A stretch of DNA of 64,000 bases from Streptomyces clavuligerus. Lineage in GTDB: Bacteria > Actinomycetota > Actinomycetes > Streptomycetales > Streptomycetaceae. Every line of letters starts with the position of its first letter. Within the stretch, counting starts at the first letter, position 1. Where the stretch lies: contig NZ_CP027858.1 of the NCBI RefSeq assembly GCF_005519465.1, positions 6,125,001 to 6,189,000 of the forward strand, read 5' to 3'. Below the pieces are notes generated by a model, which was not told the origin of the DNA, made no database searches, and saw only the letters and a list, made by a program, of their open reading frames with translations. Shown here piece after piece: positions 1 through 64,000 of this stretch. Made by a program: the position numbers and the translations under genes.

Positions 1-15
1 GGTGCCGGTCACGGA

Positions 16-294
16 TCAGACCTCCTGGCGGTCCGGGTCGTCGGTGCGGTGCGGGTCCGGAACGTGCGCTGCGGGGCCGGGGTCCGCACCGGAGCCCGCC
101 GGGACGCCCCCGGAGCCGGAATCAGAAACGGAAACGGAAACGGAAACGGAATCGGCGGCCTCCGGCGGACCGGCGGCCGGGACGGAGAGGACCCCGGGGT
201 CGATGCCCAGCGACGCGAGGGAGCGCCAGGGAAGGACGGTGCCGTGCGCCCCGGCACGGAGCCGGGCGCGGGGACGAGTGGTCGTAGGGGACAT
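16..294 (-). CDS. Small hypothetical protein, 92 aa, low-complexity C-terminal half
   Basis: I do not recognise this protein. The start at 294 has a purine-rich GAGAGGCGG site upstream on the minus strand. The N-terminal half is basic and ends in the ordinary-looking segment LPWRSLASLGIDPGVLS. The C-terminal half is low complexity: a run of Val-Ser dipeptides encoded by a short tandem DNA repeat, then Gly/Asp/Pro-rich sequence. It lies 125 bp downstream of the alpha/beta hydrolase and points the same way, so it could be the last gene of the biosynthetic cluster. No signal peptide, membrane segment or catalytic motif is visible. It could also be a spurious frame. Confidence 0.35.
   Translation of the reverse strand: MSPTTTRPRARLRAGAHGTVLPWRSLASLGIDPGVLSVPAAGPPEAADSVSVSVSVSDSGSGGVPAGSGADPGPAAHVPDPHRTDDPDRQEV
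124..151. repeat. Short tandem hexamer repeat (ACGGAA)n
   Basis: Four to five consecutive copies of a six-base unit encode the Val-Ser run of the overlapping small frame on the minus strand. It is a simple sequence repeat of the kind that changes length by slippage. There are no unique spacers, so it is not a CRISPR array. Confidence 0.7.
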
Positions 295-419
295 GGCAAC
301 CGCCTCTCGGTCGCTGTGCAGGGGTGCGCCCGGACGGGCGCCGCCGGCCCTCACGGGCCGTGGACGGGCCGCGAGCGGCCCGGAGAGCGGTGGGGCGGAG
401 CGGTGGCCGGGCCGATCGG

Positions 420-1541
420 TCAGACCGGCGGCAGCGGCCCGTCGGGCGAACCGTTCGCGGGCACCGCCACCGCGGACTCCACCGCCCGTACCGCGACGGG
501 CCGCACCGGGCCCGGCTCCGCCGCGGCGGCGAACCGCGTCCGCAGCAGCGAGCGGACCAGCCAGGCCCGTACCGCCGTGAGATGCGCGGGGGAGCCGTGG
601 ACGTCGTCGAACTCCTTGAACCGGGCCCGGGGGAGCGCCGCCGCCAGCAGCCGCGGGTCGCCCGCCGGGATGATCTCGTCCCGGGAGCTGACGACATATC
701 CGACGGGGACGCGCACCGCGCCCAGGGTGTCGGGGCCGAGCGGAAAGCGCCGGAGCAGCAGCCGCAGCGCCTCCTCGTCCGCCGACCCGGTGAGCCTGCG
801 CAGCGTCTCCACGGTGATGCCGGGGACCCGGGGCCACCACAGCGGGTCGGTGAAGAACCCCGCGACCGGCGCCCCGACGGTGTGGACCCCGCGGATACGG
901 GGGTCGTCCGCCGCCGCCCGCAGCGCCATGTGGCCGCTGAAGCTGAGCCCGAGGACGCTGGTGCGGCGGACGTCGGCCCGCCGCTCCAGCCGGTTCAGCA
1001 GAAACGGCAGCAGCCGCCAGGAGTCGGGCCCGTAGCGCAGGGTGTTCTCGCCGACGCCGGGCATCTCGGTCGCGACGGCCGCGTAGCCGAGCCGGGCCAG
1101 CTTCGGCAGCAGCGGGGCCCACTGCTCCTTCACGCTGACGATGCCGCCCGAGACGACGACCAGCGGTCTGCGGCGGCGGACGTCGAGTCCGGCCGTCCAG
1201 CAGACGACGACGCCGTCCGGGTGGTCGAGGAGCAGCCGTCCGATGCCCCGGCGGCGGCGCCAGTCGTCGAAGGTCCGTACGCAGTTGGCCTGGGCCCTGG
1301 CCCGGACCTCGTCGCCGTGGTGGGGGAAACGGGCCAGCGCGTAGCGGCGGCAGGCGTCGAGCGGACGGCCCGCCGTGGCCAGCCGGTCGGCCTCGGCCGT
1401 CCAGACGCGGGCCCAGGAGGCGGGGTGACCCGGCTCGTCGTTGGTGATCCGGGGCAGGACCGCCGCCACCTGGCGTTCGGTGATGCCCTGGCCGCGGGCG
1501 TGCAGCCGGGCGAACTCCTTCAGCTCGTCGAGATGGTCCAT
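420..1541 (-). CDS. FrsA-like alpha/beta hydrolase, candidate tetronate acetate-eliminating enzyme
   Basis: A 373-aa protein with an N-terminal helical cap and a C-terminal alpha/beta hydrolase core, as in the FrsA/DUF1100 esterases. The nucleophile serine sits in GLSFSG (a variant GxSx motif), the acid in SSRDEIIP, and the catalytic histidine in DDVHGSPAHL near the C-terminus. ATG 1541 is preferred over ATG 1565 because GGAGGAA lies 4-5 nt before it. In the agglomerin pathway (established knowledge) an alpha/beta hydrolase eliminates acetate from an O-acetylated tetronate to form an exocyclic methylene. The E2-type acyltransferase at 3027-3887 supplies the matching acetylation partner here. 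That assignment is inference from context; a generic esterase remains possible. Confidence 0.75.
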   Translation of the reverse strand: MDHLDELKEFARLHARGQGITERQVAAVLPRITNDEPGHPASWARVWTAEADRLATAGRPLDACRRYALARFPHHGDEVRARAQANCVRTFDDWRRRRGIGRLLLDHPDGVVVCWTAGLDVRRRRPLVVVSGGIVSVKEQWAPLLPKLARLGYAAVATEMPGVGENTLRYGPDSWRLLPFLLNRLERRADVRRTSVLGLSFSGHMALRAAADDPRIRGVHTVGAPVAGFFTDPLWWPRVPGITVETLRRLTGSADEEALRLLLRRFPLGPDTLGAVRVPVGYVVSSRDEIIPAGDPRLLAAALPRARFKEFDDVHGSPAHLTAVRAWLVRSLLRTRFAAAAEPGPVRPVAVRAVESAVAVPANGSPDGPLPPV

Positions 1542-2011
1542 GACTTCCTCCGTCTCCCTCACCACCGAGGGCCCGTGCCAGGTGACTCGGCCCGGGGCCG
1601 TCCCGGGCGGGCGAAACGCGGATACGAACGCGGATACGGATGTCGATGCGGATGCGGAACGCGGATGCGCGGGGGCCGCGCTCGGGCCGCGCCGTGCGGA
1701 CGGACGCGGGGAGCCATCGGTCCGCGGGAGTGTGGGCGGGCGCCGTCTGCCGGGGTGGGGGAATGTGCCCCGGCGGAGCGCCCGCCCTGGACACCACGGT
1801 GGCGGACGTCCCTTAAGGCACGCTTGGCGCCCGCCGGAGCGGAGTCCGTACGCGGGCAGCCCGAAGGGCGCCGTGACCCAAGGGACAGCACCCCCCTTGG
1901 GTCACGGCGCCCTTCTGCCGGCCGGTGCCCCGGCCGCCGCCGGACGGCCCTCGCGGACCCTGCCTGACGGTTCCTCCTGTGCCGCACCGGGCCGCGCCGG
2001 GTGCCCGTGCC
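1542..2011. other. Intergenic stretch, terminator plus short repeats
   Basis: There is no convincing gene in these 470 bases. Around 1617-1671 there is an imperfect tandem repeat built on GCGGAT/ACGGAT units. A long perfect hairpin (listed separately) lies at 1864-1914. The rest is GC-rich sequence with only long shadow frames. Confidence 0.6.
1864..1914 (-). terminator. Strong hairpin terminator after the phosphopantetheinyl transferase gene
   Basis: A perfect 21-bp inverted repeat (arms 1864-1884 and 1894-1914) with a 9-nt loop lies about 100 bp downstream of the leftward operon that ends with the phosphopantetheinyl transferase. No long T-run follows, which is usual for GC-rich actinomycete terminators. 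It separates the main operon from the hydrolase gene. Confidence 0.7.
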
Positions 2012-3094
2012 TCAGACCGCGAACGCGTCCCGCGCCCAGCCGCCCCGTTCACCCGCGGTGCCCACCGGCGCCGCGGGAGCCATCGGGACCGGGGCGGCCT
2101 CCGCGGCGGCCCGCGACCCCACCGGCACCGGCGGTGCCGACGGCCGTACCGGCCCCGGTGCCGATGGCGGGTCCCAGGCCCCGGGCGGGCCCCACGACCC
2201 CGGGAGATCCGGTCCGCCCGCTCCCGCCGGGGAGTCCGCCGTGTCCGGAGGTTCCTCCGCCAGGGTCTCGGTCAGCAGCGCCACCACATGGGGATCGAGC
2301 ATGGTCCCGGCGGCCGTGTCCTCGACCCCGCCGAGACCGGTGTCGCTCACCGCGACGCTGACGGCGTAGCCGCCGTCCACCGAGAAGGTGCGGAACTCCC
2401 ACTCCACCCCGGTGCCGGGCGCCCCGTCGGGCGTCAGCACCCGGTCGAGACGGCCGTCGGGCCCGAAGCCGAAGTCCGTGAAACGGAAGCGCAGCCCCTG
2501 CCCGATCGCCTTGCTGTACGCCTCCTTGAGCGTCCACAGCCGGACCAGCGCGGGACCGCGCTCCTCGGGCGCCAGCCGGGACAGCGCCCCCAGTTCATGG
2601 GGTGTACACACATGACGGTGCAGACCGCGGGTGTACAGCGGGCGGTCCGCCCGTTCCGCGTCCACCCCGATCAGCCCGCGCGTGGTCAGCCCGATCAGCA
2701 GCAGATCCTCGGTGTGGCTGAGGCTGATGTCGACGGCGTCGCAACCGCGCAGATAGGGGCGGCCCGTGGGCCCGTACCCCAACTCGATGACCTGGGGCGG
2801 CACCCGGAGCGCCACCGCGGCGGCGAACTTCAGCAGCACCCGTGACGCGGCGAACCGCGTCCGCACATCCGGGTGCGTCATCTCCAGATAGCGTTCCCAG
2901 TCCCGCCCCAGCAGCGCCCGCAGCCGGGGCCCGCCGGTCTGGTCGGGCTGCCAGTCGGCGAGCCGGGCGTGCAGGACCGCGACCGAGTGCTGCTCCAGGT
3001 CGGCGCGCACCCGGTCCCAGGCGCCGTCACGTCCGGAGATCTTGACCGGCTCCCCGAACGAGGGTCTGGAAGCCGTCCCCCTCCGCGCCGTCAT
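2012..3094 (-). CDS. 4'-phosphopantetheinyl transferase (Sfp type) with long C-terminal extension
   Basis: Converts apo carrier proteins to holo form by transferring phosphopantetheine from CoA. The two signature motifs are clear: IGVDAE (Mg2+ binding) and WTLKEAYSKA. The catalytic domain covers roughly residues 40-260 of 360; the last 90 or so residues are Pro/Ala/Gly-rich and look disordered. The start at 3094 follows GGAGGAG and overlaps the 3' end of the upstream acyltransferase gene by 68 nt, which suggests translational coupling. The natural substrates are the carrier proteins of this cluster: the ACP at 3884-4111, the PKS ACP domain and the ACP at 8433-8762. Confidence 0.92.
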   Translation of the reverse strand: MTARRGTASRPSFGEPVKISGRDGAWDRVRADLEQHSVAVLHARLADWQPDQTGGPRLRALLGRDWERYLEMTHPDVRTRFAASRVLLKFAAAVALRVPPQVIELGYGPTGRPYLRGCDAVDISLSHTEDLLLIGLTTRGLIGVDAERADRPLYTRGLHRHVCTPHELGALSRLAPEERGPALVRLWTLKEAYSKAIGQGLRFRFTDFGFGPDGRLDRVLTPDGAPGTGVEWEFRTFSVDGGYAVSVAVSDTGLGGVEDTAAGTMLDPHVVALLTETLAEEPPDTADSPAGAGGPDLPGSWGPPGAWDPPSAPGPVRPSAPPVPVGSRAAAEAAPVPMAPAAPVGTAGERGGWARDAFAV

Positions 3095-3887
3095 CGAACT
3101 CCTCCAAGGTGGTCTTGAGGTCGCCGAGCACATCCGCCGCCGCCGCGCCGTCGATGATCCGGTGGTCGAAGGTGAGTCCGAGCCGCATCACGGGGGCGAT
3201 CGTGAGCCGTCCGTCCCGGGCCACGGGCCGCTCGGCCACCCGGCCCGCGCACAGGGTGACGGCGGTGCCGCCGCTGGAGTGGAAGCCGTCGACCGGCCGG
3301 TGGCCGAGCGAACTCACCGAGACCGTGCCGAGGACGGCGGGCCTGCGGCGCGGATCGCGCAGCGCGGCGGCGAAGGCGAGCCGGCCCAGCGGCACCGGGA
3401 GGCGGCCGAGCAGCCGCACCCCCCGGAACTCCGGCAGCCCGGCGGTGTCCGGGCCCCGGTAGCGCTCGATCCGCCGCTGGATCTCGTCGAGACCGGCGCT
3501 CTCCAGACCCGGGAGCAGCGCCGAGAGCACCGTGCGCTCCCCGTCGACCGTGCGGTCGAGGGCCAGCTTCGCGGTCACCCCGTCGAAGCGGACGGTGCGC
3601 GGCCCGCGCAGCCCGAGCAGGCGGCCCGGGTCCAGGGCGGCGTTGGCCTCCGGGTGCCGGTGCAGCACCCGGCCCGCCGCGTACAGCACATACGCCACCA
3701 CCGACGAGCGCCGCCCCGCCGCACGGGCGGCGGCCCGGTGCGCCTCGACGCGGGTCATGTCGATGTCCGTGTCGAGATGCACGGGCCGCTGTCGCGCCGC
3801 GTGCTCCAGGAAGTAGAGCGTATGGCGGCGGCGTCGCTCGGAGCGCGTGCGCGCCGGGCCCCGGCCGGGCCCGGCGGACCCCGTCAT
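3027..3887 (-). CDS. 2-oxoacid dehydrogenase E2-type acyltransferase, tetronate O-acetylating enzyme candidate
   Basis: This 286-aa protein contains only the catalytic domain of the CAT/E2 acyltransferase family. It has no lipoyl domain and no E1/E3-binding domain, so it is not part of a dehydrogenase complex. The hallmark TFDHRIIDGA carries the catalytic His and the HxxxDG motif. Its ATG overlaps the stop codon of the upstream ACP gene (ATGA), so the two are coupled. Stand-alone E2-type acyltransferases next to FkbH, a small ACP and a KASIII homologue are diagnostic of agglomerin-type tetronate clusters (known), where they acetylate the hydroxymethyl group before elimination. The substrate here is inferred. 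Confidence 0.85.
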   Translation of the reverse strand: MTGSAGPGRGPARTRSERRRRHTLYFLEHAARQRPVHLDTDIDMTRVEAHRAAARAAGRRSSVVAYVLYAAGRVLHRHPEANAALDPGRLLGLRGPRTVRFDGVTAKLALDRTVDGERTVLSALLPGLESAGLDEIQRRIERYRGPDTAGLPEFRGVRLLGRLPVPLGRLAFAAALRDPRRRPAVLGTVSVSSLGHRPVDGFHSSGGTAVTLCAGRVAERPVARDGRLTIAPVMRLGLTFDHRIIDGAAAADVLGDLKTTLEEFDDGAEGDGFQTLVRGAGQDLRT

Positions 3888-4111
3888 GCCCGTACCGCCA
3901 GCTGATAGATCTCCTGGAGGCTGCGGGCCTCCAGCAGCCGTCCGATCGGGAGCTGCCGTCCGGTGGTCTGCTCCAGAACGGTGACCAGCTTCAGCAGATA
4001 CAGCGAGTCCCACTCGGGGAGCTGGTCGAGATCGGCCTCGACCTCGTGGTCCTGAAGGGGCATGCCCAGCTCGTCCCTGACGAGGCGGACGAAGTCGTCG
4101 ATGGTCTGCAT
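3884..4111 (-). CDS. Stand-alone acyl carrier protein, candidate glyceryl-ACP
   Basis: A 75-aa carrier protein. The phosphopantetheine serine lies in EWDSLYLLKL, equivalent to the DSL motif. It sits between the KASIII-like gene and the E2-type acyltransferase and is coupled to the latter by an ATGA overlap. In tetronate clusters a small discrete ACP next to the FkbH homologue receives D-glyceryl from 1,3-bisphosphoglycerate; this one is the best candidate by size and position. The cluster has a second free ACP (8433-8762) next to the lipid-handling genes, which makes a division of labour plausible. Confidence 0.9.
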   Translation of the reverse strand: MQTIDDFVRLVRDELGMPLQDHEVEADLDQLPEWDSLYLLKLVTVLEQTTGRQLPIGRLLEARSLQEIYQLAVRA

Positions 4112-4238
4112 CGGTGATGCCTTCCCGGGCGCGGAGCCAATGGTGAACTGCGGTGCGGATGAGGGGCCTTGGGGCCTGCCCCCACGACGGGCGGTGGGAC
4201 GTGTCCAGTGCCACGGTGTACGACGGGGCCGTGGGCCG

Positions 4239-5279
4239 TCAGCTTTTCTCCAGTGCGAAACCGGATTTGATCCATTTGCTGGACTCGACGGCGACGGCAA
4301 GCGCTCTCTGTCCCTGCGTCATTTTGCTGAGAAGAGCGTCCAGTTGAAGGAAAGGAAGGGCATTTCCATTGTTTCCGGTGTCGGCCACGCAGGACACCTC
4401 CACGGAGCCCGGAAGGTTCAACTGCTGGGTGATCCGCCGGGTCATATGACCGGAAAGCTGCGGCGGAAGCAGGAAATCCACATCCTCCGCCGACCACTCC
4501 AGCTCCTCCAGCAGCTCCCAGAGGATCTCCTCGGCGATCACCGGGACGGACTCCTCGATCGCCTTGTAGTCCTCCCTGATCGCCTGCCGGTCCTCGTGCC
4601 GGTCGGCCAGGCCGAACCAGTCGATGACCTGGCCGGGCTCCCGGCCCAGACCGGTGAAACGGTTGAGGACCCGGCGGACGGCGACCGCGTGGCCGCGCGG
4701 CTCGGAGGTGAGGACCGCGGCGCCCGCGCCGTCCCCGAACAGGACGTAGTTGACGAGGTCGCTGGGGGCGGCGCCGGACAGATCCCGGTCGAGGTCCAGG
4801 TGCTTGCTGCACACATCGCCGCCGATCACCAGGCCCGCGCGGTAGCCGCCGCCCGTGATCAGGGTGCGGCCGAGATCCAGGGCCTGGACCGCGCCCGCGC
4901 AGCCCGACTGGAGCTGATAGGTCGGCAGTTGGTCGAGCCCGAGCAGATCGGCGACCGTGTTGACGGTGGCGGGCATCAGATGGTCCGGGGTCGCGGTGCC
5001 CATGACCACGAACTCGATCTCCTCGGGCGCCACCCCGGACGCGGCGAGCGCCCGCTCACCGGCCTGGGCGCAGATGTCGGCGAGCGACCAGCGCACCTCG
5101 CCGCTCTCCAGGTCCCGGGCGAAGTGCCGGGTCCTCGTCCCGATGAACACGTCGATCCACTCGTCGTTGACGCCGAGCGTCTTGGCCAGCCTGGCGTTGT
5201 CGACGGGGTCGCCGGGCAGGGCCGTGCCGACGGCGGCGAGATACGCCACCGTGCCGGCGGGGGACTGGGGTGACTGCAT
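4239..5279 (-). CDS. KASIII-like ketosynthase, candidate tetronate-forming condensing enzyme
   Basis: A 346-aa FabH-family protein. The nucleophile is Cys127 in LQSGCAGAV, and the Asn motif survives as DTGNNGNAL. The place of the canonical HQAN motif reads LLPPQLSGH, so the usual catalytic His is replaced by Pro and a His occurs a few residues later. The start at 5279 is preceded by GAAAGGA. In RK-682/agglomerin-type pathways a KASIII homologue joins glyceryl-ACP to a beta-ketoacyl-ACP and closes the tetronate ring (known); the neighbours here fit that role. It ends 127 bp before the glyceryl-ACP candidate and follows the PKS gene. Confidence 0.88.
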   Translation of the reverse strand: MQSPQSPAGTVAYLAAVGTALPGDPVDNARLAKTLGVNDEWIDVFIGTRTRHFARDLESGEVRWSLADICAQAGERALAASGVAPEEIEFVVMGTATPDHLMPATVNTVADLLGLDQLPTYQLQSGCAGAVQALDLGRTLITGGGYRAGLVIGGDVCSKHLDLDRDLSGAAPSDLVNYVLFGDGAGAAVLTSEPRGHAVAVRRVLNRFTGLGREPGQVIDWFGLADRHEDRQAIREDYKAIEESVPVIAEEILWELLEELEWSAEDVDFLLPPQLSGHMTRRITQQLNLPGSVEVSCVADTGNNGNALPFLQLDALLSKMTQGQRALAVAVESSKWIKSGFALEKS

Positions 5280-5391
5280 CGTGCGGTCCTTTCGTACGGG
5301 CAGAGAGCCGGGTGGGGCGGGGCGGGGGCCGGGGCCGCCCCCCGGGGGGGAGGAGGCGGACACCCGGCCCGGCGGCGGGGCCGGGCGGCGC

Positions 5392-8300
5392 TCAGGCGAC
5401 GGCGGAACCCGTCCGGCCGCGGAGATAGCCGATGAGATCGCCGACCGACGAGAGCTGCGGCAGCAGATCCTGCACGCTGATCGCCTCCATCCCCGGCAGC
5501 CGGTCCTGGATGCGGTCCTTCAGCTCCATCACCATCACCGAGTCGAAGCCCAGGTCCTCGTAGAGCAGCGACAGCGGCGAGACCTCGTCCACGGCGTAGC
5601 CGCCGACCTCCGCCACCGCCTCGACCACCGCGCGCTCCACCGGGTCGCCGATGGGCTCACGGGCCGGGGACAGCACCGCCACCGCCTCGCCCGGCCCGGT
5701 CCCCGCACCCGGCTCCGCGGTCCTGAGCTGCGTCGTCGGCGGCACCGACGGCAGCACCACCGCGTCGCTCCCGGCGGACTTCCGGATCGGCCCGCGGGTC
5801 CAGAACCGGTGCGCGTCGGAGAACACGTACGGCGTGAGCCGCTGCCGCTGCCGGTCCTCCTCCGCGTACACCGCGTCCCAGCGCGGGTCGAGACCGGTGC
5901 GGTACAGCTCGGCCACGGCCCGTGCCAGCTCCCGGCCGTCCGCCTCCGCCCCGGGCACCAGGGCCACCGTGTGGCCCTGTGTCCCGGCGGCGGGACGGAG
6001 CTTGCGCGCCATCCGGGTGAGCACCGGCTGCGGCCCCACCTCCACCAGATGGGACGGACCGGCCTCCAGCAGCCCCGCCGCCGCGTCCGCGAACAGCACC
6101 GGGGCGCTGATGTGCTCGGTCCAGTACGCGGCGTCCATCGGTTCGGCCTCCAGCAGCCGGCCCCGTACCGTCGAGTACACCGGCAGCTTGGGCACCCCGC
6201 CCCCGGCCTCCTCCGCGATCCGCGCGAACCGCTCCAGCACCGGCTCCATCAGCGGCGAGTGGAACGCGTGCGACACATCGAGCCGCCGGGCCCGCACCCC
6301 CCGCTCCAGCAGCGCCTCCTCGATCCGCGCCAGCGCCGCCAGATCGCCCGAGAGCACGCTCGCCCGCGGGCCGTTGACGGCGGCCACGCCCACGAGCGGC
6401 TCCCCGTCCACCAGCTCCGCCAGGTCCGCCGCGTCGGCGCGGACCGCCAGCATCCCGCCGCCGCCGGGCAGCTCCTCCATCAGCGCGCCGCGCGCGGCGA
6501 CCAGCCGGGCGGCCTGCTCCAGCGGGAAGACCTCGGCGACCACCGCCGCCGCGTACTCGCCGACGCTGTGCCCGAGCAGCAGCGCCGGGGGCACCCCCAG
6601 CTCCCGCAGACAGGAGGCCAGGGCGTAGCCCACGGCGAACAGCGCGGGCTGGGTCCGGCCGGTGCCGTGCACGGCCGCGTCCCCCGCCAGCAGCAGATCC
6701 CGGACCGAGTCCCGGGTGTGCGGCGCGAGCGCCGCGTCCGCCTCGTCCAGGAACCGCCGGTACAGCGGCGACTCCTGGTAGAGCCGGGCCGTCATCGCCG
6801 GATACTGCGAACCCTGGCCGGTGAACAACAGCGCCACCAGCGGCTTCCCGGCGGGGTTGCCGGTCAGCCGGGCCAGCAGGTCCTCGTCCCCCGCGGCCCG
6901 GCGCAGCGCACCGGCCAGCTCCGCGCTGTCCCCGGCGGGCAGCGCGAACCGGAAGCGGTGGCCCGTCTTGACGAGATTGCTGCTCCAGCACAGCGGCCCC
7001 GCCGGTACCCGGCGCCGCCGGACCGCGTCCGCCTGCGCCAGCAGATTGCGCCGCAGCGCCGCCGGGTTCGGCGCGCTCAGCGTGAACACCCCGGCGCCCA
7101 CCCCCGTCGGGCCGCCGTCCGCCGCCGCGGCCGGGCCCTCCGCCGCCTCCCCGGGCCGCGCCGCGTACGCGGGGGCGGACTCCAGCACCGCGTGGGCGTT
7201 GGTGCCGCCCATGCCGAAGCTGCTCAGCCCTCCGACCACGGTCCGGTTCTGGAGCCGCAGCGGGGTCTTCAGCAGCCGCAGCCCCTGGGCGCCCAGCTTG
7301 AGCGCCGGGTTCTCCTTCGTCGCGTAACGGCTCGCCGGGACCACCCGGTGGTGCAGCGACAGCGCCACCTTGATCAGCCCGGCGATGCCCGCCGCGCCCT
7401 CGGTGTGCCCGATGCTGCCCTTGACCGAGCCGAGCGCCAGCGGGCGCCCCGAACGCGTCGCGTGCAGCCCGCCCAGCGCCTTCGCCTCGATCATGTCGCC
7501 CAGCACCGTGCCGGTGCCGTGCGCCTCCATGAACGTCACGTCCGAGGGCTCGACCCCGGCCCGCCGGTACGCCGCCGACAGCACCTCCTGCTGCGACCAG
7601 CGGTTGGGCGCGGTGATGCCGTTGCTCCGCCCGTCCTGGTTGACGGCCGTGCCGCGGATCACCGCGTACACCGGCTGGCCGTCCGCGAGCGCGTCCTCCA
7701 GCCGCCGCAGCACCACGGCGCCCACGCCCTCGCCGCGGCCGATGCCGTCGGCGTCGGCGCTGAACGGCTTGCAGCGGCCGTCGGGCGCGGACAGCCCCGC
7801 CTGGGTGTAGAAGATCCCCAGTGCCGGGGTGAGCGCGACGTTCACCCCGCCCGCGATGGCCGTGTCGCACTCGCCCGACAGCAGCGAGTTGCACGCCAGA
7901 TGCACCGCGACCAGCGAGGACGAGCAGGCCGTGTCCACGGCGAGACTCGGCCCCTTCAGATCCAGGTGGTAAGAGATCCGGTTGGCCGTCATGCAGTAGC
8001 CGTTGCCGGAGCCCACCTGGGCCGTGACCCGTGCGTAGTCCGTCAGATGGAGCTGTGCCCACTCGTTGCCCATGATCCCGACGAAGACGCCAGTGGAGCT
8101 GCCCGCCAGCCGCGCCGGGGCGATACCGGAGTCCTCCACGGCCCGCCAGGCGCACTGGAGCAGCAGCCGCTGCTGCGGGTCCATCGCCTGCGCCTCGCGC
8201 GGCGAGACCGTGAAGAACTCGTTGTCGAAGGCGTCCGGGTCGGAGATGAACCCGCCCTCGGTGGTGTTGGAGTGGCCCTCCGCCCCGGTGGCGGAGTGGA

Positions 8301-8436
8301 AGTCCCGGGCGCTCCAGCGCTGTCCCGGGACCTTGCCCACCCCCTCACCGGAGCGCATCAGCATCTCCCAGTAGGCGCCGGCGTCCGGCGCCCCCGGGAA
8401 ACGGCAGTCCAGTCCGACGATGGCGACCGGCCTCAT
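5392..8436 (-). CDS. Type I polyketide synthase, single module KS-AT-ACP
   Basis: This 1,014-aa protein has one complete minimal module. The KS (residues 1-420) has Cys171 in DTACSSS and the two His motifs EAHGTGT and GSIGHTEGAAG. The AT has LFTGQGSQ and GHSVGE, and its HAFH specificity motif is typical of malonyl-CoA selection. The C-terminal ACP carries Ser966 in LGFDSVMVMEL. There is no KR, DH, ER or thioesterase, so the product should be a beta-ketoacyl-ACP, which is what a tetronate-forming KASIII enzyme needs. The start codon overlaps the stop of the upstream ACP gene (ATGA). The starter is probably supplied by the FAAL/ACP pair. Confidence 0.95.
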   Translation of the reverse strand: MRPVAIVGLDCRFPGAPDAGAYWEMLMRSGEGVGKVPGQRWSARDFHSATGAEGHSNTTEGGFISDPDAFDNEFFTVSPREAQAMDPQQRLLLQCAWRAVEDSGIAPARLAGSSTGVFVGIMGNEWAQLHLTDYARVTAQVGSGNGYCMTANRISYHLDLKGPSLAVDTACSSSLVAVHLACNSLLSGECDTAIAGGVNVALTPALGIFYTQAGLSAPDGRCKPFSADADGIGRGEGVGAVVLRRLEDALADGQPVYAVIRGTAVNQDGRSNGITAPNRWSQQEVLSAAYRRAGVEPSDVTFMEAHGTGTVLGDMIEAKALGGLHATRSGRPLALGSVKGSIGHTEGAAGIAGLIKVALSLHHRVVPASRYATKENPALKLGAQGLRLLKTPLRLQNRTVVGGLSSFGMGGTNAHAVLESAPAYAARPGEAAEGPAAAADGGPTGVGAGVFTLSAPNPAALRRNLLAQADAVRRRRVPAGPLCWSSNLVKTGHRFRFALPAGDSAELAGALRRAAGDEDLLARLTGNPAGKPLVALLFTGQGSQYPAMTARLYQESPLYRRFLDEADAALAPHTRDSVRDLLLAGDAAVHGTGRTQPALFAVGYALASCLRELGVPPALLLGHSVGEYAAAVVAEVFPLEQAARLVAARGALMEELPGGGGMLAVRADAADLAELVDGEPLVGVAAVNGPRASVLSGDLAALARIEEALLERGVRARRLDVSHAFHSPLMEPVLERFARIAEEAGGGVPKLPVYSTVRGRLLEAEPMDAAYWTEHISAPVLFADAAAGLLEAGPSHLVEVGPQPVLTRMARKLRPAAGTQGHTVALVPGAEADGRELARAVAELYRTGLDPRWDAVYAEEDRQRQRLTPYVFSDAHRFWTRGPIRKSAGSDAVVLPSVPPTTQLRTAEPGAGTGPGEAVAVLSPAREPIGDPVERAVVEAVAEVGGYAVDEVSPLSLLYEDLGFDSVMVMELKDRIQDRLPGMEAISVQDLLPQLSSVGDLIGYLRGRTGSAVA

Positions 8437-8762
8437 CGTGCATCACGCGCGAGGGCCCGCAGTTCCTCGACCAGATGCCCGGCGAGGGCGTCCACGGTGG
8501 GGTAGTCCCAGGCCACGGTGGGCTCCAGGACGAGATCGAAGTCCTCCTCGATGTCTCCGCACAGGCTGAGCGCGGCGACCGAGTCGAGCCCGTACTCGGC
8601 CAGCGGCACCGAGGGGACGATCTCGGCGGGCGAGCGCTTGAGGTACAGCGCGATCCGGTCGGCGAGCCAGCCGCTCAGCGACTCGACACTGTGCTCGGTG
8701 TGCTGGGCGGCGGCGGGACCGGCCGACGGGACGGACGCGGGAACGGACGCGGGAACAGACAT
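8433..8762 (-). CDS. Acyl carrier protein, candidate lipid-loading ACP
   Basis: A 109-aa protein: an Ala/Pro/Ser-rich N-terminal tail of about 20 residues followed by an ACP fold with the attachment serine in YGLDSVAAL. It is coupled to the PKS gene by an ATGA overlap and follows the two acyl-CoA dehydrogenase-like genes. In lipopeptide pathways such as daptomycin and friulimicin (known), a FAAL loads a fatty acid onto a discrete ACP of this kind, and dehydrogenases can then act on the ACP-bound chain. I infer that it shuttles the lipid starter from FAAL through desaturation to the KS. Confidence 0.9.
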   Translation of the reverse strand: MSVPASVPASVPSAGPAAAQHTEHSVESLSGWLADRIALYLKRSPAEIVPSVPLAEYGLDSVAALSLCGDIEEDFDLVLEPTVAWDYPTVDALAGHLVEELRALARDAR

Positions 8763-8793
8763 GGGGTACTCCTAGATCGGGCGCGCCGGTCTC

Positions 8794-10641
8794 TCAACCG
8801 GCCAGCGGGGTGTCGTAGAGGTCGTAGCTGCGGCGTTCGTGGAAGCGGCGGAGCACTTCCTCGTGCACCCGGCCCTCGCACGAGGGCGGCAGCCCGGCGG
8901 GGCGCAGCCCCAGCCGCCGGCACAGCCGGTGCAGCGCGGCGGCGGCCCAGGCGGGGTCGGCCAGGAAGGGGTCGCCGTCGTCCCGGGCGGCCCGCCAGAC
9001 ACCCAGGACGGACGCGGCGGCCAGGAAGACGGCGTAGCGGTCGGCGAGGGCGAAGCTGGCGGGCGACGCGAGCGCGGTCCGGTCCTGCGGGGTCAGGCTG
9101 AGGCTGTCCTCCTGGAGCTGGCGCAACTGGTCGAGGAGCCGCATCACCAGCGCCTGCACGGCCAGTTCCTCCGGGGAGCCGCTGGGCAGTCCGTCGACGG
9201 CGGCGACCAGGGAGGCGCTGAGACTGTCCCGCCCGCTGGCCAGCGCGAGCCGGTCGAACGGCAGCCCCGGCAGCCCCTCCCGGGGCCGGAACAGCGCCTC
9301 CGGTGCCTCGTCCCCCGCGAACCAAGCCCGCCGGGCGAGCCGGGAGAGCTGCGGAATGATCGTCGCCTGGCAGGCGGCGGAGCCCGCGTGGCCGAGGCTC
9401 AGCACCGGCAGGTCGCGGACGTGTTTCTGGAAGAGTCCGAACGCGCCCTCGCGGACGTAGAACCGCGCCCCGAGCACGATCGACAGGTCGTACATGGTGT
9501 CGGTGAGCATCTTCGGGACCAGGTACTTCACCGCCGCCGCGTACACACTGGTCTCGTCCGGCAGCAGATGCACCGCCCGGGTGCCGACGAGCGCCATGCT
9601 GTCGCAGATCAGCAGGTCGAGAAAGGCGCCGGTGAGGGTCTCGGCGGCGTGCGGTATCTCCATCACCGTCCGCCGGTAGAGCTGCCGCCCCAGGGCGAAC
9701 CGCACCACCGTGCGCAGACTGGTGTCCAGCGCCCCGATCGCCATGCCGGGGATCGCGCTGCGGGTGATCTGGAAGGACCGCAGCGCCAGTTCGACGCCCT
9801 GCCCCACCCGGCCCACGAGCGTGCCGTCGTCCACCGGGCAGCCGTCGAACTCCAGCCCGGACAGCCGGCAGCCGCGGACCCCGACGGCGGCGTAGCGGGG
9901 CAGCACCGAGAACCGCTCCGCGTCGAGCCGGTCCCGTTCGACGAAGAGCACCGAGTGGCTGCGGCTGCCCGGCGTCCCGTCCGTCCGGGAGAAGAGGGAG
10001 AAGGCGGCGGCCCGGTCGGCGTTGTTGATGACCTCCTTGCGGCCGTGCAGCCGGTAGCCACCGGGGACCGGGTCGGCCCGGAACTCGTTGCGGACGAAGT
10101 CGTTCCCGTGCGGCAGCTCGTGGTAGGCGACGGAGACCTTCTGGTTGTCCAGGAGCAGCCCGGCCAGTCTGCGCCGCTGCTCGGGGCTGCCCGCCGTCCA
10201 CACATTGGCCGCCGCCATGAACGAGGTGATGCCGTAGCCGAGGCCCAGCGCCACATCGCGCCGGAAGAGCTGCCGCATCACCCGGACCAGGGTGTCCAGC
10301 CGGTCCAGCCGCCCGCCCAGCGCCGTGGGCACGAACTCGGCGTTGAAGACCAGCTCGTCCAGGAGGCGTTCCCCGGCGGGCGGCAGCTCACCCGCCTCGT
10401 CGGCGGCGAGGATATGCCCGGCGGACAGCGGGTTGCCCTCGTCGTCGAGGTCCCCGAACCGTTTCTCCAGATCGGCGATCCGGGCCTGGACCACACTCTC
10501 CTGGGCCTCGTGGGCGAGCACCCCGTCGGTGCTGTCGGTGCTGTCGGTGCTGTCGGTGCCGGGGCCGTGCCCCGTGCCGTTCTCGATGCCGGTCGGGGCG
10601 GCCTCGTCGCGGAGCCCCGGGACGGCGGGATCACTCAGCAT
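8794..10641 (-). CDS. Acyl-CoA dehydrogenase-like flavoprotein (acyl-ACP desaturation), copy 1
   Basis: A 615-aa long-form acyl-CoA dehydrogenase homologue with an extended C-terminal helical domain. Recognisable segments are the N-terminal helical domain, the middle beta domain (VAYHELPHGND, GRKEVINNADRA) and the C-terminal four-helix domain starting near FQITRSAIPGMAIG. The usual catalytic Glu motif (YEG followed by Thr/Asn) is not seen where expected; that position reads LGHAGSAACQ. The start overlaps the end of the second dehydrogenase gene by 11 nt. The N-terminal 35 residues include a (STD) repeat. Paired ACADs next to a FAAL occur in friulimicin (LipB/LipE; known) and introduce a double bond in the lipid. 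Confidence 0.85.
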   Translation of the reverse strand: MLSDPAVPGLRDEAAPTGIENGTGHGPGTDSTDSTDSTDGVLAHEAQESVVQARIADLEKRFGDLDDEGNPLSAGHILAADEAGELPPAGERLLDELVFNAEFVPTALGGRLDRLDTLVRVMRQLFRRDVALGLGYGITSFMAAANVWTAGSPEQRRRLAGLLLDNQKVSVAYHELPHGNDFVRNEFRADPVPGGYRLHGRKEVINNADRAAAFSLFSRTDGTPGSRSHSVLFVERDRLDAERFSVLPRYAAVGVRGCRLSGLEFDGCPVDDGTLVGRVGQGVELALRSFQITRSAIPGMAIGALDTSLRTVVRFALGRQLYRRTVMEIPHAAETLTGAFLDLLICDSMALVGTRAVHLLPDETSVYAAAVKYLVPKMLTDTMYDLSIVLGARFYVREGAFGLFQKHVRDLPVLSLGHAGSAACQATIIPQLSRLARRAWFAGDEAPEALFRPREGLPGLPFDRLALASGRDSLSASLVAAVDGLPSGSPEELAVQALVMRLLDQLRQLQEDSLSLTPQDRTALASPASFALADRYAVFLAAASVLGVWRAARDDGDPFLADPAWAAAALHRLCRRLGLRPAGLPPSCEGRVHEEVLRRFHERRSYDLYDTPLAG

Positions 10642-12526
10642 GGCGTCCCCTCGGGTGTCCGGACCCGCTGTCGGGCGGTGTTCCGGTGTCGGTGTGTACG
10701 GGTGTGCTGTGCGTGCCCGCGGTGGCCGGTCCGGCGCTCCCCCGGGCGGGCGCGGGGGCCCCGGCCGGTACGGTGCCGGCGGCCGGGGCGCTGTGCAGCC
10801 GCAGCGGCAGCAGGGAGAACAGCTCCCCGGCGGCCGTGGCCGCCCGCAGATGCTCCAGCAGCCGCGGATACGCCTCCGGCTCGCCCGTGTGCTGCTCGCC
10901 CAGCCGGACCAGCAGCCGGTCGAGGACCGGCCACAGCCAGACCGCGTCCTGCCACAGCCCGGCCGTACGGCCCGCGCTGCCCGTGCGGTGGTTGTGTGCC
11001 CACAGCCCGAGCGCCGCGGCCCCGGCCAGCACCAGGCTGTACCGGCGGGCGACGTCGAACGCCTGCGGCGGCACATCGCCGACCACCGACCGGTAGGTGT
11101 CCATCTCCTCGTGAATCCGGCCGGCCGCCGTCAGCAGCCGCTCGGCCGGGCCGAGCGCGCCCTTCAGCTCCGGCCGCCGCGCGGCCTCCTCCCGCAGCGC
11201 CGCCACCGACTCCGGCAGCGTCGCCATGATGCCGCTGCCGCGCCGGGCGACCAGGCTGAGGCGCTCCGGCTCCAGCGGCTCCAGCTCCGTACGGAGGTCG
11301 AAGGCGCGGGCCGCGCCCGCCGTGTCGCCGGTGCCCCGCTGCCAGCCCCTGGCCAGCGTGCGGAACTGGTTCACCAGCGCGTTCAGATTGACCAGGGTGT
11401 TGCCGTCGAAGAGACCGACGATCCGGTGGTCCCGGTCCACCTTCTGGAACATGCCCCGCGCGTGCACCCCCTTGAGGAAGGCCCGCGCGCCCAGCAGCCG
11501 GGTCAGCTCCGCGATCACGGCCTCGGTGCCCGTCGGCAGCAGGTACTTGGTCACGGCGGCGGCCACGCTCAGCTCGTCCGTCGCCGTGTGCACGGACCGG
11601 GCCGCCACCGTCGCCAGCGCCTCCCCGGCCAGCACGTCCGCCGCCGCCGACGCCAGCACATGGCGGGCCTGCGGCAGCTCCACCAGCCGCCGCCCGTACA
11701 GCTCGCGCCGCTCGGCGAAGTCCAGGGCGATGCGCAGCGCGTGGTCCGCGGCGCCCAGCGACAGCGAGGAACACATCGTCCGGGTGAGCTGGAGCGCCTT
11801 GAGCACGGTCTCCAGACCGGTGCCCTCCGCGCCGACGGCGGCGCCCGCCGGGACCGGGGCCCCGTCGAAGGCGATCCCGCTGATGTCGGCGCCCCGGATG
11901 CCATGGGTCGGGATCTTCGGCACACAGCGGTAGTGCTCACCCTGGGTCAGGGTCCGCTTGTCCACCAGGAGAACGGTGAAGCCGCGCGGCCCGCCCTCGG
12001 GGTGGGTACGGGTGAGCACGGAGAGCAGACTCCCCCGGGTGGCATTGTTGATCAGCCACTTCTCACCGGTGAGCCGCCAGCCGCCGCTGCCGTCCGGCTC
12101 ACCGAGCACATCCCCGGCGAGCAGATCGCTGCCGTGCGCGCGCTCGGTGAGGGCGAGCGAGACCGGCACCCCGGACCGGATGTCCTCGGCGAGCCGCCGG
12201 GCCTGGCTCTCGGAGCCGGAGACCCAGACGCACACCCCGCCCAGATAGGTCTTGCCGTGCCCGATGGCGACCGTCAGATCGCGGCGGGCCACGACCCGCA
12301 TCACCTGCATCACGGTCTCGTAGTCGGTGAGCCGGCCGCCGTACTCCGCCGGGATGTAGTACTCCTGGAGCCCCCAGCTCTCCAGGGCCCGGCAGATCGG
12401 GGCGGGGAACTCCTCCCGCTCGTCCAGCTCCAGACTGAGCGCGTGCGGGAAGGCGGACTCGGGGTCCTCGGGGTCACCCAGCAGCAGTTCCAGCTCCTGG
12501 GCGACGCGGTAGGGGCGGTGGTCCAT
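10631..12526 (-). CDS. Acyl-CoA dehydrogenase-like flavoprotein (acyl-ACP desaturation), copy 2
   Basis: A 631-aa paralogue of the downstream neighbour. Its ACAD features are clearer: ALTERAHGSD, GEKWLINNATRG, and a catalytic-loop region reading GLFDGNTLVNLN, where Asp stands at the usual Glu position. The last 50 residues are Pro/Gly/Thr-rich and probably disordered. It begins 3 nt after the FAAL stop codon and overlaps copy 1, so FAAL, ACAD2, ACAD1, ACP and PKS form one tight leftward operon. It is predicted to use FAD and to oxidise an ACP-bound fatty acyl chain; the double-bond position cannot be read from sequence. Confidence 0.88.
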   Translation of the reverse strand: MDHRPYRVAQELELLLGDPEDPESAFPHALSLELDEREEFPAPICRALESWGLQEYYIPAEYGGRLTDYETVMQVMRVVARRDLTVAIGHGKTYLGGVCVWVSGSESQARRLAEDIRSGVPVSLALTERAHGSDLLAGDVLGEPDGSGGWRLTGEKWLINNATRGSLLSVLTRTHPEGGPRGFTVLLVDKRTLTQGEHYRCVPKIPTHGIRGADISGIAFDGAPVPAGAAVGAEGTGLETVLKALQLTRTMCSSLSLGAADHALRIALDFAERRELYGRRLVELPQARHVLASAAADVLAGEALATVAARSVHTATDELSVAAAVTKYLLPTGTEAVIAELTRLLGARAFLKGVHARGMFQKVDRDHRIVGLFDGNTLVNLNALVNQFRTLARGWQRGTGDTAGAARAFDLRTELEPLEPERLSLVARRGSGIMATLPESVAALREEAARRPELKGALGPAERLLTAAGRIHEEMDTYRSVVGDVPPQAFDVARRYSLVLAGAAALGLWAHNHRTGSAGRTAGLWQDAVWLWPVLDRLLVRLGEQHTGEPEAYPRLLEHLRAATAAGELFSLLPLRLHSAPAAGTVPAGAPAPARGSAGPATAGTHSTPVHTDTGTPPDSGSGHPRGRHAE

Positions 12527-12529
12527 GGG

Positions 12530-14389
12530 TCAGCCCACCGGGGTGAGGGCCGGGGCGGTGCCCGCGGGCGCCGCCGTCGGGTCGCTCTTCGCCCCCGCCG
12601 TTCCTGCGCCGGCCGCTGCCCCGGCCGCTGTCTCCGCCGCCGCGACGAGCGCGCGCACCGCCGGGTCGAGCACCGCGTGCAGCGGGACCACCGCCCCCGA
12701 GGCGAACAGGCGCCGCATCAGCGTCCGCTGGATCTTGCCGCTCGTCGTCCGGCGGATCGTGCCCGGCCGCACCAGCAGGACGTTCCCGGCCGGTACGGCG
12801 AACTCCTTGGCGATCAGCCGCTGGATTCCGGCCGCGACCCCCGCGAGATCCGTGTGCGCGGCGGCGGCCTTGATCTCGTGGATCACCACCAACTGCTCCT
12901 GGCCTTCGGCGTCGATCCCGAAGACCGCCCCGGTCCCGATCGCCGGGTCGAGGGTCCGCACCGCGCTCTCGACGTCGTACGGATACACATTGCGGCCGTT
13001 GATGAGGACCATCTCCTTCAGCCGCCCCGTGACGAACAGCTCGGCACCGTCCAGGACCCCGAGGTCACCGGTGCGCAGCCAGGTGCCGAGCCCTTCCAGA
13101 CCGCTGATCCGCGCACCGAAGACCTCGGCGTTCACCTCGGGTCGCTCCCAGTAGCCCGAGGCCACGCTGGCCCCGCGCACCCAGATCTCCCCAACCCGGC
13201 CGGCGGGCCGCTCCGCCCGGGTGTCCGGGTCCACCACCCGCACCTCGAAGTCCTCGCCGTCCGCCACCCCGCTGCTGACCAGGGAGCGCCGGGGCGCGCC
13301 CAGATACGGGCCCTGCACCGCGCCGCGCTCCAGACCGGCCGCGTCCACCTCGCGCACCAGCGCGCCCCGGCCCCGCGGGGTGCCCGTCACCAGCAGGGTG
13401 GTCTCGGCCATGCCGTAGCAGGGGAACATGGTCTCGGCCCGGAAGCCGTACGGCCCGAAGCGCTCGGTGAACGCCTTCAGGGTCTCGGCCCTGACCGGCT
13501 CGGCACCGTTGCAGGCCGTCCGCCAGGTGGACAGGTCCACGCCCTCCAACTGGGCGTCGGTGATCCTGCGGACACAGAGGTCGTAGGCGAAGTTGGGACC
13601 GCCGCTGCCGTGCACGCCGTACTCGCTCACCATCTGGAGCCAGCGGGCCGGTTTGCGCAGGAACGAGACCGGGGACATCAGCACGCTCACGGTCCCCAGC
13701 CACAGCGGCTGGAGCACATGTCCGATGAGTCCCATGTCGTGGTAGAAGGGCAGCCAGCCGCCGACGACCGTGTCGGGGGTGTTGCCGGTGGCCCGCGCGA
13801 TCGCCGCCTCGTTGGCGAGCAGATTGCCGTGCGAGACCATCACCCCCTTGGGGGCGTTGGTCGAACCCGAGGTGTACTGGAGGAAGGCCAGGTCGTCCGG
13901 GCGGAGCCGGGGGTCGCTCCAGGCCCCGGCGTCGGCGACCGGCCCCCGGTCCGTGGCCAGGCAGGCCACGTCGGAGAAGTTCTCCGCCGCGAGCCACGCC
14001 TCGACGTCGGGCACATGGGCGCCGAGGGTGAGCACCGCGCCCACCCGGGCGTCCCGCACGATTCCGGACACCCGCTGGAAGTGCTGGCCCTGCTCGCTGG
14101 GGAGCGGCGCGGGCACCGCGACCGCGCCCGCGTACAGGCAGCCCACGAACGCCTTGATGAACTCCAGGCCCGAGGGGTACAGCAGCAGCACCTGACGTCC
14201 CTGAAGCCCCCGTTCCTGGAGCCAGGACGCCAGGTCCTTGGCGGCACGGTCCAGCTCCGCATAGGGCAGGTGCTCGGCCTGGGTGCCGCCCCTGCCCTCC
14301 GCGAGGAACACAAAAGCGTCCGCGTCACCCCGTTCGTCCGACCGCGTCAGCACAAGCTCCGCGAATGAACCGAATTCCGCCACCGTCAT
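12530..14389 (-). CDS. Fatty acyl-AMP ligase (FAAL)
   Basis: A 619-aa adenylate-forming enzyme that activates a free fatty acid as acyl-AMP and passes it to an ACP. The P-loop motif is YTSGSTNAPKG; further ANL motifs include GWLPFYHDMGLIG, CYGMAETTLL, WLRTGDLG and a C-terminal TSGKIQRT. The HDMGLIG stretch and the lack of a carrier domain are typical of FAALs rather than acyl-CoA synthetases. The last 50 residues are Ala/Gly/Pro-rich. It is the first gene of the lipid operon and sets the starter unit. About 560 bp of non-coding sequence lie upstream, so its promoter is probably there. Confidence 0.93.
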   Translation of the reverse strand: MTVAEFGSFAELVLTRSDERGDADAFVFLAEGRGGTQAEHLPYAELDRAAKDLASWLQERGLQGRQVLLLYPSGLEFIKAFVGCLYAGAVAVPAPLPSEQGQHFQRVSGIVRDARVGAVLTLGAHVPDVEAWLAAENFSDVACLATDRGPVADAGAWSDPRLRPDDLAFLQYTSGSTNAPKGVMVSHGNLLANEAAIARATGNTPDTVVGGWLPFYHDMGLIGHVLQPLWLGTVSVLMSPVSFLRKPARWLQMVSEYGVHGSGGPNFAYDLCVRRITDAQLEGVDLSTWRTACNGAEPVRAETLKAFTERFGPYGFRAETMFPCYGMAETTLLVTGTPRGRGALVREVDAAGLERGAVQGPYLGAPRRSLVSSGVADGEDFEVRVVDPDTRAERPAGRVGEIWVRGASVASGYWERPEVNAEVFGARISGLEGLGTWLRTGDLGVLDGAELFVTGRLKEMVLINGRNVYPYDVESAVRTLDPAIGTGAVFGIDAEGQEQLVVIHEIKAAAAHTDLAGVAAGIQRLIAKEFAVPAGNVLLVRPGTIRRTTSGKIQRTLMRRLFASGAVVPLHAVLDPAVRALVAAAETAAGAAAGAGTAGAKSDPTAAPAGTAPALTPVG

Positions 14390-14949
14390 CCCCTCGCCTA
14401 TTTGAAGCGATGTGCATTTCTTTGGACCGACTGTTCTGCCGACTCGTGCCGATGGTCGGCTCCGGCTCTAAAGCCGGTCTTGCGCTGGACCCGAGCCGGG
14501 TCCGGCCCGTCCCCGGCGGGGTCTTGACAGGCCGTCGGCGCACCACGAGCGCACGGACGGGGCACGGACGGGGCATGGACGGGGCACCGACGGGGAGGGA
14601 ACGCGCCGAGGGGAGGCGCCGGGAGGAAGCACGGAGAGGAAGCACGGAGGGGGGAAGCGCGAGAAGGGGGCCGTACCGGGGGGACCGTGCCGGTACGGCC
14701 CCCGGGGAGAGGGCTCGCGTCCGCTCCGGCCAGGGCCGGGCGGGGCTGTGCGGGGATCTGCGGCCCGCCGTACGGACGGGGGCTCGGGGAGAGCAAGGGG
14801 GCGGAGGCTCAGAAGAAAGAGGCGGGGGCTCGGGACGGGGGCTCAGGACAAGGGGATCGAGGGATCGGGACGAGGGGACGGAGGCCCAGGAGAAGGGGCG
14901 GGGGCTCAGGACGAGGGAGTCGAGGGCCCGGGAGAAGGGAGCGGGGGGC
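14390..14949. other. Intergenic region with GC-rich short repeats, probable FAAL promoter region
   Basis: No convincing gene is seen. The part next to the FAAL start (about 14390-14470) has less extreme composition, with AT-containing segments such as TATTTGAAGCGATG, and is the likely promoter zone. From 14550 to 14945 the sequence is a purine-strand-biased patchwork of imperfect repeats (ACGGGGC units near 14560-14600; GGGGCTCAGGA-like units at 14780-14950). Apparent long frames here are caused by composition. Confidence 0.55.
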
Positions 14950-15363
14950 TCAGGGCGGCGGCGGGAAGGGGTCCTCCAACTGCGCCCACAGCTCCCGTTC
15001 CCCCGGCGCGGGCGGATGGTGCGGAACAAGCCGCTCCGGGTGGGCGGGCGGAGGCTCGTCCAGCGGGAGCACGGCACCGCCGACGCGCGGCAGCCCCCAC
15101 GGGAACAGCAGCCCGCCCCCGTCGTCGTCCCACGGACCGCCCCGGGGCACCGCCCAGGGCTCGGAACGCGGGGCCGGAGCCGGGTCCGGGGCCGGGCGCA
15201 CCGGCGGCGTGGAGCGCCCCGACCACTCCCGGGCCGCCGCCCTGAAGTGCTCCGCCGGGAGGACGCCGAACATCGCCGCCAGCGAGGCGAGACCCCGTAC
15301 CAGGAACCGTCCGGCCCGGCGGACGGCGCGGGGCCCGAACCCCGCGCCGGGAATCGTGGTCAT
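14950..15363 (-). CDS. Small DUF6059-like protein coupled to FkbH
   Basis: A 137-aa protein of unknown function that starts 11 nt downstream of the FkbH-like gene with a GAGGAG site, so it is almost certainly co-transcribed with it. The N-terminus is basic and helical; the middle is Pro/Gly-rich. The C-terminal segment HPERLVPHHPPAPGERELW resembles the DUF6059 signature (HPERL followed by an ERxL element) seen in small streptomycete proteins near secondary-metabolite genes. No catalytic residues or export signals are evident. The family assignment is from memory of the motif and is moderate. Confidence 0.65.
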   Translation of the reverse strand: MTTIPGAGFGPRAVRRAGRFLVRGLASLAAMFGVLPAEHFRAAAREWSGRSTPPVRPAPDPAPAPRSEPWAVPRGGPWDDDGGGLLFPWGLPRVGGAVLPLDEPPPAHPERLVPHHPPAPGERELWAQLEDPFPPPP

Positions 15364-15374
15364 GGGCCCGCTCC

Positions 15375-17324
15375 TCAGGACAGGGTCCCGGCGAGGTCCG
15401 CCGTCAGACGGACATGCCCCGGCACCACCGGCAGGGTCTCATCGGCCAGGTCGTGGCGGAAGGTGACCGCGCCCGCCCCGTCCTCGGCCAGCTCCGCGAA
15501 GCCCGCGGACGGGTACAACCCGCGCACCTTGTGGTTCTTGGCCGTGGGCCGGTAGCGCGCGTACACCGCGCCCGCGCCCGCGTCCCTGGCCGCGCGGACC
15601 ACCGCCGCCAGGCAGGACTGCTCGATCCCCCGGGCGAACACCCGGCAGCTCAGCAGCATGTTGTCGATGTGCCAGCCGCCGCCCTCCCGGGCCGTGTCGA
15701 CGAACACCGCCCCGACCAGCCCGTTGTCACCGAACCTGTCGCGGGAGCGGATCGCGAGGACCCGGTGGTCCGGGGAGCCGAGCAGCGCCCGGACCTCCGC
15801 CTGCTGCAAGCGCTCGGTGGTGAGGTTGAACTGATTGGTGCGCAGTGTGACCTGGGAGACCCGGGCGATCTCGTGCTCCCGCACCGGCGAGAACGAGACC
15901 TCGACCCCCAGGCCCGCGAGGTACTCCTCCATCGAGCCCGCGCTCTCCTGGAGATCCTGGCGGGCCGCGTCCGTACGGTACTGCGCGGCGCGCGCCCGGT
16001 CCTCCGCGGTCAGCTCCGGCACGTCGAACCAGCCGTCGGCCAGCAGCCGTTCGACATGGAGCGCGGGCTCCTCGTCCAGCCGGATCACGGCCACGCCCGG
16101 CAGACTGCCCGCCACCAGACCGCACTCGAAGGGCGAGTCGTCGGCGAAGACCAGGCTGTCCACCCCGAGGTTGAGCCGCCGGGCGATGTCGAGGAGGTTG
16201 CCGTCCTTGGGCTCCCAGTTGGCGTTGACCCGGACGAAGTCCTGCTCCCGCAGCACCATGTCGGGGTGGTCGCGCAACACCCCCAGCACCGGTTCGCGGT
16301 CGTTCTTGCTGCACACGGCGAGCAGGACGCCCTGCGCGCCGATCTGGCCCACCGCCTTCTGGAAACGGCCGAACGCCTCACCGCGGTAGGTGGTGGCCGC
16401 GGCGATGCCCTCCGGGCCGTCGTCGCCCAGGATGCCGTCCCACAGGGTGTTGTCGAGGTCGACCACCAGCACCTTCCTGGTGCGCCCGCGCAGCCCCCGG
16501 GCGAGGTGCCCGACCTCCCGGGCGTACCCCGCGAGCAGCTCGTCGCCGAGGAGCACCTTGGCGTAGGCGGCGAGCCGGGGGTCCTGCACCGGGGGCCCAC
16601 AGGCCACCAGCGGATCGAGGTCGACGACATGGACCCGGTCGTGGGCGGCGGACAGCCGCAGCAGACCGGCGTTGAACTCCCGCCAGACCACGCCGAGCCG
16701 GGCGCGGGAGCGGGCGTCCACCAGCCGTCGGGTGTGGCCGCGCAGCAGCGGCAGGGTGTTGAGCACCAGGGTGCCCGTGCCGTGGGCGACATAGCGCTCG
16801 GCGAGCGAGCCGATCAGGGCCAGCTTCGCCGCCGCGATCCGCTCCAGGTCCTCCACGAGCCAGGGGTGCGGCAGCTCGTCGAAGACGATCTGCGCGTCCA
16901 GGACGCAGAGCACCGCGTCGGCGCGGGCCGTGTACAGCTCGCTCCCGGTGTCCTGGAGGTCGCGGAACCAGGAGCCGAAGTCGCCCGGACGCAGCCTCAG
17001 CAGCATCCCGTGGCGGGCGAGTTCGGCCGTCAGCGGGGCGGTCAGGCCCCCCAGGGTGGAGTGGCCGGTGACCACCGCGGCGAACGTGTCGACGGCGGGG
17101 TGGGCCGCGCGCACCGCGGCGGGGTCGAGCCGGGCGAGCAGCTGACCCGCCCGCACCAGATCGGGCGCGGGCGGCCCGGCGGGGTCGCCCGCCGCCGCCA
17201 GCTCGGCCAGCAGGCCGGGCACCTCGGGGTAGGCCGCGACGAGGCGTCCTTCGCGATGGAGGGCGCGCAACCGGTCCAGGGGACCGGTCCGCTCGCCCAC
17301 GGTGGTGCTCGCAACCGTGGCCAT
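15375..17324 (-). CDS. FkbH-like HAD-superfamily protein, glyceryl-ACP synthase candidate
   Basis: This 649-aa protein dephosphorylates 1,3-bisphosphoglycerate and loads the glyceryl unit on an ACP in characterised homologues. The HAD motif I is VVDLDNTLWDGILGDDG, with later HAD motifs VCSKNDREP and FADDSPFEC. An N-terminal SGNH/GDSL-like part and a C-terminal GNAT-like part (RDRFGDNGLVGAVF, KNHKVRGLYPSAGF) complete the usual FkbH architecture. ATG 17324 follows GGAGAC; ATG 17345 is an in-frame alternative. With no methoxymalonate dehydrogenases next to it, but with KASIII, E2 and hydrolase homologues nearby, it points to tetronate formation rather than methoxymalonyl-ACP. Confidence 0.92.
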   Translation of the reverse strand: MATVASTTVGERTGPLDRLRALHREGRLVAAYPEVPGLLAELAAAGDPAGPPAPDLVRAGQLLARLDPAAVRAAHPAVDTFAAVVTGHSTLGGLTAPLTAELARHGMLLRLRPGDFGSWFRDLQDTGSELYTARADAVLCVLDAQIVFDELPHPWLVEDLERIAAAKLALIGSLAERYVAHGTGTLVLNTLPLLRGHTRRLVDARSRARLGVVWREFNAGLLRLSAAHDRVHVVDLDPLVACGPPVQDPRLAAYAKVLLGDELLAGYAREVGHLARGLRGRTRKVLVVDLDNTLWDGILGDDGPEGIAAATTYRGEAFGRFQKAVGQIGAQGVLLAVCSKNDREPVLGVLRDHPDMVLREQDFVRVNANWEPKDGNLLDIARRLNLGVDSLVFADDSPFECGLVAGSLPGVAVIRLDEEPALHVERLLADGWFDVPELTAEDRARAAQYRTDAARQDLQESAGSMEEYLAGLGVEVSFSPVREHEIARVSQVTLRTNQFNLTTERLQQAEVRALLGSPDHRVLAIRSRDRFGDNGLVGAVFVDTAREGGGWHIDNMLLSCRVFARGIEQSCLAAVVRAARDAGAGAVYARYRPTAKNHKVRGLYPSAGFAELAEDGAGAVTFRHDLADETLPVVPGHVRLTADLAGTLS

Positions 17325-17733
17325 GGTGTCTCCGTTCACCGACATTCGCTTCACCGACGCGTTCCGGAAGCCGCCCGGCCCGCCGGTCCGCCGCCCGGTC
17401 CGGGGCCGCCGTACGGGCCGGGGGCCGCCGGACCCGGGGGCCGTCGGCACGATCCTGGCGGGCGCGGCTTAAGGGGCTCTTGCGGAACGGGGGAGGGGTC
17501 GGGGACGGGGACGGTCCGGGGAGGGGGACGGGGTGCGCGCGGGGCCGCGCAGCCCGGTGCCCGGTACCTGATCCGATATTCGTACGCTCGTGCCCCTGGG
17601 TGCCCGTACGCTCGAAGCGGCACGGACCCGGCGGCCCGTGCCCCGGGCGAGGACCGCGGCCCGGCGGCCGCGGCCCTCGCGGACCGCCGGCACCCGGCGC
17701 CCGACCGACCCCCCACACCGAGCGAAGGAGCCC
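17325..17733. promoter_or_regulatory. Divergent intergenic region between FkbH-like gene and ABC exporter
   Basis: About 410 bp separate two divergent starts, so promoters for both transcription units should lie here. The sequence is very GC-rich; the most promoter-like patch is the AT-containing GATCCGATATTCGTACG near 17570-17590. No clear operator palindrome or gene is visible. Confidence 0.45.
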
Positions 17734-19548
17734 ATGCGCCCCGAACGGATCTCCTGGACACCACCGCCCGCCTCCCCCGACCAGCCCCCGGTCGAGCTGG
17801 GGCGGATTCTGCGGCTCTTCACCCCCTACCGGGGCCGGCTCGCGCTCGTCGCCCTGCTGGTCGTCGCCTCCGCGCTGGTCTCGGTCGCCTCCCCGTTCCT
17901 GCTGCGGGAGATCCTGGACACCGCGATCCCCGAGGGCCGCACCGGGCTGCTGGGGCTGCTCGCCCTCGGCATGATCCTCATCGCGGTGCTCACCGGTGTC
18001 CTCGGGGTGCTCCAGACCCTGATCTCCACCACCGTCGGCCAGCGGGTGATGCACGATCTGCGGACCGCGGTCCACGCCCGGCTCCAGCGCATGTCGCTCG
18101 CCTTCTTCACCAGGACCCGCACCGGCGAGGTCCAGGCGCGGATCGCCCACGACATCGGCGGGATGCAGTCGACCGTGACCTCGACGGTGACCTCCCTGGT
18201 CGCCAATCTGACGGCGGTGATCGCCACCGTCGTCGCCATGGTCGCCCTGGACTGGCGGCTGACGCTCGTCTCCCTGCTGTTGCTGCCGCTGTTCGTCGCC
18301 ATCAGCCGCCGGGTGGGCCGCGAGCGCGAGAGGATCACGTCCCAGCGGCAGCGGCAGCTCGCCGTGATGGCGGCCACCGTCACCGAGTCCCTGTCCGTGA
18401 GCGGCATCCTGCTCGGCCGCACCATGGGCCGCACGGACGCGCTCACCCGCTCGTTCACCGAGGAGTCGGAACGACTGGTGGAGCTGGAGGTGCGCGCCGG
18501 TACGGCGGGCCGCTGGCGGATGTCCGTCATCGGGATCGTGATGGCGGCGATGCCCGCGCTCCTCTACTGGGCGGCGGGTCTCGCCCTCCACCAGGGAGGG
18601 GCGCCCCTGTCCCTGGGCACACTGGTGGCTTTCATCACCCTTCAGCAGGGTCTGTTCCGGCCCACCGTGAGTCTGCTGTCCACCGGCGTGGACCTCCAGA
18701 CCTCACTGGCGCTCTTCCGCCGCATCTTCGAGTATCTGGACCTGCCCGTGGACATCACCGAGCCCGCCGTGCCGGTGCCGCTGGAACGGGTACGGGGCGA
18801 GGTCCGCTTCGAGAACGTCTCCTTCGCCTACGGCCCCGGGCAGCCCCGGCCCACCCTCGACGGCATCGACCTCACCGTCCCGGCGGGCGCGAGCCTCGCG
18901 ATCGTCGGCGCGACCGGCTCGGGCAAGTCCACCCTCGGCCATCTCGTACCGAGGCTGTACGACGTGACGGGCGGCAGGGTCGCACTCGACGGCGTGGACG
19001 TGCGCGACCTCGACTTCGCCACCCTCGCGGGCGCGGTGGGCGTGGTCACCCAGGAGACCTGTCTCTTCCACGCCTCCGTGGCCGACAACCTCCGTTTCGC
19101 CCGCCCCGGCGCCAGTGACGAGGAGATCGTGGCGGCGGCGCGCGCCGCCCAGATACACGACCACATCGCCGGGCTGCCGGACGGCTACGACACCCTGGTG
19201 GGGGAGCGGGGCCACCGCTTCTCCGGCGGCGAGAAACAGCGCATCGCCCTGGCGCGGACCATACTGCGTGACCCGCCCGTCCTCATCCTGGACGAGGCGA
19301 CCAGCGCACTGGACACCCGTACCGAGCACGCCGTCCAGGAGGCGATCGACGCCCTGTCGGCGGGCCGGACCACCCTCACGATCGCCCATCGGCTCTCCAC
19401 GATCCGGGACGCGGACGAGATCGTCGTCCTGGACGCGGGCCGGGTGGCCGAACGGGGCACCCATGCCGAGCTGCTGGCGCTCGACGGCCGGTACGCGGCG
19501 CTGACCAGGGCGGACGCGAGGGCGGAGGAGCCGCAGGGGTCGGTGTGA
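17734..19548 (+). CDS. ABC transporter, fused membrane and ATPase domains (exporter)
   Basis: A 604-aa half-transporter of the ABCB/MsbA type, working as a homodimer or heterodimer in the cytoplasmic membrane. The N-terminal six-helix membrane domain spans about residues 35-320. The nucleotide-binding domain has Walker A GATGSGKST, signature FSGGEKQRIALA, Walker B VLILDEATSALD and the switch His in TIAHRLST. ATG 17734 follows AAGGAG. Transcribed divergently from the FkbH-like gene at the edge of the cluster, it is a reasonable exporter or self-resistance pump for the lipidic product. The substrate is inferred. Confidence 0.93.
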   Translation: MRPERISWTPPPASPDQPPVELGRILRLFTPYRGRLALVALLVVASALVSVASPFLLREILDTAIPEGRTGLLGLLALGMILIAVLTGVLGVLQTLISTTVGQRVMHDLRTAVHARLQRMSLAFFTRTRTGEVQARIAHDIGGMQSTVTSTVTSLVANLTAVIATVVAMVALDWRLTLVSLLLLPLFVAISRRVGRERERITSQRQRQLAVMAATVTESLSVSGILLGRTMGRTDALTRSFTEESERLVELEVRAGTAGRWRMSVIGIVMAAMPALLYWAAGLALHQGGAPLSLGTLVAFITLQQGLFRPTVSLLSTGVDLQTSLALFRRIFEYLDLPVDITEPAVPVPLERVRGEVRFENVSFAYGPGQPRPTLDGIDLTVPAGASLAIVGATGSGKSTLGHLVPRLYDVTGGRVALDGVDVRDLDFATLAGAVGVVTQETCLFHASVADNLRFARPGASDEEIVAAARAAQIHDHIAGLPDGYDTLVGERGHRFSGGEKQRIALARTILRDPPVLILDEATSALDTRTEHAVQEAIDALSAGRTTLTIAHRLSTIRDADEIVVLDAGRVAERGTHAELLALDGRYAALTRADARAEEPQGSV

Positions 19549-19632
19549 GCCGGGGCCTCCCGGGCCTCCAGGGTTTCTGGGCCTCCCGGGGTTCCGGGGC
19601 TTCCGGCGCTTTCGGGGCTTTCCCGTGAGGGA
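19549..19632. repeat. GC-rich imperfect tandem repeat between convergent genes
   Basis: The 84 bp between the ABC exporter and the flavoprotein gene are made of imperfect 11-14 bp units of the type GGGCCTCCCGGG / GGGGCTTCCGG / GGGGCTTTCC. It may act as a bidirectional termination zone; no simple hairpin with a T-run is present. Confidence 0.5.
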
Positions 19633-20835
19633 TCAGACCGCCGGGACCGGGTCGGACACGGACACCCTTACGGGTGCGGGTGCGGGTGCGGGCACCGGCG
19701 GGGGCGAGGGCTCGCGGGCGAGCAGCCGCCGGATCTCCCGGACGGCGGCGCGCCCGGCCCGGTTGGCGCCGACGGTGGAGGCGGAGGGCCCGTACCCCAC
19801 GAGATGTATCCGCTCGTCGCGCGCCGCACGCGTGCCCTCCATCCGGATGCCGCCGCCGGGCTCCCGCAGCCCGAGCGGTGCGAGATGGTCGATCACGGCC
19901 CGGAAGCCCGTGGCCCAGAGGATCACATCGGCCTCGACCGTCCGGCCGTCGGCCCACACCGCGCCGGTGGGGGTGATCCGTTCGAACATCGGCAGCCGGT
20001 CCAGGACACCGTCGGCCCGCGCCTGCCGCACGGCGTCGTTGAGCGGCAGGCCGGTCACCGAGACCACACTGCGCGGCGGCAGCCCCTGCCGCACCCGCTC
20101 CGCCACCAGGGCCACGGCCGCGCGCCCCGCGCCCTCGTCGAAGGGGCCCTCGACGAAGACCGGGGGCCTGCGGGTGACCCAGGTGGTCCCGGCGGCCAGC
20201 GGCGCGATCTCCATCAGATGCTGGGTCCCGGAGGCGCCGCCGCCCACCACGATCACCCGCTGACCGGCGAACTCCTCGGGCCCCCGGTAGTCGGCGGTGT
20301 GGAGCTGCCGCCCGCGGAAGGTCTCCTGCCCGGGGTAGCGGGGCCAGAAGGGCCGGTCCCAGGTGCCGGTGGCGTTGATCAGGGCGCGGGCCGACCAGTC
20401 GCCGTCGGAGGTGGCGACGAGCAGCCGCCCGTCCCCGTCCCCGTTCCCGTCCCGGCGGTCCTGCCGCACGGACTGCACGGACCGCGCGGACTGCGCGGAT
20501 CGCACCGACCGCACGTCGACCGGGCGGCGCACGCGCAGGGCGAAGCGTTCCTCGTACGCCCGGAAGTACTCCCCGATCACCTCGGACGCGGGCCGGGAGG
20601 CGTCCGCGCCGGTCAGCTCCATGCCGGGCAGTGTGTACAGCCCGTGCACCCGGCCGAAGGTCAGCGAGGGCCAGCGGAACTGCCAGGCGCCCCCGGCGCG
20701 GGGCGCGTGGTCGAGCACGACGAAGTCATGGCCGGGGACCAGGCCCGCCCGCCGCAGATGGTAGGCGGCGGACAGCCCCGCCTGCCCGGCCCCGACGACG
20801 ACCACGTCCACCGCGCGCACCCCAGATTCGTTCAC
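19633..20835 (-). CDS. FAD-dependent monooxygenase/oxidoreductase, FMO-like
   Basis: A 400-aa two-dinucleotide-binding flavoprotein. The FAD Rossmann motif is VVVVGAGQAGLSAAYHL at the N-terminus, and the NAD(P)H motif is VIVVGGGASGTQHL around residue 190. WATGFRAVIDHL near residue 330 corresponds to the ATGF motif of flavin monooxygenases and ferredoxin-reductase-like proteins. A low-complexity insert of repeated Arg-Ser-Val/Ala-Gln (about residues 108-125) looks like recent repeat expansion. It starts 7 nt after the HglS-like gene, making it the third gene of a leftward operon. The substrate is unknown; an N-hydroxylating or oxygenating step on an amino-acid-derived compound is possible. Confidence 0.82.
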   Translation of the reverse strand: MNESGVRAVDVVVVGAGQAGLSAAYHLRRAGLVPGHDFVVLDHAPRAGGAWQFRWPSLTFGRVHGLYTLPGMELTGADASRPASEVIGEYFRAYEERFALRVRRPVDVRSVRSAQSARSVQSVRQDRRDGNGDGDGRLLVATSDGDWSARALINATGTWDRPFWPRYPGQETFRGRQLHTADYRGPEEFAGQRVIVVGGGASGTQHLMEIAPLAAGTTWVTRRPPVFVEGPFDEGAGRAAVALVAERVRQGLPPRSVVSVTGLPLNDAVRQARADGVLDRLPMFERITPTGAVWADGRTVEADVILWATGFRAVIDHLAPLGLREPGGGIRMEGTRAARDERIHLVGYGPSASTVGANRAGRAAVREIRRLLAREPSPPPVPAPAPAPVRVSVSDPVPAV

Positions 20836-20842
20836 GCTTCTA

Positions 20843-22240
20843 CTAACTCGGGGAGGGGTCGAGATCTTCCCGGTCCTGTCGTACGAGGTCCTGCTGTCCG
20901 AGATCCTGTCGTCCGATGGCCGCGCAGGCGTCCCGCAGCGAACGGCGCTGCTCCTCCTCGTACAGCGCGAAGGGGTCGTACACCGGGCGCTCCAGCACGC
21001 CGGAGAGCCAGTCGAGGTCGTGGGGGGTGCCGTCGGCGGAGGTGTCGCGGGTGCCCTCGTCGGTGAGGTTCGACTGGAAGATCCCGGCGGCGGAACGGGG
21101 CAGGAAGTCCTCGTAGACGATGGGGTGGGTGGTCAGCAGGCCGCTGTCGAGCAGCCCGCGCAGATCGCGGGGGGCTCCGTCCGCACACGGCCCTGTGCCC
21201 ACGCGCGGCTCCGCGGCCTGGAAGCGGAAGAAGCCGAACCCCTCCAGGGCGAGGTCCCGCTCGGTGGCGGGGAAACGCCCCTCCCACACCGTGGCGGGCT
21301 CGCCGATCAGCTCGTCGTAGCGCGCCCGTCCCGCCCGGGTCAGGGCGATGCCCCGGGCCTCCACCTCGCCGAACCGCACCCGCAGGGTGCCCGCGCGGAC
21401 GCTTCCGTCGGCCTCCCGGAACCGCCGGGGTTCGGCCAGGGCGCGGAACGAGGTCTGCCGCAGCAGGACATCGGGCCCCGCCCACCGCGGCGGCCCCTGA
21501 ATCCGGTCGATCATGGTGACGCCCCGCTCGGTCATCCGGCGGTACAGCTCGTCGATGTCCAGAACCCGGGGGGTCAGATGGTTGACATGGGTACGGGAGA
21601 CACCGCCGATGTCGGCGGCGACGGAGGAGACCCGCTCCAGCTCGCCGTACCAGGCCCGGTCCACCGGCTCCGGGGACAGCTCGAACGCCGCGACCGCCAG
21701 CGTGAGGAACCGTTCGGCGGGCCCGTCCTCCAGCCCGCCGTCCCGCTCCGCCCGCCCGGCCAGCTCCAGCAGCTCCGGCGGGAACAGCTCACGCCGCCCG
21801 AGGAACGTCCCGAGCCGCCGTTCCAGGTCCGCGTCGAAGAAACGGCGGTCCGCCGTCGTCAGCATCGAGGTGAAGACCCGGAACGGGTTGCGCTCCAGCT
21901 CGTCGGCGTCCAGCGGGCGGAAGGCCGTGGACACCACCGGTACGGAACTGGCCGCCGCCTCCCGCAGATCGTAGAAGCCCACCGGCCGCATCCCGAGCGC
22001 GGCGAAGATCTGCGCGGCCTGCCGCAGCTCGTGCGGGGTGCCCACCCGGATGGCCCCGTGCCGCTCCGCGGTCACCCGTTCGATCCCGCCGAGCCGCCCG
22101 CTGTGCCCGTCCCGGGCGGCCACCTCGCGGTTGATCCCGTGCGCCACCTCCACGAGGGTGGTGTACGCGGGGACCTCGGCTCCGTACATCGCGGAGAGCC
22201 GGAGGGCGAACGCCGCCCGCAGCTCCCAAGTCGCCTTCAT
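20843..22240 (-). CDS. hglS: 2-oxoadipate dioxygenase/decarboxylase (HglS family, DUF1338)
   Basis: A 465-aa member of the family that converts 2-oxoadipate to D-2-hydroxyglutarate and CO2 with O2 and Fe(II) (known for Pseudomonas putida HglS). Recognisable elements are VEVAHGINREV, RHGAIRVGTPHEL with a likely metal His, the SRTHVNHLTPRV segment with candidate ligands, and FGEVEARGIALT, where a Glu ligand is expected. The ATG at 22240 starts a protein of the usual family length. It lies 13 nt after a DAO-family oxidase and 7 nt before an FMO-like gene. The operon therefore looks like a branch of lysine/pipecolate/aminoadipate catabolism. Confidence 0.85.
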   Translation of the reverse strand: MKATWELRAAFALRLSAMYGAEVPAYTTLVEVAHGINREVAARDGHSGRLGGIERVTAERHGAIRVGTPHELRQAAQIFAALGMRPVGFYDLREAAASSVPVVSTAFRPLDADELERNPFRVFTSMLTTADRRFFDADLERRLGTFLGRRELFPPELLELAGRAERDGGLEDGPAERFLTLAVAAFELSPEPVDRAWYGELERVSSVAADIGGVSRTHVNHLTPRVLDIDELYRRMTERGVTMIDRIQGPPRWAGPDVLLRQTSFRALAEPRRFREADGSVRAGTLRVRFGEVEARGIALTRAGRARYDELIGEPATVWEGRFPATERDLALEGFGFFRFQAAEPRVGTGPCADGAPRDLRGLLDSGLLTTHPIVYEDFLPRSAAGIFQSNLTDEGTRDTSADGTPHDLDWLSGVLERPVYDPFALYEEEQRRSLRDACAAIGRQDLGQQDLVRQDREDLDPSPS

Positions 22241-22253
22241 GATGACTCCTGTC

Positions 22254-23426
22254 TCAGATGATGTGGGCCTCCGGACGCGGGGTGCCGCCGCCCGCCCGGA
22301 ACCGGTCCGCCGACAGCGGGCCGACGTCCACGAACGGCCGGTGCCCCAGCAGCAGATCGCGCATGATCTCACCGACCGCGGGCGCCTGGAGGAAGCCGTG
22401 CCCGGAGAAGCCCGTGGCGTACCAGAAGCCGTCGACCTCCGGCGAGCGGCCGATCAGGGCATTGCGGTCGGGGGTCATCTCGTACAGCCCCGCCCAGCCG
22501 TGGCGCACCTCCAGCGCGGCCAGCGCGGGCGCCCTGCGCCGGGCCGCCGCCCGGAACGGCTCCAGCCACTCCCTGCTGAACCCCCGTCCGAAGCCCGCCT
22601 CCTGCCGGGGGTCGGAGAAGCCGAGGGCGAGGCCCCTGGCCCCGTCGCCGTGGAAGTACAGCGTCGAACCGAGGTCGAGGGTGAACGGGATTCTCGGCGG
22701 CGCGGGGGAGAGGGGCCCGGTGAAACCGATCTGCCGCCGCAACGGGGTCACCGGCAGCTCCACACCCGCGAACGCCCCGACCGCCGCCGACCAGGCCCCG
22801 GCGGCGCAGACCACCGCACCCGTGCGGACCGCTCCGCGCTCCGTGCGCACCGCCCGTACGGCCCCGTCCGCCACCTCGATCCCGGTCACCGCGCACCGGG
22901 TCCACACCCGCGCGCCCAGCCGCCGCGCGGCCTCCAGATAGCCCCGGACCGCCGCGGGTGGCAGGGCCTGACCGTCCGCAGGGGAGTACGCGGCGGCCAG
23001 CAGGCCGTCCGGCCCCGCATAGGGACACAGCTCCCGCGCCTCCCGCGGCCCCACGATCCTGCTGTCCACCCCGAGCGCGCGCTGCACACCCACCGCGCGC
23101 TCGCACAGCTCCACCTCCTCCTCGGTGCCGAGCAGAAAGAGATAGCCGGTGCTGTCCACCCCGACCTCGGCCCCGGGCCGGGCGGCGAACTCCCGCCACG
23201 CCTCCAGACTCCGCTGCCCCAGCGCGATGTTCAGGGGGTCCGAGAACTGTGCCCGGATGCCCCCGATCGGTTTCCCCGACGACCCGGAGCCCGGCTCGTC
23301 GCGCTCCACCACCAGAACGTCCCCCGCCCCGGCCTCGACCAGATGGAACGCGACCGACGCGCCGACCACACCCCCACCGACCACCACGACATCCGCGCCC
23401 GCCGCCCCCGGACCACCCTGCCCCAT
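22254..23426 (-). CDS. FAD-dependent oxidoreductase, glycine/D-amino-acid oxidase (DAO) family
   Basis: A 390-aa flavoenzyme with the N-terminal FAD-binding motif VVVVGGGVVGASVAFHL, a DAO-type middle domain, and the C-terminal motif ATGFSGHGFLQAPAVGEIM. It probably oxidises a secondary or alpha-amino acid such as sarcosine, proline or pipecolate. Followed after 13 nt by the HglS-like gene, it could be the pipecolate or aminoadipate oxidase that feeds 2-oxoadipate to that enzyme. Substrate choice is inference from the operon; the family assignment is secure. Confidence 0.87.
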   Translation of the reverse strand: MGQGGPGAAGADVVVVGGGVVGASVAFHLVEAGAGDVLVVERDEPGSGSSGKPIGGIRAQFSDPLNIALGQRSLEAWREFAARPGAEVGVDSTGYLFLLGTEEEVELCERAVGVQRALGVDSRIVGPREARELCPYAGPDGLLAAAYSPADGQALPPAAVRGYLEAARRLGARVWTRCAVTGIEVADGAVRAVRTERGAVRTGAVVCAAGAWSAAVGAFAGVELPVTPLRRQIGFTGPLSPAPPRIPFTLDLGSTLYFHGDGARGLALGFSDPRQEAGFGRGFSREWLEPFRAAARRRAPALAALEVRHGWAGLYEMTPDRNALIGRSPEVDGFWYATGFSGHGFLQAPAVGEIMRDLLLGHRPFVDVGPLSADRFRAGGGTPRPEAHII

Positions 23427-23511
23427 GCGCGCCGCCCGTCCTGTCCGTCCGGTCTTCCTGCCCGCCGTGCGCCCGTGTCGCACGGCCTCCCGCTCGGGGG
23501 AGGATGCCCGC

Positions 23512-23898
23512 ATGGCACCCTTCACCACCCGACTGCTCACCCTCACCACCGGCACCGAGGAAACGGTCATCGACCTCACCGCCGCCTGCGAGGACTTCCT
23601 CCGCTCCACGGCCGAGGCCCGCGACGGCCTCCTCAACGTCTTCACCCCGCACGCCACCACCGGCATCGCCCTGATCGAAACCGGCGCCGGCAGCGACCAC
23701 GACCTCCTCACCGCGCTCCACACCCTCCTCCCGGCCGACGACCGCTGGCAACACCGCCACGGCACCCCGGGCCACGGCCGCGACCACGTCCTCCCGGCCC
23801 TGGTGCCGCCGCATGCCACGCTTCCTGTCCTCGGGGGGCGTCTTGAGCTGGGGATGTGGCAGTCGGTGTGCCTCGTGGAGTCAAGGGGTAGCAACTGA
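23512..23898 (+). CDS. yjbQ: YjbQ-family protein with displaced C-terminus (integration target)
   Basis: A YjbQ/UPF0047 protein; the family has thiamine-phosphate synthase side activity in E. coli. Conserved motifs are FTPHATTGIALIE, DHDLL and GTPGHGRDHVLPALV with the metal/active-site His residues. The frame runs normally to GMWQSVCLV and then ends abruptly with ESRGSN. The expected ending, DTNVDNAERQVRLSFLG, is found at 44761-44814, right before a strong terminator. Joining codon 122 (ends at 23877) to 44761 gives a normal 139-aa YjbQ. The gene is therefore interrupted at its 3' end by about 20.9 kb of accessory DNA. The shortened product may still fold, since only the last strand is replaced. 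Confidence 0.88.
   Translation: MAPFTTRLLTLTTGTEETVIDLTAACEDFLRSTAEARDGLLNVFTPHATTGIALIETGAGSDHDLLTALHTLLPADDRWQHRHGTPGHGRDHVLPALVPPHATLPVLGGRLELGMWQSVCLVESRGSN
23877..23893. repeat. Left junction of the inserted island in yjbQ (attL-like)
   Basis: The coding sequence departs from the yjbQ consensus at the short shared core GGA (23877-23879). The element side begins GTCAAGGGGTAGC (from 23880), and the reverse complement of its CAAGGGGTAGC part nearly matches GCTACCCTTG just before the right junction (44727-44736). This could be a pair of inverted recombinase arm sites. No intact integrase gene is present. Confidence 0.55.
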
Positions 23899-24111
23899 GA
23901 CAACCCGTACGGCATGTCGCACGTAAGGCTGGTGCCGTTCTGCCGGCCATATTCGGCCAGGGCATCGCCACGGCCGGGTGTGTCAGGCGAAGACGGATGC
24001 ACGCGACCAGTTGTCGAGAGCCATCGGCTTCGGATCCGGGCGGTGTCGGCTGGCGCAGGGATGCGGTGGGCCCAGGCGTGTAGTGGCTGTGGGGGATGGA
24101 TCGGTTGCACC

Positions 24112-27100
24112 TCACAGCCGGTAGGCGAAGCGGAGCGCGCCACCCTCCTCGCGGTAGAGCCCCCGACCGCGCTCGCTGAACGGATTCGGCAGCATTCGCA
24201 CCTGCCGGTGCTCCGCGTTCAGTACCGAGGTCACTACCAGGATCCGCCAGCGGTCACTGCCGCTGTACTTCTGCGCCGCCCGTACCTCGGTTTCGCCGAG
24301 CTCGATCTGCCCGCCCGGCCCCTGGGTGGCCTTGACCTCGTACAACCGCGGACTCCTGCCGGAGCCGACCTTGAAGTCGTAGCCGAGGCTGTCGTCTCCG
24401 GCGGGCCCGGGGAAGATGTGGGCCCGGTTGCCGGAGACCCAACTCGTCTCGTCGGTCGCCCGGTCCTGCTCGCGAAGCCATTGGTACGCGTACCACTCGC
24501 CCACGAATCCGATCGCCGAGCGCTGGGCCGACGACAGCCCGCGTTCCCCGTCGACGCGCATGCCGGGCCGGCCACCCGAGGAGCCGGTCGCCCTCCGGGG
24601 CGGGATCGGCCTCAGCGCGGCCCAGCGCCTGCGGGCACTGCCGCTGGGGGGCAGGTCGGGTTGCAGAGCGCGGTGCAGCTCCGACGCCAGCTCGGTGAAG
24701 TCGCCTGACTCGATGTCGAAGTCCCGCTCACCAATAGAGATGATCCGCTTGCGCTTGGCCCGTTCGGCGCGGGCCTGCTCGGTGGCGTTCCGTACTCGGT
24801 CCAGCTCGGCGGGAGTGAGCCCGTGCGCCTGGGGCTCTGAGGAGGCAGCCATGCCGGCCGGCCACTGGCCCAGGGCCGCGAGCCAGCCGACGACATCGTC
24901 GGCCGAGAGCTCGCGGAAGTCGAGCGCGCCCGCCTCGTCCAGCAGGGCGGTGATCTCCTCTACGGCGGCCGCCTTCGCCAGCGCTGCGGGTAGCGGCCTT
25001 TTCGCGGCCTTGACCAGGGCGACCAGGTCGGGTGTTGTCTTGGCTACGATCGCGTGGTTGTGGCTGCGCAACCTGTCCATGGCGGCAAGCCGTTCGCCCT
25101 TGGTCGGGGCGCGCGCACTTAGACGGGCGGTGAGTGCCTGCTCGACGAGGGCCCGCAGGAGGCCGTCGTCGGCGGTGTCGACGGTGAATGCCCATTCTTC
25201 CGGAGCCGTGATCCATTTCAGGGAGCGGGTAGCGGGCCAGTCGGCGATGAGTCTACGGGCATCGAACTCTTCCCGACGGGCCCAGCGCAGCCGGTCGATG
25301 AGGACGCCGCGACCGAAATCCACGTGCCGACGTACGGCCTCGTTGTGGGCCTCCGCGTGGCTGATCGGGCGGTACTGGGGCGCAAGCCCTGCCAGAGTGC
25401 GGTTCAGGTCCGCGAAGTCGACTTTGGCCAGGGCCCGGAGGCCGTCGATATCTCGCGCGTTGCGCGCGGCCTCGATGAGCTGCGCGGCGGGCAGGGGAAG
25501 GGCGTCCGCGTACGGTGTGAGGCGGGCCAGGAACTCCCGGGCGTCGGCCGGAGCCGGGTCCGTGAGCTCCCTCGCCTTGTCGGCGCCGAGGGCGTGTACG
25601 AGGAAGGGGTGGCAGCGCTCCAGTACGCCCGTGAGGGACCCGTCCAGGCGGTGAGCGGTCTCTCTGACCTGGTGGACGGAGAGATCGAGCACCGCCGCGA
25701 GCTGCCGCTCGGTCGGCTCTTCGAGGGATGCGTGCCCCCGCTCCAGCTCGCGGGCGGCGAGCTTGAGCGGGACGGTGTACTCCGGACGGTCCAGGACCTG
25801 GCTGACTGCGTAGCCGATCCGGGCCACGAAGTCCCAGGAAAGGGGCAGGTCCGGGGTGAGGATCAGAGGGTGGGCGGGGTCGGGTAGAGGGAGCATGCCG
25901 TCCTGCCGTTCCGGGAGTTCCACGGCGGCTCCGTCGAGGGTGATCTTCAGCGAGACGTAGCGGTGGATACGGACTCGGCGGACGGCGGCGACGAAATCGG
26001 TGAGCTCGGCGTCGGTCGGGCGGCTGCCACGGGGCGGATGGTCGGCCAGGACGCCCACCGCGAGTGGAAGCCAGGGTAGCTCGTCGACGAGCGGTGTTCC
26101 GAGCCCTTCGGTAGTGCCGGAGGTTCCGACGACGGTAGTGCCGGAGGTGCTGACGATTTCGACCGACAGGTCAGCGTCGTCGGCGTGCCGTATCGCGTCC
26201 GGGCAGCGGTGGCGGAGGATGCCGGCGACTTCAGCCGCCGCCCCCGGAACCACGAGCAGCGGAAGCTTGAGCTCCCTGGCCAGGCGTGCCTTCAGATGGT
26301 TCCGATCCCCGGTGACGTACAGCCGTACTGAGCCGTCGAGGAGCGTAGCGAAGTCGACCGCGATGAGCTTCTTACCCCGCTCTGCGAGCAGGGCCGAGCC
26401 GATGAGCGGCTCGATCGAGGCCGTCTGCGCGGCCAGGTTCTGCCAGGCGCGCTCGTTAGCCCGCTGAAGGGCGGGCCGGTCCCCGTCGTCCACGGCATCC
26501 GACTTCACCAGCTCGCCCAGGGTGGCGATGAGCCGGGCGCTGTCCCTGTGGTCGCCCCAGGTCGGCAACCCGGCATCGCGCAGCCGTCGCAGGACCTGAT
26601 CGTCCTCCAGCAGGGAGCGGAGCTCCCGCAGGACGGTCGGGGCGAAGGCCGGCTCCTGCTCAAGGGTCGAGGGGGCATGCCACGCTTCGTCCGGCCGGAC
26701 GAAGCGGATGGTGCCGCCACGGCCTCGCACCGGGAGCCAGCGCTGGCCGCGGATGAAGGCGGACAGAGGGGTCGGGACGTACTGCGTATCCTTGTTGCCC
26801 GTCCGGTCCCGGTTCCAGACGCTGGTGAGGTGAGTGTTGTTCCACCGGGCCAGGCCGTGCAGGACCAGTCGTGCATAGGCGATCCTGCCCGGTTTGCTCA
26901 GCCGCCCGGCGACGTCCTGGCCCGGTAGCCGGAACGCGGGGGTTCCGACGTACGGGGTGTACGGATGTGCGACACGGCTCCTCGCGCGGTCGATGAACGG
27001 CCGCCACTGATCGGCGACCTCGTCAGACACCTTCGCCATGCTGATCAGTTTGCTCGTGGTGAGTGTGCCGCCCTCGGCCTGCGTCTCCGCGCCGGAGGAC

Positions 27101-29517
27101 ACCAGGGGGAGCAGTCCGTCGGTGACGCCGAGATCGCTGAGGAACTCCCGCCACTCCTCCCGGGTTTCGCCCCGCCTTAGGAAGTCCTCGGGTGGCGCCA
27201 CGAGTCGCTCTGCCATGAAGCGGAGGCCGGCCGAGGACTCCCGGCCCTCGGCCACGACGGAGGCGAGATCGTCGCCGTGGGTCCCGGTCCATCCGGCCCC
27301 GAAAGCGGCGCCGGCCGCCTTGATGGTGGGGCCCTCGGCAGAGGGAACGTATAGCCCCAGCGGACGCAGTTGCAGAGACTGTGCGGATTGCCTCGACCGG
27401 TAGAGGCGGAACACGAAGCGGAGGGCCTGCTCGCGCAGCCGCGTCGAGTTGCTTTCGGTGAGCGCGCGGCGGACGTGGTCGAGCAGGCCGGCGGCGTCGA
27501 AACGCCGGACGAGCCTGAAGCGTTCCAGAAACAACCGGGCTTCCTGGCGCCGTACGTGGCCTTCCTCCTCCACCCAGTTCAGCCCCGGGTGTAGATAGAA
27601 CATGCGCTTTTTCAAGGCGTCGGGCACGGCCAGGCCCTCGTCGCCCGCTGTCTCGCCGCGAGCCGGCTGGAAAAAGGCTTCCCGCCTGGCCGCCTTGCGC
27701 CGCGACCCGTCCTTTGTGCCCGTGGCAGAGCCGCCGTTGGCGGGCCGGAGCTTCCCGTCGTCCGCCAGCAACAGCTTCCTGCCCTGCAGTACTCCGCCCT
27801 CGTCCTTGAACAGCAGGGCGAGATCGGCGTAAACGCTGTTCCAGTTGTCGACGGGCGCATCGGGGGCGGGCAGCGGCAGGGTCCCCACGATCTGCTCGGC
27901 GTGGTCCGCCCGCTGCTGTGCCGAGGGCTCCAAGGGGCACTTGAGCGCCTCGCACAACCTCGCGAGACGCTTCAGGAGCTTGGCCCCGACGGCCGGATCC
28001 GCCACGGCGATGCCGACCGCCCCGGCCGCCTCGGCCGTGAGTACCGACAGCCCGAGGTCAGGCCAGAGCACGGAATCGCGGGGCGTGCCCCAGGAACCGT
28101 GTGGGGCGTCCCGGTTCAGGAGTGGTACGACGGAAACGTCCGCGAACTCAGCCCCGTGCACCTGATGCGCCGCTTCGCGCAACAGGTTGTGGGAGCGCGG
28201 CTCGTGCTCCCAGGTCACAAGGTCGACCGCCAGCCTGCGGTCTGAAGGCCGGTCTCGCTCCCGCAGCGCGGCGGCTGCCGCCAGAGAGGTCTCGGCGGCC
28301 GCCGCGAACAGCATGCTGTTTAGCGGGTGCTCCCGGTCGAGGGCCGTACGGTCCACCTTCGTGAAGAACGGTGCGTTGAGGTGCCCGCGCAGGGGGGCGG
28401 CGGCGTCCTCGCCCAGCGGGAGGAAGGTGTAGATCCGGCCACCGCGCAGCGACTCGGTGCCGTCGAGGGGCAACGCCACCTCTACCACAGCCGGTTCCTT
28501 CCAGTCACCCCACGAATCATCTAGCTGCCCGAGCTCGGTGGCCGCCTCGATCGTGCCGCGCAGCCGTGCTACGGGGACGCGGCCTCTAGCCACGAGGTAT
28601 GCGCCCAGTGAGCCGAGTTCGACACGGGCAAGGGAGACGGTCGGGACGGTCCGCGCGGCACCGGCATGTGCGACGTGTGCCTGGGGCCGGACACCGGCGG
28701 TCCCCAAGGGCACTTCATGCCGGGTGAGCTCCGTACGCTGGGGACTTTTGCCACCTCGCCGTTCGATGAGCAGTCGGTTGAGCCGGTCCAGGAACAGCAT
28801 TACCGGGGCCTTCGCGGCACCGAGCTCGTCGAGGCGCCGAACGGCCGCGCGTCGGGAGGCCTCGTTGCGCAGTGGGATCCTGATGACCGTCACATGACCG
28901 TCGGCGGCCAGCTTCTTGCAAGTCGGGGGTACGTCCGAGAGAGGGAAGGGGACCTGGAAGGGCGGGAGTTCCTCCTCCGCTTTATGTACGAGGTCCTCGT
29001 CACCAAGCAGCACGCGCAGGTCGTCCCGTACCGCGAACCGGAAGCAGTACCCATCCAACACAGCCAGGCCCTCTCCGGCCGTGCTGGCGCTGTAGACCTC
29101 CGGGGCATCCGTGATTTCCAGGATGCTGCGGAAGCCGACACCCTTGTTCCCGATGCCTTCGCCGACGGTCTTCTCGCTCCGGGCGAGCTTGCAGACGGCC
29201 TGGATGCTGGCCCAGGTGAAGGGCGTGCCACCGTTGGCCACATAGAGCGTGCCGTGCGTCCCTTCGTCCTCGTCGAGCAGGACGTGCACACTTCCGTCGT
29301 TCCGGCCTCCGCGGTGAGCATCGTGGCCGTTCTGGAGCAGCTCCAGGAGGAAGCGGCCGGCGTAGTCGCGCGCGTTGCTGTGCGATGCTGCGCGCAACTG
29401 CTGGGCGGGTTGCCATACCTGCGTGGACTGCCACTCCTTGAGCACGGTCTGCGCGTAGTCCCAGAGCTCGCGCGCCCACGTACCGCTTGGGCCGTCCTCG
29501 TCCGTCTTACCGGCCAT
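24112..29517 (-). CDS. Very large GHKL-ATPase (sacsin-like) protein with C-terminal DUF3883 nuclease-like domain
   Basis: An 1,801-aa protein. The N-terminus has a histidine-kinase/HSP90-type ATP-binding fold: ELLQNGHDAH (N-box) and EGIGNKGVGFRSILEI (G-box), as in sacsin-type ATPases. The C-terminal 150 residues form a DUF3883 domain with a PD-(D/E)xK-like arrangement: Asp in SLGYDFKV, then LYEVKATQG. The middle 1,300 residues are helical and unassigned. The start at 29517 follows AGGGGG. No kinase dimerisation domain is seen, so signalling is unlikely; large GHKL-DUF3883 proteins are typically found in defence islands. It is the main cargo of the first inserted module, transcribed divergently from the next gene. 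The mechanism is unknown; ATP-gated DNA cleavage is inference. Confidence 0.8.
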   Translation of the reverse strand: MAGKTDEDGPSGTWARELWDYAQTVLKEWQSTQVWQPAQQLRAASHSNARDYAGRFLLELLQNGHDAHRGGRNDGSVHVLLDEDEGTHGTLYVANGGTPFTWASIQAVCKLARSEKTVGEGIGNKGVGFRSILEITDAPEVYSASTAGEGLAVLDGYCFRFAVRDDLRVLLGDEDLVHKAEEELPPFQVPFPLSDVPPTCKKLAADGHVTVIRIPLRNEASRRAAVRRLDELGAAKAPVMLFLDRLNRLLIERRGGKSPQRTELTRHEVPLGTAGVRPQAHVAHAGAARTVPTVSLARVELGSLGAYLVARGRVPVARLRGTIEAATELGQLDDSWGDWKEPAVVEVALPLDGTESLRGGRIYTFLPLGEDAAAPLRGHLNAPFFTKVDRTALDREHPLNSMLFAAAAETSLAAAAALRERDRPSDRRLAVDLVTWEHEPRSHNLLREAAHQVHGAEFADVSVVPLLNRDAPHGSWGTPRDSVLWPDLGLSVLTAEAAGAVGIAVADPAVGAKLLKRLARLCEALKCPLEPSAQQRADHAEQIVGTLPLPAPDAPVDNWNSVYADLALLFKDEGGVLQGRKLLLADDGKLRPANGGSATGTKDGSRRKAARREAFFQPARGETAGDEGLAVPDALKKRMFYLHPGLNWVEEEGHVRRQEARLFLERFRLVRRFDAAGLLDHVRRALTESNSTRLREQALRFVFRLYRSRQSAQSLQLRPLGLYVPSAEGPTIKAAGAAFGAGWTGTHGDDLASVVAEGRESSAGLRFMAERLVAPPEDFLRRGETREEWREFLSDLGVTDGLLPLVSSGAETQAEGGTLTTSKLISMAKVSDEVADQWRPFIDRARSRVAHPYTPYVGTPAFRLPGQDVAGRLSKPGRIAYARLVLHGLARWNNTHLTSVWNRDRTGNKDTQYVPTPLSAFIRGQRWLPVRGRGGTIRFVRPDEAWHAPSTLEQEPAFAPTVLRELRSLLEDDQVLRRLRDAGLPTWGDHRDSARLIATLGELVKSDAVDDGDRPALQRANERAWQNLAAQTASIEPLIGSALLAERGKKLIAVDFATLLDGSVRLYVTGDRNHLKARLARELKLPLLVVPGAAAEVAGILRHRCPDAIRHADDADLSVEIVSTSGTTVVGTSGTTEGLGTPLVDELPWLPLAVGVLADHPPRGSRPTDAELTDFVAAVRRVRIHRYVSLKITLDGAAVELPERQDGMLPLPDPAHPLILTPDLPLSWDFVARIGYAVSQVLDRPEYTVPLKLAARELERGHASLEEPTERQLAAVLDLSVHQVRETAHRLDGSLTGVLERCHPFLVHALGADKARELTDPAPADAREFLARLTPYADALPLPAAQLIEAARNARDIDGLRALAKVDFADLNRTLAGLAPQYRPISHAEAHNEAVRRHVDFGRGVLIDRLRWARREEFDARRLIADWPATRSLKWITAPEEWAFTVDTADDGLLRALVEQALTARLSARAPTKGERLAAMDRLRSHNHAIVAKTTPDLVALVKAAKRPLPAALAKAAAVEEITALLDEAGALDFRELSADDVVGWLAALGQWPAGMAASSEPQAHGLTPAELDRVRNATEQARAERAKRKRIISIGERDFDIESGDFTELASELHRALQPDLPPSGSARRRWAALRPIPPRRATGSSGGRPGMRVDGERGLSSAQRSAIGFVGEWYAYQWLREQDRATDETSWVSGNRAHIFPGPAGDDSLGYDFKVGSGRSPRLYEVKATQGPGGQIELGETEVRAAQKYSGSDRWRILVVTSVLNAEHRQVRMLPNPFSERGRGLYREEGGALRFAYRL

Positions 29518-29889
29518 GTCCCCCTGCTTCCATGATGATCTCAGGCAGACCGTAGCGCGGGGTCGCCGGCTGCGCAGCGCTGTCCGGGAACCGGAAAGAC
29601 GTCGGAGCCGCGGCTCGGTAGACCTGGGGCTCCGACGTCCTCTGGGAGTGCGGTTCACTTCCAGTGCGTCGCCGTCCTTCCTGGCCGCGCATGGGCGACA
29701 ACCCGCTTGCGGTGCGCAGGGCATCCGTCTAGCCTGCGGGCAGGAATGGAGCCTGGGACGGTACCTGGGCCACCCCCGGTCATCTTGAGGTACGGAGCGT
29801 CGGAACGCGCCCTCGCCACCACCTCTTTCCCGCTTCTGTGCACCTGTTCTGTCCGGCCGTAGTGTGCCGAACAGCCGAAAGGCTTTTCC

Positions 29890-30885
29890 TTGACCATCTA
29901 CTCTCAGCACGCCGCCCGTGGGAAGACGCAGATCCTGGCGACCTACCAAGGTCCGGACGGCGTCGTGTCCAAGACCGTGACGAGTCTTGCGGAGCCTCGC
30001 CTCGCGGTTCCGGTCGTCGACGCCCTCAACCGGATCTCCGCCTTCGCCACCGTCCCTGTCAGCATCCACGACCGCCGGGAACGGCGTGTGGGCCGCTACC
30101 CACGCACACACCTCGCCGCGCTGACCGACCCCGCCGCCCGCGCAGCTCTTCTCGGCGGCGCCCACAGTCTGTGGTACGAGTACGTCTGCCTGCGGCTTCA
30201 CCAGGCGCTCGTCGACCTGGAAAGTGCCGTGTCGGTTCTCCCCGACACGGTCAGCAGGGCGATCCGATCCGAACTGGAGTCAGAGAAGCACGGGTTGCAG
30301 GCAGGACTCGCGGAATTCTCGGGAACTTCCTCGGAGGGTGATCCGGAGACCGAGCGCTGCTGGGAGTTCGGGCACCCCTTCGTGAAGTACGACGACGGGC
30401 TGGACACGCTAAGCGACAAGACGCGCGAACAACTCGACCGACGTGAGTCGGGACTCACCTCGGAGGAACGGGAGAAGGCGGTCGCCGCCCTCCGGGTACT
30501 GGTCACCGCCCACTCCCAGGGCGGCGACGAGTGGGCTTCACTCGACGACCCCAGCTGCCGCCTCTTCACGGAGCCGTACGACTCCGACGGCTTCTACCTG
30601 ACGATCGAAGCGCCAGAACCAGACGACGACGAGACCTCGTGGGAGATCGAGGTCAGCCGTTGGACGCCGGACGATCCCGAGGAGGAGCCCGGGAACCACA
30701 CCAGCGCGACAGGCCACACCGTGGTCGGCTGCACCCTTCCGGTCCCGCCGACCGCCGAGGAGATCGCCCACTTGCTGAAGTGCGCGGACGAGAACCCGCT
30801 GCTGCTCGCCGAGTGGGCTGAGACACCCGCGGGAACAGCACTCTCAGGGACGGCGATGGTGGTGACCGAACGCTACGACTTGTGA
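29890..30885 (+). CDS. Hypothetical protein, partner of the GHKL-DUF3883 gene
   Basis: I do not recognise this 331-aa protein. It uses a TTG start (29890) with GAAAGG a few bases upstream; no better ATG lies nearby. It is acidic overall, especially residues 215-260 (PEPDDDETSW, DDPEEEPG). It has no membrane segment, signal peptide or known catalytic motif. It is divergent from the GHKL-DUF3883 gene across a 370-bp gap and lies inside the same inserted module, so it may be an accessory factor or inhibitor of that system. Confidence 0.65.
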   Translation: MTIYSQHAARGKTQILATYQGPDGVVSKTVTSLAEPRLAVPVVDALNRISAFATVPVSIHDRRERRVGRYPRTHLAALTDPAARAALLGGAHSLWYEYVCLRLHQALVDLESAVSVLPDTVSRAIRSELESEKHGLQAGLAEFSGTSSEGDPETERCWEFGHPFVKYDDGLDTLSDKTREQLDRRESGLTSEEREKAVAALRVLVTAHSQGGDEWASLDDPSCRLFTEPYDSDGFYLTIEAPEPDDDETSWEIEVSRWTPDDPEEEPGNHTSATGHTVVGCTLPVPPTAEEIAHLLKCADENPLLLAEWAETPAGTALSGTAMVVTERYDL

Positions 30886-31442
30886 TCCGGGTCGGCAAGA
30901 AGCCGTGCCGTGCCGCTGGTGTGATGGGCTGGGGACGGCCAGCCACTGCATGCCGAGCGGATGCTTGCCGTGCTGGCCACCCCGCGAGGTGACGGCCACT
31001 GCTGGTCGGCGTGCGTTGCCATCCGGATAGGCTGGCAGTTGCCCTAACGGAGGTTGGCGGACACGAACAGGAGCAATACCAACCGTCAGGTCAGGTTGTC
31101 GTTCCTGGGTGGCATCGGCGACGCCTGACTGTACGGGCCATGTCCGGCCGCACCAACTGCCCGGGCCGTGGTGCGTGGCCGCGTCGGGTACTCACGCTCC
31201 CTGCGGCTTCGTCACCGATGTGCGGTCGCGGTGCGGGCCTGCCCTACCGCCCGGGCAGCAACGTACTCGCCTCCGGCATCCGGGGCGCGCAGAGCCTTGT
31301 CTACTCGTTCGAGAGCACGGAGTAATCCTCGGCCCTCACTGCCATGAGAATGATGGCAGCGACGCGAGAACGTGATTTCGGACCGCCCCTTAACGTGGGT
31401 GGCGAAGTACCGCAGGGGTGGCGGAGGAGGGGACGTACCAGC
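30886..31442. other. Module boundary region between the GHKL-DUF3883 and Wadjet modules
   Basis: These 557 bases hold no convincing gene. They contain the first internal yjbQ-tail repeat (31043-31128), after which about 315 bp of non-coding sequence lead into the Wadjet operon; its promoter should lie there. Confidence 0.6.
31043..31128 (+). repeat. yjbQ-tail/att-like repeat A
   Basis: Conserved end motif CCTAACGGAGGTTGGCGGAC followed in frame by a yjbQ C-terminal coding tail: LADTNRSN, then NRQVRLSFLGG, with a stop at 31126-31128. There is no yjbQ body upstream. It shares the 20-bp end motif with repeats B and C while the tail codons differ, as expected if each unit came from a different host's yjbQ gene. 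Confidence 0.75.
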
Positions 31443-32999
31443 ATGTGCAGGGTTCCGCCGGAGATGTTCCGGTTCATTACGGGGGAGACGGCCGACTTGA
31501 ACGGGGCCGTGCTTGAGGCCTTCGGGGTGGCCGGCGAGCATTTGGAGACCGAGCTCGGGCTCGACGGCGTACGGGAGCGGCTGCGTGCGGTGGGCTGGGT
31601 CTCGGACCTCCAAGACGAGGAACTGCACGAGGCGCTGAAACGGCTGGTGAAGTGGGAACTCCTCGACGTGGTTCACAACCACGCCCAGAACTACCGCACG
31701 GCTGAGGAGTACGAGCGGCGCAACCTGCACTACTCGCTGACCCGCCGGGGGGAGGCCGCGCTCGCCGGGGTGCGACACGCCCTGGAGGTGCTGGCTTCCA
31801 CAGGGGCGCTGCAGACCGCGGTGCTGGAGGCGATCGCCGACCGGCTCGACGAGCTGACCGTGCTGTCCGGCGAACATTCCGCGGCCGACCGGCGGATCTT
31901 CAGCACCCTGCGGGAGCTGGAGGGCCATCTGGAGAGCCTGGTGGAGAACACCAAGGCCTTCAACGGCCAGTTGCAGAGGCTCCTTCGCGCCGAAGGAGTG
32001 GATCTGGACGTGTTCCGTGAGGTGAAGGCCGCCACCGTCGCGTATATCCAGGAGTTCCTGGTCAATCTCGACCGGCGCGGCGAGACGGTGGCCGCCGCTG
32101 TGGCCCGCGTGGAGGAGCGGGGCATCGCGGTGCTGCGTGAGCGGGCCTTGCGCGGTGCCGAGCTGCCTCCGACCCCGGGAGAGGACCCGGCAGCCGGCTG
32201 GCTGGAGAGCCGACGGGCGCGCTGGGCGGGGCTGAGGGCCTGGTTCCTGCCGGACGGCGGGGCGCGCCCCCGGATCGAGCAGCTGCACGACATCGCCCGG
32301 CGCGCCATCGTCTCCCTCCTGCAGGTGCTCGAGAGGATCAATGAGTCCCGGCGCCGCCCCTCCAGCGTCGTACAGGACTTCCGGGAGCTCGCGCGCTGGT
32401 TCGCTGCGGCTCCCGACGAGGAGGACCTGCACCGGCTGTGGTCAGCCGCCTTCGGCCTCGGCCCGGCCCGCCATGCCCACCTCGCCCACCCGGACCCGGA
32501 GCTGATCCCCTCGTCCCACTCCTGGTCCGACGCGCCGCCCGTAAAGGTGTCGGCCCTGCTGAGGACCAGCGGACGGACCGAACGCTTCACTCGTACGGCC
32601 AAGGTGCGGGACGTCACGGAGGTCAGGGCGGAACGCGCCGAGCGGGCCAGGGCTGAACGGGCGGAGCTGGCACGCGCCTGGCAGGCGCTGGAGACGGACG
32701 GCCCCGTGCGGCTCTCCTCCTTCAGAGCCCTCGATCCCATGGTCTTCGACCGTCTCCTCGACCTGCTGGGGCGGGCGCTGGCCGCCCGACGGGACGCGGA
32801 CGGCCGACGACGGGCCACGACCGGGGACGGCCGGGCGGAGGTGGTGCTGTCGCCGCCCCCCGACGGGCGCACCGCAGTACTACGTACCGCGCAGGGGACG
32901 ATGACAGGACCGGACTACGTCATCCACATCACGGCCGTGGGCGGGGCTATCTCCTTCCCGGCAGTCCGCTCCGCCACGGGACAGGAAGCCGCAGGATGA
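31443..32999 (+). CDS. jetA: Wadjet type II subunit JetA (TIGR02677/DUF2397 family)
   Basis: A 518-aa protein matching the TIGR02677-type first gene of type II Wadjet. It has a winged-helix-rich N-terminus starting MFRFITGE, a central helical region with LESLVENTKAFN, and a charged coiled-coil near residues 390-420. It is the kleisin-like bridge of a condensin-type complex with JetB and JetC (known for Wadjet). ATG 31443 follows GGAGGAGGGG and is preferred over ATG 31344. The gene overlaps jetB by ATGA. Wadjet restricts circular plasmids by DNA extrusion and cleavage. Confidence 0.9.
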   Translation: MCRVPPEMFRFITGETADLNGAVLEAFGVAGEHLETELGLDGVRERLRAVGWVSDLQDEELHEALKRLVKWELLDVVHNHAQNYRTAEEYERRNLHYSLTRRGEAALAGVRHALEVLASTGALQTAVLEAIADRLDELTVLSGEHSAADRRIFSTLRELEGHLESLVENTKAFNGQLQRLLRAEGVDLDVFREVKAATVAYIQEFLVNLDRRGETVAAAVARVEERGIAVLRERALRGAELPPTPGEDPAAGWLESRRARWAGLRAWFLPDGGARPRIEQLHDIARRAIVSLLQVLERINESRRRPSSVVQDFRELARWFAAAPDEEDLHRLWSAAFGLGPARHAHLAHPDPELIPSSHSWSDAPPVKVSALLRTSGRTERFTRTAKVRDVTEVRAERAERARAERAELARAWQALETDGPVRLSSFRALDPMVFDRLLDLLGRALAARRDADGRRRATTGDGRAEVVLSPPPDGRTAVLRTAQGTMTGPDYVIHITAVGGAISFPAVRSATGQEAAG

Positions 33000-34309
33000 G
33001 CACCCTCGCCAACCAACTGGCCTCCGCCGAACGGGAGGAGGTCGCCCGTGCCATCCGCCTCCTGCTGGCCCGCCCGCTGCTCACCGAGGCAGCCGACCCG
33101 ACCGGTTTCGATTTGGTGCGCCGCCGCCGTGACCCGCTGGCTCGTTGGTTCGACTACACCTGCGGCTGGAGTCTGGTTGTGGAACCCCGCCGAGGCTACG
33201 CCCGCCTCACCAAGGTCCGCGTCAGCCCCGACGGCTCCCGCCCCGCTCGCCGCGCGCGTTCCGGCCGGGCCCCGTTCGACCGCCGACGGTACGTCCTGCT
33301 GTGCGTGACCGCCGCGGAGCTGCTGTCGATGCCGATGACGACCATCGGCATGCTCGCCGACCGTGTCGTCCAGGCCATGGCGGCCGACCGCGCGCTGGCG
33401 GGGTTCGACCCGGTCCGCCGGCCGGAGCGCATGGCGTTCGTCGACGTCCTGAAGCTGCTGGAGTCGTACGACGTACTGCGTGTGGTGGATGGCACGACCG
33501 AGACGTACGTCGACTCCGCGGAGGCGAAGGTCCTCTATCGCGTGGACAACACACTGCTCATGCGGCTGCCCGCCGCACCGGTCGGCGCCTCCCGGCTCGC
33601 CGTGCCCCAGGAAGAGGTGCCCGCGCGGTTCGAGGACCTCCTTGCCGGCCTGGTAACGGAGCGCCGCTACGGAGGCGCTTCTGCCGACGGGACGGCCGAC
33701 GACACGCATGCCGAGACCGCCGCGACCACGGATGCCCAGCGCAATCTGCAGTTGCGGCACTCGGTGCTGCGCCGCCTCTTCGACGACCCCGTGCTCTACC
33801 GAGCCGACCTCGCCAATGACGAGCTCGCTTACGTCACCTCTTTGACCGGACGCCAGATCCTGCGCCGCTCTGTCGAACAGGCCGGTTTCCTCCTAGAGGA
33901 ACGGGCGGAGGGCTTTCTACTCGTCGACCCGGACGCTATCGCTACCGACGTCCGTTTTCCCGATGACACCTCCACCGCCCGAGTCGCCGCGCTACTCCTT
34001 CTCTCACCGCTCTGCGCCACGCCCGTGGGCCTGTTGCCCGAGCAGCTGGCCGAGGCCGGAGCGGAGTTGCTGCGCCGCTTTCCGGGTTGGGCCAAGGCGT
34101 ACCAGTCGGAGGAAGGCCCGGCCCGCCTTGCCGACGACGCCGTACGGATCCTGCTCGACGTCGGCTTGGCCTGCAGGGCCCGAGACCGTGTCATCGCGCG
34201 ACCGGCCGCGCACCGCTACCGCCTGACGGAGACCACCGGCCCAGCTCCGAAGAACGATCCGCCAGCCGTGGCCGCCACCGGCAGCGCCGGAGAAGGAGAC
34301 AAGCAGTGA
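32996..34309 (+). CDS. jetB: Wadjet type II subunit JetB (TIGR02678/DUF2398 family)
   Basis: A 437-aa protein in the second position of the type II Wadjet operon. It has a winged-helix, KITE/MukE-like composition and carries family-like blocks at the start (VARAIRLLLARPLL) and middle (FVDVLKLLESYDVLRV). The last 25 residues are Pro/Ala-rich. It starts in the jetA stop codon and ends in the jetC GTG (GTGA overlap), so the operon is tightly coupled. It is predicted to bind JetA and regulate the SMC-like ATPase. Confidence 0.9.
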   Translation: MSTLANQLASAEREEVARAIRLLLARPLLTEAADPTGFDLVRRRRDPLARWFDYTCGWSLVVEPRRGYARLTKVRVSPDGSRPARRARSGRAPFDRRRYVLLCVTAAELLSMPMTTIGMLADRVVQAMAADRALAGFDPVRRPERMAFVDVLKLLESYDVLRVVDGTTETYVDSAEAKVLYRVDNTLLMRLPAAPVGASRLAVPQEEVPARFEDLLAGLVTERRYGGASADGTADDTHAETAATTDAQRNLQLRHSVLRRLFDDPVLYRADLANDELAYVTSLTGRQILRRSVEQAGFLLEERAEGFLLVDPDAIATDVRFPDDTSTARVAALLLLSPLCATPVGLLPEQLAEAGAELLRRFPGWAKAYQSEEGPARLADDAVRILLDVGLACRARDRVIARPAAHRYRLTETTGPAPKNDPPAVAATGSAGEGDKQ

Positions 34310-37300
34310 GCGTGACGGAACTCCCCCTCCAGCGACGGCCCGAAGAGACCATCGATCCGTCACCCGTTCATGACGCGGACACCGGTCGCGGACGATGGCG
34401 GCCCCATCGTGCGGGCATCCTCAACGTCTGGCGCTACTACGACGAGACCTTCACCTTCCACCAGGGTCGCCTGCTGCTGCGCGGTCAGAACGGCACCGGC
34501 AAGTCCAAGGCCCTGGAACTGCTGCTTCCCTTCCTCTTCGACGCCAGCCTCCGCCCCAACCGTCTCTCCACGTTCGGCGGTTCGGAGCGCACGATGCACT
34601 GGAACCTGCTCGGCCAGGGAGCATCCGGCAAGACCCGTGTGGGGTACGTGTGGATGGAGTTCCGCCGCGTCGGAGACGACGGCGCTGAGCACTGGTTCGG
34701 CTGCGGAGCCCGCTTGCACGCGAGCGGGCACACCACCACGGCGCACGCCGACTACTTCACCACCATCGCCCGGATCGCCCACCCCGACGGGGTCCACCTC
34801 GTCAACGACACCGGACAGCCCCTGACCAAGGCGGCCCTCACCGAAGCCCTGCGCGACCGCGGCGAGGTGCATCCGTCAGCCACCGACTACCGCACCACCG
34901 TGCGGCGCGAACTTTTCGCGGGCATGGGTGAGCAGCGGTACGAGTCCCTGCTCTCCGCCTTGCTCCAGCTTCGCCAGCCCAAGCTGTCCGAGCGGCTCGA
35001 CCCCTCCCTCCTGTCCACCCTGCTGTCCCGGGCGCTGCCCCCGCTCGGCGAAGGAGAGATCACCGAGCTCGCTGAGGGCTTCGAGCGCCTGGACCGGCAG
35101 CGGGACCACCTCGACCGGCTCGACGCCGAGGTGACGGCCGCCGAGAACGTCGCCTCCCGCCAGCGCGCCTACGCCCGCCGGGTCCTGCGGGCCGGTGCGG
35201 CAGCACTGATCTCTGCGACCACCGAGATGGACGACCTCACCCGGGACGCCCGCGTCAGCGCCCAGGAATACGAGAAGGCGTGCGAGGAGCGCGGCTCCAC
35301 CCTCGCCCTGCGAGAGGAGCTGGATCTACGGGCGCACGCCTTGGACGAGATCATCGAGGGGCTTAGGGAGAGCGACGCCTACCAGAAGGGGGAAGAACTC
35401 GACCGGCTCCGCCGCGGTACCGAGGAACAGGTCGCCGCCGCCGCCGAGCTGCGTACCGCCGCCCGGTCCGCCGAGTCCGACGCGGAGGAGGACCGGAAGC
35501 ACGCCGACGACGTCGCGGGACACGCCCGCTCGTGCGTCGAGCACGCCCGCGCGACAGCGGACGAGACCAACCGCTCGGCCCGGGCCGCAGGCATGGAGTC
35601 CATTCACCACGAGGTGAAGACGATTCTGGACGCGGAAGGGGAGGTGAAGTCCCTCGGCAATGGGACGGCGAGCACCCCGGTCAGGACAGGGAGCAGGCGG
35701 TCCGATGCTCCTGGCGCCGCCGCCCGTCGGCTGCTCCGGGGCGCGGTCACCGCCCGACGGGAGCAGGTCGCCGACATCACCGACGCGATCGACGCCCACG
35801 ACCGGGCGGTACGCGACCGGGGAACCGCCGAGGGCCTGCTGGACGAGGCCCGCACCCGGCTCGCGGACGCGATCGCCCACCGCGACACGGCCGCCACCGC
35901 CGGAGACAACGCCCTTGCCGCCCAGGCGGAACGGCTGCTTGCCTGGGCCCGGAACTGGACGGAGATGCGCATCGCCGACCTCGATGAACTGGCCGCCAGG
36001 GCGGCCGTCGAGGCAGACGTGCGTGAGCTGGTCGAAACGGTCGCACGACCGCTGGAGGAGGAGATCACCACTGAACGGGCCGCATTCCGCACCGCGCAAC
36101 AGGGGTTGGAGCAGGAACGGGACCTGCTCGATGCGCGGAGGAGCAAGCTCAGTGGCGAGACCGATCTCCAGCCCGTCGCTCCACCCACCCGCACCACCGT
36201 CCGCACGGCTGCGGCGGGCGCGCCACTGTGGCGGCTGATCGCCTTCCACGAGAACGTCCCGCTCCCCGTACAGGCCGGAGTGGAAGCGGCACTGGAGGCG
36301 TCGGGCCTCCTGGACGCATGGGTGAGCGCATCCGAGGGGTTCACCCTTCCTGGGCACGACACCCGTGTCGAGGTCGGCCTCGCCACGACCGCCCCCGGCT
36401 CCAGCCTGCTGGACGTGCTGAGGCCCGAGGAGCACATCCCCGTACTGGCCGGCACGGTGACCCGCATCCTCGCCGGTATCGCGTATGGCACCCCCCTGCC
36501 CGGCGGGCACCCTGTGGCAGTCTCCTCCGACGGCACCTGGCGCCTCGCGCCGGCCACGGGTTCCTGGAGCAAGCCGGAGCCCGCCCATATCGGAGCCCTC
36601 GCCCGGCAGCGGGCCAAGCAGCGTGAGAGCACCGAACTGGCTGAGCTGATCGCCGAGAAGGACGCCTCCCTGGCCACTCTCGCCGACCGGCTGCGGGAAC
36701 TCGGCGCCCGCGCCGCCCGGCTGGCGGACGACCGGTCCGCCCGGCCCGACCACCGCGAACTCGACGCCTGCCGACGGGACTGGGACCAGGCAGAGGAGAA
36801 GGTGGCCGCCCGGGACGACGCCGTGCGCTACGCGACCGAGCATCTGGCCGCACGCGAGGGTGACGTGGCCGGCGCGCTGCGCACACTGAGCCGCAGGGCG
36901 GCCGAAAACGGACTGCCCACGGACCGCGACCGGCTGCGCGAACTCGGCCGCGACATGGAGAGGTTCCGCGACCTCGCCGATACCTGGACGGACGCCCGTA
37001 TCGACGCGATCGCGGCCGCTGAAAGGGCTGAGGAGACGGCCGCACGGGCGGACCGGTCACGCCTTCTCGCCGAGAAGCAGGCCGCCGACGCGGCCGCTGC
37101 GGAAGCGAAGGCGGCTGGGATGACGGCACGTCTGAAGGCGGTGGAGGAGACGGTCGGCGCGGACTACCGGCAGATCGTCGCGCGCGTTGCGGAGACCCGT
37201 GCCGAACGGGTCCGCTGCGGCAAGGAAGCCCGCCAGGCAGCCGAGCTCCTCTTGGGCCTGGAAGGCCGCATCGGAGAGCTGAGGGCCACCAGTGGCCAGG

Positions 37301-38439
37301 ACGCCGACCGGCAGGAGAAGGCAGTCGAGGCCCGCGACGGCGCGGCGCGGCGGTTCCGGCACCTGTGCCTGGTGGGTCTGGCCGAGGACGCGGGCGTCGT
37401 ACCCGAACTCGACGCCGGGGACGGTACCAAGGCCACTCTGGAGGTGGCGCGCGCCATGGCGGCACGGTGGCCCCAGGTCCCGCATGCCCCGCGCCACCTC
37501 GGCGACGCCGCCACCCGCCTCTCCGAAGCCGTCCACGAGGCCCGCCGCCACCTCGGCGTCCGAGCCGACCTGGAGCTGGAGCCCGACGACGACATCCAGC
37601 TCTTCACTGCCACCCTGGAGGGCGTCCGCGTGGGGGCGACCGGTCTGCTCGCCGTGCTTACCCAGGAGCGCGACCGCAGCGGCGACGACATCAGCACCGC
37701 CGAACGGCGCCTCTTCGACCAGATCCTCACCGGTGACATCCGCCGCCACCTCGCCGCCCGCATCCGCCGGGCCGGCGAACTCGTCGCGCACATGAACGGG
37801 CACCTGGAGCGGGTCCGTACCGCCTCCAACGTTGCCGTCCAGCTAGTCTGGGACGTCCGCCCCGACCTCCCCGACAGCACCCGCACCGCCCGCCAACTGC
37901 TCCTGAAGGACCCAGGCCGGGTCACCGAGTCCGACCGGGAGGCCCTGCACGCCTTCTTCCGTGCCCGCATCGAGGAGACCAAGGGCAGCGACACGGCCGC
38001 GAGCTGGGAGGAGCACCTCGGCGAGGTGCTCGACTACACCGCCTGGCACACCTTCACCGTCCGCCTCGACCGGGCCGACGGGAGCGGCTGGCAGCCCCTG
38101 ACAAAGCGGCTGCACGGCGCGCTCTCCGGCGGGGAGAAAGCCATCGCACTGCACCTGCCCCTGTTCGCCGCCGTGGCCGCCCACTACGAGGACGTGCCCC
38201 TGGCACCCCGCCCGATCCTCCTCGACGAGGTCTTCGTCGGCGTCGACACCGTCAACCGCGGACAGGTCTTCGCGCTGCTCACCGCACTCGACCTGGACCT
38301 CATGATCACCTCCGACCACGAGTGGGGAAACTACAGGGAGCTGCCCGGCATCGCCGTCCACCAACTCCTGACCGACGGAGACGACGCCGTCACCAGCGCG
38401 CGCTTCGTCTGGAACGGCACGGGAATGGAGGAAGGATGA
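34306..38439 (+). CDS. jetC: Wadjet type II SMC-like ATPase JetC (TIGR02680)
   Basis: This 1,377-aa SMC/MukB-like motor has an N-terminal Walker A (GQNGTGKSKALEL, near residue 65), long coiled-coil arms (roughly 270-560 and 760-1000) around a hinge, and a C-terminal head with signature LSGGEKAIALH and Walker B PILLDEVFVGVD. It starts with GTG at 34306 inside the jetB stop codon, with an AGAAGGAG site upstream. In Wadjet systems the JetABC complex loads on and extrudes plasmid DNA using ATP (known). All ATPase motifs are intact, so function is likely. Confidence 0.94.
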   Translation: MSVTELPLQRRPEETIDPSPVHDADTGRGRWRPHRAGILNVWRYYDETFTFHQGRLLLRGQNGTGKSKALELLLPFLFDASLRPNRLSTFGGSERTMHWNLLGQGASGKTRVGYVWMEFRRVGDDGAEHWFGCGARLHASGHTTTAHADYFTTIARIAHPDGVHLVNDTGQPLTKAALTEALRDRGEVHPSATDYRTTVRRELFAGMGEQRYESLLSALLQLRQPKLSERLDPSLLSTLLSRALPPLGEGEITELAEGFERLDRQRDHLDRLDAEVTAAENVASRQRAYARRVLRAGAAALISATTEMDDLTRDARVSAQEYEKACEERGSTLALREELDLRAHALDEIIEGLRESDAYQKGEELDRLRRGTEEQVAAAAELRTAARSAESDAEEDRKHADDVAGHARSCVEHARATADETNRSARAAGMESIHHEVKTILDAEGEVKSLGNGTASTPVRTGSRRSDAPGAAARRLLRGAVTARREQVADITDAIDAHDRAVRDRGTAEGLLDEARTRLADAIAHRDTAATAGDNALAAQAERLLAWARNWTEMRIADLDELAARAAVEADVRELVETVARPLEEEITTERAAFRTAQQGLEQERDLLDARRSKLSGETDLQPVAPPTRTTVRTAAAGAPLWRLIAFHENVPLPVQAGVEAALEASGLLDAWVSASEGFTLPGHDTRVEVGLATTAPGSSLLDVLRPEEHIPVLAGTVTRILAGIAYGTPLPGGHPVAVSSDGTWRLAPATGSWSKPEPAHIGALARQRAKQRESTELAELIAEKDASLATLADRLRELGARAARLADDRSARPDHRELDACRRDWDQAEEKVAARDDAVRYATEHLAAREGDVAGALRTLSRRAAENGLPTDRDRLRELGRDMERFRDLADTWTDARIDAIAAAERAEETAARADRSRLLAEKQAADAAAAEAKAAGMTARLKAVEETVGADYRQIVARVAETRAERVRCGKEARQAAELLLGLEGRIGELRATSGQDADRQEKAVEARDGAARRFRHLCLVGLAEDAGVVPELDAGDGTKATLEVARAMAARWPQVPHAPRHLGDAATRLSEAVHEARRHLGVRADLELEPDDDIQLFTATLEGVRVGATGLLAVLTQERDRSGDDISTAERRLFDQILTGDIRRHLAARIRRAGELVAHMNGHLERVRTASNVAVQLVWDVRPDLPDSTRTARQLLLKDPGRVTESDREALHAFFRARIEETKGSDTAASWEEHLGEVLDYTAWHTFTVRLDRADGSGWQPLTKRLHGALSGGEKAIALHLPLFAAVAAHYEDVPLAPRPILLDEVFVGVDTVNRGQVFALLTALDLDLMITSDHEWGNYRELPGIAVHQLLTDGDDAVTSARFVWNGTGMEEG

Positions 38440-39743
38440 CCTTGCAAGACCACCCCGTGTCCGGCGGGCTGACCTCTCGGGAGCATCTTGCCTTGGGCGA
38501 CGCGCCCCTTCGCCGCCCCGAACTCCTTGCCGTCTGGCAGACGGTCCACGACCGTCTCTCCTCCGGCCGCCCCGTCACACGCGTACGCCTCGGACCTCTG
38601 GACGAGACCCAGCGCGAAGCCCTCGCAGACCTCCTGGGCCTGGACCGCCTGCCGGACCCCCGGCCCTCCGTTGCCCTGGCGTGCCTGGAGGAGGCCGTCA
38701 CCGAGCTCTCCGGCCGCACCGTACGAGAAGTCGTCGCCGAACTCATCGGCCCACTCGGCGACAGAGCCGGTGAACGCCGTCGCCAGGAGGACGAACGCGC
38801 CGGTCTGTGGGCCTGGCTGGCTGGTCACGACACGGTACGGGCGCAGCCGGTGCTCACCGACTGGGCTGCGTCATGTCGAGCCGCAGGACTGGTCGGTGGT
38901 TCGACGGAGCGCACCCGTACGCTGCTCATCGACGCGCTCAAGGTGCTCGCCGAGCTACCCGGCCAGGCCGAACCTCTACCAGTCTTCGCCGCCCGAGTCC
39001 TGAACGGTCACGCGCACGCTCTCGACGACGGCACACCCGTCTCCACCCTCGTCCTGCGTGCCCTGGCGACTCTGTACGACATTGCACCGCCGCAGTCCGC
39101 GGCGGAACGGCGCGCCCTGTGGTCCCGCGCCGGTGTCGCCGACGACGAGCTGTCCGCCACCGTCATCGCCGGCGGACTGCGCCCTGTCGGCGACGGCCTT
39201 CTCGCCCGTGTGGCCCGCCTGTGTACCGAGGCCGGCCAGGCCGCCAGCCTGACTCTCGCCCACGTCAGGAACCCGGGCGAGCTCACCCTGCCCGCCACCC
39301 CTGCCTCACTCGTCGTCCACGTAGTGGAGAACCCCAGCATCTTGGCTCTGGCCCTCCGTCGCTTCGGCTCCAACTGCCCACCGCTTGTCTGCACGTCCGG
39401 CTGGCCCAACAGCGCAGCTATCCAGCTCCTGCGCCTACTCGCGGACCAAGGCGCTGCTCTCCGTTACCACGGTGACTTCGACGGCGAAGGCATCCGCATT
39501 GCCGCATACGTCATGGAGAAAGCAGGGGCGCACCCCTGGCGCATGACGGCGGCAGACTACCGATCCGCGATCGTCCGCAACGCGCACGGTCCTCGACCTG
39601 GGCGCATCACCGGAGCACCGTGGGATCCCGAGTTGGCCGAAGCCATGGCGGGGCACGACATCGCCGTGGTCGAGGAGCTGGTAGCCGATGTGCTGTTGGA
39701 AGATCTCACTGCTACGACTCGTCAGCGACACCCCTCCGGCTGA
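38436..39743 (+). CDS. jetD: Wadjet type II nuclease JetD (TIGR02679, Toprim-like)
   Basis: A 435-aa protein that overlaps the end of jetC by ATGA. The C-terminal Toprim/topoisomerase-VI-A-like domain carries the acidic motif YHGDFDGEGIRIA (DxDxEG) and an upstream SGWPNSA segment. The N-terminal part is the family's helical region (ELLAVWQTV). JetD cleaves DNA once the SMC complex has extruded a small circle (known for Wadjet). With jetA, jetB and jetC it makes a complete, apparently intact operon. Confidence 0.92.
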   Translation: MTLQDHPVSGGLTSREHLALGDAPLRRPELLAVWQTVHDRLSSGRPVTRVRLGPLDETQREALADLLGLDRLPDPRPSVALACLEEAVTELSGRTVREVVAELIGPLGDRAGERRRQEDERAGLWAWLAGHDTVRAQPVLTDWAASCRAAGLVGGSTERTRTLLIDALKVLAELPGQAEPLPVFAARVLNGHAHALDDGTPVSTLVLRALATLYDIAPPQSAAERRALWSRAGVADDELSATVIAGGLRPVGDGLLARVARLCTEAGQAASLTLAHVRNPGELTLPATPASLVVHVVENPSILALALRRFGSNCPPLVCTSGWPNSAAIQLLRLLADQGAALRYHGDFDGEGIRIAAYVMEKAGAHPWRMTAADYRSAIVRNAHGPRPGRITGAPWDPELAEAMAGHDIAVVEELVADVLLEDLTATTRQRHPSG

Positions 39744-40190
39744 CCCTTCACTCCAGACGATTGACGGGCCGTAGGCCGGTGTTGGACCGTGGTGATGTCG
39801 ACTGTTGTTTTGCGTGGCCCAGTTTCTATGACGCATCACATGGAGCGTGGCACCAGGTGGCTTTGGGAGTCGTCCTAACGGAGTTGGCGGACACCAGCAA
39901 GGGCAAATCCCACCGCAAGGTTCGGTTGAGCTTCTTCGGTGGGTGAGCCGAGTCGGCTGCACCACAGTCGCGAAGTCCGGCTGCGCCAACTGGACGATCG
40001 AGCCGCGTACCCGAACCTGCTGGTGGGTCGTCGGAACACGAGGGGACGGCGGTTGGAGTTACGGGAGCCTATTCGGGTTTCTGCGTAAGGGCCAAGGCGC
40101 GGGCCGTGCCCGCTGAGGCCGCTCATCGTCGATGGCCACAAATCGCATGAGCCCGTATGGATTGTCAGATCGTGCGGATAGCCTGTCGGG
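39744..40190. other. Module boundary region between the Wadjet and Hsp70 modules
   Basis: These 447 bases contain no gene. They hold the second yjbQ-tail repeat (39874-39946), followed by about 240 bp that should carry the promoter of the next operon. Nothing else was recognised. Confidence 0.6.
39874..39946 (+). repeat. yjbQ-tail/att-like repeat B
   Basis: End motif CCTAACGGAGTTGGCGGAC (one G shorter than in A and C) followed in frame by the tail LADTSKGKSHRKVRLSFFGG and a stop at 39944-39946. It lies about 130 bp downstream of jetD, closing the Wadjet module. No yjbQ body is present upstream. Confidence 0.75.
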
Positions 40191-41894
40191 GTGTACGAGA
40201 TGACGGACCCGGTGGCCGCTCGGCAGGCGGCGAAAGCGGCTGAGCGAGAGCGCCTGAAACGTGCGCGTGAACGCAGGGAGAACCAGGGCTCATCCAGCGT
40301 GAGCAGCTTCGTTCAGCGCAAGTGGCGTTGGCTCGGCGTCGGGGACGGCGAGGCGGTCGAAGCCGTCCTGGCCATGCTCACGGAGGCAGTGGCGGCCACC
40401 GGCCTGCCCGAGGCTGAGCGGGCGATCCTCACGCAGGCCATCGGCGGCGATCCGGACCGCGACAGCCTGCTGCCCGCCGTGCGCATGGGGTTGGGCCTCC
40501 TGTCGCCGGAGTCGGTCCTCGGTCATCTGCGGAGCCTCTGGGCCGGTGGTGTGCGATGGCTCAACGAATCGGGCCTGGAGCGGTGCAGGGTGCTGTGTTC
40601 AACGGCGCCCGCCCTGGAACTGGTCGGCAAGCGGTCCCACGCGCTCTCGGGCGGACCCGCCTTCAGCCTCTTCGCCACCGCCTGCACACGCGGCGCGATA
40701 CCCGTGCCGAACCGGTTCCTCGACGAGCTCCTCGAACGGGCGCCCCTGTCCGTCATCGACGATCTGGTCGACCACGGCGGCCTCATGCCTGAGGACGCGC
40801 CCTGGACCAGACGGGATGAGCAGGAGGGCCTGTACCTGCGCGCCCGTCTCGCCCCCTCGACGGTCAGCGGTGAGCAGGCCGAATGCCTCGCCTGGCAGAC
40901 GTACCTGCGACGGCAGTCCTTCCTCGGTGACGACGATCTCGCCCGACAGGAGCCGGACGACGTGTGGGACCTGCTGTACGACGTCGTCATGGACGGCGAC
41001 GTGACGGCCGTGGACGCGCTCGACGCGGCACTGCCGCGGCCGCAGCAGATCGAGCTTCGCGACCTCAAGTCGGGTGCGCTGTCGGGGCAGTGGCCGCCGC
41101 GCATGACCGAGGATAGGGGACTCTGGTTGCTGATGGCCGCTCTGTGGCGCCCGCAGGGCCTTGTCGACGCCGGACGGAGCCCGTTCTACGCCCTTGTCGC
41201 ACTGAACCGCGCCTACGACCTCGTGAAGGCCGGTGACCTGGAGGCGGCGGCCCAGCAGGCCCGGTCCCTCACCAGGGACAGCGTGAGCAACCGCAGGGTT
41301 CCCGCGGAGCTGGCCGAGGAGGCCAACGCCCTCGCGGCATACGTGGCCGCGAGACAGAGCGAGCGGCTCGAGTCGCGCACGGAACGGGACAGGCTCCTCG
41401 ATTCCGCCGAGGAGTACGCCAGTAGAGCCGCCGCGCGGGGAGGGGCCGCCGCCGAACGCAACCTTCGGCTCCTTCGTGCCTGGAGAGGGACGAGGAGGAA
41501 TGACCGTGGCCCGTTCGGTAATCCCTTCCTCGACATCGGCTTGGATCACGGGGCCGGAGGGTGGGAGGAGCGCTGCCGGGACATCTTCCGGGAGCGCGAG
41601 GGGGACGCCAGGGCCCAGTCGGAGCTGAACATGGCCGAGGAACGCATTCGTGACGCACTGCGCGGCGAGGTGGGCTGGGACGTCTTCTACCAATTGCCGC
41701 TCGACCGGTCACGGTACGTCGTGCCCTCTCAGGTGCCGAACCATCTGGTGCCCCCCGTGGAGGCCCTGCCGCGCCGGACCGCACTGACGAGCGGCGGCGA
41801 GCTGGAGGCCATACGCGCCCGTGCAGCCGTGGAGCTCCTCGACGACTTCCGGACCACCGCGCCGCGCCTCGACCGCCACAGCTCCCCACGATGA
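40191..41894 (+). CDS. Hsp70-module protein 1, helical, possible degenerate J-like C-terminus
   Basis: A 567-aa protein I do not recognise as a named family. It starts with GTG at 40191 (an ATG follows at 40200). The N-terminal 35 residues are highly charged (AAKAAERERLKRARERR). The middle is alpha-helical, with repeat-like blocks that suggest a TPR/HEAT-like scaffold. Around residues 440-485, NPFLDIGL, then WEERCRDIFRE, then QSELNMAEERIRDAL follow the helix spacing of a J domain but lack HPD. It is the first gene of a three-gene operon with the Hsp70-NYN fusion. It might deliver clients or sense infection; this is inference. Confidence 0.65.
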   Translation: MYEMTDPVAARQAAKAAERERLKRARERRENQGSSSVSSFVQRKWRWLGVGDGEAVEAVLAMLTEAVAATGLPEAERAILTQAIGGDPDRDSLLPAVRMGLGLLSPESVLGHLRSLWAGGVRWLNESGLERCRVLCSTAPALELVGKRSHALSGGPAFSLFATACTRGAIPVPNRFLDELLERAPLSVIDDLVDHGGLMPEDAPWTRRDEQEGLYLRARLAPSTVSGEQAECLAWQTYLRRQSFLGDDDLARQEPDDVWDLLYDVVMDGDVTAVDALDAALPRPQQIELRDLKSGALSGQWPPRMTEDRGLWLLMAALWRPQGLVDAGRSPFYALVALNRAYDLVKAGDLEAAAQQARSLTRDSVSNRRVPAELAEEANALAAYVAARQSERLESRTERDRLLDSAEEYASRAAARGGAAAERNLRLLRAWRGTRRNDRGPFGNPFLDIGLDHGAGGWEERCRDIFREREGDARAQSELNMAEERIRDALRGEVGWDVFYQLPLDRSRYVVPSQVPNHLVPPVEALPRRTALTSGGELEAIRARAAVELLDDFRTTAPRLDRHSSPR

Positions 41895-41953
41895 TCGCTT
41901 CGGCGTAGTCGCCCTGATCCACCGTCCGAGCCGAACGAAGCAGAGCAGCCCTG

Positions 41954-42586
41954 ATGCCTTCCAAGAAGAAGACTCCCAAGAAAAAGCGGGCACACCGCTC
42001 GTGCCCCGCGTGCGGGCAGATGCAGCCCGGGGCACGGGTCTCGCCGTCACCGAACAAGCCGGGAGGTCTGAAGCGTCGGCGGGAGCGGCACATGGGCGCC
42101 CCGGCCGAGCCCGCCGAGACCAGTGTCGTCAAAGCTCCGCCGCATCCTGCTCCGATCGACGCGATGACAGTCATCCAAGGTGTGGCGGCCTGCGTTTCGG
42201 AGGCACTGGAGGCTGCCGGAGCCGAGGGGACACCCCCGGCCGGTGCGCTCACCGCAGCGGTGCGCCGGGCGGTCCTGGACGAGTTCCGCACACGCGCTCA
42301 GTTCGCCGGACGGCTTGCCGAGATCGACGCGCTGCTCTGGTCCCGGGCCGGGGACAGCCGCGAGACCGTCGGGGGTGCGATGGCGGCTCACCTGCGGGAA
42401 CTGCGACTGCTGCGGGTCACGGAGCCGGAGGAGAGCGACCGGTTCGTGGTGACCGAGGGAGAGGGGGACGCCTTCGAGCTGCTGAGCCCTGCGTACGTGG
42501 ACGAGTTGACGGGGAAGGTCATTCTCGCGGGGCAGCTCCGGCGCATCACCGGACCTGCGGGCGCGAAGGCGGGGGAGGAAGCATGA
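41954..42586 (+). CDS. Hsp70-module protein 2, small zinc-ribbon-like/basic protein
   Basis: A 210-aa protein with a Lys-rich N-terminus (MPSKKKTPKKKRAHRSC) and a single CPACGQ knuckle, followed by a short linker and a helical/winged-helix-like C-terminal part (residues 70-205). Its stop codon overlaps the start of the Hsp70 gene (ATGA), so its expression is linked to the chaperone. By position it could be a nucleotide-exchange or adaptor factor, but no GrpE signature is seen. The 60-bp gap before it has no strong ribosome-binding site. Confidence 0.65.
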   Translation: MPSKKKTPKKKRAHRSCPACGQMQPGARVSPSPNKPGGLKRRRERHMGAPAEPAETSVVKAPPHPAPIDAMTVIQGVAACVSEALEAAGAEGTPPAGALTAAVRRAVLDEFRTRAQFAGRLAEIDALLWSRAGDSRETVGGAMAAHLRELRLLRVTEPEESDRFVVTEGEGDAFELLSPAYVDELTGKVILAGQLRRITGPAGAKAGEEA

Positions 42587-44652
42587 CGGCCACCGGAATC
42601 GACTTCGGGACCACCAACTCGGTCGTGGCTCAGTGGAACGGCGAGTACGTCGAGATCCTGGAGATCGGCGGGCAGGGTCTGGACGCGAACTGGAGGCGCG
42701 AGGGGTTCGAGCTGCTCTACCCGTCGGTCGTCGGTACAAGTTCCCTACGGCCGGGCACCCTGTTCGGCTGGGAGGCGAAACTCCGCTCCGAGCAGGCAGT
42801 CGAGGCGTGCAAGCGGATGCTGCGAGAGGAGCCCTTCGTCCAGCTGGGCGGTGAGCGGTTCGCCGCGACCACTGCGGCGGCCGGCGTCTTCCACGCCATC
42901 GCGGGCGCGGCACAGGAAGAGGCCGCCACCGAGATCCACGACGCCGTCATCACCGTGCCCGCCAACGCGACCGGTGCGGCCCGTTACCGGACCCGCGAAG
43001 CCGCGCGTGCCGCGGGGCTCACGGTCCGCATGCTGTTGAACGAGCCGACGGCGGCGGCGATCACGTATGCCCACGAGATGGAGGTCGACGGCGAGTTCCT
43101 GGTCTTCGACTGGGGTGGCGGCACGATGGACTCCACCCTCCTCCTGCACGACGACGGGTTCTTCGACGAGAAGGCGAGCAGGGGAGTCAACCGCCTAGGC
43201 GGCCTGGAGATCGACGCTCGGCTCCGCCGCATGGTCCTGGACCGGGCGCCGGTGCGGGGGCGTTGGAGCGATTCCCAGAATCGGATGTTCGCCTTGGAGA
43301 TCGAGCGGGCCAAGATCCTCCTCTCCCATCAGGAGTCGGTCCGCGTCCTGACGCCCGACGACATCACCGTCGAGATCGGGCAGGACGAGTTCTCCGAGGC
43401 GATCCAGGACCTCATTGACCGGGCCTTGGACCCGGTGGAGGAATGCCTGGAGCAGGCCCGGATCGACCCGCGGGGCCTCACCGCGGTACTGATGATCGGC
43501 GGCAGCAGCCAGATCCCGGCGGTGCGCGCCGCAGTCTCGGAGGCGCTCGACTGCGAGCTCGTGGACACAATCATGTGCGACCCGATGACTGCGGTGGCCG
43601 AGGGAGCGGCCATCTGCGCCGCAGCCATGGACGAGGAGCTGAAGAGCACCATCCGTGTGGTGAACACACATGCCCTGGGCACCATCACCAAGGACCGTGA
43701 GGGCAGACGGAAGTTCAGCGCACTCATCGGCCGAAACCAGCGCCTGCCGCAGCAGCGTGTGAAGTCGTACGAGCCGACGAAGGACAACCTCAAGAGGTTG
43801 ACCGTGGAGGTGTGGGAAGGAGACCCGGACCGCGAGGTCGACCACCCGGACAATGTCAAACTGACCGACCTGATCCTGACCTATCCCCGGCAGTGCAGAG
43901 CCGAGGACGGTGTCTTCGACTTGGAGTACGCCTACAGCAAGGAAGGGCTGCTGACGGTCCGGGCGACTCTGCAGAAGACCGGTGAGGTGGTCCTCGACGG
44001 CGAGGTGAAGGTGTTCGGGGACGGGAACGTGCTGCCGGAGGTGAGGAAGGAACTCGACCGGTTGCTCGCCCTTGCCCCGGCCGCCCGAGCCGTGACCACG
44101 CCGACTCACCCCCAGAGGGCGGGCGCCGACGGCCGGAGCAACGGTGTGGCCAAGCCCGCCCCGCCTCGTTCCGCAGCCCCGACGGCCGCAGCGCCGGCTG
44201 TCGCGCCGCCGCTCGTCATCGACGGATCCAACCTCGCGTGGAACGGGCGGCCTCCGCGCACGATGGGCGGCAAGCCGAGTTTCGCGGCACTGCAAGCCGC
44301 CGTGCGGTCGCTGCGCTTCAAGCACCCCGACAGCGACATCCACGTCGTGGTCGACGCCACCCTCCGTCACGACGTGTCGACCGAGGAACGGCCTCTCGTG
44401 GAGGCGGCCATCGCCGACGGCAGTGTGGTGCAGCCCCCGGCCGGAACCGAGGGCCGCGGCGACGCGCTGGTGATCAGCATCGCTCACGAGGTCGGCGGGC
44501 TCATTGTCTCCAACGACAACTTCGCACCGTTCCAACGGGCGAATCCGTGGCTGCGGGGCGCGGGGAGGGTCATGGGAGCGACTCACTCACAGGGCGTATG
44601 GGTCTTTAACCGGCGCGTACCCAATCCTGCGGCGCCTGCTCAGCGGAGGTGA
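42583..44652 (+). CDS. Hsp70-like ATPase fused to a NYN/PIN-like ribonuclease domain
   Basis: A 689-aa protein. Residues 1-375 are a complete actin-fold Hsp70 ATPase: phosphate-1 GIDFGTTNS, phosphate-2 VFDWGGGTMD, adenosine motif MIGGSSQIPAVRAA and DPMTAVAEGAAI. Residues 375-510 resemble a shortened substrate-binding beta domain; the lid is missing. After an Ala/Pro-rich linker (about 510-542) comes a NYN/Zc3h12a-type nuclease domain: Asp547 in VIDGSN, Asp591 in VVVDAT, Asp627 in GRGDALVI and Asp645 in VSNDNF. These match the acidic active site of PIN/NYN RNases. The fusion suggests chaperone-controlled RNA cleavage. ATG 42583 follows GGGGGAGG. Both domains look intact. Confidence 0.88.
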   Translation: MTATGIDFGTTNSVVAQWNGEYVEILEIGGQGLDANWRREGFELLYPSVVGTSSLRPGTLFGWEAKLRSEQAVEACKRMLREEPFVQLGGERFAATTAAAGVFHAIAGAAQEEAATEIHDAVITVPANATGAARYRTREAARAAGLTVRMLLNEPTAAAITYAHEMEVDGEFLVFDWGGGTMDSTLLLHDDGFFDEKASRGVNRLGGLEIDARLRRMVLDRAPVRGRWSDSQNRMFALEIERAKILLSHQESVRVLTPDDITVEIGQDEFSEAIQDLIDRALDPVEECLEQARIDPRGLTAVLMIGGSSQIPAVRAAVSEALDCELVDTIMCDPMTAVAEGAAICAAAMDEELKSTIRVVNTHALGTITKDREGRRKFSALIGRNQRLPQQRVKSYEPTKDNLKRLTVEVWEGDPDREVDHPDNVKLTDLILTYPRQCRAEDGVFDLEYAYSKEGLLTVRATLQKTGEVVLDGEVKVFGDGNVLPEVRKELDRLLALAPAARAVTTPTHPQRAGADGRSNGVAKPAPPRSAAPTAAAPAVAPPLVIDGSNLAWNGRPPRTMGGKPSFAALQAAVRSLRFKHPDSDIHVVVDATLRHDVSTEERPLVEAAIADGSVVQPPAGTEGRGDALVISIAHEVGGLIVSNDNFAPFQRANPWLRGAGRVMGATHSQGVWVFNRRVPNPAAPAQRR

Positions 44653-44726
44653 CATGTTTGGGCGAACGCTCGCGGCCGACGGGGGTCTGGCGCAGGTTCG
44701 GGTGACAGGTTAGGTCAAGGGCGGCA

Positions 44727-44736
44727 GCTACCCTTG
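44727..44736. repeat. Possible inverted arm site near the right island junction
   Basis: GCTACCCTTG here is a near reverse complement of CAAGGGGTAGC at the left junction (from 23882). It lies just inside the right end of the inserted DNA. It may be a recombinase arm-type site or chance. Confidence 0.35.
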
Positions 44737-44742
44737 TGGTTG

Positions 44743-44814
44743 CCTTAACGGAGGTTGGCGGACACCAACGTCGACAATGCCGAGCGGCAGGTACGGCTGA
44801 GCTTCCTCGGCTGA
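44743..44814 (+). repeat. yjbQ-tail/att-like repeat C, probable native yjbQ 3' end
   Basis: End motif CCTTAACGGAGGTTGGCGGAC followed in frame by LADTNVDNAERQVRLSFLG and a stop (44812-44814). It is followed 28 bp later by a strong terminator and then by ordinary convergent chromosomal genes. It is therefore the best candidate for the original 3' end of the yjbQ gene at 23512. Confidence 0.78.
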
Positions 44815-44842
44815 CCTGCATCGCGGCCACGGCTCCCCTGAA

Positions 44843-44892
44843 CGGCCGGTACCCGGCCCGGAACACGGTGGTTCCGGGCCGGGTACCGGCCG
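44843..44892. terminator. Long perfect hairpin terminator after the yjbQ tail
   Basis: Perfect 22-bp arms (44843-44864 and 44871-44892) with a 6-nt loop lie between the displaced yjbQ tail and a convergent gene, so it can serve both directions. Its position supports 44814 as the native end of yjbQ. Confidence 0.8.
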
Positions 44893-44940
44893 TGTCGCTG
44901 TTCGGTTGTGCCGTCTGTGCCGTCTGTTCCGTTGCCGGGG

Positions 44941-45708
44941 TCAGATCTGCGGGGACGGGTGGGGCGGGGAGACGTCGAAGGACGAGTGGGCGCCGCCCAG
45001 GGCCCGGGACTCGGGGAGCCAGGAGGAGATGATGAGGCTGGTGCGGTCCATCAGCGCGGTGGTGTCCAGCTCCTTGGGGAGGAAGCGGCCGAAGGCGTTG
45101 AGCCGCTCCAGGTACTCCAGGCCCTGGGAGACGGCGACCGCCGGGTCGGTGTCGCCGGACTTCTCGGCGACGGTCAGGATGCCGATCTGCTTCTCCTCCG
45201 GCTGGAACATCAGCCAGATGCTGGACAGGCCGCGGGCCTCGGCGTCGTCGCGCATGGTCTCCCACACCGACTCCAGCAGTTCGGCCACGTTCTCGTTGGT
45301 GTAGGAGTAGCGCTCGAAGCGGTTGACGTGGTGGGCGGTGGCCATCGGCTTGAAGTCGTGGGCGCCGGTGACCCGCCAGTAGTGCTTGTCCACGCCCGGG
45401 AAGCGGGACCAGAACTTGACGCCCGGCTCGGGGTACAGCTCCTCGTTGGTGAAGTGGTTGTAGTCGAGGACGTTCTCCCAGGTGTCGAAGAGGTAGCGCC
45501 CGCCGATGTACTTCACGCCGGTGGCCGGGTCGAAGCGGAGCGGCGTGTACTTGTGGCGCATGCCGGGGCGGATGTCCATGTTGGGGCGCTCGCGCTCCAG
45601 CATGTCGGCGATGTCCTGGGTGGAGTAGCGGTCGTCCAGGGGGAAGTCGGAGGTGAAGGCGGCTTCGGCCTTGATCGGGCCGGTCGCGTAGCCGCGGACG
45701 TCGGTCAT
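44941..45708 (-). CDS. Hypothetical protein, 255 aa, divergent from a TetR regulator
   Basis: I do not recognise the family. The protein is soluble and rich in aromatic residues and His (GGRYLFDTWENVLDYNHF, AHHVNRFERYSY), which suggests a small-molecule or cofactor-binding fold. It has no signal peptide or membrane helix. The start at 45708 lies 168 bp from the divergent TetR start. Two near-identical 12-bp palindromes lie between them, so the TetR protein probably controls this gene. Confidence 0.7.
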   Translation of the reverse strand: MTDVRGYATGPIKAEAAFTSDFPLDDRYSTQDIADMLERERPNMDIRPGMRHKYTPLRFDPATGVKYIGGRYLFDTWENVLDYNHFTNEELYPEPGVKFWSRFPGVDKHYWRVTGAHDFKPMATAHHVNRFERYSYTNENVAELLESVWETMRDDAEARGLSSIWLMFQPEEKQIGILTVAEKSGDTDPAVAVSQGLEYLERLNAFGRFLPKELDTTALMDRTSLIISSWLPESRALGGAHSSFDVSPPHPSPQI

Positions 45709-45813
45709 GACGGTTGTCCCTTTCCTGCGTACAGCACGGGGGTGGGAGGGGCGCGGAGCACCACTCCGGTAACCGGACCACCCGGTCACGTTGTGAACCG
45801 TACCAGAGAAAGT

Positions 45814-45856
45814 GACCGTACGGTCCGCTTCGTGGAAGAAATGTGACCGCATGGTC
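45814..45856. promoter_or_regulatory. Pair of TetR-type operators in a divergent promoter region
   Basis: Two palindromes, GACCGTACGGTC (45814-45825) and GACCGCATGGTC (45845-45856), share the flank GTGACCG and CGGTCCG/TGGTCCG and are spaced 31 bp apart, about three helical turns. TATGAT (45865-45870) is a good -10 element for the TetR gene, and its predicted start point lies at or beside the ATG at 45877. That suggests autoregulation and possibly a leaderless transcript. Confidence 0.65.
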
Positions 45857-45876
45857 CGGTTAGGTATGATGAGGGC

Positions 45877-46551
45877 ATGAAGAGAGCCGACGCCGTGCGC
45901 AACAGGAGCCTGCTGATCGACGCCGCCGCCGCCGAGTTCGCCGAGCACGGCATGGATGTGTCCATCACCCGGATCGCCCAGCGCGCCGGGATCGGCAAGG
46001 GCACGGTCTTCCGCCACTTCGACACCAAGGAACAGCTCCTCGCCGAGATCTTCAGTGACCGGCTGGAGGAGCTGGTGATGACCGGCCTGCGACTCTCCCT
46101 CTCCGCCGACCCCGAGGCGGCGCTGGCCGCGTTCATGCGCGCCGGGGTGGAGCTCCAGGCCCGCGACCGCTCGTTCTGCCAGGCCGCCACCGCGCTCTCA
46201 CCGAGCGAGGCCAGCGTCCGCGCCTCCCGCGAACGCCTCGCCGAGGTCGCCGACATCCTCGTCACCCGCGCCCAGCGCACCGGCACCGTCCGCGACGACG
46301 TCACCGGCGTCGACATCGTGCTGCTCCAGACCGCCGCCTCCCAGGCCGTCCTCAGCATCGCCGACGGCTCGCCCGAGCTGTGGGACCGCTACCTCGGCGT
46401 GATCCTCGACGGACTCCGCCCCGCCGCCGCCCGCGCCCTGCCCGTCGGCGCCCCGACCCTGCCCCAGTTCACCGGCGCCCCGACCGGGGGCGCGGAACCG
46501 GAGCCCGCGGGGGCACGCCCGGCCGGCGCCCCGCAGGCGGCCATCGGCTGA
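45877..46551 (+). CDS. TetR/AcrR-family transcriptional regulator
   Basis: A 224-aa regulator with a classical N-terminal HTH: AAAEFAEHGMDVSITRIAQRAGIGKGTVFRHF is spread over residues 12-45, ending in the KGTVFRHF recognition-helix signature. The C-terminal ligand-binding part has a Pro/Gly/Ala-rich tail of about 35 residues. It is divergent from the unrecognised 255-aa gene, with two operator-like palindromes between them, so it probably represses that gene and itself. The ligand is unknown. Confidence 0.92.
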   Translation: MKRADAVRNRSLLIDAAAAEFAEHGMDVSITRIAQRAGIGKGTVFRHFDTKEQLLAEIFSDRLEELVMTGLRLSLSADPEAALAAFMRAGVELQARDRSFCQAATALSPSEASVRASRERLAEVADILVTRAQRTGTVRDDVTGVDIVLLQTAASQAVLSIADGSPELWDRYLGVILDGLRPAAARALPVGAPTLPQFTGAPTGGAEPEPAGARPAGAPQAAIG

Positions 46552-46618
46552 GGTCCGGTGGCATTCCGGAGTCGACGTGCACGCCCCGGGGTGATGAACC
46601 CGTACGCCGGAGATCCGG

Positions 46619-47329
46619 TCAGGCGTGGCGGGGGCCGGGGGAGGCGCCGTGGCCCGCCGCGGTGTGGCCGACGGCCTCGGGCACGGCGGCGAAGGCCCGG
46701 TCGGTGAGCGCGATCAGGTGCGCGCGGTCGGCGGTCGCGGCGGGGGCGGCCCAGTCGTGCAGCGCGCACCGCCAGGCCGCGACGGTGATCTCCAGGGCGA
46801 TGCGCAGCCGTACGTCATCCGCGTCGCCGGGGGGCAGCCTGCGGGCGAGGAGGCCGAGGATGGCGGTGGAGGTCTCGGCGCAGTACTGAAGGCTCGCGGC
46901 GGTCAGCGCGGGGGTGGTCTCCACGAGGTGCCGACTCCGCGCGAACTGGTGCTCCCACGTCTCGTCCATCCGCTCCAGAGTGGTGATCAGCGCGCGGCGG
47001 AAGACGTCCAGGACGGGCCCGGACAGATCGCAGTCGCCCAGGACGTCCAGGCAGGCGGCCCAGAACTCCTTCTCCGGCGCGAGCGCGACGTCTTCCTTCG
47101 AGGAGAAGTAGCGGAAGAAGGTCCGCTTGGAGACCTCCACGGCGTCGGTGAGGTCGTCCAGGGTGGTGTGCTCGAAGCCGTCGCGGGTGTAACGGGCGAG
47201 GGCGGTCTCGATCAGCGCCCGGCGGGTGCGGAGCCGCTTGCGTTCCCGCAGCGGCAGCTCCCGGAGCCGGTGCTCCTCGGCGGTGCGGGAATCCCCGGCG
47301 GTGCGTCGGTCCTCGGCTGTCGTGGTCAT
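46619..47329 (-). CDS. TetR/AcrR-family transcriptional regulator
   Basis: A 236-aa regulator with HTH signature TTLDDLTDAVEVSKRTFFRYF and a SSKEDVALAPE segment typical of MftR/AcrR-like streptomycete TetR proteins. The N-terminal 35 residues are a repetitive, charged extension (DRRTAGDSRTAEEH). It is divergent from the MDR oxidoreductase gene; a perfect 7-1-7 palindrome lies in the shared 115-bp intergenic region. It likely controls the three downstream redox genes. Confidence 0.92.
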   Translation of the reverse strand: MTTTAEDRRTAGDSRTAEEHRLRELPLRERKRLRTRRALIETALARYTRDGFEHTTLDDLTDAVEVSKRTFFRYFSSKEDVALAPEKEFWAACLDVLGDCDLSGPVLDVFRRALITTLERMDETWEHQFARSRHLVETTPALTAASLQYCAETSTAILGLLARRLPPGDADDVRLRIALEITVAAWRCALHDWAAPAATADRAHLIALTDRAFAAVPEAVGHTAAGHGASPGPRHA

Positions 47330-47400
47330 GTCTTCGAGTCTAGGGAAAACGCTCCCGGAATACAGAAGCCTCCCTCTGCTGTTTGGCATCTGTAGGCAAG

Positions 47401-47415
47401 TGCCACTGAGTGGCA
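47401..47415. promoter_or_regulatory. Candidate TetR operator, perfect palindrome
   Basis: TGCCACTGAGTGGCA is a perfect 7-1-7 inverted repeat between the divergent TetR and MDR genes, 30 bp upstream of the MDR GTG start. Related TTGGCA/AGTGCC half-sites flank it. It is a natural binding site for the adjacent regulator. Confidence 0.65.
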
Positions 47416-47444
47416 TATTGAACCGTGATCGTGAGGAGAACCCT

Positions 47445-48377
47445 GTGCGTGCCCTGATCGTCGACCGTTCCGCCCCGGGCGGGCTCCGGCTCGCCGGGAC
47501 GACCGACCCGGTACCCGCCGCCCATCAGGCACTGGTGCGGGTACGGGCGGTCTCGCTCAATCCGGCCGAGTTCCGGTATGTCCTGCCGCAGGCGCCCGAC
47601 GGGGCGGTGATCGGCTGGGACGCCGCCGGGGTCGTGGAACGCGCGGCGGCCGACGGCTCCGGGCCGGCCGCGGGCACCCCGGTGATCACCCTCGGCCTCT
47701 CCGGCGCGTGGGCGGAGCTCCAGGCCGTGGACACCGCGCTGATCGGTACCGTCCCCGACGGCGCCGACCCGGCGGTGATGAGCACCCTGCCCGTCGCCGC
47801 CGGAACCGCGCTGCGCGGGCTGCGCCGCCTCGGTCCGGTCCTGGGCCGCCGGGTGATGATCACCGGCGCGACGGGCGCGGTGGGACGCTTCGCGATCCAG
47901 CTCGCCGTACGCGCCGGGGCCCATGTCACGGCCGTCTCCCGCGACACCTCCCGCACGGAGGAACTGCTCGCGCTCGGCGCGCACGAGGTCGTCGCCGGCC
48001 CCGCCGCCGTCACCGCACCCGTGCACGGTGTCCTCGACACCGTCGGCGGGTCCGTCCTCCCCGCCGCCTACCAGGCCCTCGGCGAGGGCGGAGTGCTCGT
48101 CCTGGCCGGAGCCGCCTCCGGCCAGGACACGGTCTTCGGACCGGGAACGCTGCTCGCGGACCCGGCCCGCCACCACCGCGCCGTCCACACCTTCTTCCTG
48201 ATGGCGGAGGGCGGTATCGACCAGGACCTGACCTGGCTCGCCGCCGAGACCGCCGCCGGACGGCTGCGCCCGCACATCGCCCGGCGCGGCGACTGGGCCG
48301 CCACTGACACCGTCGACACCATCGCCGCTGTGGCCGGCAGCCGGCTCCCCGGCAAGGCCGTCCTCACCCTCTCCTGA
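47445..48377 (+). CDS. Zinc-independent MDR-type NADPH oxidoreductase (quinone reductase-like)
   Basis: A 310-aa medium-chain dehydrogenase/reductase. The N-terminal GroES-like part includes [11 protein letters not shown] and GWDAAGVVE; the Rossmann part has [16 protein letters not shown]. Structural-zinc cysteines are absent, as in quinone oxidoreductases and enoyl reductases. It starts with GTG at 47445 after GTGAGGAG. It is the first gene of a rightward three-gene redox operon under the divergent TetR gene. The substrate is unknown. Confidence 0.9.
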
Positions 48378-48426
48378 AGCCGACCCCGGCGGGCCGCCCG
48401 GCCCGCCGCTCCCGAAAGAATCCCCG

Positions 48427-49425
48427 ATGCGCACCCGCACCACGAACATCCCGCTGTCCGTTCTCGACCTCTCCCCGATCCGCCACGGCCACGGCCCGGC
48501 CGAAGCCCTCGCCAACACCGTCGAACTGGCCCGCGCCATTGAGGCGTACGGCTACCACCGTTTCTGGATCTCCGAGCACCACAACACCACCGCCATGGCC
48601 AGCTCCGCGACCTCCATCATGATCGGCCGGGTCGCCGCCGCCACCGAGCGGATACGGGTCGGCGCGGGCGGCGTCATGCTGCCCAACCACGCCCCGTATG
48701 TCGTGGCCGAACAGTTCGGCACCCTCGCGGCCTACCACCCCGGCCGGATCGACCTCGGCCTCGGCCGTGCCCCCGGCACCGACCCCTGGACCACCCGGGC
48801 CCTGCGCCGCGACCACAAGGGCGGTCTCGACTTCCCGGAGCAGGTCGCCGAACTCCGCGGCTACCTCGCGCCCGGAGACGGGAAGGGCAAGGTCCGCGCC
48901 ATCCCCGGCGAGGGCTCCGACGTCCCCGTGTACATCCTCGGGTCCAGTACCTTCGGCGCGGCACTCGCCGCCCGCGAGGGCCTGCCCTTCGTCCACGCGT
49001 CGCACTTCTCGCCCGACCGGCTCGACGAGGCCCTGGAGCGGTACCGCGCCGAGTACCGGCCTTCGGCCGCGCACCCGGAGCCGTACGCGATCGTCGCGGC
49101 CAACGCCGTCGTCGCCGACACCGAGAAGGAGGCCGTCCGTACGTTCTCCACCCTGCGGCAGAAGTTCCTCACCCACTTCCGGGGAGAGATGCGGATACTG
49201 CCCCCGGTCGACGACATCGACCGTGTCTGGGCACCGCAGGAGGCACAGATGGTGAACGCCATGCTCCGCGAGTCCTTCGTCGGCACCCCCGACACCGTCC
49301 GCGCGGGGCTGGAAGACCTCGCCGAGCGCACCGGGGCCGACGAACTCATGATCGTCTCTGAGGCGTGGGACTTCGCCACCCGGCTGAGGTCCTACGAACT
49401 CCTCGCCAGGACCTGGAACCTCTGA
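48427..49425 (+). CDS. LLM-class flavin-dependent oxidoreductase (luciferase-like)
   Basis: A 332-aa bacterial luciferase-fold protein close to the YhbW/MsnO8 type. Family motifs are SVLDLSPI near the N-terminus, [29 protein letters not shown] and [11 protein letters not shown]. It uses FMNH2 or F420 as cosubstrate (family knowledge). It is 49 bp downstream of the MDR gene and probably co-transcribed with it and the OYE gene, an all-redox operon suited to detoxifying reactive organic compounds. Confidence 0.92.
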
Positions 49426-49475
49426 CCGTCCCCGCCGAGAAGGCACTCCGCCCCCACCGAGAAAGGCACTTCGCC

Positions 49476-50576
49476 ATGTCCGCCCCCGCCGCCCTCTTCC
49501 AGCCCGTCCGCCTCGGCGCCCTCACCCTCGCCAACCGCATGGTCATGGCCCCCATGACCCGGGCCCGGGCCCACGAGGACGGCACGCCGAGCGCGCTCAT
49601 GGCCGAGTACTACGGCCAGCGCGCCACGGCCGGTCTGATCGTCGCCGAGGGAACCCACCCCGCCGCCCTCGGCGCGATCGGCCCCCATGCGCCGGGCCTG
49701 TTCACCGACGCCCACCAGGACGGCTGGGCGGCGGTCGCCGACGCGGTCCACGCGGCGGGCGGACGTGTCTTCCTCCAGCTCATGCACGCCGGACGCCTCG
49801 CCCACCCGGACTTCCTCCCCGACGGCGCCCGGCCCGTCGCCCCTTCCGCCGTGGCGGCCCGTACCGAGATCTTCACCCCCTCGGGCCGGGCCCCGGCGGT
49901 GGTCCCCCGTGCCCTCGCCGAAGCGGAGATCACCGGTCTGGTCGCCGACTTCGTGAACGCCGCCTGCCGGGCCGTCGCCGCCGGGCTCGACGGCGTGGAG
50001 ATCCACGCCGCCAACGGCTACCTCCTCCACCAGTTCCTCGCCGACGACGCCAACACCCGCACCGACCGCTGGGGCGGCGACGCCCACGGCCGTATCCGCC
50101 TCACCACCGAGATCACCCGCGCCGTCGCCGCCACCATCGGCCCCCACCGCACCGGCCTGCGCATCTCGCCCTCGAACCCCTATGGAGACCTGACCGAAGC
50201 CGACCCCTGCACCACCTACACCACCCTCGTCCGCGACCTGGCCCCGCTCGGCCTCGCCTACCTCCACCACAGCGAGACCGGCACCGAACTCGACGCGGTG
50301 ATACGCGCGTCCTGGCCGACCGCCCTGGTCGTCACACCGCCGCCCGCCGGAACGGGCAAGGAGGACGCCGCCGCCGGAGCCCTCGCCCGCGGCGCCGACC
50401 TGGTCTCCTTCGGCCGCGACTACCTCGCCAACCCCGACCTCGTCCACCGCTGCCGGATCGGCGCCTCGCTCAACGAACCCCGTCCGACCGGGTTCTACGG
50501 CGGCGGAGCGGATGGCTATACCGACTACCCGGCACTGGGCGGGGAACCGGAGCCAGGCGGGCGCGGCACGGCGTGA
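49476..50576 (+). CDS. Old yellow enzyme family alkene reductase
   Basis: A 366-aa FMN-dependent ene-reductase. Motifs are NRMVMAPMTRARA, VFLQLMHAGR (flavin-site region), EIHAANGYLLHQFL with the His/Asn substrate pair, and FGRDYLANPDLV near the C-terminus. The start at 49476 follows GAGAAAGG. It is third in the redox operon. It is predicted to reduce alpha,beta-unsaturated carbonyls or nitro compounds with NADPH. Confidence 0.93.
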   Translation: MSAPAALFQPVRLGALTLANRMVMAPMTRARAHEDGTPSALMAEYYGQRATAGLIVAEGTHPAALGAIGPHAPGLFTDAHQDGWAAVADAVHAAGGRVFLQLMHAGRLAHPDFLPDGARPVAPSAVAARTEIFTPSGRAPAVVPRALAEAEITGLVADFVNAACRAVAAGLDGVEIHAANGYLLHQFLADDANTRTDRWGGDAHGRIRLTTEITRAVAATIGPHRTGLRISPSNPYGDLTEADPCTTYTTLVRDLAPLGLAYLHHSETGTELDAVIRASWPTALVVTPPPAGTGKEDAAAGALARGADLVSFGRDYLANPDLVHRCRIGASLNEPRPTGFYGGGADGYTDYPALGGEPEPGGRGTA

Positions 50577-50599
50577 GCGAACCCCATGGGGAGCCGGGC

Positions 50600-50809
50600 G
50601 GCGGCCTCCCACGGCGGACACGTACTCCTGCCAGGCCCGCCTGGACTCCGGATGGTTCTCCGGCCAGATGTTGGCCAGGGTCCGTGTCGCCCACTCGTCG
50701 CCGAGTCTTTGACGAAGAACCCGGAGCCTGTGCACGCCTGGTCGATGTTGTGGGCGACCTCCGCGCGACTCTGCGCGGTACCCCTCGACGGCAGGTCGAT
50801 GACAGACAC
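50600..50809 (-). pseudogene. Isopenicillin N synthase-like (2OG-Fe oxygenase) N-terminal fragment
   Basis: From 50809 the frame reads MSVIDLPS, then AEVAHNIDQACTGSGFFV, the typical N-terminus of isopenicillin-N-synthase-type non-heme iron oxygenases. Around 50700 the homology moves to another frame (ANIWPENHPESRRAWQEY), and it stops soon after. The HxD...H metal site and most of the protein are missing. It follows the broken MFS gene in the same direction, so both belong to one decaying block. Confidence 0.6.
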
Positions 50810-50862
50810 GGAACCATCGGCGACAGCGGAGGCCGTCCGGTCACCCGTGCAGGACTGGTCCC

Positions 50863-52229
50863 TTAACCTCTTTCCTCCCCCTTCAGTGGCCGCACGGTTT
50901 CAGCCGGACGCTCCGACTGCCCCTTCCAGACGTGGGTCCGGTGGGTGCCCGGGGACAGCAGGGCGACGATCAGCGCGCCGCACACGAGGATGCCGAAGGC
51001 CGCCCGGAGCGCCACGGTGCAGCCGTGGACCGTGGCGGTGTCGACGGCTTCCGGGCGGTTCCGTGATCGTTCAGATACGACACGGTGACGCTGGTGGCGA
51101 TGGGGTTGAGCAGCGCGGTGCCGAACACGGTACCCACCTGCTGGACCGTGGTGTAGGCCGCCGCCGCGCCACCCGCATCGGCCGGGTCGAGCTCGACTGC
51201 CGCCCTGTTCGTCGCCGTCGCCAGCGGGAACATGTGGGAGCTGTCCACTTCCAGCCGTGTGAGGATCAGCATGCCGACGGCGGACGACAGCAGGCTCCCC
51301 GTGATCAGGACGTTCGGGGCGACCCGACGGCGTGGTCTTCCGGCGATGAGCACCGCGCCGACAGTGGTGCTCACGGCGTTCACCAGCAGCGTCATTCCCG
51401 CCTTGGCTGACGAGTAGCCGAGGACCATCTGCGCGCAGTAACTCACGAAGAGGTAGAAGCCGAACATCGGCCACACGGAGACGAACGTGGTGCCGCGGGC
51501 CTGGTGGACCAGGATGCGCAAGGGCAGCAGAGGGCGCTGTGATCCGGCCTCGACCAGGACGAACAGACCCAACAGAAGCACTCCGACGACCAGCAGGGCG
51601 AGCACCACCGGGTCGCCCCAGCCGTGCGGTTCCGCTTGGACGAAGCCGTAGACGAGTGCGACGAGGCGCGCTGTACTGAGCCGCGCACCGGGAAGGTCCA
51701 GGCCGCGCAGATCGCCGCTGGGGCGGTCACGCAGAAGGAGCGGGACGCCGATCAGGGTGATTACGGTCATGGGGATGCTGATGTAGGGGCACCAGCGTCG
51801 GTCGGCGTACTCGGTGAGCAGCCCCCACCACGACGCCGAGTGCTGCTCCGCCCGCACCGCCGCCGGCGAAGACGCCGAAGACTGTCCCGCGCTCACGCCC
51901 GTCGGTGAAAGTCAGGAGCAGGAGGGACAGGGCTGCCGGGGCCAGGAGTGGGGCGAAGACGCCCTGTCCGGCACGTGCGGCGAAGAGCGTGCCCGTGCTG
52001 CCCGCCGCACCGCCGGGCGCGGGGGCCAGCGCGAAGCCGACGAGGCCGATGACGAAGGACCTTCGGTGGCCGATCGGACCGCGGATCCGCCTGCCCACGA
52101 GCAGGAGGCCGCCGAACGCGAGGGCGTAGGCCGTGATCACCCAGTGGTGGTCGGTGTCCGTCATGCCCAGGCTGGCCTGGGCCGAGGGCAGGGCGATGTT
52201 CACGATGGTCACGTCCAGCACAACCATTA
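50863..52229 (-). pseudogene. DHA2-type MFS efflux transporter, frameshifted and split by IS630
   Basis: The pieces encode a 14-helix drug-efflux MFS protein, starting MVVLDVTIVNIALPSAQ at 52226 and going leftward. Frame changes near 51840 and 51065 break the reading frame. The N-terminal end is cut at 52229 by IS630; the continuation at 55551-55628 supplies SLAQL, so that removing the IS restores SLAQLMVVLD. A TetR pseudogene lies beside that continuation, the usual regulator/pump arrangement. The gene is non-functional. Confidence 0.85.
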
Positions 52230-53711
52230 CTGACCTTGTAGGTGTGGTGTCGTTCGGGGGTGACAGGTTGTGATCGTTGCGGTGGGCCGGGTGTATGAGG
52301 TGTCCGCAGGGTGGGGGTCTGTCGCCTGAGCGGCAGGTGTTTCGTGAGTACATCCTGCTGGAGGCGGCCGGGATGTTCGCGGCGGGGCGGGACAACGCCT
52401 CGGTCGCCCGTGAGTTACGGGTCGGTGTCCGGTCGGTCCAGCGCTGGCGGCGGTCATGGACGGAGCGGGGAGACACCGGGCTGCGGTCCCGTGGGCCGGT
52501 GTCCCGGCCGAAGCTGGACGAGCACCTGCTTGCCGCCCTGGAGGAAGAGCTCGCCAGGGGTCCGGCCGCGCACGGCTGGCCGGACCAGACCTGGACCCTG
52601 GCCCGGATCAGAACACTGATCGGCAGACGCTTCCACAAGACCATGACGCTGTCGGGTATCTCCCAGATGCTGCGGCGGCACGGCTGGAGCCACCAGGTCC
52701 CCGCCCGCCGTGCGGTCGAGCGGAACGAGGCGGCGGTGGCCGGCTGGGTGAAGGACATGTGGCCCCGAGTGGAACCACCGCGGCGGCGCTCGACGCCTGC
52801 CTCGTCTTCGAGGACGAAGCCGGGTTCCCGATAACGCCGCCCACCACACGCACCTGGTCCCGCCGCGGGACCACCCCGGTCATCACCGTGAGAGGCCGCT
52901 CCCGGCGCCGGATCTCGATCGCGGCCCTGGCCTGCTGCAAAGCCGGCGAGCGTTCACGGCTCATCTACCGGCCCATGCTCCACCCGAACCATGAAGCCGC
53001 CGGACGCCGCAGCTTCGCGTGGACCGGCTACCGCGACCTCCTCATCGCGGCACACCGACAGCCCGGCGGCCCGATCGTGCTCGTCTGGGACCACCTCAAG
53101 TGCGCCACGAGGCGCTACGGAATCGAGTGGGGGTGAAAGGACTCCACCGCCGGGCGGTCGCAGCCGCTCGGTGAAGCTGGGGGCAGTCGCCACGTGGGAA
53201 CGCAGGTGGCGGCGGGAAGCAGCCCCGACAACGACGGGACGGGTCGGCACTGTCAGACGGTCCGGGTCCGGCAAGCAGCGAGGAGAAGGTGTACGAGAGG
53301 AACCGCCGTCTGACGCCCCGTAAGTGTCCCGCTCGGCTCAAACCTGACGGATACGGGCCGGGTTGCAGCGCGTGAACTGTCATTCTTCTGGGTGAAGTTC
53401 AACTCCGAAGCCGGTTTTGAGGCCCGGTGGGGAGGCCATGCCGAAAGTCTGCGGCGTAGGCATGGCGAGGCTGTCGGGGTAGAGGCGGGCACCTCCCTCC
53501 TTGATCGATTCTGTAGTGAACGTGGGAACCGCCTGCGGTCGCCCTTCCCGCCGGACAGCCAGTTCGGAGGCGGGCAGGTCCGTTGCCAACTGAGGGCCGT
53601 TGGGCGGGGCGGAGGTCTCGTAGTAGTCCGAGCGCGCGAGAGGCGCGTACATGGCGAAGGAGACCAGCAAGTCAGCAGTGGACGTACTGGAAAGTCAGGA
53701 GGCTGTCGCCG

Positions 53712-55142
53712 GTGAATACCGACGAACTTGACTCCGTTCTGTTCGGAGCGGAGCGCAGGGTACTGAAAATCCAGACCAAGCTGCACTGTTGGGCCCGTGA
53801 TGACCCTCATCGCAGGTTCAATGATCTGTTCAACCTCGTTGCCGATCCCGCGTTCCTTCTGGTCGCGTGGGACCGGGTGCGGGCAAACAAGGGAGCGCGC
53901 ACAGCCGGAGTGGATGGGCGCACGGCCCGTTCCATCGAGGCCGGGCAGGGCGTCGTGGACTTCCTCGACGGGCTGCGATCGCAGGTGAAGGACCGCAGTT
54001 TCTGCCCGCTGCCGGTGCGGGAACGGATGATCCCGAAGTCGGGCGGTAAATTGCGCCGCCTGGGGATCGCCACCATTGCCGACCGGGTTGTGCAGGCTTC
54101 CTTGAAGCTGGTGCTGGAGCCGATCTTCGAAGCGGATTTCTACCCGTGCTCCTACGGGTTTCGCCCGAATCGTCGTGCTCACGACGCCGTGGCTGAGGTG
54201 CGCTACTTCGCGTCCCGCTCCTACGAGTGGGTCGTCGAGGGCGACATCACGGCATGCTTCGACGAGATCTCCCATCCGACCCTGATGGACCGGATGCGGG
54301 AACGAATCGGAGACAAGCGCGTCCTGGCACTGGTGAAGGCGTTCCTCAAAGCAGGCATCCTCGGCGAGGACCGCATGCTGCGAGACAGCAGCGCCGGAAC
54401 CCCGCAGGGTTCGATCCTTCCACCGCTGCTGAGCAACGTGGCCCTGACGGTCCTGGACGAGCACATTGCCCAAGGCCCTGGCGGACCCGCCTCAAGCCAG
54501 ACGGAGAGAGCCAAGCGCCGTTGTCACCGCCTGCCCAACTACCGGCTCGTCCGCTACGCGGACGACTGGTGCTTGATGGTGTCGGGCACGAACGACGATG
54601 CCGAAGCCCTCCGGGAAGAGATCGCAGAAGTCCTGTCCGGTATGGGGCTGCGCCTGTCACCGGAGAAGACTCTGATCACCCACATCGACAAGGGCCTCGA
54701 CTTTCTCGGCTGGCGCATCCAACGCCACCGAAAACGAGGCAGCACCCGGCACTACATCTACACCTATCCGTCCGGCAAGGCTGTCAAGGCCATGACGGGC
54801 AAGGTCAGGACGATGTGCCGGACAACGGACACGAGCCAGCCGCTCGATGCCCTGTTGCGTCAGCTCAACCCGGCGCTCAAGGGTTGGTGCGTCTACTTCC
54901 GGCCCGGCGTGTCCAGCGCGACCTTCTCCTACCTGAGCTACTACACGTGGCATCAGGTCGGGAGCTGGTTGCGCCGCAAACACCGCCGGTCCACATGGAA
55001 GGACCTCCGCCGCCGCTACTGCGACGTCGGATGGTGGCCGGCCTCAGAGGAAAGGCCACTGTTCAACCCCGCGAAGGTAACCACCACGCGTTACCGCTAC
55101 CGGGGAACAGTCATCCCGACTCCATGGCCCGGCCTGGAATGA
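53712..55142 (+). CDS. ltrA: Group II intron reverse transcriptase/maturase (no endonuclease domain)
   Basis: A 476-aa LtrA-type protein. The RT domain carries the fingers motif RMIPKSGGKLRRLGI, SYGFRPNRRAHDA, the GTPQGSILPPLLSN block and the catalytic YADD in RLVRYADDWCL. The maturase/thumb region includes LKGWCVYFRPG. There is no HNH endonuclease after the maturase domain, as in several bacterial intron classes that prime from nascent DNA strands. GTG 53712 follows AGGAGG and opens just before VNTDELDS. All RT catalytic residues are intact. Confidence 0.93.
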   Translation: MNTDELDSVLFGAERRVLKIQTKLHCWARDDPHRRFNDLFNLVADPAFLLVAWDRVRANKGARTAGVDGRTARSIEAGQGVVDFLDGLRSQVKDRSFCPLPVRERMIPKSGGKLRRLGIATIADRVVQASLKLVLEPIFEADFYPCSYGFRPNRRAHDAVAEVRYFASRSYEWVVEGDITACFDEISHPTLMDRMRERIGDKRVLALVKAFLKAGILGEDRMLRDSSAGTPQGSILPPLLSNVALTVLDEHIAQGPGGPASSQTERAKRRCHRLPNYRLVRYADDWCLMVSGTNDDAEALREEIAEVLSGMGLRLSPEKTLITHIDKGLDFLGWRIQRHRKRGSTRHYIYTYPSGKAVKAMTGKVRTMCRTTDTSQPLDALLRQLNPALKGWCVYFRPGVSSATFSYLSYYTWHQVGSWLRRKHRRSTWKDLRRRYCDVGWWPASEERPLFNPAKVTTTRYRYRGTVIPTPWPGLE

Positions 55143-55173
55143 GGACAGCACACGTGTTCTGAACAGGACTTGT

Positions 55174-55212
55174 GGAGCGCCCGGTGCTCGGAAACGGGCA
55201 CGCCGGGCGCGG
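55174..55212 (+). ncRNA. Group II intron domain V
   Basis: A hairpin starting GGAGCGCCCGG, with a GAAA terminal loop (55191-55194) and a two-base CG bulge on the 3' side before CCGGGCGC. This is the catalytic domain V fold. It lies 31 bp after the maturase stop codon and 60 bp before the intron 3' end, as expected. Confidence 0.8.
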
Positions 55213-55550
55213 GAAGCGGCCCGGGGAAACGGACCGGTCGACAAGACCGGAACCGCGCCCTGGATCGACTTCACCGTCCACCGCGACCGCCGACTGCACG
55301 CGTTCATCAACAGCCAAAAATGGCTCAGAGCTCACTACCTGCCACCGTACGCGCCCCAGCTCAACCCGGTCGAAGGCATCTGGTCCGTACTCCGCAGACG
55401 CTGCCAGGCCAGCACCGCCTTCACGGACCCAGCCCACCTGATGAGCACCCTCCGGCGAGGACTGCGCCAGATCCAGTACCGGCCCGAACTCATCAACGGA
55501 TGCCTCACCGGAACCGGACTACCCAGACGACACCACGCCCACAAGGTCAG

Positions 55551-55628
55551 TAACTGGGCAAGGCTCACGACGGCAGGGTCCACCAGTGCTTCTTGGAAGG
55601 AAGAGCCGCCACTGACGCGGGAGCGCAT
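55551..55628 (-). pseudogene. 5' remnant of the MFS efflux gene beyond IS630
   Basis: Read leftward from 55628, this short piece ends in SLAQL immediately before the IS630 end. Joined across one TA dinucleotide to 52227 it gives SLAQLMVVLD, the usual first membrane segment of DHA2 transporters. The first residues look unlike a normal MFS N-terminus, so the true start is lost or lies in the rearranged palindrome region. Confidence 0.65.
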
Positions 55629-56045
55629 CGTCCGGGCCCCATCCCCTGCTCGACGAGCAGGGGATGGGGCCCGGACGATGCGCCACCTGGCCGAGCGGCT
55701 TCAGCCATATGCCACTACCCTGTACTGGCATATGGCGACCAAGGCCGACGTCATCGATCTGGCGGTTGACGCGATCTTCCGCGAGACCTCGCTGCCGGAT
55801 CAGCGGGCCGAGAACCCGCGGGACGACATCGTGGCCCTGGCTAACACGTGGCGCCAGGCGATGCTGTGGCATCCCTGGGCAGCCACCCTGCTGGCGCGGC
55901 AGCGCCCGCTGATGGGGCCCAATTTCCTGGCCTGGAATGGGTTCCTGCAGTTCGCGTTGTTGCGTACGGGGCTGACGTGGAGGGCAGCGCGACCGGTACC
56001 CTACCGTCGCCGCGAACAACTACATCTCCGACGTCGACTGGGACA
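55560..56045 (+). pseudogene. TetR-family regulator remnant damaged by an inverted duplication
   Basis: The frame gives PPLTRERIVRA, then a disrupted stretch, then MRHLAERLQPYATTLYWHMATKADVIDLAVD, a TetR HTH followed by the start of the ligand domain (ALANTWRQAMLWHPWAATLL). The expected helix residues after RERIVRA are replaced by sequence from a 61-bp perfect palindrome at 55623-55683. No start codon is found upstream, and the frame breaks near 55990. It probably once regulated the divergent MFS gene. Confidence 0.75.
55623..55683. repeat. 61-bp perfect palindrome (30-bp arms, 1-nt centre)
   Basis: Arms 55623-55652 and 55654-55683 are exact reverse complements around a single A at 55653. 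It lies inside the HTH-coding part of a TetR remnant. Such near-zero-loop palindromes usually arise by template switching or quasi-palindrome correction. Confidence 0.9.
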
Positions 56046-56597
56046 CCGCCCTTCGACCCCTGGGTCTTGTCCACTGCGGTCAGAGAGTGGCAAGGGCGAG
56101 GGCACCAACACGCTTGCTCCCTGCTGGCTGCCGCCGAAGTCGAACACCCCAATCTAGCCTCTTACATCCGCGGCGCCGAGGACGGCACCCCGCACGCCCC
56201 GGGCTGGTTCGACCGTATCGCGGCCTGGAACTTCACGCAGCGCCTGGCCCACAGATTCCTGCCAGTCCCCGACGGCCCCCGGATACGCCGAATCCGTTGG
56301 CGCATGGACACCCAGGGCAGTCTCATCAGTTGGGACGACCTCACGAAGAGGACGACCCTGAAGCCCAAGTGCACCGGATACGCCGTGCATAAACTGGACT
56401 TCCGTGTCGTTACCCAGCCCGGCGAGCCCCTGTTCGCCCTTCACGTACTGCCCACGTTCAGCCGCCTGGCGACCCACTGGGCCAGCACCCGCACTGCCTT
56501 CATCGAGCAGGGCGCAAACAAAAACACACTGCTGCGTATGCCGATCGGCCACACCACATCGTCCTTTACAGCGGTGGCACGACGTGCCGGAGGGTGA
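56046..56597 (+). pseudogene. Unidentified protein fragment, possibly pPIWI_RE/DUF3962-like
   Basis: An open stretch with good codon bias and ordinary protein composition: AEVEHPNLASYIRGAED, LISWDDLTKRTT, YAVHKLDFRVVTQPGEPLF and LPTFSRLATHW. It has no start codon of its own and is continuous with the out-of-frame TetR remnant, so it looks like the 3' part of a truncated gene ending at 56597. The pattern of a short hydrophobic strand, VVTxPGE and SRLxxHW reminds me weakly of the N-terminal region of pPIWI_RE defence proteins; this is a guess that a profile search would settle. Confidence 0.35.
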
Positions 56598-57071
56598 CCC
56601 GAGGCCCTGGCCCCCTACACGAGCACCCCCGACCAGTCGCTGGACTGCAGCGACCACCGCCCCAGCGAACAGCTCTTCGTCCGCTGCCACCGCCCGCCCT
56701 CGACTGTGCCGACCGTGTCGACTGGCGGCACGAACTCGACTTCTTCGCGTCCGGGTGAGGGACTGTCGCGCCGTCCCGACCAACATGCAAATTAGGGCAC
56801 TTTGCACTTTTTACATAAAAAGTGCAACTCGCGCATTTTCTGCTGTTTCCTTTTGCCTCTGGAAACAGGAAACCCATTCCATCGGCGGTCGAATGCGGGG
56901 ATGCTACTTCCGTGCCGGCGAGTGCGCGATGCACTTACTCGCATATCTGTTCGATCTGGCGGGAGTGAAGGGAGGGTTCCATGCACACCCATCGTCGCGG
57001 CAGTCGTTTCGTAATTTGAAATAGAAATGCATATGTCTTTCAATCTGAAGAGAAAGGTTGAATTGTTCGCG
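56598..57071. promoter_or_regulatory. AT-richer intergenic region upstream of the NB-ARC regulator
   Basis: These 474 bases hold no clear gene, although a short segment near 56700-56757 could be a degraded C-terminus. GC content drops sharply from about 56790 onward. A perfect 12-bp-arm palindrome is at 56802-56827, and AT-rich sequence precedes the NB-ARC start. This is the probable promoter/operator region of the next gene. Confidence 0.5.
56802..56827. repeat. AT-rich perfect palindrome, candidate operator or attenuator
   Basis: TTGCACTTTTTA and its exact complement are separated by the two bases CA. It is the most AT-rich element in the window, about 245 bp upstream of the HTH-NB-ARC gene. 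It could be an operator for an XRE-type protein or a terminator of upstream transcription. Confidence 0.6.
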
Positions 57072-59306
57072 ATGGACGATCCGATAAATTTTGGCAGTGA
57101 GCTCCGGCGTAGGCGCAAAGAGGCTCAGATGTCAATCTCTGAAATGGCTCGGCGTGTCCACTACAGCAAGGGGTACCTGAGCAGAGTGGAGACCGGCAAG
57201 GCATCTGGAAGTCCTGCTCTTGCTCAAGCGTGTGACAGGGAGTTGTGCGCTGACGGAGAGTTGGCCGAGTTGGTACCTGGAGAGCAGGATGAGACGTCTG
57301 CCTTGCTGGCTCCTGATGCACTCAATGGGCTGCCGCCGGTGACAGGCCACTTCATCGGGCGGTCGAAGGAGCTGAATTATATAGCTGCATTCGTCAATGA
57401 GTATGTAGGCGGAAATGTTTGCCTGATCAACGGTATGGCTGGAGTCGGTAAGACTGCCCTGGCGTTGCGTGGAATCTGGAACGCGGCGGAGTCGTTCCCC
57501 GACGGCTGCCTGTTTCTCAACCTCGGTGGGGACGCCCGTGACGGCAGGGGTGTCACACCCCATGCAGCGCTCGATGCGCTGCTCCGGCTGCTCGGAGTTG
57601 CGGGCGAGTGCATTCCTCCAGGTTTCGACGCTCGGGCAAACCTGTATCGGAGTGTTGTGCAGGGAAAGAAAATAATGATATTTCTCGACAATGCTTACAA
57701 TGCTGCGCAGGTAATTCCGTTGCTTCCAGCGGAACAGAAGTGCAGGGTGATTGTCACCAGTCGAAATCGACTTCATGCCCTCGACGACGCGATGCATCTG
57801 CCGATGGATGTGCTTGCAGAGGAAGAGGCGATCACGCTCTTCCGTTCTGTCGGCGGCCACCGTGCCGACTGTGCTGACCGTGACACAGCCACCCGTATCG
57901 TGGCGCATTGTGGTGGGCTGCCGCTGGCGATCCGCATCGCGGCGGCCAGGTTCCGGGGCAACTTGGCCTGGACGCCCAGGGAGCTTGAGGGCCTGCTCGC
58001 CGATGAGAGGACCCGGCTCGGGGTGCTCGACGACGGCGAGCGCAGTGTCGCGGCGGCCCTGACGGTTTCCTGCCGTGCGCTTACCGGTGAGCAACGGCGT
58101 CTCTTCGCCCTGTTGACCCTGTATCCAGGGCTGGAGATGTCGGTCGGCAGTGTAACCGCTCTGGCGGGTGTCGATCCGCTGTCGGCGCGGAGTCTGATCG
58201 ACCGCTTGAGTGACGCTCATCTGGTGACGTATGTCACGGCTGATCGGATCAGCCTCCATGATCTCGTCCGTGAGTTCGCCCGTAGCAGGGTTCTTCCCGG
58301 GGTGTCGCAGCCCGCCCAGGACGCCTCCGTCCAACGGCTGCTCGATCACGCGTTGCTGTGGATCGGGGAAAGCAACGCGCTTCTCACCCCGCAGCGCTAC
58401 CGGCTGCCGCACTCGGCGGCGGAACCTCTGGCCCATCAGAAGTTCGCTGGCCGTCAGTTCGCGCTCGACTGGATCGCCGTGGAGTGGACCGGACTGGTGA
58501 GGATGTGCCATCTGGCGGCTGTGCGCGGGTTGCACAGTCGGTGTTGGCAGTTGGCGTTTGCACTGCGTGAGTACTTCTTTCTCAACAAATTGTGGGATCC
58601 CTGGATCGAGACCCATCTGGTCGCGGTTGACGCGGCCCGGGTTTCGAAACATCGGCAAGGGTTGGCGATATCGCTAAACAACCTGGGCATCGGATACGTG
58701 GACCGAGGGAATCTGACTGCTGCCGTCGAGCGGTATCAAGAGGCGATGCAGATTTTCCGAGAACTGAACGATGAGCGTGGCATCATCGATACTCTGTGCA
58801 ACCTTGCGTGGGTGGAACTCTACCGGGGAAGTCCCGAGGAAGCGCTGCGCGGCTTACATGTGGCGCTGAGCCACTACCGACGCCTGGGGAACGCCAGAAA
58901 CGTGGCCATCACGCTCCGTGGTATCGCGCTGACGGAGTCAGAGCTCGATCTGTACGTGGATGCGGTCCACCATGCGAAGCAGGCCCGTGAAGTGTTTCGT
59001 ACCCTGGATCTCTGCCTGGATGTAGTGATGTCGACCAATTGCATTGCCTGGGCTTACTTCAGAGCCGGCAACCACGAGGCCGCTGCCTTCTACTACGACT
59101 TGGGCGCCGTCCAGGCCGAACGGTTCGGGAGCAGTTATGAGAGGGCTCGGGCGCTGGTCGGTCTGGGTAATGTGTATGCCGCATCGGGTCGGCATTCCGA
59201 AGCCGCCGAGCAATGGGCGCGTGCCGATAAAATCCTTTCCCCGCTGTCACCTGTCATGGTAGGGGAAGCGCGGCTACGTCTGGAGTGGACCACCGCTTCC
59301 ACGTAG
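57072..59306 (+). CDS. XRE-HTH / NB-ARC / TPR regulator (STAND NTPase)
   Basis: About 744 aa from ATG 57072 (in-frame ATGs at 57027 and 57033 are alternatives without a good ribosome-binding site). Residues 5-60 form an XRE-type HTH (FGSELRRRRKEAQMSISEMA, then YSKGYLSRVETGK). Residues 95-380 are NB-ARC: Walker A GMAGVGKTALAL, Walker B KIMIFLDN, VTSRNRL, GGLPLAI and the ARC/winged-helix part with LHDLVREFAR. The C-terminal 280 residues are TPR-like repeats (NNLGIGYVDRGNLTAAVERY). Codon use and GC are lower than in neighbours, pointing to acquisition. It may sense a signal and regulate the adjacent genes, or be an immune receptor itself. Confidence 0.87.
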   Translation: MDDPINFGSELRRRRKEAQMSISEMARRVHYSKGYLSRVETGKASGSPALAQACDRELCADGELAELVPGEQDETSALLAPDALNGLPPVTGHFIGRSKELNYIAAFVNEYVGGNVCLINGMAGVGKTALALRGIWNAAESFPDGCLFLNLGGDARDGRGVTPHAALDALLRLLGVAGECIPPGFDARANLYRSVVQGKKIMIFLDNAYNAAQVIPLLPAEQKCRVIVTSRNRLHALDDAMHLPMDVLAEEEAITLFRSVGGHRADCADRDTATRIVAHCGGLPLAIRIAAARFRGNLAWTPRELEGLLADERTRLGVLDDGERSVAAALTVSCRALTGEQRRLFALLTLYPGLEMSVGSVTALAGVDPLSARSLIDRLSDAHLVTYVTADRISLHDLVREFARSRVLPGVSQPAQDASVQRLLDHALLWIGESNALLTPQRYRLPHSAAEPLAHQKFAGRQFALDWIAVEWTGLVRMCHLAAVRGLHSRCWQLAFALREYFFLNKLWDPWIETHLVAVDAARVSKHRQGLAISLNNLGIGYVDRGNLTAAVERYQEAMQIFRELNDERGIIDTLCNLAWVELYRGSPEEALRGLHVALSHYRRLGNARNVAITLRGIALTESELDLYVDAVHHAKQAREVFRTLDLCLDVVMSTNCIAWAYFRAGNHEAAAFYYDLGAVQAERFGSSYERARALVGLGNVYAASGRHSEAAEQWARADKILSPLSPVMVGEARLRLEWTTAST

Positions 59307-59345
59307 GGCTAGGCACCTGGTGGGGAAAAGAGACAAGGGATCAAT

Positions 59346-60311
59346 ATGGAATTCAGTGCGTCGGAGGTTCTTTCAGAGCTTAAGAACCTGCGTAAGGGAT
59401 TCGGCATGGAAGACCCTCAGGCGCTTTCGCGAGTCGGTAGCGCACTGCGATACATCGCGGGCGTGGCCGCGGAGGACGATCCGGCCAGACAACGCGAGAG
59501 GATTAAATCCTGCCTGCTGGAGCGGACCTGCGCCCTCCCCCTCGATCTGTCCTCCTACAGCAGGGTCGCCCTCGCGCTCGATGGCTCATGCACCGAGCGG
59601 TTCGAGCACAGGCTGCGCAGGATCGCGATGGAACTTGACCGTGACACACGCACGGCGCGCCGACGGGTCGATGAGGCGTTCAAGCGCCTCGCCGAGGAGG
59701 CGCTGGCCGCCGTGGTTCCTCCACGACTCCGACATCCTGGCACCCCGTGGCATCTCAGAAGCTTGAAGACACTTGTTCTTCTCGGTTCCCAGGGGACCGA
59801 GGTCATCGAAGAACGACGCATCGTGAGTCATCGCGATGGCTTGACGGACATTTTCCACTCATCCACTTTTGCGACAATGGGCGGGGAGAGGCACGCGGTC
59901 GACTCCGGGGGCTTCGACATCATTCTGCTCCAGGGTGGTACGTCGTCCGGATCCGCGTGGCTGTCAGCCACCAGGCTGGGACTTCGGGTGCAACTCCCTC
60001 GTCCACTCAATGCAGGGCACAGCCATGTATTGACGTTCCGCACTTTGGTGCCTGAGGGGGAGGCACTCGCACCGTACTACGTGTGCACCCCCAGGTTCCC
60101 GTGTGAGCGGTTCGATCTCACAGTCCGGTTCGGCGGATGTCCGCCGCATCGGGTATGGCGTCTCGACGACGAACTCCCGCTGGAGGCGGGAGATACCTCG
60201 CTCTGCCGTGGTGGGGTGGAAGTCGACGCGGCGGGAGAGGCCAGTGCTGCATTTACCGATCTGGAACCGAACCGCTCGTACGGGCTCGGCTGGACGTTGA
60301 CACCTTTTTGA
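59346..60311 (+). CDS. Hypothetical protein, 321 aa, downstream of the NB-ARC regulator
   Basis: I do not recognise this protein. The N-terminal 150 residues are helical and charged (ASEVLSELKNLRKGF, RRIAMELDRDTRTARRRVDEAFKRL); the C-terminal half looks beta-rich (FDIILLQGG, LTFRTLVPEGEA, FDLTVRFGG) and ends in a sandwich-like pattern. There is no signal peptide or membrane segment. It starts 39 bp after the NB-ARC gene and is probably co-transcribed with it. It might be the effector, adaptor or client of that STAND protein, or a partner of the convergent caspase-helicase. Confidence 0.7.
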   Translation: MEFSASEVLSELKNLRKGFGMEDPQALSRVGSALRYIAGVAAEDDPARQRERIKSCLLERTCALPLDLSSYSRVALALDGSCTERFEHRLRRIAMELDRDTRTARRRVDEAFKRLAEEALAAVVPPRLRHPGTPWHLRSLKTLVLLGSQGTEVIEERRIVSHRDGLTDIFHSSTFATMGGERHAVDSGGFDIILLQGGTSSGSAWLSATRLGLRVQLPRPLNAGHSHVLTFRTLVPEGEALAPYYVCTPRFPCERFDLTVRFGGCPPHRVWRLDDELPLEAGDTSLCRGGVEVDAAGEASAAFTDLEPNRSYGLGWTLTPF

Positions 60312-60360
60312 ATTGAGCCGGTCCTCGTGCCTGGAAGGACGGGAGCGAGTCGTTCAGTGA

Positions 60361-63300
60361 TCAGTCCACTGGCAGCGGAAGCAGGTCACTGAGATCAGGC
60401 CGGTCGGCCTCAGCCCGGGCAGCGGTGGCCGCGTCCAGCAAGTTACGCAACAAGAGGTTGTCGCCGCCGGCCACGTCCAGCAGCAGGGGCTGATGACCGG
60501 CGACGATCGCATCGATGGTCTCGAACCCTTCACGGAGAAGGCTCAGATACACCGGGCGGGGGATCCTTCGTTCCGTGTGCCGGGCGAGCGGCACGAACTC
60601 CTTGGGGATGCCCAGCTCGAGCTGGACCGGCAGGAGATCCGGCAGGTCACCGAGATCTGCGGACGGGCAAACATGCGCCGCGATGTCCAGGACCGCTCCC
60701 ATGACGTCCGCTGCCCGGCGGGCTGCCTGGCGGACTGGGCCGGTGCTCCTTGCAGTGGGGGGCAGCATCAAAGTGATCGCCCTCTCGATCTGCGACAGAG
60801 CCATGCCTCGCGTCCACATCAGACAGGCGAGGGCACTGCGGGCGCAACCGTGCCCAGAGCCGTTCCGCTGCCGGGTGCCGAGTACTCGGGCGACCAGCGC
60901 CTCAGGAACGCCCTGCCGCTTGAGCTCGGATTCGAAGGACTTGCGCTCGGCGTCCGGCCTGGGGCTGCGCTGTTCGAAGCGGACGTCATGCAGTTCCGCG
61001 GTGAGATGCGCAGCGCAGATGAGAGTCATCCGATTGATCCCATTGTCGGGTACTGCCTTCAATGCCTGGACAACGGCATCGATCGAGTCGACACTCAGGC
61101 CGCTCCGGATGCTGATCTCTCCCAGCCGGGTCAGGGCGAGCCCGGAGTCCGACTTCTCCAGGAATCCGCTCTCGATCAGCTGCGCTACGGCAGTGCTCAG
61201 GCTCGGGCCTGGAAAAGGCGCCGTCGAGGGCGCACAGCGATGCTGGTACGCCGCGAAGGTCCAGGTGAAGAACTCCTCGATGCCTTCGTCGGTCAACCGT
61301 CCCAGGTGCGCGACAGGTCCGGTGAAGGCGGACAGCACAGACGATCGTAGATCCGTCGCCGTGTGGCGCAGAGCGGACCGGATGGGGCCGGGCGCGGCGA
61401 GAACGTACTCCTGTCGGATCCTCTGGACCTCCAGTGGGCTCTCGGCCAGGACGAAGGAGCGACCTCGCTCGGTGAGTCCCTTGCGGCCGGCGCGACCCGC
61501 CATGTTCTTGTACTCGGGTACAGAGTATTTGCGTTCGCCCGTGCCAGGGTGCTCAAGTTCACAGATCACGACGGAGTCCGCCGGCAGGTTAACTCCCTGG
61601 GCGAGCGTCGTCGTCGAGACGAGTACCCGCAGCCCGCTTTCAGGCTGCTTGAACGACTGCTCCAGCAGGCGTCGCTCCTCGTCGCTGAGGTCGGACACAT
61701 GGAAGGCGACGCCTCTGGCCAGGCATTCGCGCAACAGGTCATTGACCTGACCGTCGTCCCCCTGGGGTAGTTCGCTGATCACGGTTTTGGCCGACGGGAG
61801 GCCAAGGCGTCGGGCGAGGCTTCGTGCGGTGGTCCGGACGTCGTGCCGAGTGGCCCGGAAGACGATGACCTGGTCTCCCTCCTCGACCAGTCGCGCCGTG
61901 AGTTCTACTGGCAACTGGTCGAAGGAGGAGACAGCGTGCGGCAGGAACTGTTCGACCCGTTCTTCCCCGTCTTCTGGCCGGTCGCCTCCGGGACCCGCCC
62001 GGGAGACGAGTCGTCCGTCCATTCCGATGACGCCTTCCCTGAGGACCGTCTCTCGTTTCTCATGCCGGACGGGCGTGGCGTCGAGCCAATCCGCGAGTCC
62101 GTCGGCATCGTCGAGCACGGCGGACAGACCGACGATCTGGAGGGCATGCCCGCGGCGCTTGCGCATCTTGATCCAAGTGAACAGCATCTCCAATAGCGGT
62201 CCGCGCTCAGGCAGCGCCAGCGCGTGGATCTCATCCACCACCAGGACCCCGACATGGTCCAGGAGTTCGGGATGTCCGGAGAGGAGGCCGATGTACTTCT
62301 CGTAGGTGAGGATCGCCAGCTCGTAGGAGCCCTTGAAGAGTCTGGAGATGTCGTCCCGCAACTCGCCCGTGACGCGGATCGTTCTGACTCCCGCGGCGCT
62401 GTACAGGTCGACGAACCGGTCGTACTGGTCGTTGACAAGGGCACGGGTGGGCAGTAGAAAGACGGCCTTCCTGCCTTGGGCAACGGCACGCAGGGAGGCA
62501 ATCTCGCCGATCATCGTCTTCCCCGCTGACGTGGGCGCACTCACCAGAGCGCTGTTTCCGTCCAGCAGAACTGCCTCATTGACGGCACGGACCTGCAAGT
62601 CATTGAGCTTACCGAACTTCTGGCGCCAGGCGGCGATGATGTCCTCGTGGATTCCGTATGTGCCAAGACTTGAAAAGGCGTGAGTGATGCGTGGGGGTTT
62701 CCATGAGTCGCCGGTTGCGTGGTAGCGCGGACCCGCCCTAAGGACAGGGAAGCTCAGGTCTCCGGCCCAACCGCCGAAGCGCGGTTCTTGGAATTCATTC
62801 TTCAGCTCAAGTCTATGGGAACTGATTTTCGTGAATAGGTAATCGGTCAGCTTGCCCAGGCGGATCTTCCCATCACTGGGCAGGTTTTTGTCCCCCAGGA
62901 GAGCGCGAATGAGGTAGTAGCTCAGGAGGCCGTGGCGCAACGTCCGGCTCTCCTGTGCCTCTTGGTCCTTTCCGGTTGCAGTGAAGATGAGTCGGCCGCT
63001 TCCGGTGATTCTGCTCAGGACGTCCTGGGGTGAGGGCTCTGAAGAGCGGCTCATGCAGCCGCCCTGCGGTTCCGGCAGCACCTTGGCCAGTGCCGAACCT
63101 GAGAAGCAGCAGTCCAGTGCCACCAGTAGCCTCTTCGACGGGATCGCGTCGATCAGCTCCGTGAACTCATCAAGACGCACCGCCGTGTCAGCCAGTCTTG
63201 CCGGGTCAGCGTCATGGGTGGCCAGCTCGGCGGTACGCGTGCCGTGACCGGAGAAAGTGATCATGACGAAGTCGTCCGGTTCGCTGTCGCGCCCGAGTTG

Positions 63301-63483
63301 TCGCATTTCTGTCAGCAATCTGTCCTTGGTGGCGTCGCTGTCCAGAACTAGGCTGGTCGGCCCCGGGTAGTTGTCCGAGAGCAGGGCGTGCAGTGCGATG
63401 GCGTCCCGTTTGGCAAAACCCAGTGCCCGGAAACCGGGATTCTGGTAGTTGTCTACTCCAATGAACAAGCCGCGGAATGTCAT
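60361..63483 (-). CDS. Caspase-like protease fused to a Ski2/Hel308-type SF2 helicase
   Basis: A 1,040-aa protein. Residues 1-250 are a C14 caspase/metacaspase domain: MTFRGLFIGVDNY, catalytic His80 in TFSGHGTR and Cys126 in VALDCCFSGSA. Residues 290-740 are a superfamily 2 helicase: Walker A APTSAGKTMIGE (Lys322), VVDEIHAL (417-422), LSAVLDDAD, TTTLAQGVNLP and motif VI MAGRAGRKG (661-669), with Ski2-like spacing. The C-terminal 300 residues are helical. ATG 63483 is chosen because the C14 strand starts right after it. The fusion suggests nucleic-acid sensing coupled to proteolysis, a typical conflict-system design. It is convergent with the 321-aa gene. Confidence 0.9.
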   Translation of the reverse strand: MTFRGLFIGVDNYQNPGFRALGFAKRDAIALHALLSDNYPGPTSLVLDSDATKDRLLTEMRQLGRDSEPDDFVMITFSGHGTRTAELATHDADPARLADTAVRLDEFTELIDAIPSKRLLVALDCCFSGSALAKVLPEPQGGCMSRSSEPSPQDVLSRITGSGRLIFTATGKDQEAQESRTLRHGLLSYYLIRALLGDKNLPSDGKIRLGKLTDYLFTKISSHRLELKNEFQEPRFGGWAGDLSFPVLRAGPRYHATGDSWKPPRITHAFSSLGTYGIHEDIIAAWRQKFGKLNDLQVRAVNEAVLLDGNSALVSAPTSAGKTMIGEIASLRAVAQGRKAVFLLPTRALVNDQYDRFVDLYSAAGVRTIRVTGELRDDISRLFKGSYELAILTYEKYIGLLSGHPELLDHVGVLVVDEIHALALPERGPLLEMLFTWIKMRKRRGHALQIVGLSAVLDDADGLADWLDATPVRHEKRETVLREGVIGMDGRLVSRAGPGGDRPEDGEERVEQFLPHAVSSFDQLPVELTARLVEEGDQVIVFRATRHDVRTTARSLARRLGLPSAKTVISELPQGDDGQVNDLLRECLARGVAFHVSDLSDEERRLLEQSFKQPESGLRVLVSTTTLAQGVNLPADSVVICELEHPGTGERKYSVPEYKNMAGRAGRKGLTERGRSFVLAESPLEVQRIRQEYVLAAPGPIRSALRHTATDLRSSVLSAFTGPVAHLGRLTDEGIEEFFTWTFAAYQHRCAPSTAPFPGPSLSTAVAQLIESGFLEKSDSGLALTRLGEISIRSGLSVDSIDAVVQALKAVPDNGINRMTLICAAHLTAELHDVRFEQRSPRPDAERKSFESELKRQGVPEALVARVLGTRQRNGSGHGCARSALACLMWTRGMALSQIERAITLMLPPTARSTGPVRQAARRAADVMGAVLDIAAHVCPSADLGDLPDLLPVQLELGIPKEFVPLARHTERRIPRPVYLSLLREGFETIDAIVAGHQPLLLDVAGGDNLLLRNLLDAATAARAEADRPDLSDLLPLPVD

Positions 63484-63714
63484 CCGATCCCCAGAAGTCC
63501 TGTCGTAGAGGGAAGAAGAGTATGGCACGGCCGGCCGATCTGACTGCGCACTCCGGGGGAATTGAGGCGCTTCGGTGTCGTTCTGCGTACAGAGAAAGGC
63601 GAGGGAATGACTGTTTGGGGGATCCCGAGCGGTGTCAGGGGCGATGGGAATCTGGTCCGGATTCGACCGTCTGATATCGGGGCAAAAAGCGGCAAGTGCG
63701 CTCAGCGTCTTGCG
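63484..63714. promoter_or_regulatory. Divergent intergenic region
   Basis: A 231-bp region between the caspase-helicase start and a rightward start at 63715; promoters for both should lie here. No clear operator palindrome is seen. Confidence 0.45.
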
Positions 63715-64000
63715 ATGAAAGTCCGTCCAGGAGTCTCCCGGACGGTCGATGGGCCGGTATCCCGGCGCCCTGCCAAGACCTCGGCCCTGGGCCCCTTGCA
63801 CAAGGTTCTCGACCTGATCGAGTTCGATCAGCTCTCGCTGGAAGAGGCCCTGGCGAAGTGGCTGCATGGTCCCCACCGCCGACCGCCGCACCCCGGCCTG
63901 GTCCAGTGGACGGAGCACGCCGTGCGCGGTTATCTGGCGGCCGTGGCGGAGTGCGTGCCGCTGGCGCCGGTATCGCGCCGGTGGGCCAGGCAGCGTACCG
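63715..64000 (+). CDS. Partial hypothetical protein, N-terminal 95 aa, runs off the window
   Basis: Starting at ATG 63715, the frame reads MKVRPGVSRTVDG, then ALGPLHKVLDLIEFDQ, then LVQWTEHAVRGYLAAVAEC, and continues past the window end. Helical composition and clean codon bias support coding. The opening reminds me of streptomycete proteins annotated as PD-(D/E)xK-nuclease-like, but the visible part has no nuclease motif, so the function is left open. It is divergent from the caspase-helicase gene. Confidence 0.6.
   Translation, partial: MKVRPGVSRTVDGPVSRRPAKTSALGPLHKVLDLIEFDQLSLEEALAKWLHGPHRRPPHPGLVQWTEHAVRGYLAAVAECVPLAPVSRRWARQRT

Follow-up and report, generated by a model that had tools for sequence, protein, structure and literature searches.

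How did the yjbQ gene of Streptomyces clavuligerus come to be separated from its own 3' end by 20.9 kb of DNA carrying defence genes, and what could have brought these genes there? In the window (the whole stretch of 64,000 nucleotides analysed here), YjbQ diverges from its relatives at codon 123 and ends in WQSVCLVE followed by SRGSN and a stop codon, while all 12 relatives fetched as apparently empty yjbQ sites, one of which (G023) may bear a relic left end, end in LVDTNxDNxxRxVRLSF. The break that an initial annotation of this DNA had placed at codon 123 was confirmed by this comparison, and none of the 12 was an uninterrupted yjbQ without this tail, which the annotation had named as an observation that would refute it.

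Three units between yjbQ and its native tail

The 20.9 kb that follow yjbQ are split into three units by three right-end motifs, each with a YjbQ-like tail (31043-31128, 39874-39946 and 44744-44814, the motif at 39874 being without one G). These copies, already noticed in the initial annotation, were recovered by blastn, by a repeat search and against shuffles. In blastn of the tail against the window, the three copies pair at E <= 2e-7 and other matches, the downstream hairpin aside, have E >= 0.015; the repeat search groups the tails as one three-copy family; and CCTAACGGAGGTTGGCGGAC with up to 3 mismatches has 2 matches versus 0.02 expected, a number reached in 0 of 100 shuffles. The copy at 39874 was missed by this mismatch-only search because it contains an indel. 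A near-identical motif does precede each tail as described, but little of this 20-bp sequence is yjbQ: the first ~14 bases are element end, and only the terminal GG(C/T)GGAC overlaps the tail. Each tail is part of the left end of the unit after it, which explains why the copies differ; the different source genomes that had been deduced from these differences are thus likely, but not required. The strong terminator reported after the last tail corresponds to a hairpin (Table 1).

Comparison with other genomes (see below) distinguishes three classes of left ends: class a is gene-restoring and associated with a large serine recombinase (LSR), class b is gene-restoring without LSR, and class c is non-restoring without LSR. 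A YjbQ C terminus is encoded by the left ends of classes a and b. The window has the order c-b-b followed by the native tail, and known anti-virus systems occupy two of its three units. A full-length PADLOC match to TmtA places the first unit with Tiamat, and jetA2, jetB2, jetC2 and jetD2 occur together in the second, making up a complete type II Wadjet system. The third encodes an Hsp70-like protein with a C-terminal NYN domain (Pfam HSP70 7e-56, RNase_Zc3h12a 7e-6), and its cargo had no PADLOC match. The 331-aa protein of the first unit had no family match in Pfam, PADLOC, NCBIfam or PHROG, and its predicted structure (mean pLDDT 76, pTM 0.74) gave a best PDB match at E 0.21, with no assignment.

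Table 1. Features of the yjbQ locus in window coordinates; attachment-site halves (attL, attR, P, P') are putative.
Feature	Position	Strand	Evidence or remark
yjbQ, truncated	23512..23898	+	native through codon 122-123, then SRGSN and stop; last 16 native residues gone
attL of unit 1: yjbQ half ending GTGGA and class-c, non-restoring P' end (GAGTCAAGGGGTAGCAACTGAGACAACCC)	23875..23906	+	pattern matches GGAGTCGAGGGTCAGCAACTTAGACAAC in G195, G053, G170, G179
Unit 1 cargo TmtA (Tiamat), sacsin-like ATPase domain and NOV_C	24112..29517	-	PADLOC TmtA 1751 bits, nearly full length; Pfam, NCBIfam
Class-c end module	29672..31062	+	unit 1 compared by blastn with fetched loci: module conserved between genomes, cargo changes
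331-aa hallmark gene of class-c units	29890..30885	+	adjoins right end
Unit 1 right end (P half)	31023..31062	+	
Tail 1 DTNRSNTNRQVRLSFLGGIGDA and stop, class-b restoring left end of unit 2	31060..31128	+	
Stub, 3' end of TmtA-like gene	31238..31325	+	gene whole in G179, there before same Wadjet block
Wadjet type II, unit 2 cargo, whole block	31464..39743	+	PADLOC Jet2 models; NCBIfam TIGR02677/8/80/79 above cut-off
jetA	31464-32999	+	unit 2
jetB	32996-34309	+	unit 2
jetC	34306-38439	+	unit 2
jetD	38436-39743	+	unit 2
Unit 2 right end (P half)	39863..39892	+	motif minus one G
Tail 2 DTSKGKSHRKVRLSFFGG and stop, class-b left end of unit 3	39890..39946	+	
Unit 3 cargo: 567-aa protein, 210-aa protein, Hsp70-like protein with C-terminal NYN RNase domain	40191..44652	+	
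Unit 3 right end (P half); attR begins here	44727..44763	+	
Native yjbQ tail DTNVDNAERQVRLSFLG and stop	44761..44814	+	no left-end motif after it
Perfect 23-nt hairpin	44842..44893	.	repeat search; likely yjbQ terminator

Arrays in related genomes and their recombinase

The right-end motif was found in 36 of 246 genomes, versus 2 with a reversed control. Two of the 36 (G011, G106) were set aside, having no tail and a match unrelated to yjbQ in sequence; the wide occurrence outside yjbQ tails that would have weakened the initial annotation was thus limited to these two. Another five (G076, G115, G133, G156, G191), with yjbQ not found or on another contig, were dropped. In all 29 remaining arrays (the window and 28 from the same genus), right-end matches lie downstream of yjbQ and in its orientation. 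One minus-strand match, to the tail only, was seen in G053. The yjbQ tail is restored in 28 of the 29 arrays, the sole exception being the window, where the first unit is of class c and brings no replacement tail; a YjbQ without its last 16 residues is the consequence. No close empty relative was recovered with the window flanks among the fetched loci, and the empty-site comparison therefore rests on the pair G009/G026, in which a 5.9-kb insertion occupies the same yjbQ codon as in the window, as the claim of an insertion at this position had implied.

A 514-aa LSR is encoded in relatives, its intact genes beginning about 70 bp past the yjbQ stop. It contains an N-terminal resolvase catalytic domain (PF00239, 4.4e-13), matches a PHROG integrase (4.5e-71) and aligns with PDB 9iu2 'Integrase' (1.5e-43); in the Pfam scan, PF13408 scored 25.0 bits, just below the cut-off of 25.3, and PF07508 was unreported. 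Near-full-length LSR loci with at least 75% identity adjoin yjbQ in 10 of 11 cases, as compared to 0 of 11 at 47-63% identity, and no common target was recognised among the genes upstream of the latter. At one LSR locus that looks intact (L178), yjbQ is absent from the nearest 1.5 kb. An LSR lies within 1.5 kb of 15/21 class-a left ends, 0/27 class-b, 0/9 class-c and 1/25 unclassified ends, counts that leave out weak matches, including site 2468 in G053 (E 0.056). Searches for a source of the LSR returned 720 phage records, all below 60% identity (31.9% for the best among the matches listed), and four plasmid records, the only close one being a 2.8-Mb Streptomyces replicon; neither source was retained. 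The coordinates of that replicon equal those of G327.

Based on these data, site-specific islands were probably docked in tandem in the 3' end of yjbQ by an LSR specific for this gene; the right-end motif is read, from sequence, as the putative P half of its attachment site. Tandem, gene-restoring insertion at 3' ends is typical of tyrosine integrases, and PF00589 genes occur in 29/29 genomes searched; a phage or AICE tyrosine recombinase might target the yjbQ end, the LSR being incidental cargo. This is very unlikely: the LSR is the only recombinase family encountered repeatedly in the arrays, next to class-a ends, and among the matches listed for PF00589, the tyrosine integrase family that an integron cassette array would also be expected to bring, none falls in a fetched array. 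The window genome has eight PF00589 matches, and the two of them that are listed lie elsewhere.

Chromosomal DNA is exchanged among Streptomyces, and yjbQ-end DNA of neighbouring strains might have recombined at the tails, which have sequence in common, adding material stepwise. Unit 2 is present at the same locus in G179, with 91.2% identity over 8649 bp and a yjbQ body 81% identical to that of the window; the sharing of the unit fits this reading, while the two identities together count in favour of LSR docking. Homologous recombination is nevertheless improbable, since the ~70-80 nt shared by the window tails at ~75% identity make a poor substrate, and the exact P-half junction and the adjoining LSR would be left unexplained.

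Integrase-less units and the growth of arrays

Units of classes b and c carry the same right end as class a, so that, as in a CIME, att-like ends lie on both sides with no integrase, 0 of their 36 ends having an LSR within 1.5 kb. The arrangement of replacement tail, cargo and right end that had been proposed for every unit holds, in other genomes, for units of classes a and b, but not for the first window unit. The 331-aa gene lies beside the right end in five class-c units. In G053, G170, G179 and G005, units of class b or c have class-a islands in the same array, as potential partners for the joint mobilisation that is typical of a CIME. In G154, a class-a island combines the LSR with a relaxase (5.1e-10) and the coupling-protein domains TraG-D_C (1.4e-34) and T4SS-DNA_transf (5.6e-21), and therefore has the integrase, relaxase and type IV coupling protein of an ICE; clusters of this island are common to G147 and G179. 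The 33 short units without LSR have 127 genes encoding 140 aa or more, of which 97 were scanned, and known defence systems are among the cargo; the other 30 comprised 8 window genes scanned separately, 2 omitted for size and 20 without a single-locus reference (14 of them from G243). As a control, the scan also covered 94 of the 103 genes that follow yjbQ at the 12 apparently empty loci.

The absence of a recombinase asserted by the initial annotation applies to the window as regards the kind known from this site, tblastn with the LSR giving chance matches only, but not to the site in other genomes, where LSR genes are present. Neither the LSR nor PF07508 had a match in the window genome, which suggests that its units were mobilised in trans or that their helper was lost. 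They could instead be immobile relics of islands that once bore an LSR and subsequently lost the integrase gene by deletion, never having been moved by a foreign integrase. Besides the lack of an LSR in the window genome, decay is seen in the broken LSR genes of several arrays and in the trimming of unit 2 down to the stub of a neighbour gene. This reading is unlikely, although not remote: classes b and c have left-end sequences of their own with LSR remnants at none of 36 ends, class c combines an end module of its own with varying cargo, and units made up of one or two large genes turn up in several genomes.

According to the preferred model of LSR-docked islands, the enzyme would recombine element attP with yjbQ attB at GTGGA, and integrase-less units would rely on a helper island, either being served by its LSR in trans or travelling with it. 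By imitating the native tail, a restoring P' half would keep attL attB-like and open to further insertion, so that the array could grow; three units would have been stacked in this way in the window, with the class-c unit next to yjbQ. Occupied attL sites score 54-82 bits as attB, versus 77-85 at 11 empty sites, and the window attL scores 35. Intact LSRs were found at 5/9 yjbQ-proximal and 0/7 distal LSR-bearing ends (p=0.029). Against this model, an LSR is missing near 6 of the 21 class-a ends, and 25 ends carry no class assignment. Regeneration of attB does not by itself account for the class-c junctions within arrays, and according to the available text of PMC3783163 serine integrases reportedly leave other site pairings unrecombined. 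Seven hybrid att sites, compared over their whole length, were no more palindromic than shuffles (98-237 of 300 reach the observed value). Five of the seven have a common best palindrome centre.

We tentatively extend this model to a cassette system in which integrase-less defence satellites pirate the LSR of a helper ICE. Class a/b ends would have evolved in such a way that one att half also encodes the C terminus of the target, sparing the host gene while rebuilding an attB-like site, and the class-c 331-aa protein beside attP might be a directionality or hijacking factor.

Relation to known systems and implications

SCC elements are defined by a Ccr recombinase at rlmH, and the present arrays, with yjbQ as target, fall outside this group. 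Tandem islands at an LSR site are nonetheless known from SCC and from Dehalococcoides ssrA islands (PMC3146451, PMC6222049); what follows refers to the available portions of the sources cited. SCC and the Enterococcus cassette chromosome are likewise LSR-driven islands at a gene 3' end, with ~50-bp att sites and several attR copies in one genome (PMC6222049). SCC combines rlmH with CcrAB, in contrast to yjbQ and a single LSR. The Dehalococcoides islands (DsiB, a CcrB-like serine recombinase) also lie in tandem at the 3' end of one gene, with the LSR beside attL and a conserved motif upstream of each repeat, and 15 of them that lack an integration module, proposed as cis-mobilizable, can be likened to the integrase-less yjbQ units. 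Their target is a tmRNA gene with a 20-bp repeat rather than a protein gene with a 17-22-codon tail, their cargo is reductive dehalogenases rather than defence, the bacteria and module genes differ too, and the 331-aa class has no counterpart in that description (PMC3146451). CIME accretion and AICE arrays in Streptomyces similarly place same-specificity elements in tandem, some defective, but the AICE array involves a tRNA-Arg gene, AICE integrases and identical direct repeats instead of an LSR, yjbQ and diverged coding tails (PMC9513070). Defence hotspots of E. coli and Pseudomonas are also fixed chromosomal places gathering diverse defence systems, whereas here a candidate docking enzyme and both unit ends can be named (PMC10121019, PMC10250203).

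The observation of the initial annotation was right, and its interpretation was largely right, with support for part of it. It had presented a defence-gene accretion site as unfamiliar from the literature; known defence cargo is present, but accretion of this general kind is in print (PMC3146451, PMC6222049, PMC9513070). What is new here is the yjbQ system, its satellite classes, its defence cargo, and tails that encode a protein end and probably serve as att arms.

The yjbQ end emerges as a location in Streptomyces genomes at which complete defence systems can be expected to come in as bounded units; at least a fifth of the sampled genomes have element ends there, and any cargo between two P ends becomes a candidate defence or fitness module. 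The system also provides a new candidate LSR/attP/attB set for Streptomyces engineering, and its arrays offer a test of how serine-integrase arrays grow despite hybrid site pairings reported to be inactive. Finally, it illustrates a case of DNA seemingly selected as att arm and protein code at once.

The yjbQ 3' end as an insertion site

The yjbQ gene of the window and the features that follow it are listed below. YTAACGGAG(G)TTGGCGGAC stands before every YjbQ-like tail in the window, and the copy at the 39890-39946 tail lacks one base relative to the other two. With up to three mismatches, the 20-bp motif has two matches in 64 kb against 0.02 expected, and two matches occurred in none of 100 shuffles. 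Tail 2 (39890-39946) and the DNA after it match sites in other genomes (G053, G126 and G115; 79-81% identity over 145-150 nt), so internal tails are part of the unit on their 3' side. We read the locus as yjbQ, then unit 1 (a non-restoring class-c left end, TmtA, a 331-aa gene and the conserved right end, or P end), unit 2 (a restoring class-b tail, Wadjet type II, P end) and unit 3 (a class-b tail, genes for 567-aa, 210-aa and Hsp70-NYN proteins, P end), with the native tail last.

Features of the yjbQ locus in the window
Feature	Position	Remark
yjbQ	23512 (start)	family sequence up to codon 122-123 (...MWQSVCLVE), thereafter SRGSN and stop
Class-c module	29672-31062	
331-aa gene	29890-30885	
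Further YjbQ-like tail	31060-31128	
Second TmtA-like gene, remnant	31238-31325	
Further YjbQ-like tail	39890-39946	
Unit 3 cargo	40191-44652	three genes, including an Hsp70-like protein fused to an NYN RNase domain
Missing yjbQ end	44761-44814	DTNVDNAERQVRLSFLG and stop
Perfect 23-nt hairpin	44842-44893	after the missing yjbQ end

With up to two mismatches, TAACGGAGGTTGGCGGACAC was found in 36 of 246 same-genus genomes, and its reversed control in two. A strict filter for a VRLSF-type tail directly 3' of the motif was passed by 20 of the 30 loci read, the others having degenerate tails or, at L003 and L018, appearing unrelated; a YjbQ match was present in 33 of the 34 genomes kept. Where yjbQ and the motif share a contig (29 arrays), the right-end matches are found 0.3 to 268 kb downstream of the gene and in its orientation. 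A sequence-only model built from 22 right-end sites matched 220 of 242 genomes, since native yjbQ ends are also recognised. Counting by eye the matches that start at model position 32 or earlier (listed to E 2.3e-12) gives an element end in at least 51 of the 242 genomes, its position relative to yjbQ being established in the 29 arrays.

The initial annotation had proposed insertion into the 3' end of yjbQ, and relatives support this. In each of twelve apparently empty relatives a single unbroken yjbQ ends in the expected tail, and the 11-13 kb covered there contain no element end; G023 may be a relic, since by eye the DNA after its yjbQ stop resembles a class-a left end. The empty G009 and the occupied G026 are collinear on both sides of a 5.9-kb insertion in the tail (G009 106-554 and G026 68-519, 91% identity; G009 493-1790 and G026 6398-7693, 82%), the flanking alignments overlapping by 62 bp. 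Restoration of the frame, also proposed, applies to the yjbQ-proximal copy in 28 of the 29 arrays (including G231, with a stop elsewhere within yjbQ), the window itself being the exception.

No description of yjbQ as an integration site was found in the open-licence literature, the only kind searched. Excerpts of published accounts describe tandem islands with a large serine recombinase (LSR) and neighbours lacking an integration module at Dehalococcoides ssrA (PMC3146451), SCC-like islands in enterococci (PMC6222049) and AICE accretion in Streptomyces (PMC9513070). The excerpt of a Streptomyces LSR tool paper gives a radical-SAM gene as the target and does not mention yjbQ (PMC12924846).

The recombinase and the left-end classes

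Clustering of the array genes revealed one recombinase family in nine genomes. Its protein is 514 aa where intact, and the gene, on the same strand as yjbQ, starts about 70 bp beyond the stop of the latter; other arrays have broken copies. Domain searches with this LSR detected a Resolvase domain (4.4e-13), a zinc ribbon scoring slightly below the cut-off. PHROG gave an integrase match (4.5e-71), and residues 22-489 align to PDB 9iu2, a 500-residue 'Integrase' (1.5e-43) that we take to be probably Bxb1. LSR matches at E≤1e-50 occur in 35 of 392 genus genomes. yjbQ adjoins near-full-length copies of at least 75% identity at 10 of 11 loci, and those at 47-63% identity at none of 11 (L179, L181-L188, L190 and L192); the latter are sister recombinases, probably with other target genes. 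The claim that no recombinase is present holds for the genome of the window, where the LSR search gave no match at E≤1e-20, and fails for the system, the LSR lying beside yjbQ in relatives.

Right ends have in common ...GGTTGYCYTAACGGAGKTTGGYGGA, read as the putative P half of attP with the crossover inside GTGGA, which is common to attB (CTCGTGGAC) and attP-like sites (TTTGGTGGAG). Left ends consist of a restoring tail followed by AAGATCGTYCWG-like DNA (class a), a restoring tail followed by GACTGTAG...TCCGGCCGCACCAA-like DNA (class b), or non-coding GGAGTCGAGGGTYAGCAACTTAGACAAC (class c). The tail DNA of class-a ends of G170, G179 and G147 contains GCTAAAGACAACCG, whose reverse complement CGGTTGTCTTTAGC is similar to the P arm (G)CGGTTGTCCTAAC. 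Across the 29 arrays and 53 junctions, left ends have LSR sequence no more than 1.5 kb away in 15/21 class-a, 0/27 class-b, 0/9 class-c and 1/25 unclassified cases (Fisher, a/b 5e-8 and a/c 7e-4, both values made generous by shared ancestry). Beyond the last detected junction, 17 of the 29 arrays show no left-end motif, as expected of native tails; its presence in the other 12 suggests that the array continues further. The yjbQ array of G179 (L114-L120, L218-L225) spans about 268 kb and six junctions and includes all three left-end classes, with an intact LSR adjoining yjbQ and a decayed copy 159 kb away.

The 331-aa gene has no family match in Pfam, NCBIfam, PADLOC or PHROG, and matches to it occur in 19 of 392 genomes. 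It closes the class-c unit, 100-260 bp ahead of the P end, in all five cases in arrays; four of nine class-c ends open units without it. The P arm lies 147-154 bp past the gene at nine of ten full-length loci of at least 70% identity, the window's counted, and at none of the six full-length loci at 58% identity or less. The protein is a candidate directionality or hijacking factor. The class-c module is 79-92% identical to those of relatives, yet its cargo varies: the window has Tiamat, G195 and G170 have Wadjet.

Cargo of the units

In the window, TmtA matches Tiamat along its length, and all four Wadjet type II proteins score above NCBIfam cut-offs. Unit 3 has no PADLOC match, and its three-gene Hsp70-NYN cargo, whose Hsp70 cluster was seen in four of the arrays, may represent a new defence system. 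Across 8649 bp, unit 2 shares 91.2% identity with part of the G179 array, against 81% for the yjbQ bodies, which indicates horizontal transfer at the same locus. At L119:3384-10791, directly before the shared Wadjet block, G179 has a pPIWI protein and then a whole second TmtA-like gene; only the last ~88 nt of such a gene are left in the window, so unit 2 has been trimmed.

Among 25 of 84 PADLOC families listed (E≤1e-20) for 97 proteins of non-LSR units were BrxC, BrxD, PglX, PglZ, BrxHI, Avs3a, Wadjet proteins, an oligonucleotide cyclase, and one type IIG and one type IV restriction enzyme, whereas 25 of 27 families listed for 94 flank proteins included PD-T4-6 and other kinases, mad3, mad6, MkoA, IetA and weak BrxHI, a contrast in kind and not a tested enrichment. 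A 21-kb class-b unit of G090, with large genes in a row (L162:1116-15040), is probably the source of the BREX matches in this pooled scan. Cargo goes beyond defence, since one gene family, SpoIIE-type in a further pooled scan, recurs in units of G104, G067, G007 and G026 (genes 93-97% identical, yjbQ bodies 86-95%); short units with this regulator were seen at L151, L094-L095, L148 and L129. The class-a island of G154 carries relaxase, coupling protein, NlpC/P60 and DnaB genes, with gene clusters common to G147 and G179.

Proposed growth of the arrays

Scored with a model of 11 empty sites, yjbQ ends reach 54-82 bits in 28 occupied arrays, 77-85 in empty relatives and 35 in the window, a 12-site model giving the same outcome. 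As occupied ends score near empty ones, restoring elements would leave an attB-like attL. LSRs are intact at five of nine proximal and none of seven distal LSR-bearing ends (p=0.029). Serine integrases are reported inactive on other site pairings in the excerpt of PMC3783163, and class-c junctions within arrays do not fit growth by attB regeneration. For the restoring elements, we infer that arrays grow through the attB-like attL, which a newcomer could enter by ordinary attP x attB chemistry, each new insertion shifting older units outward.
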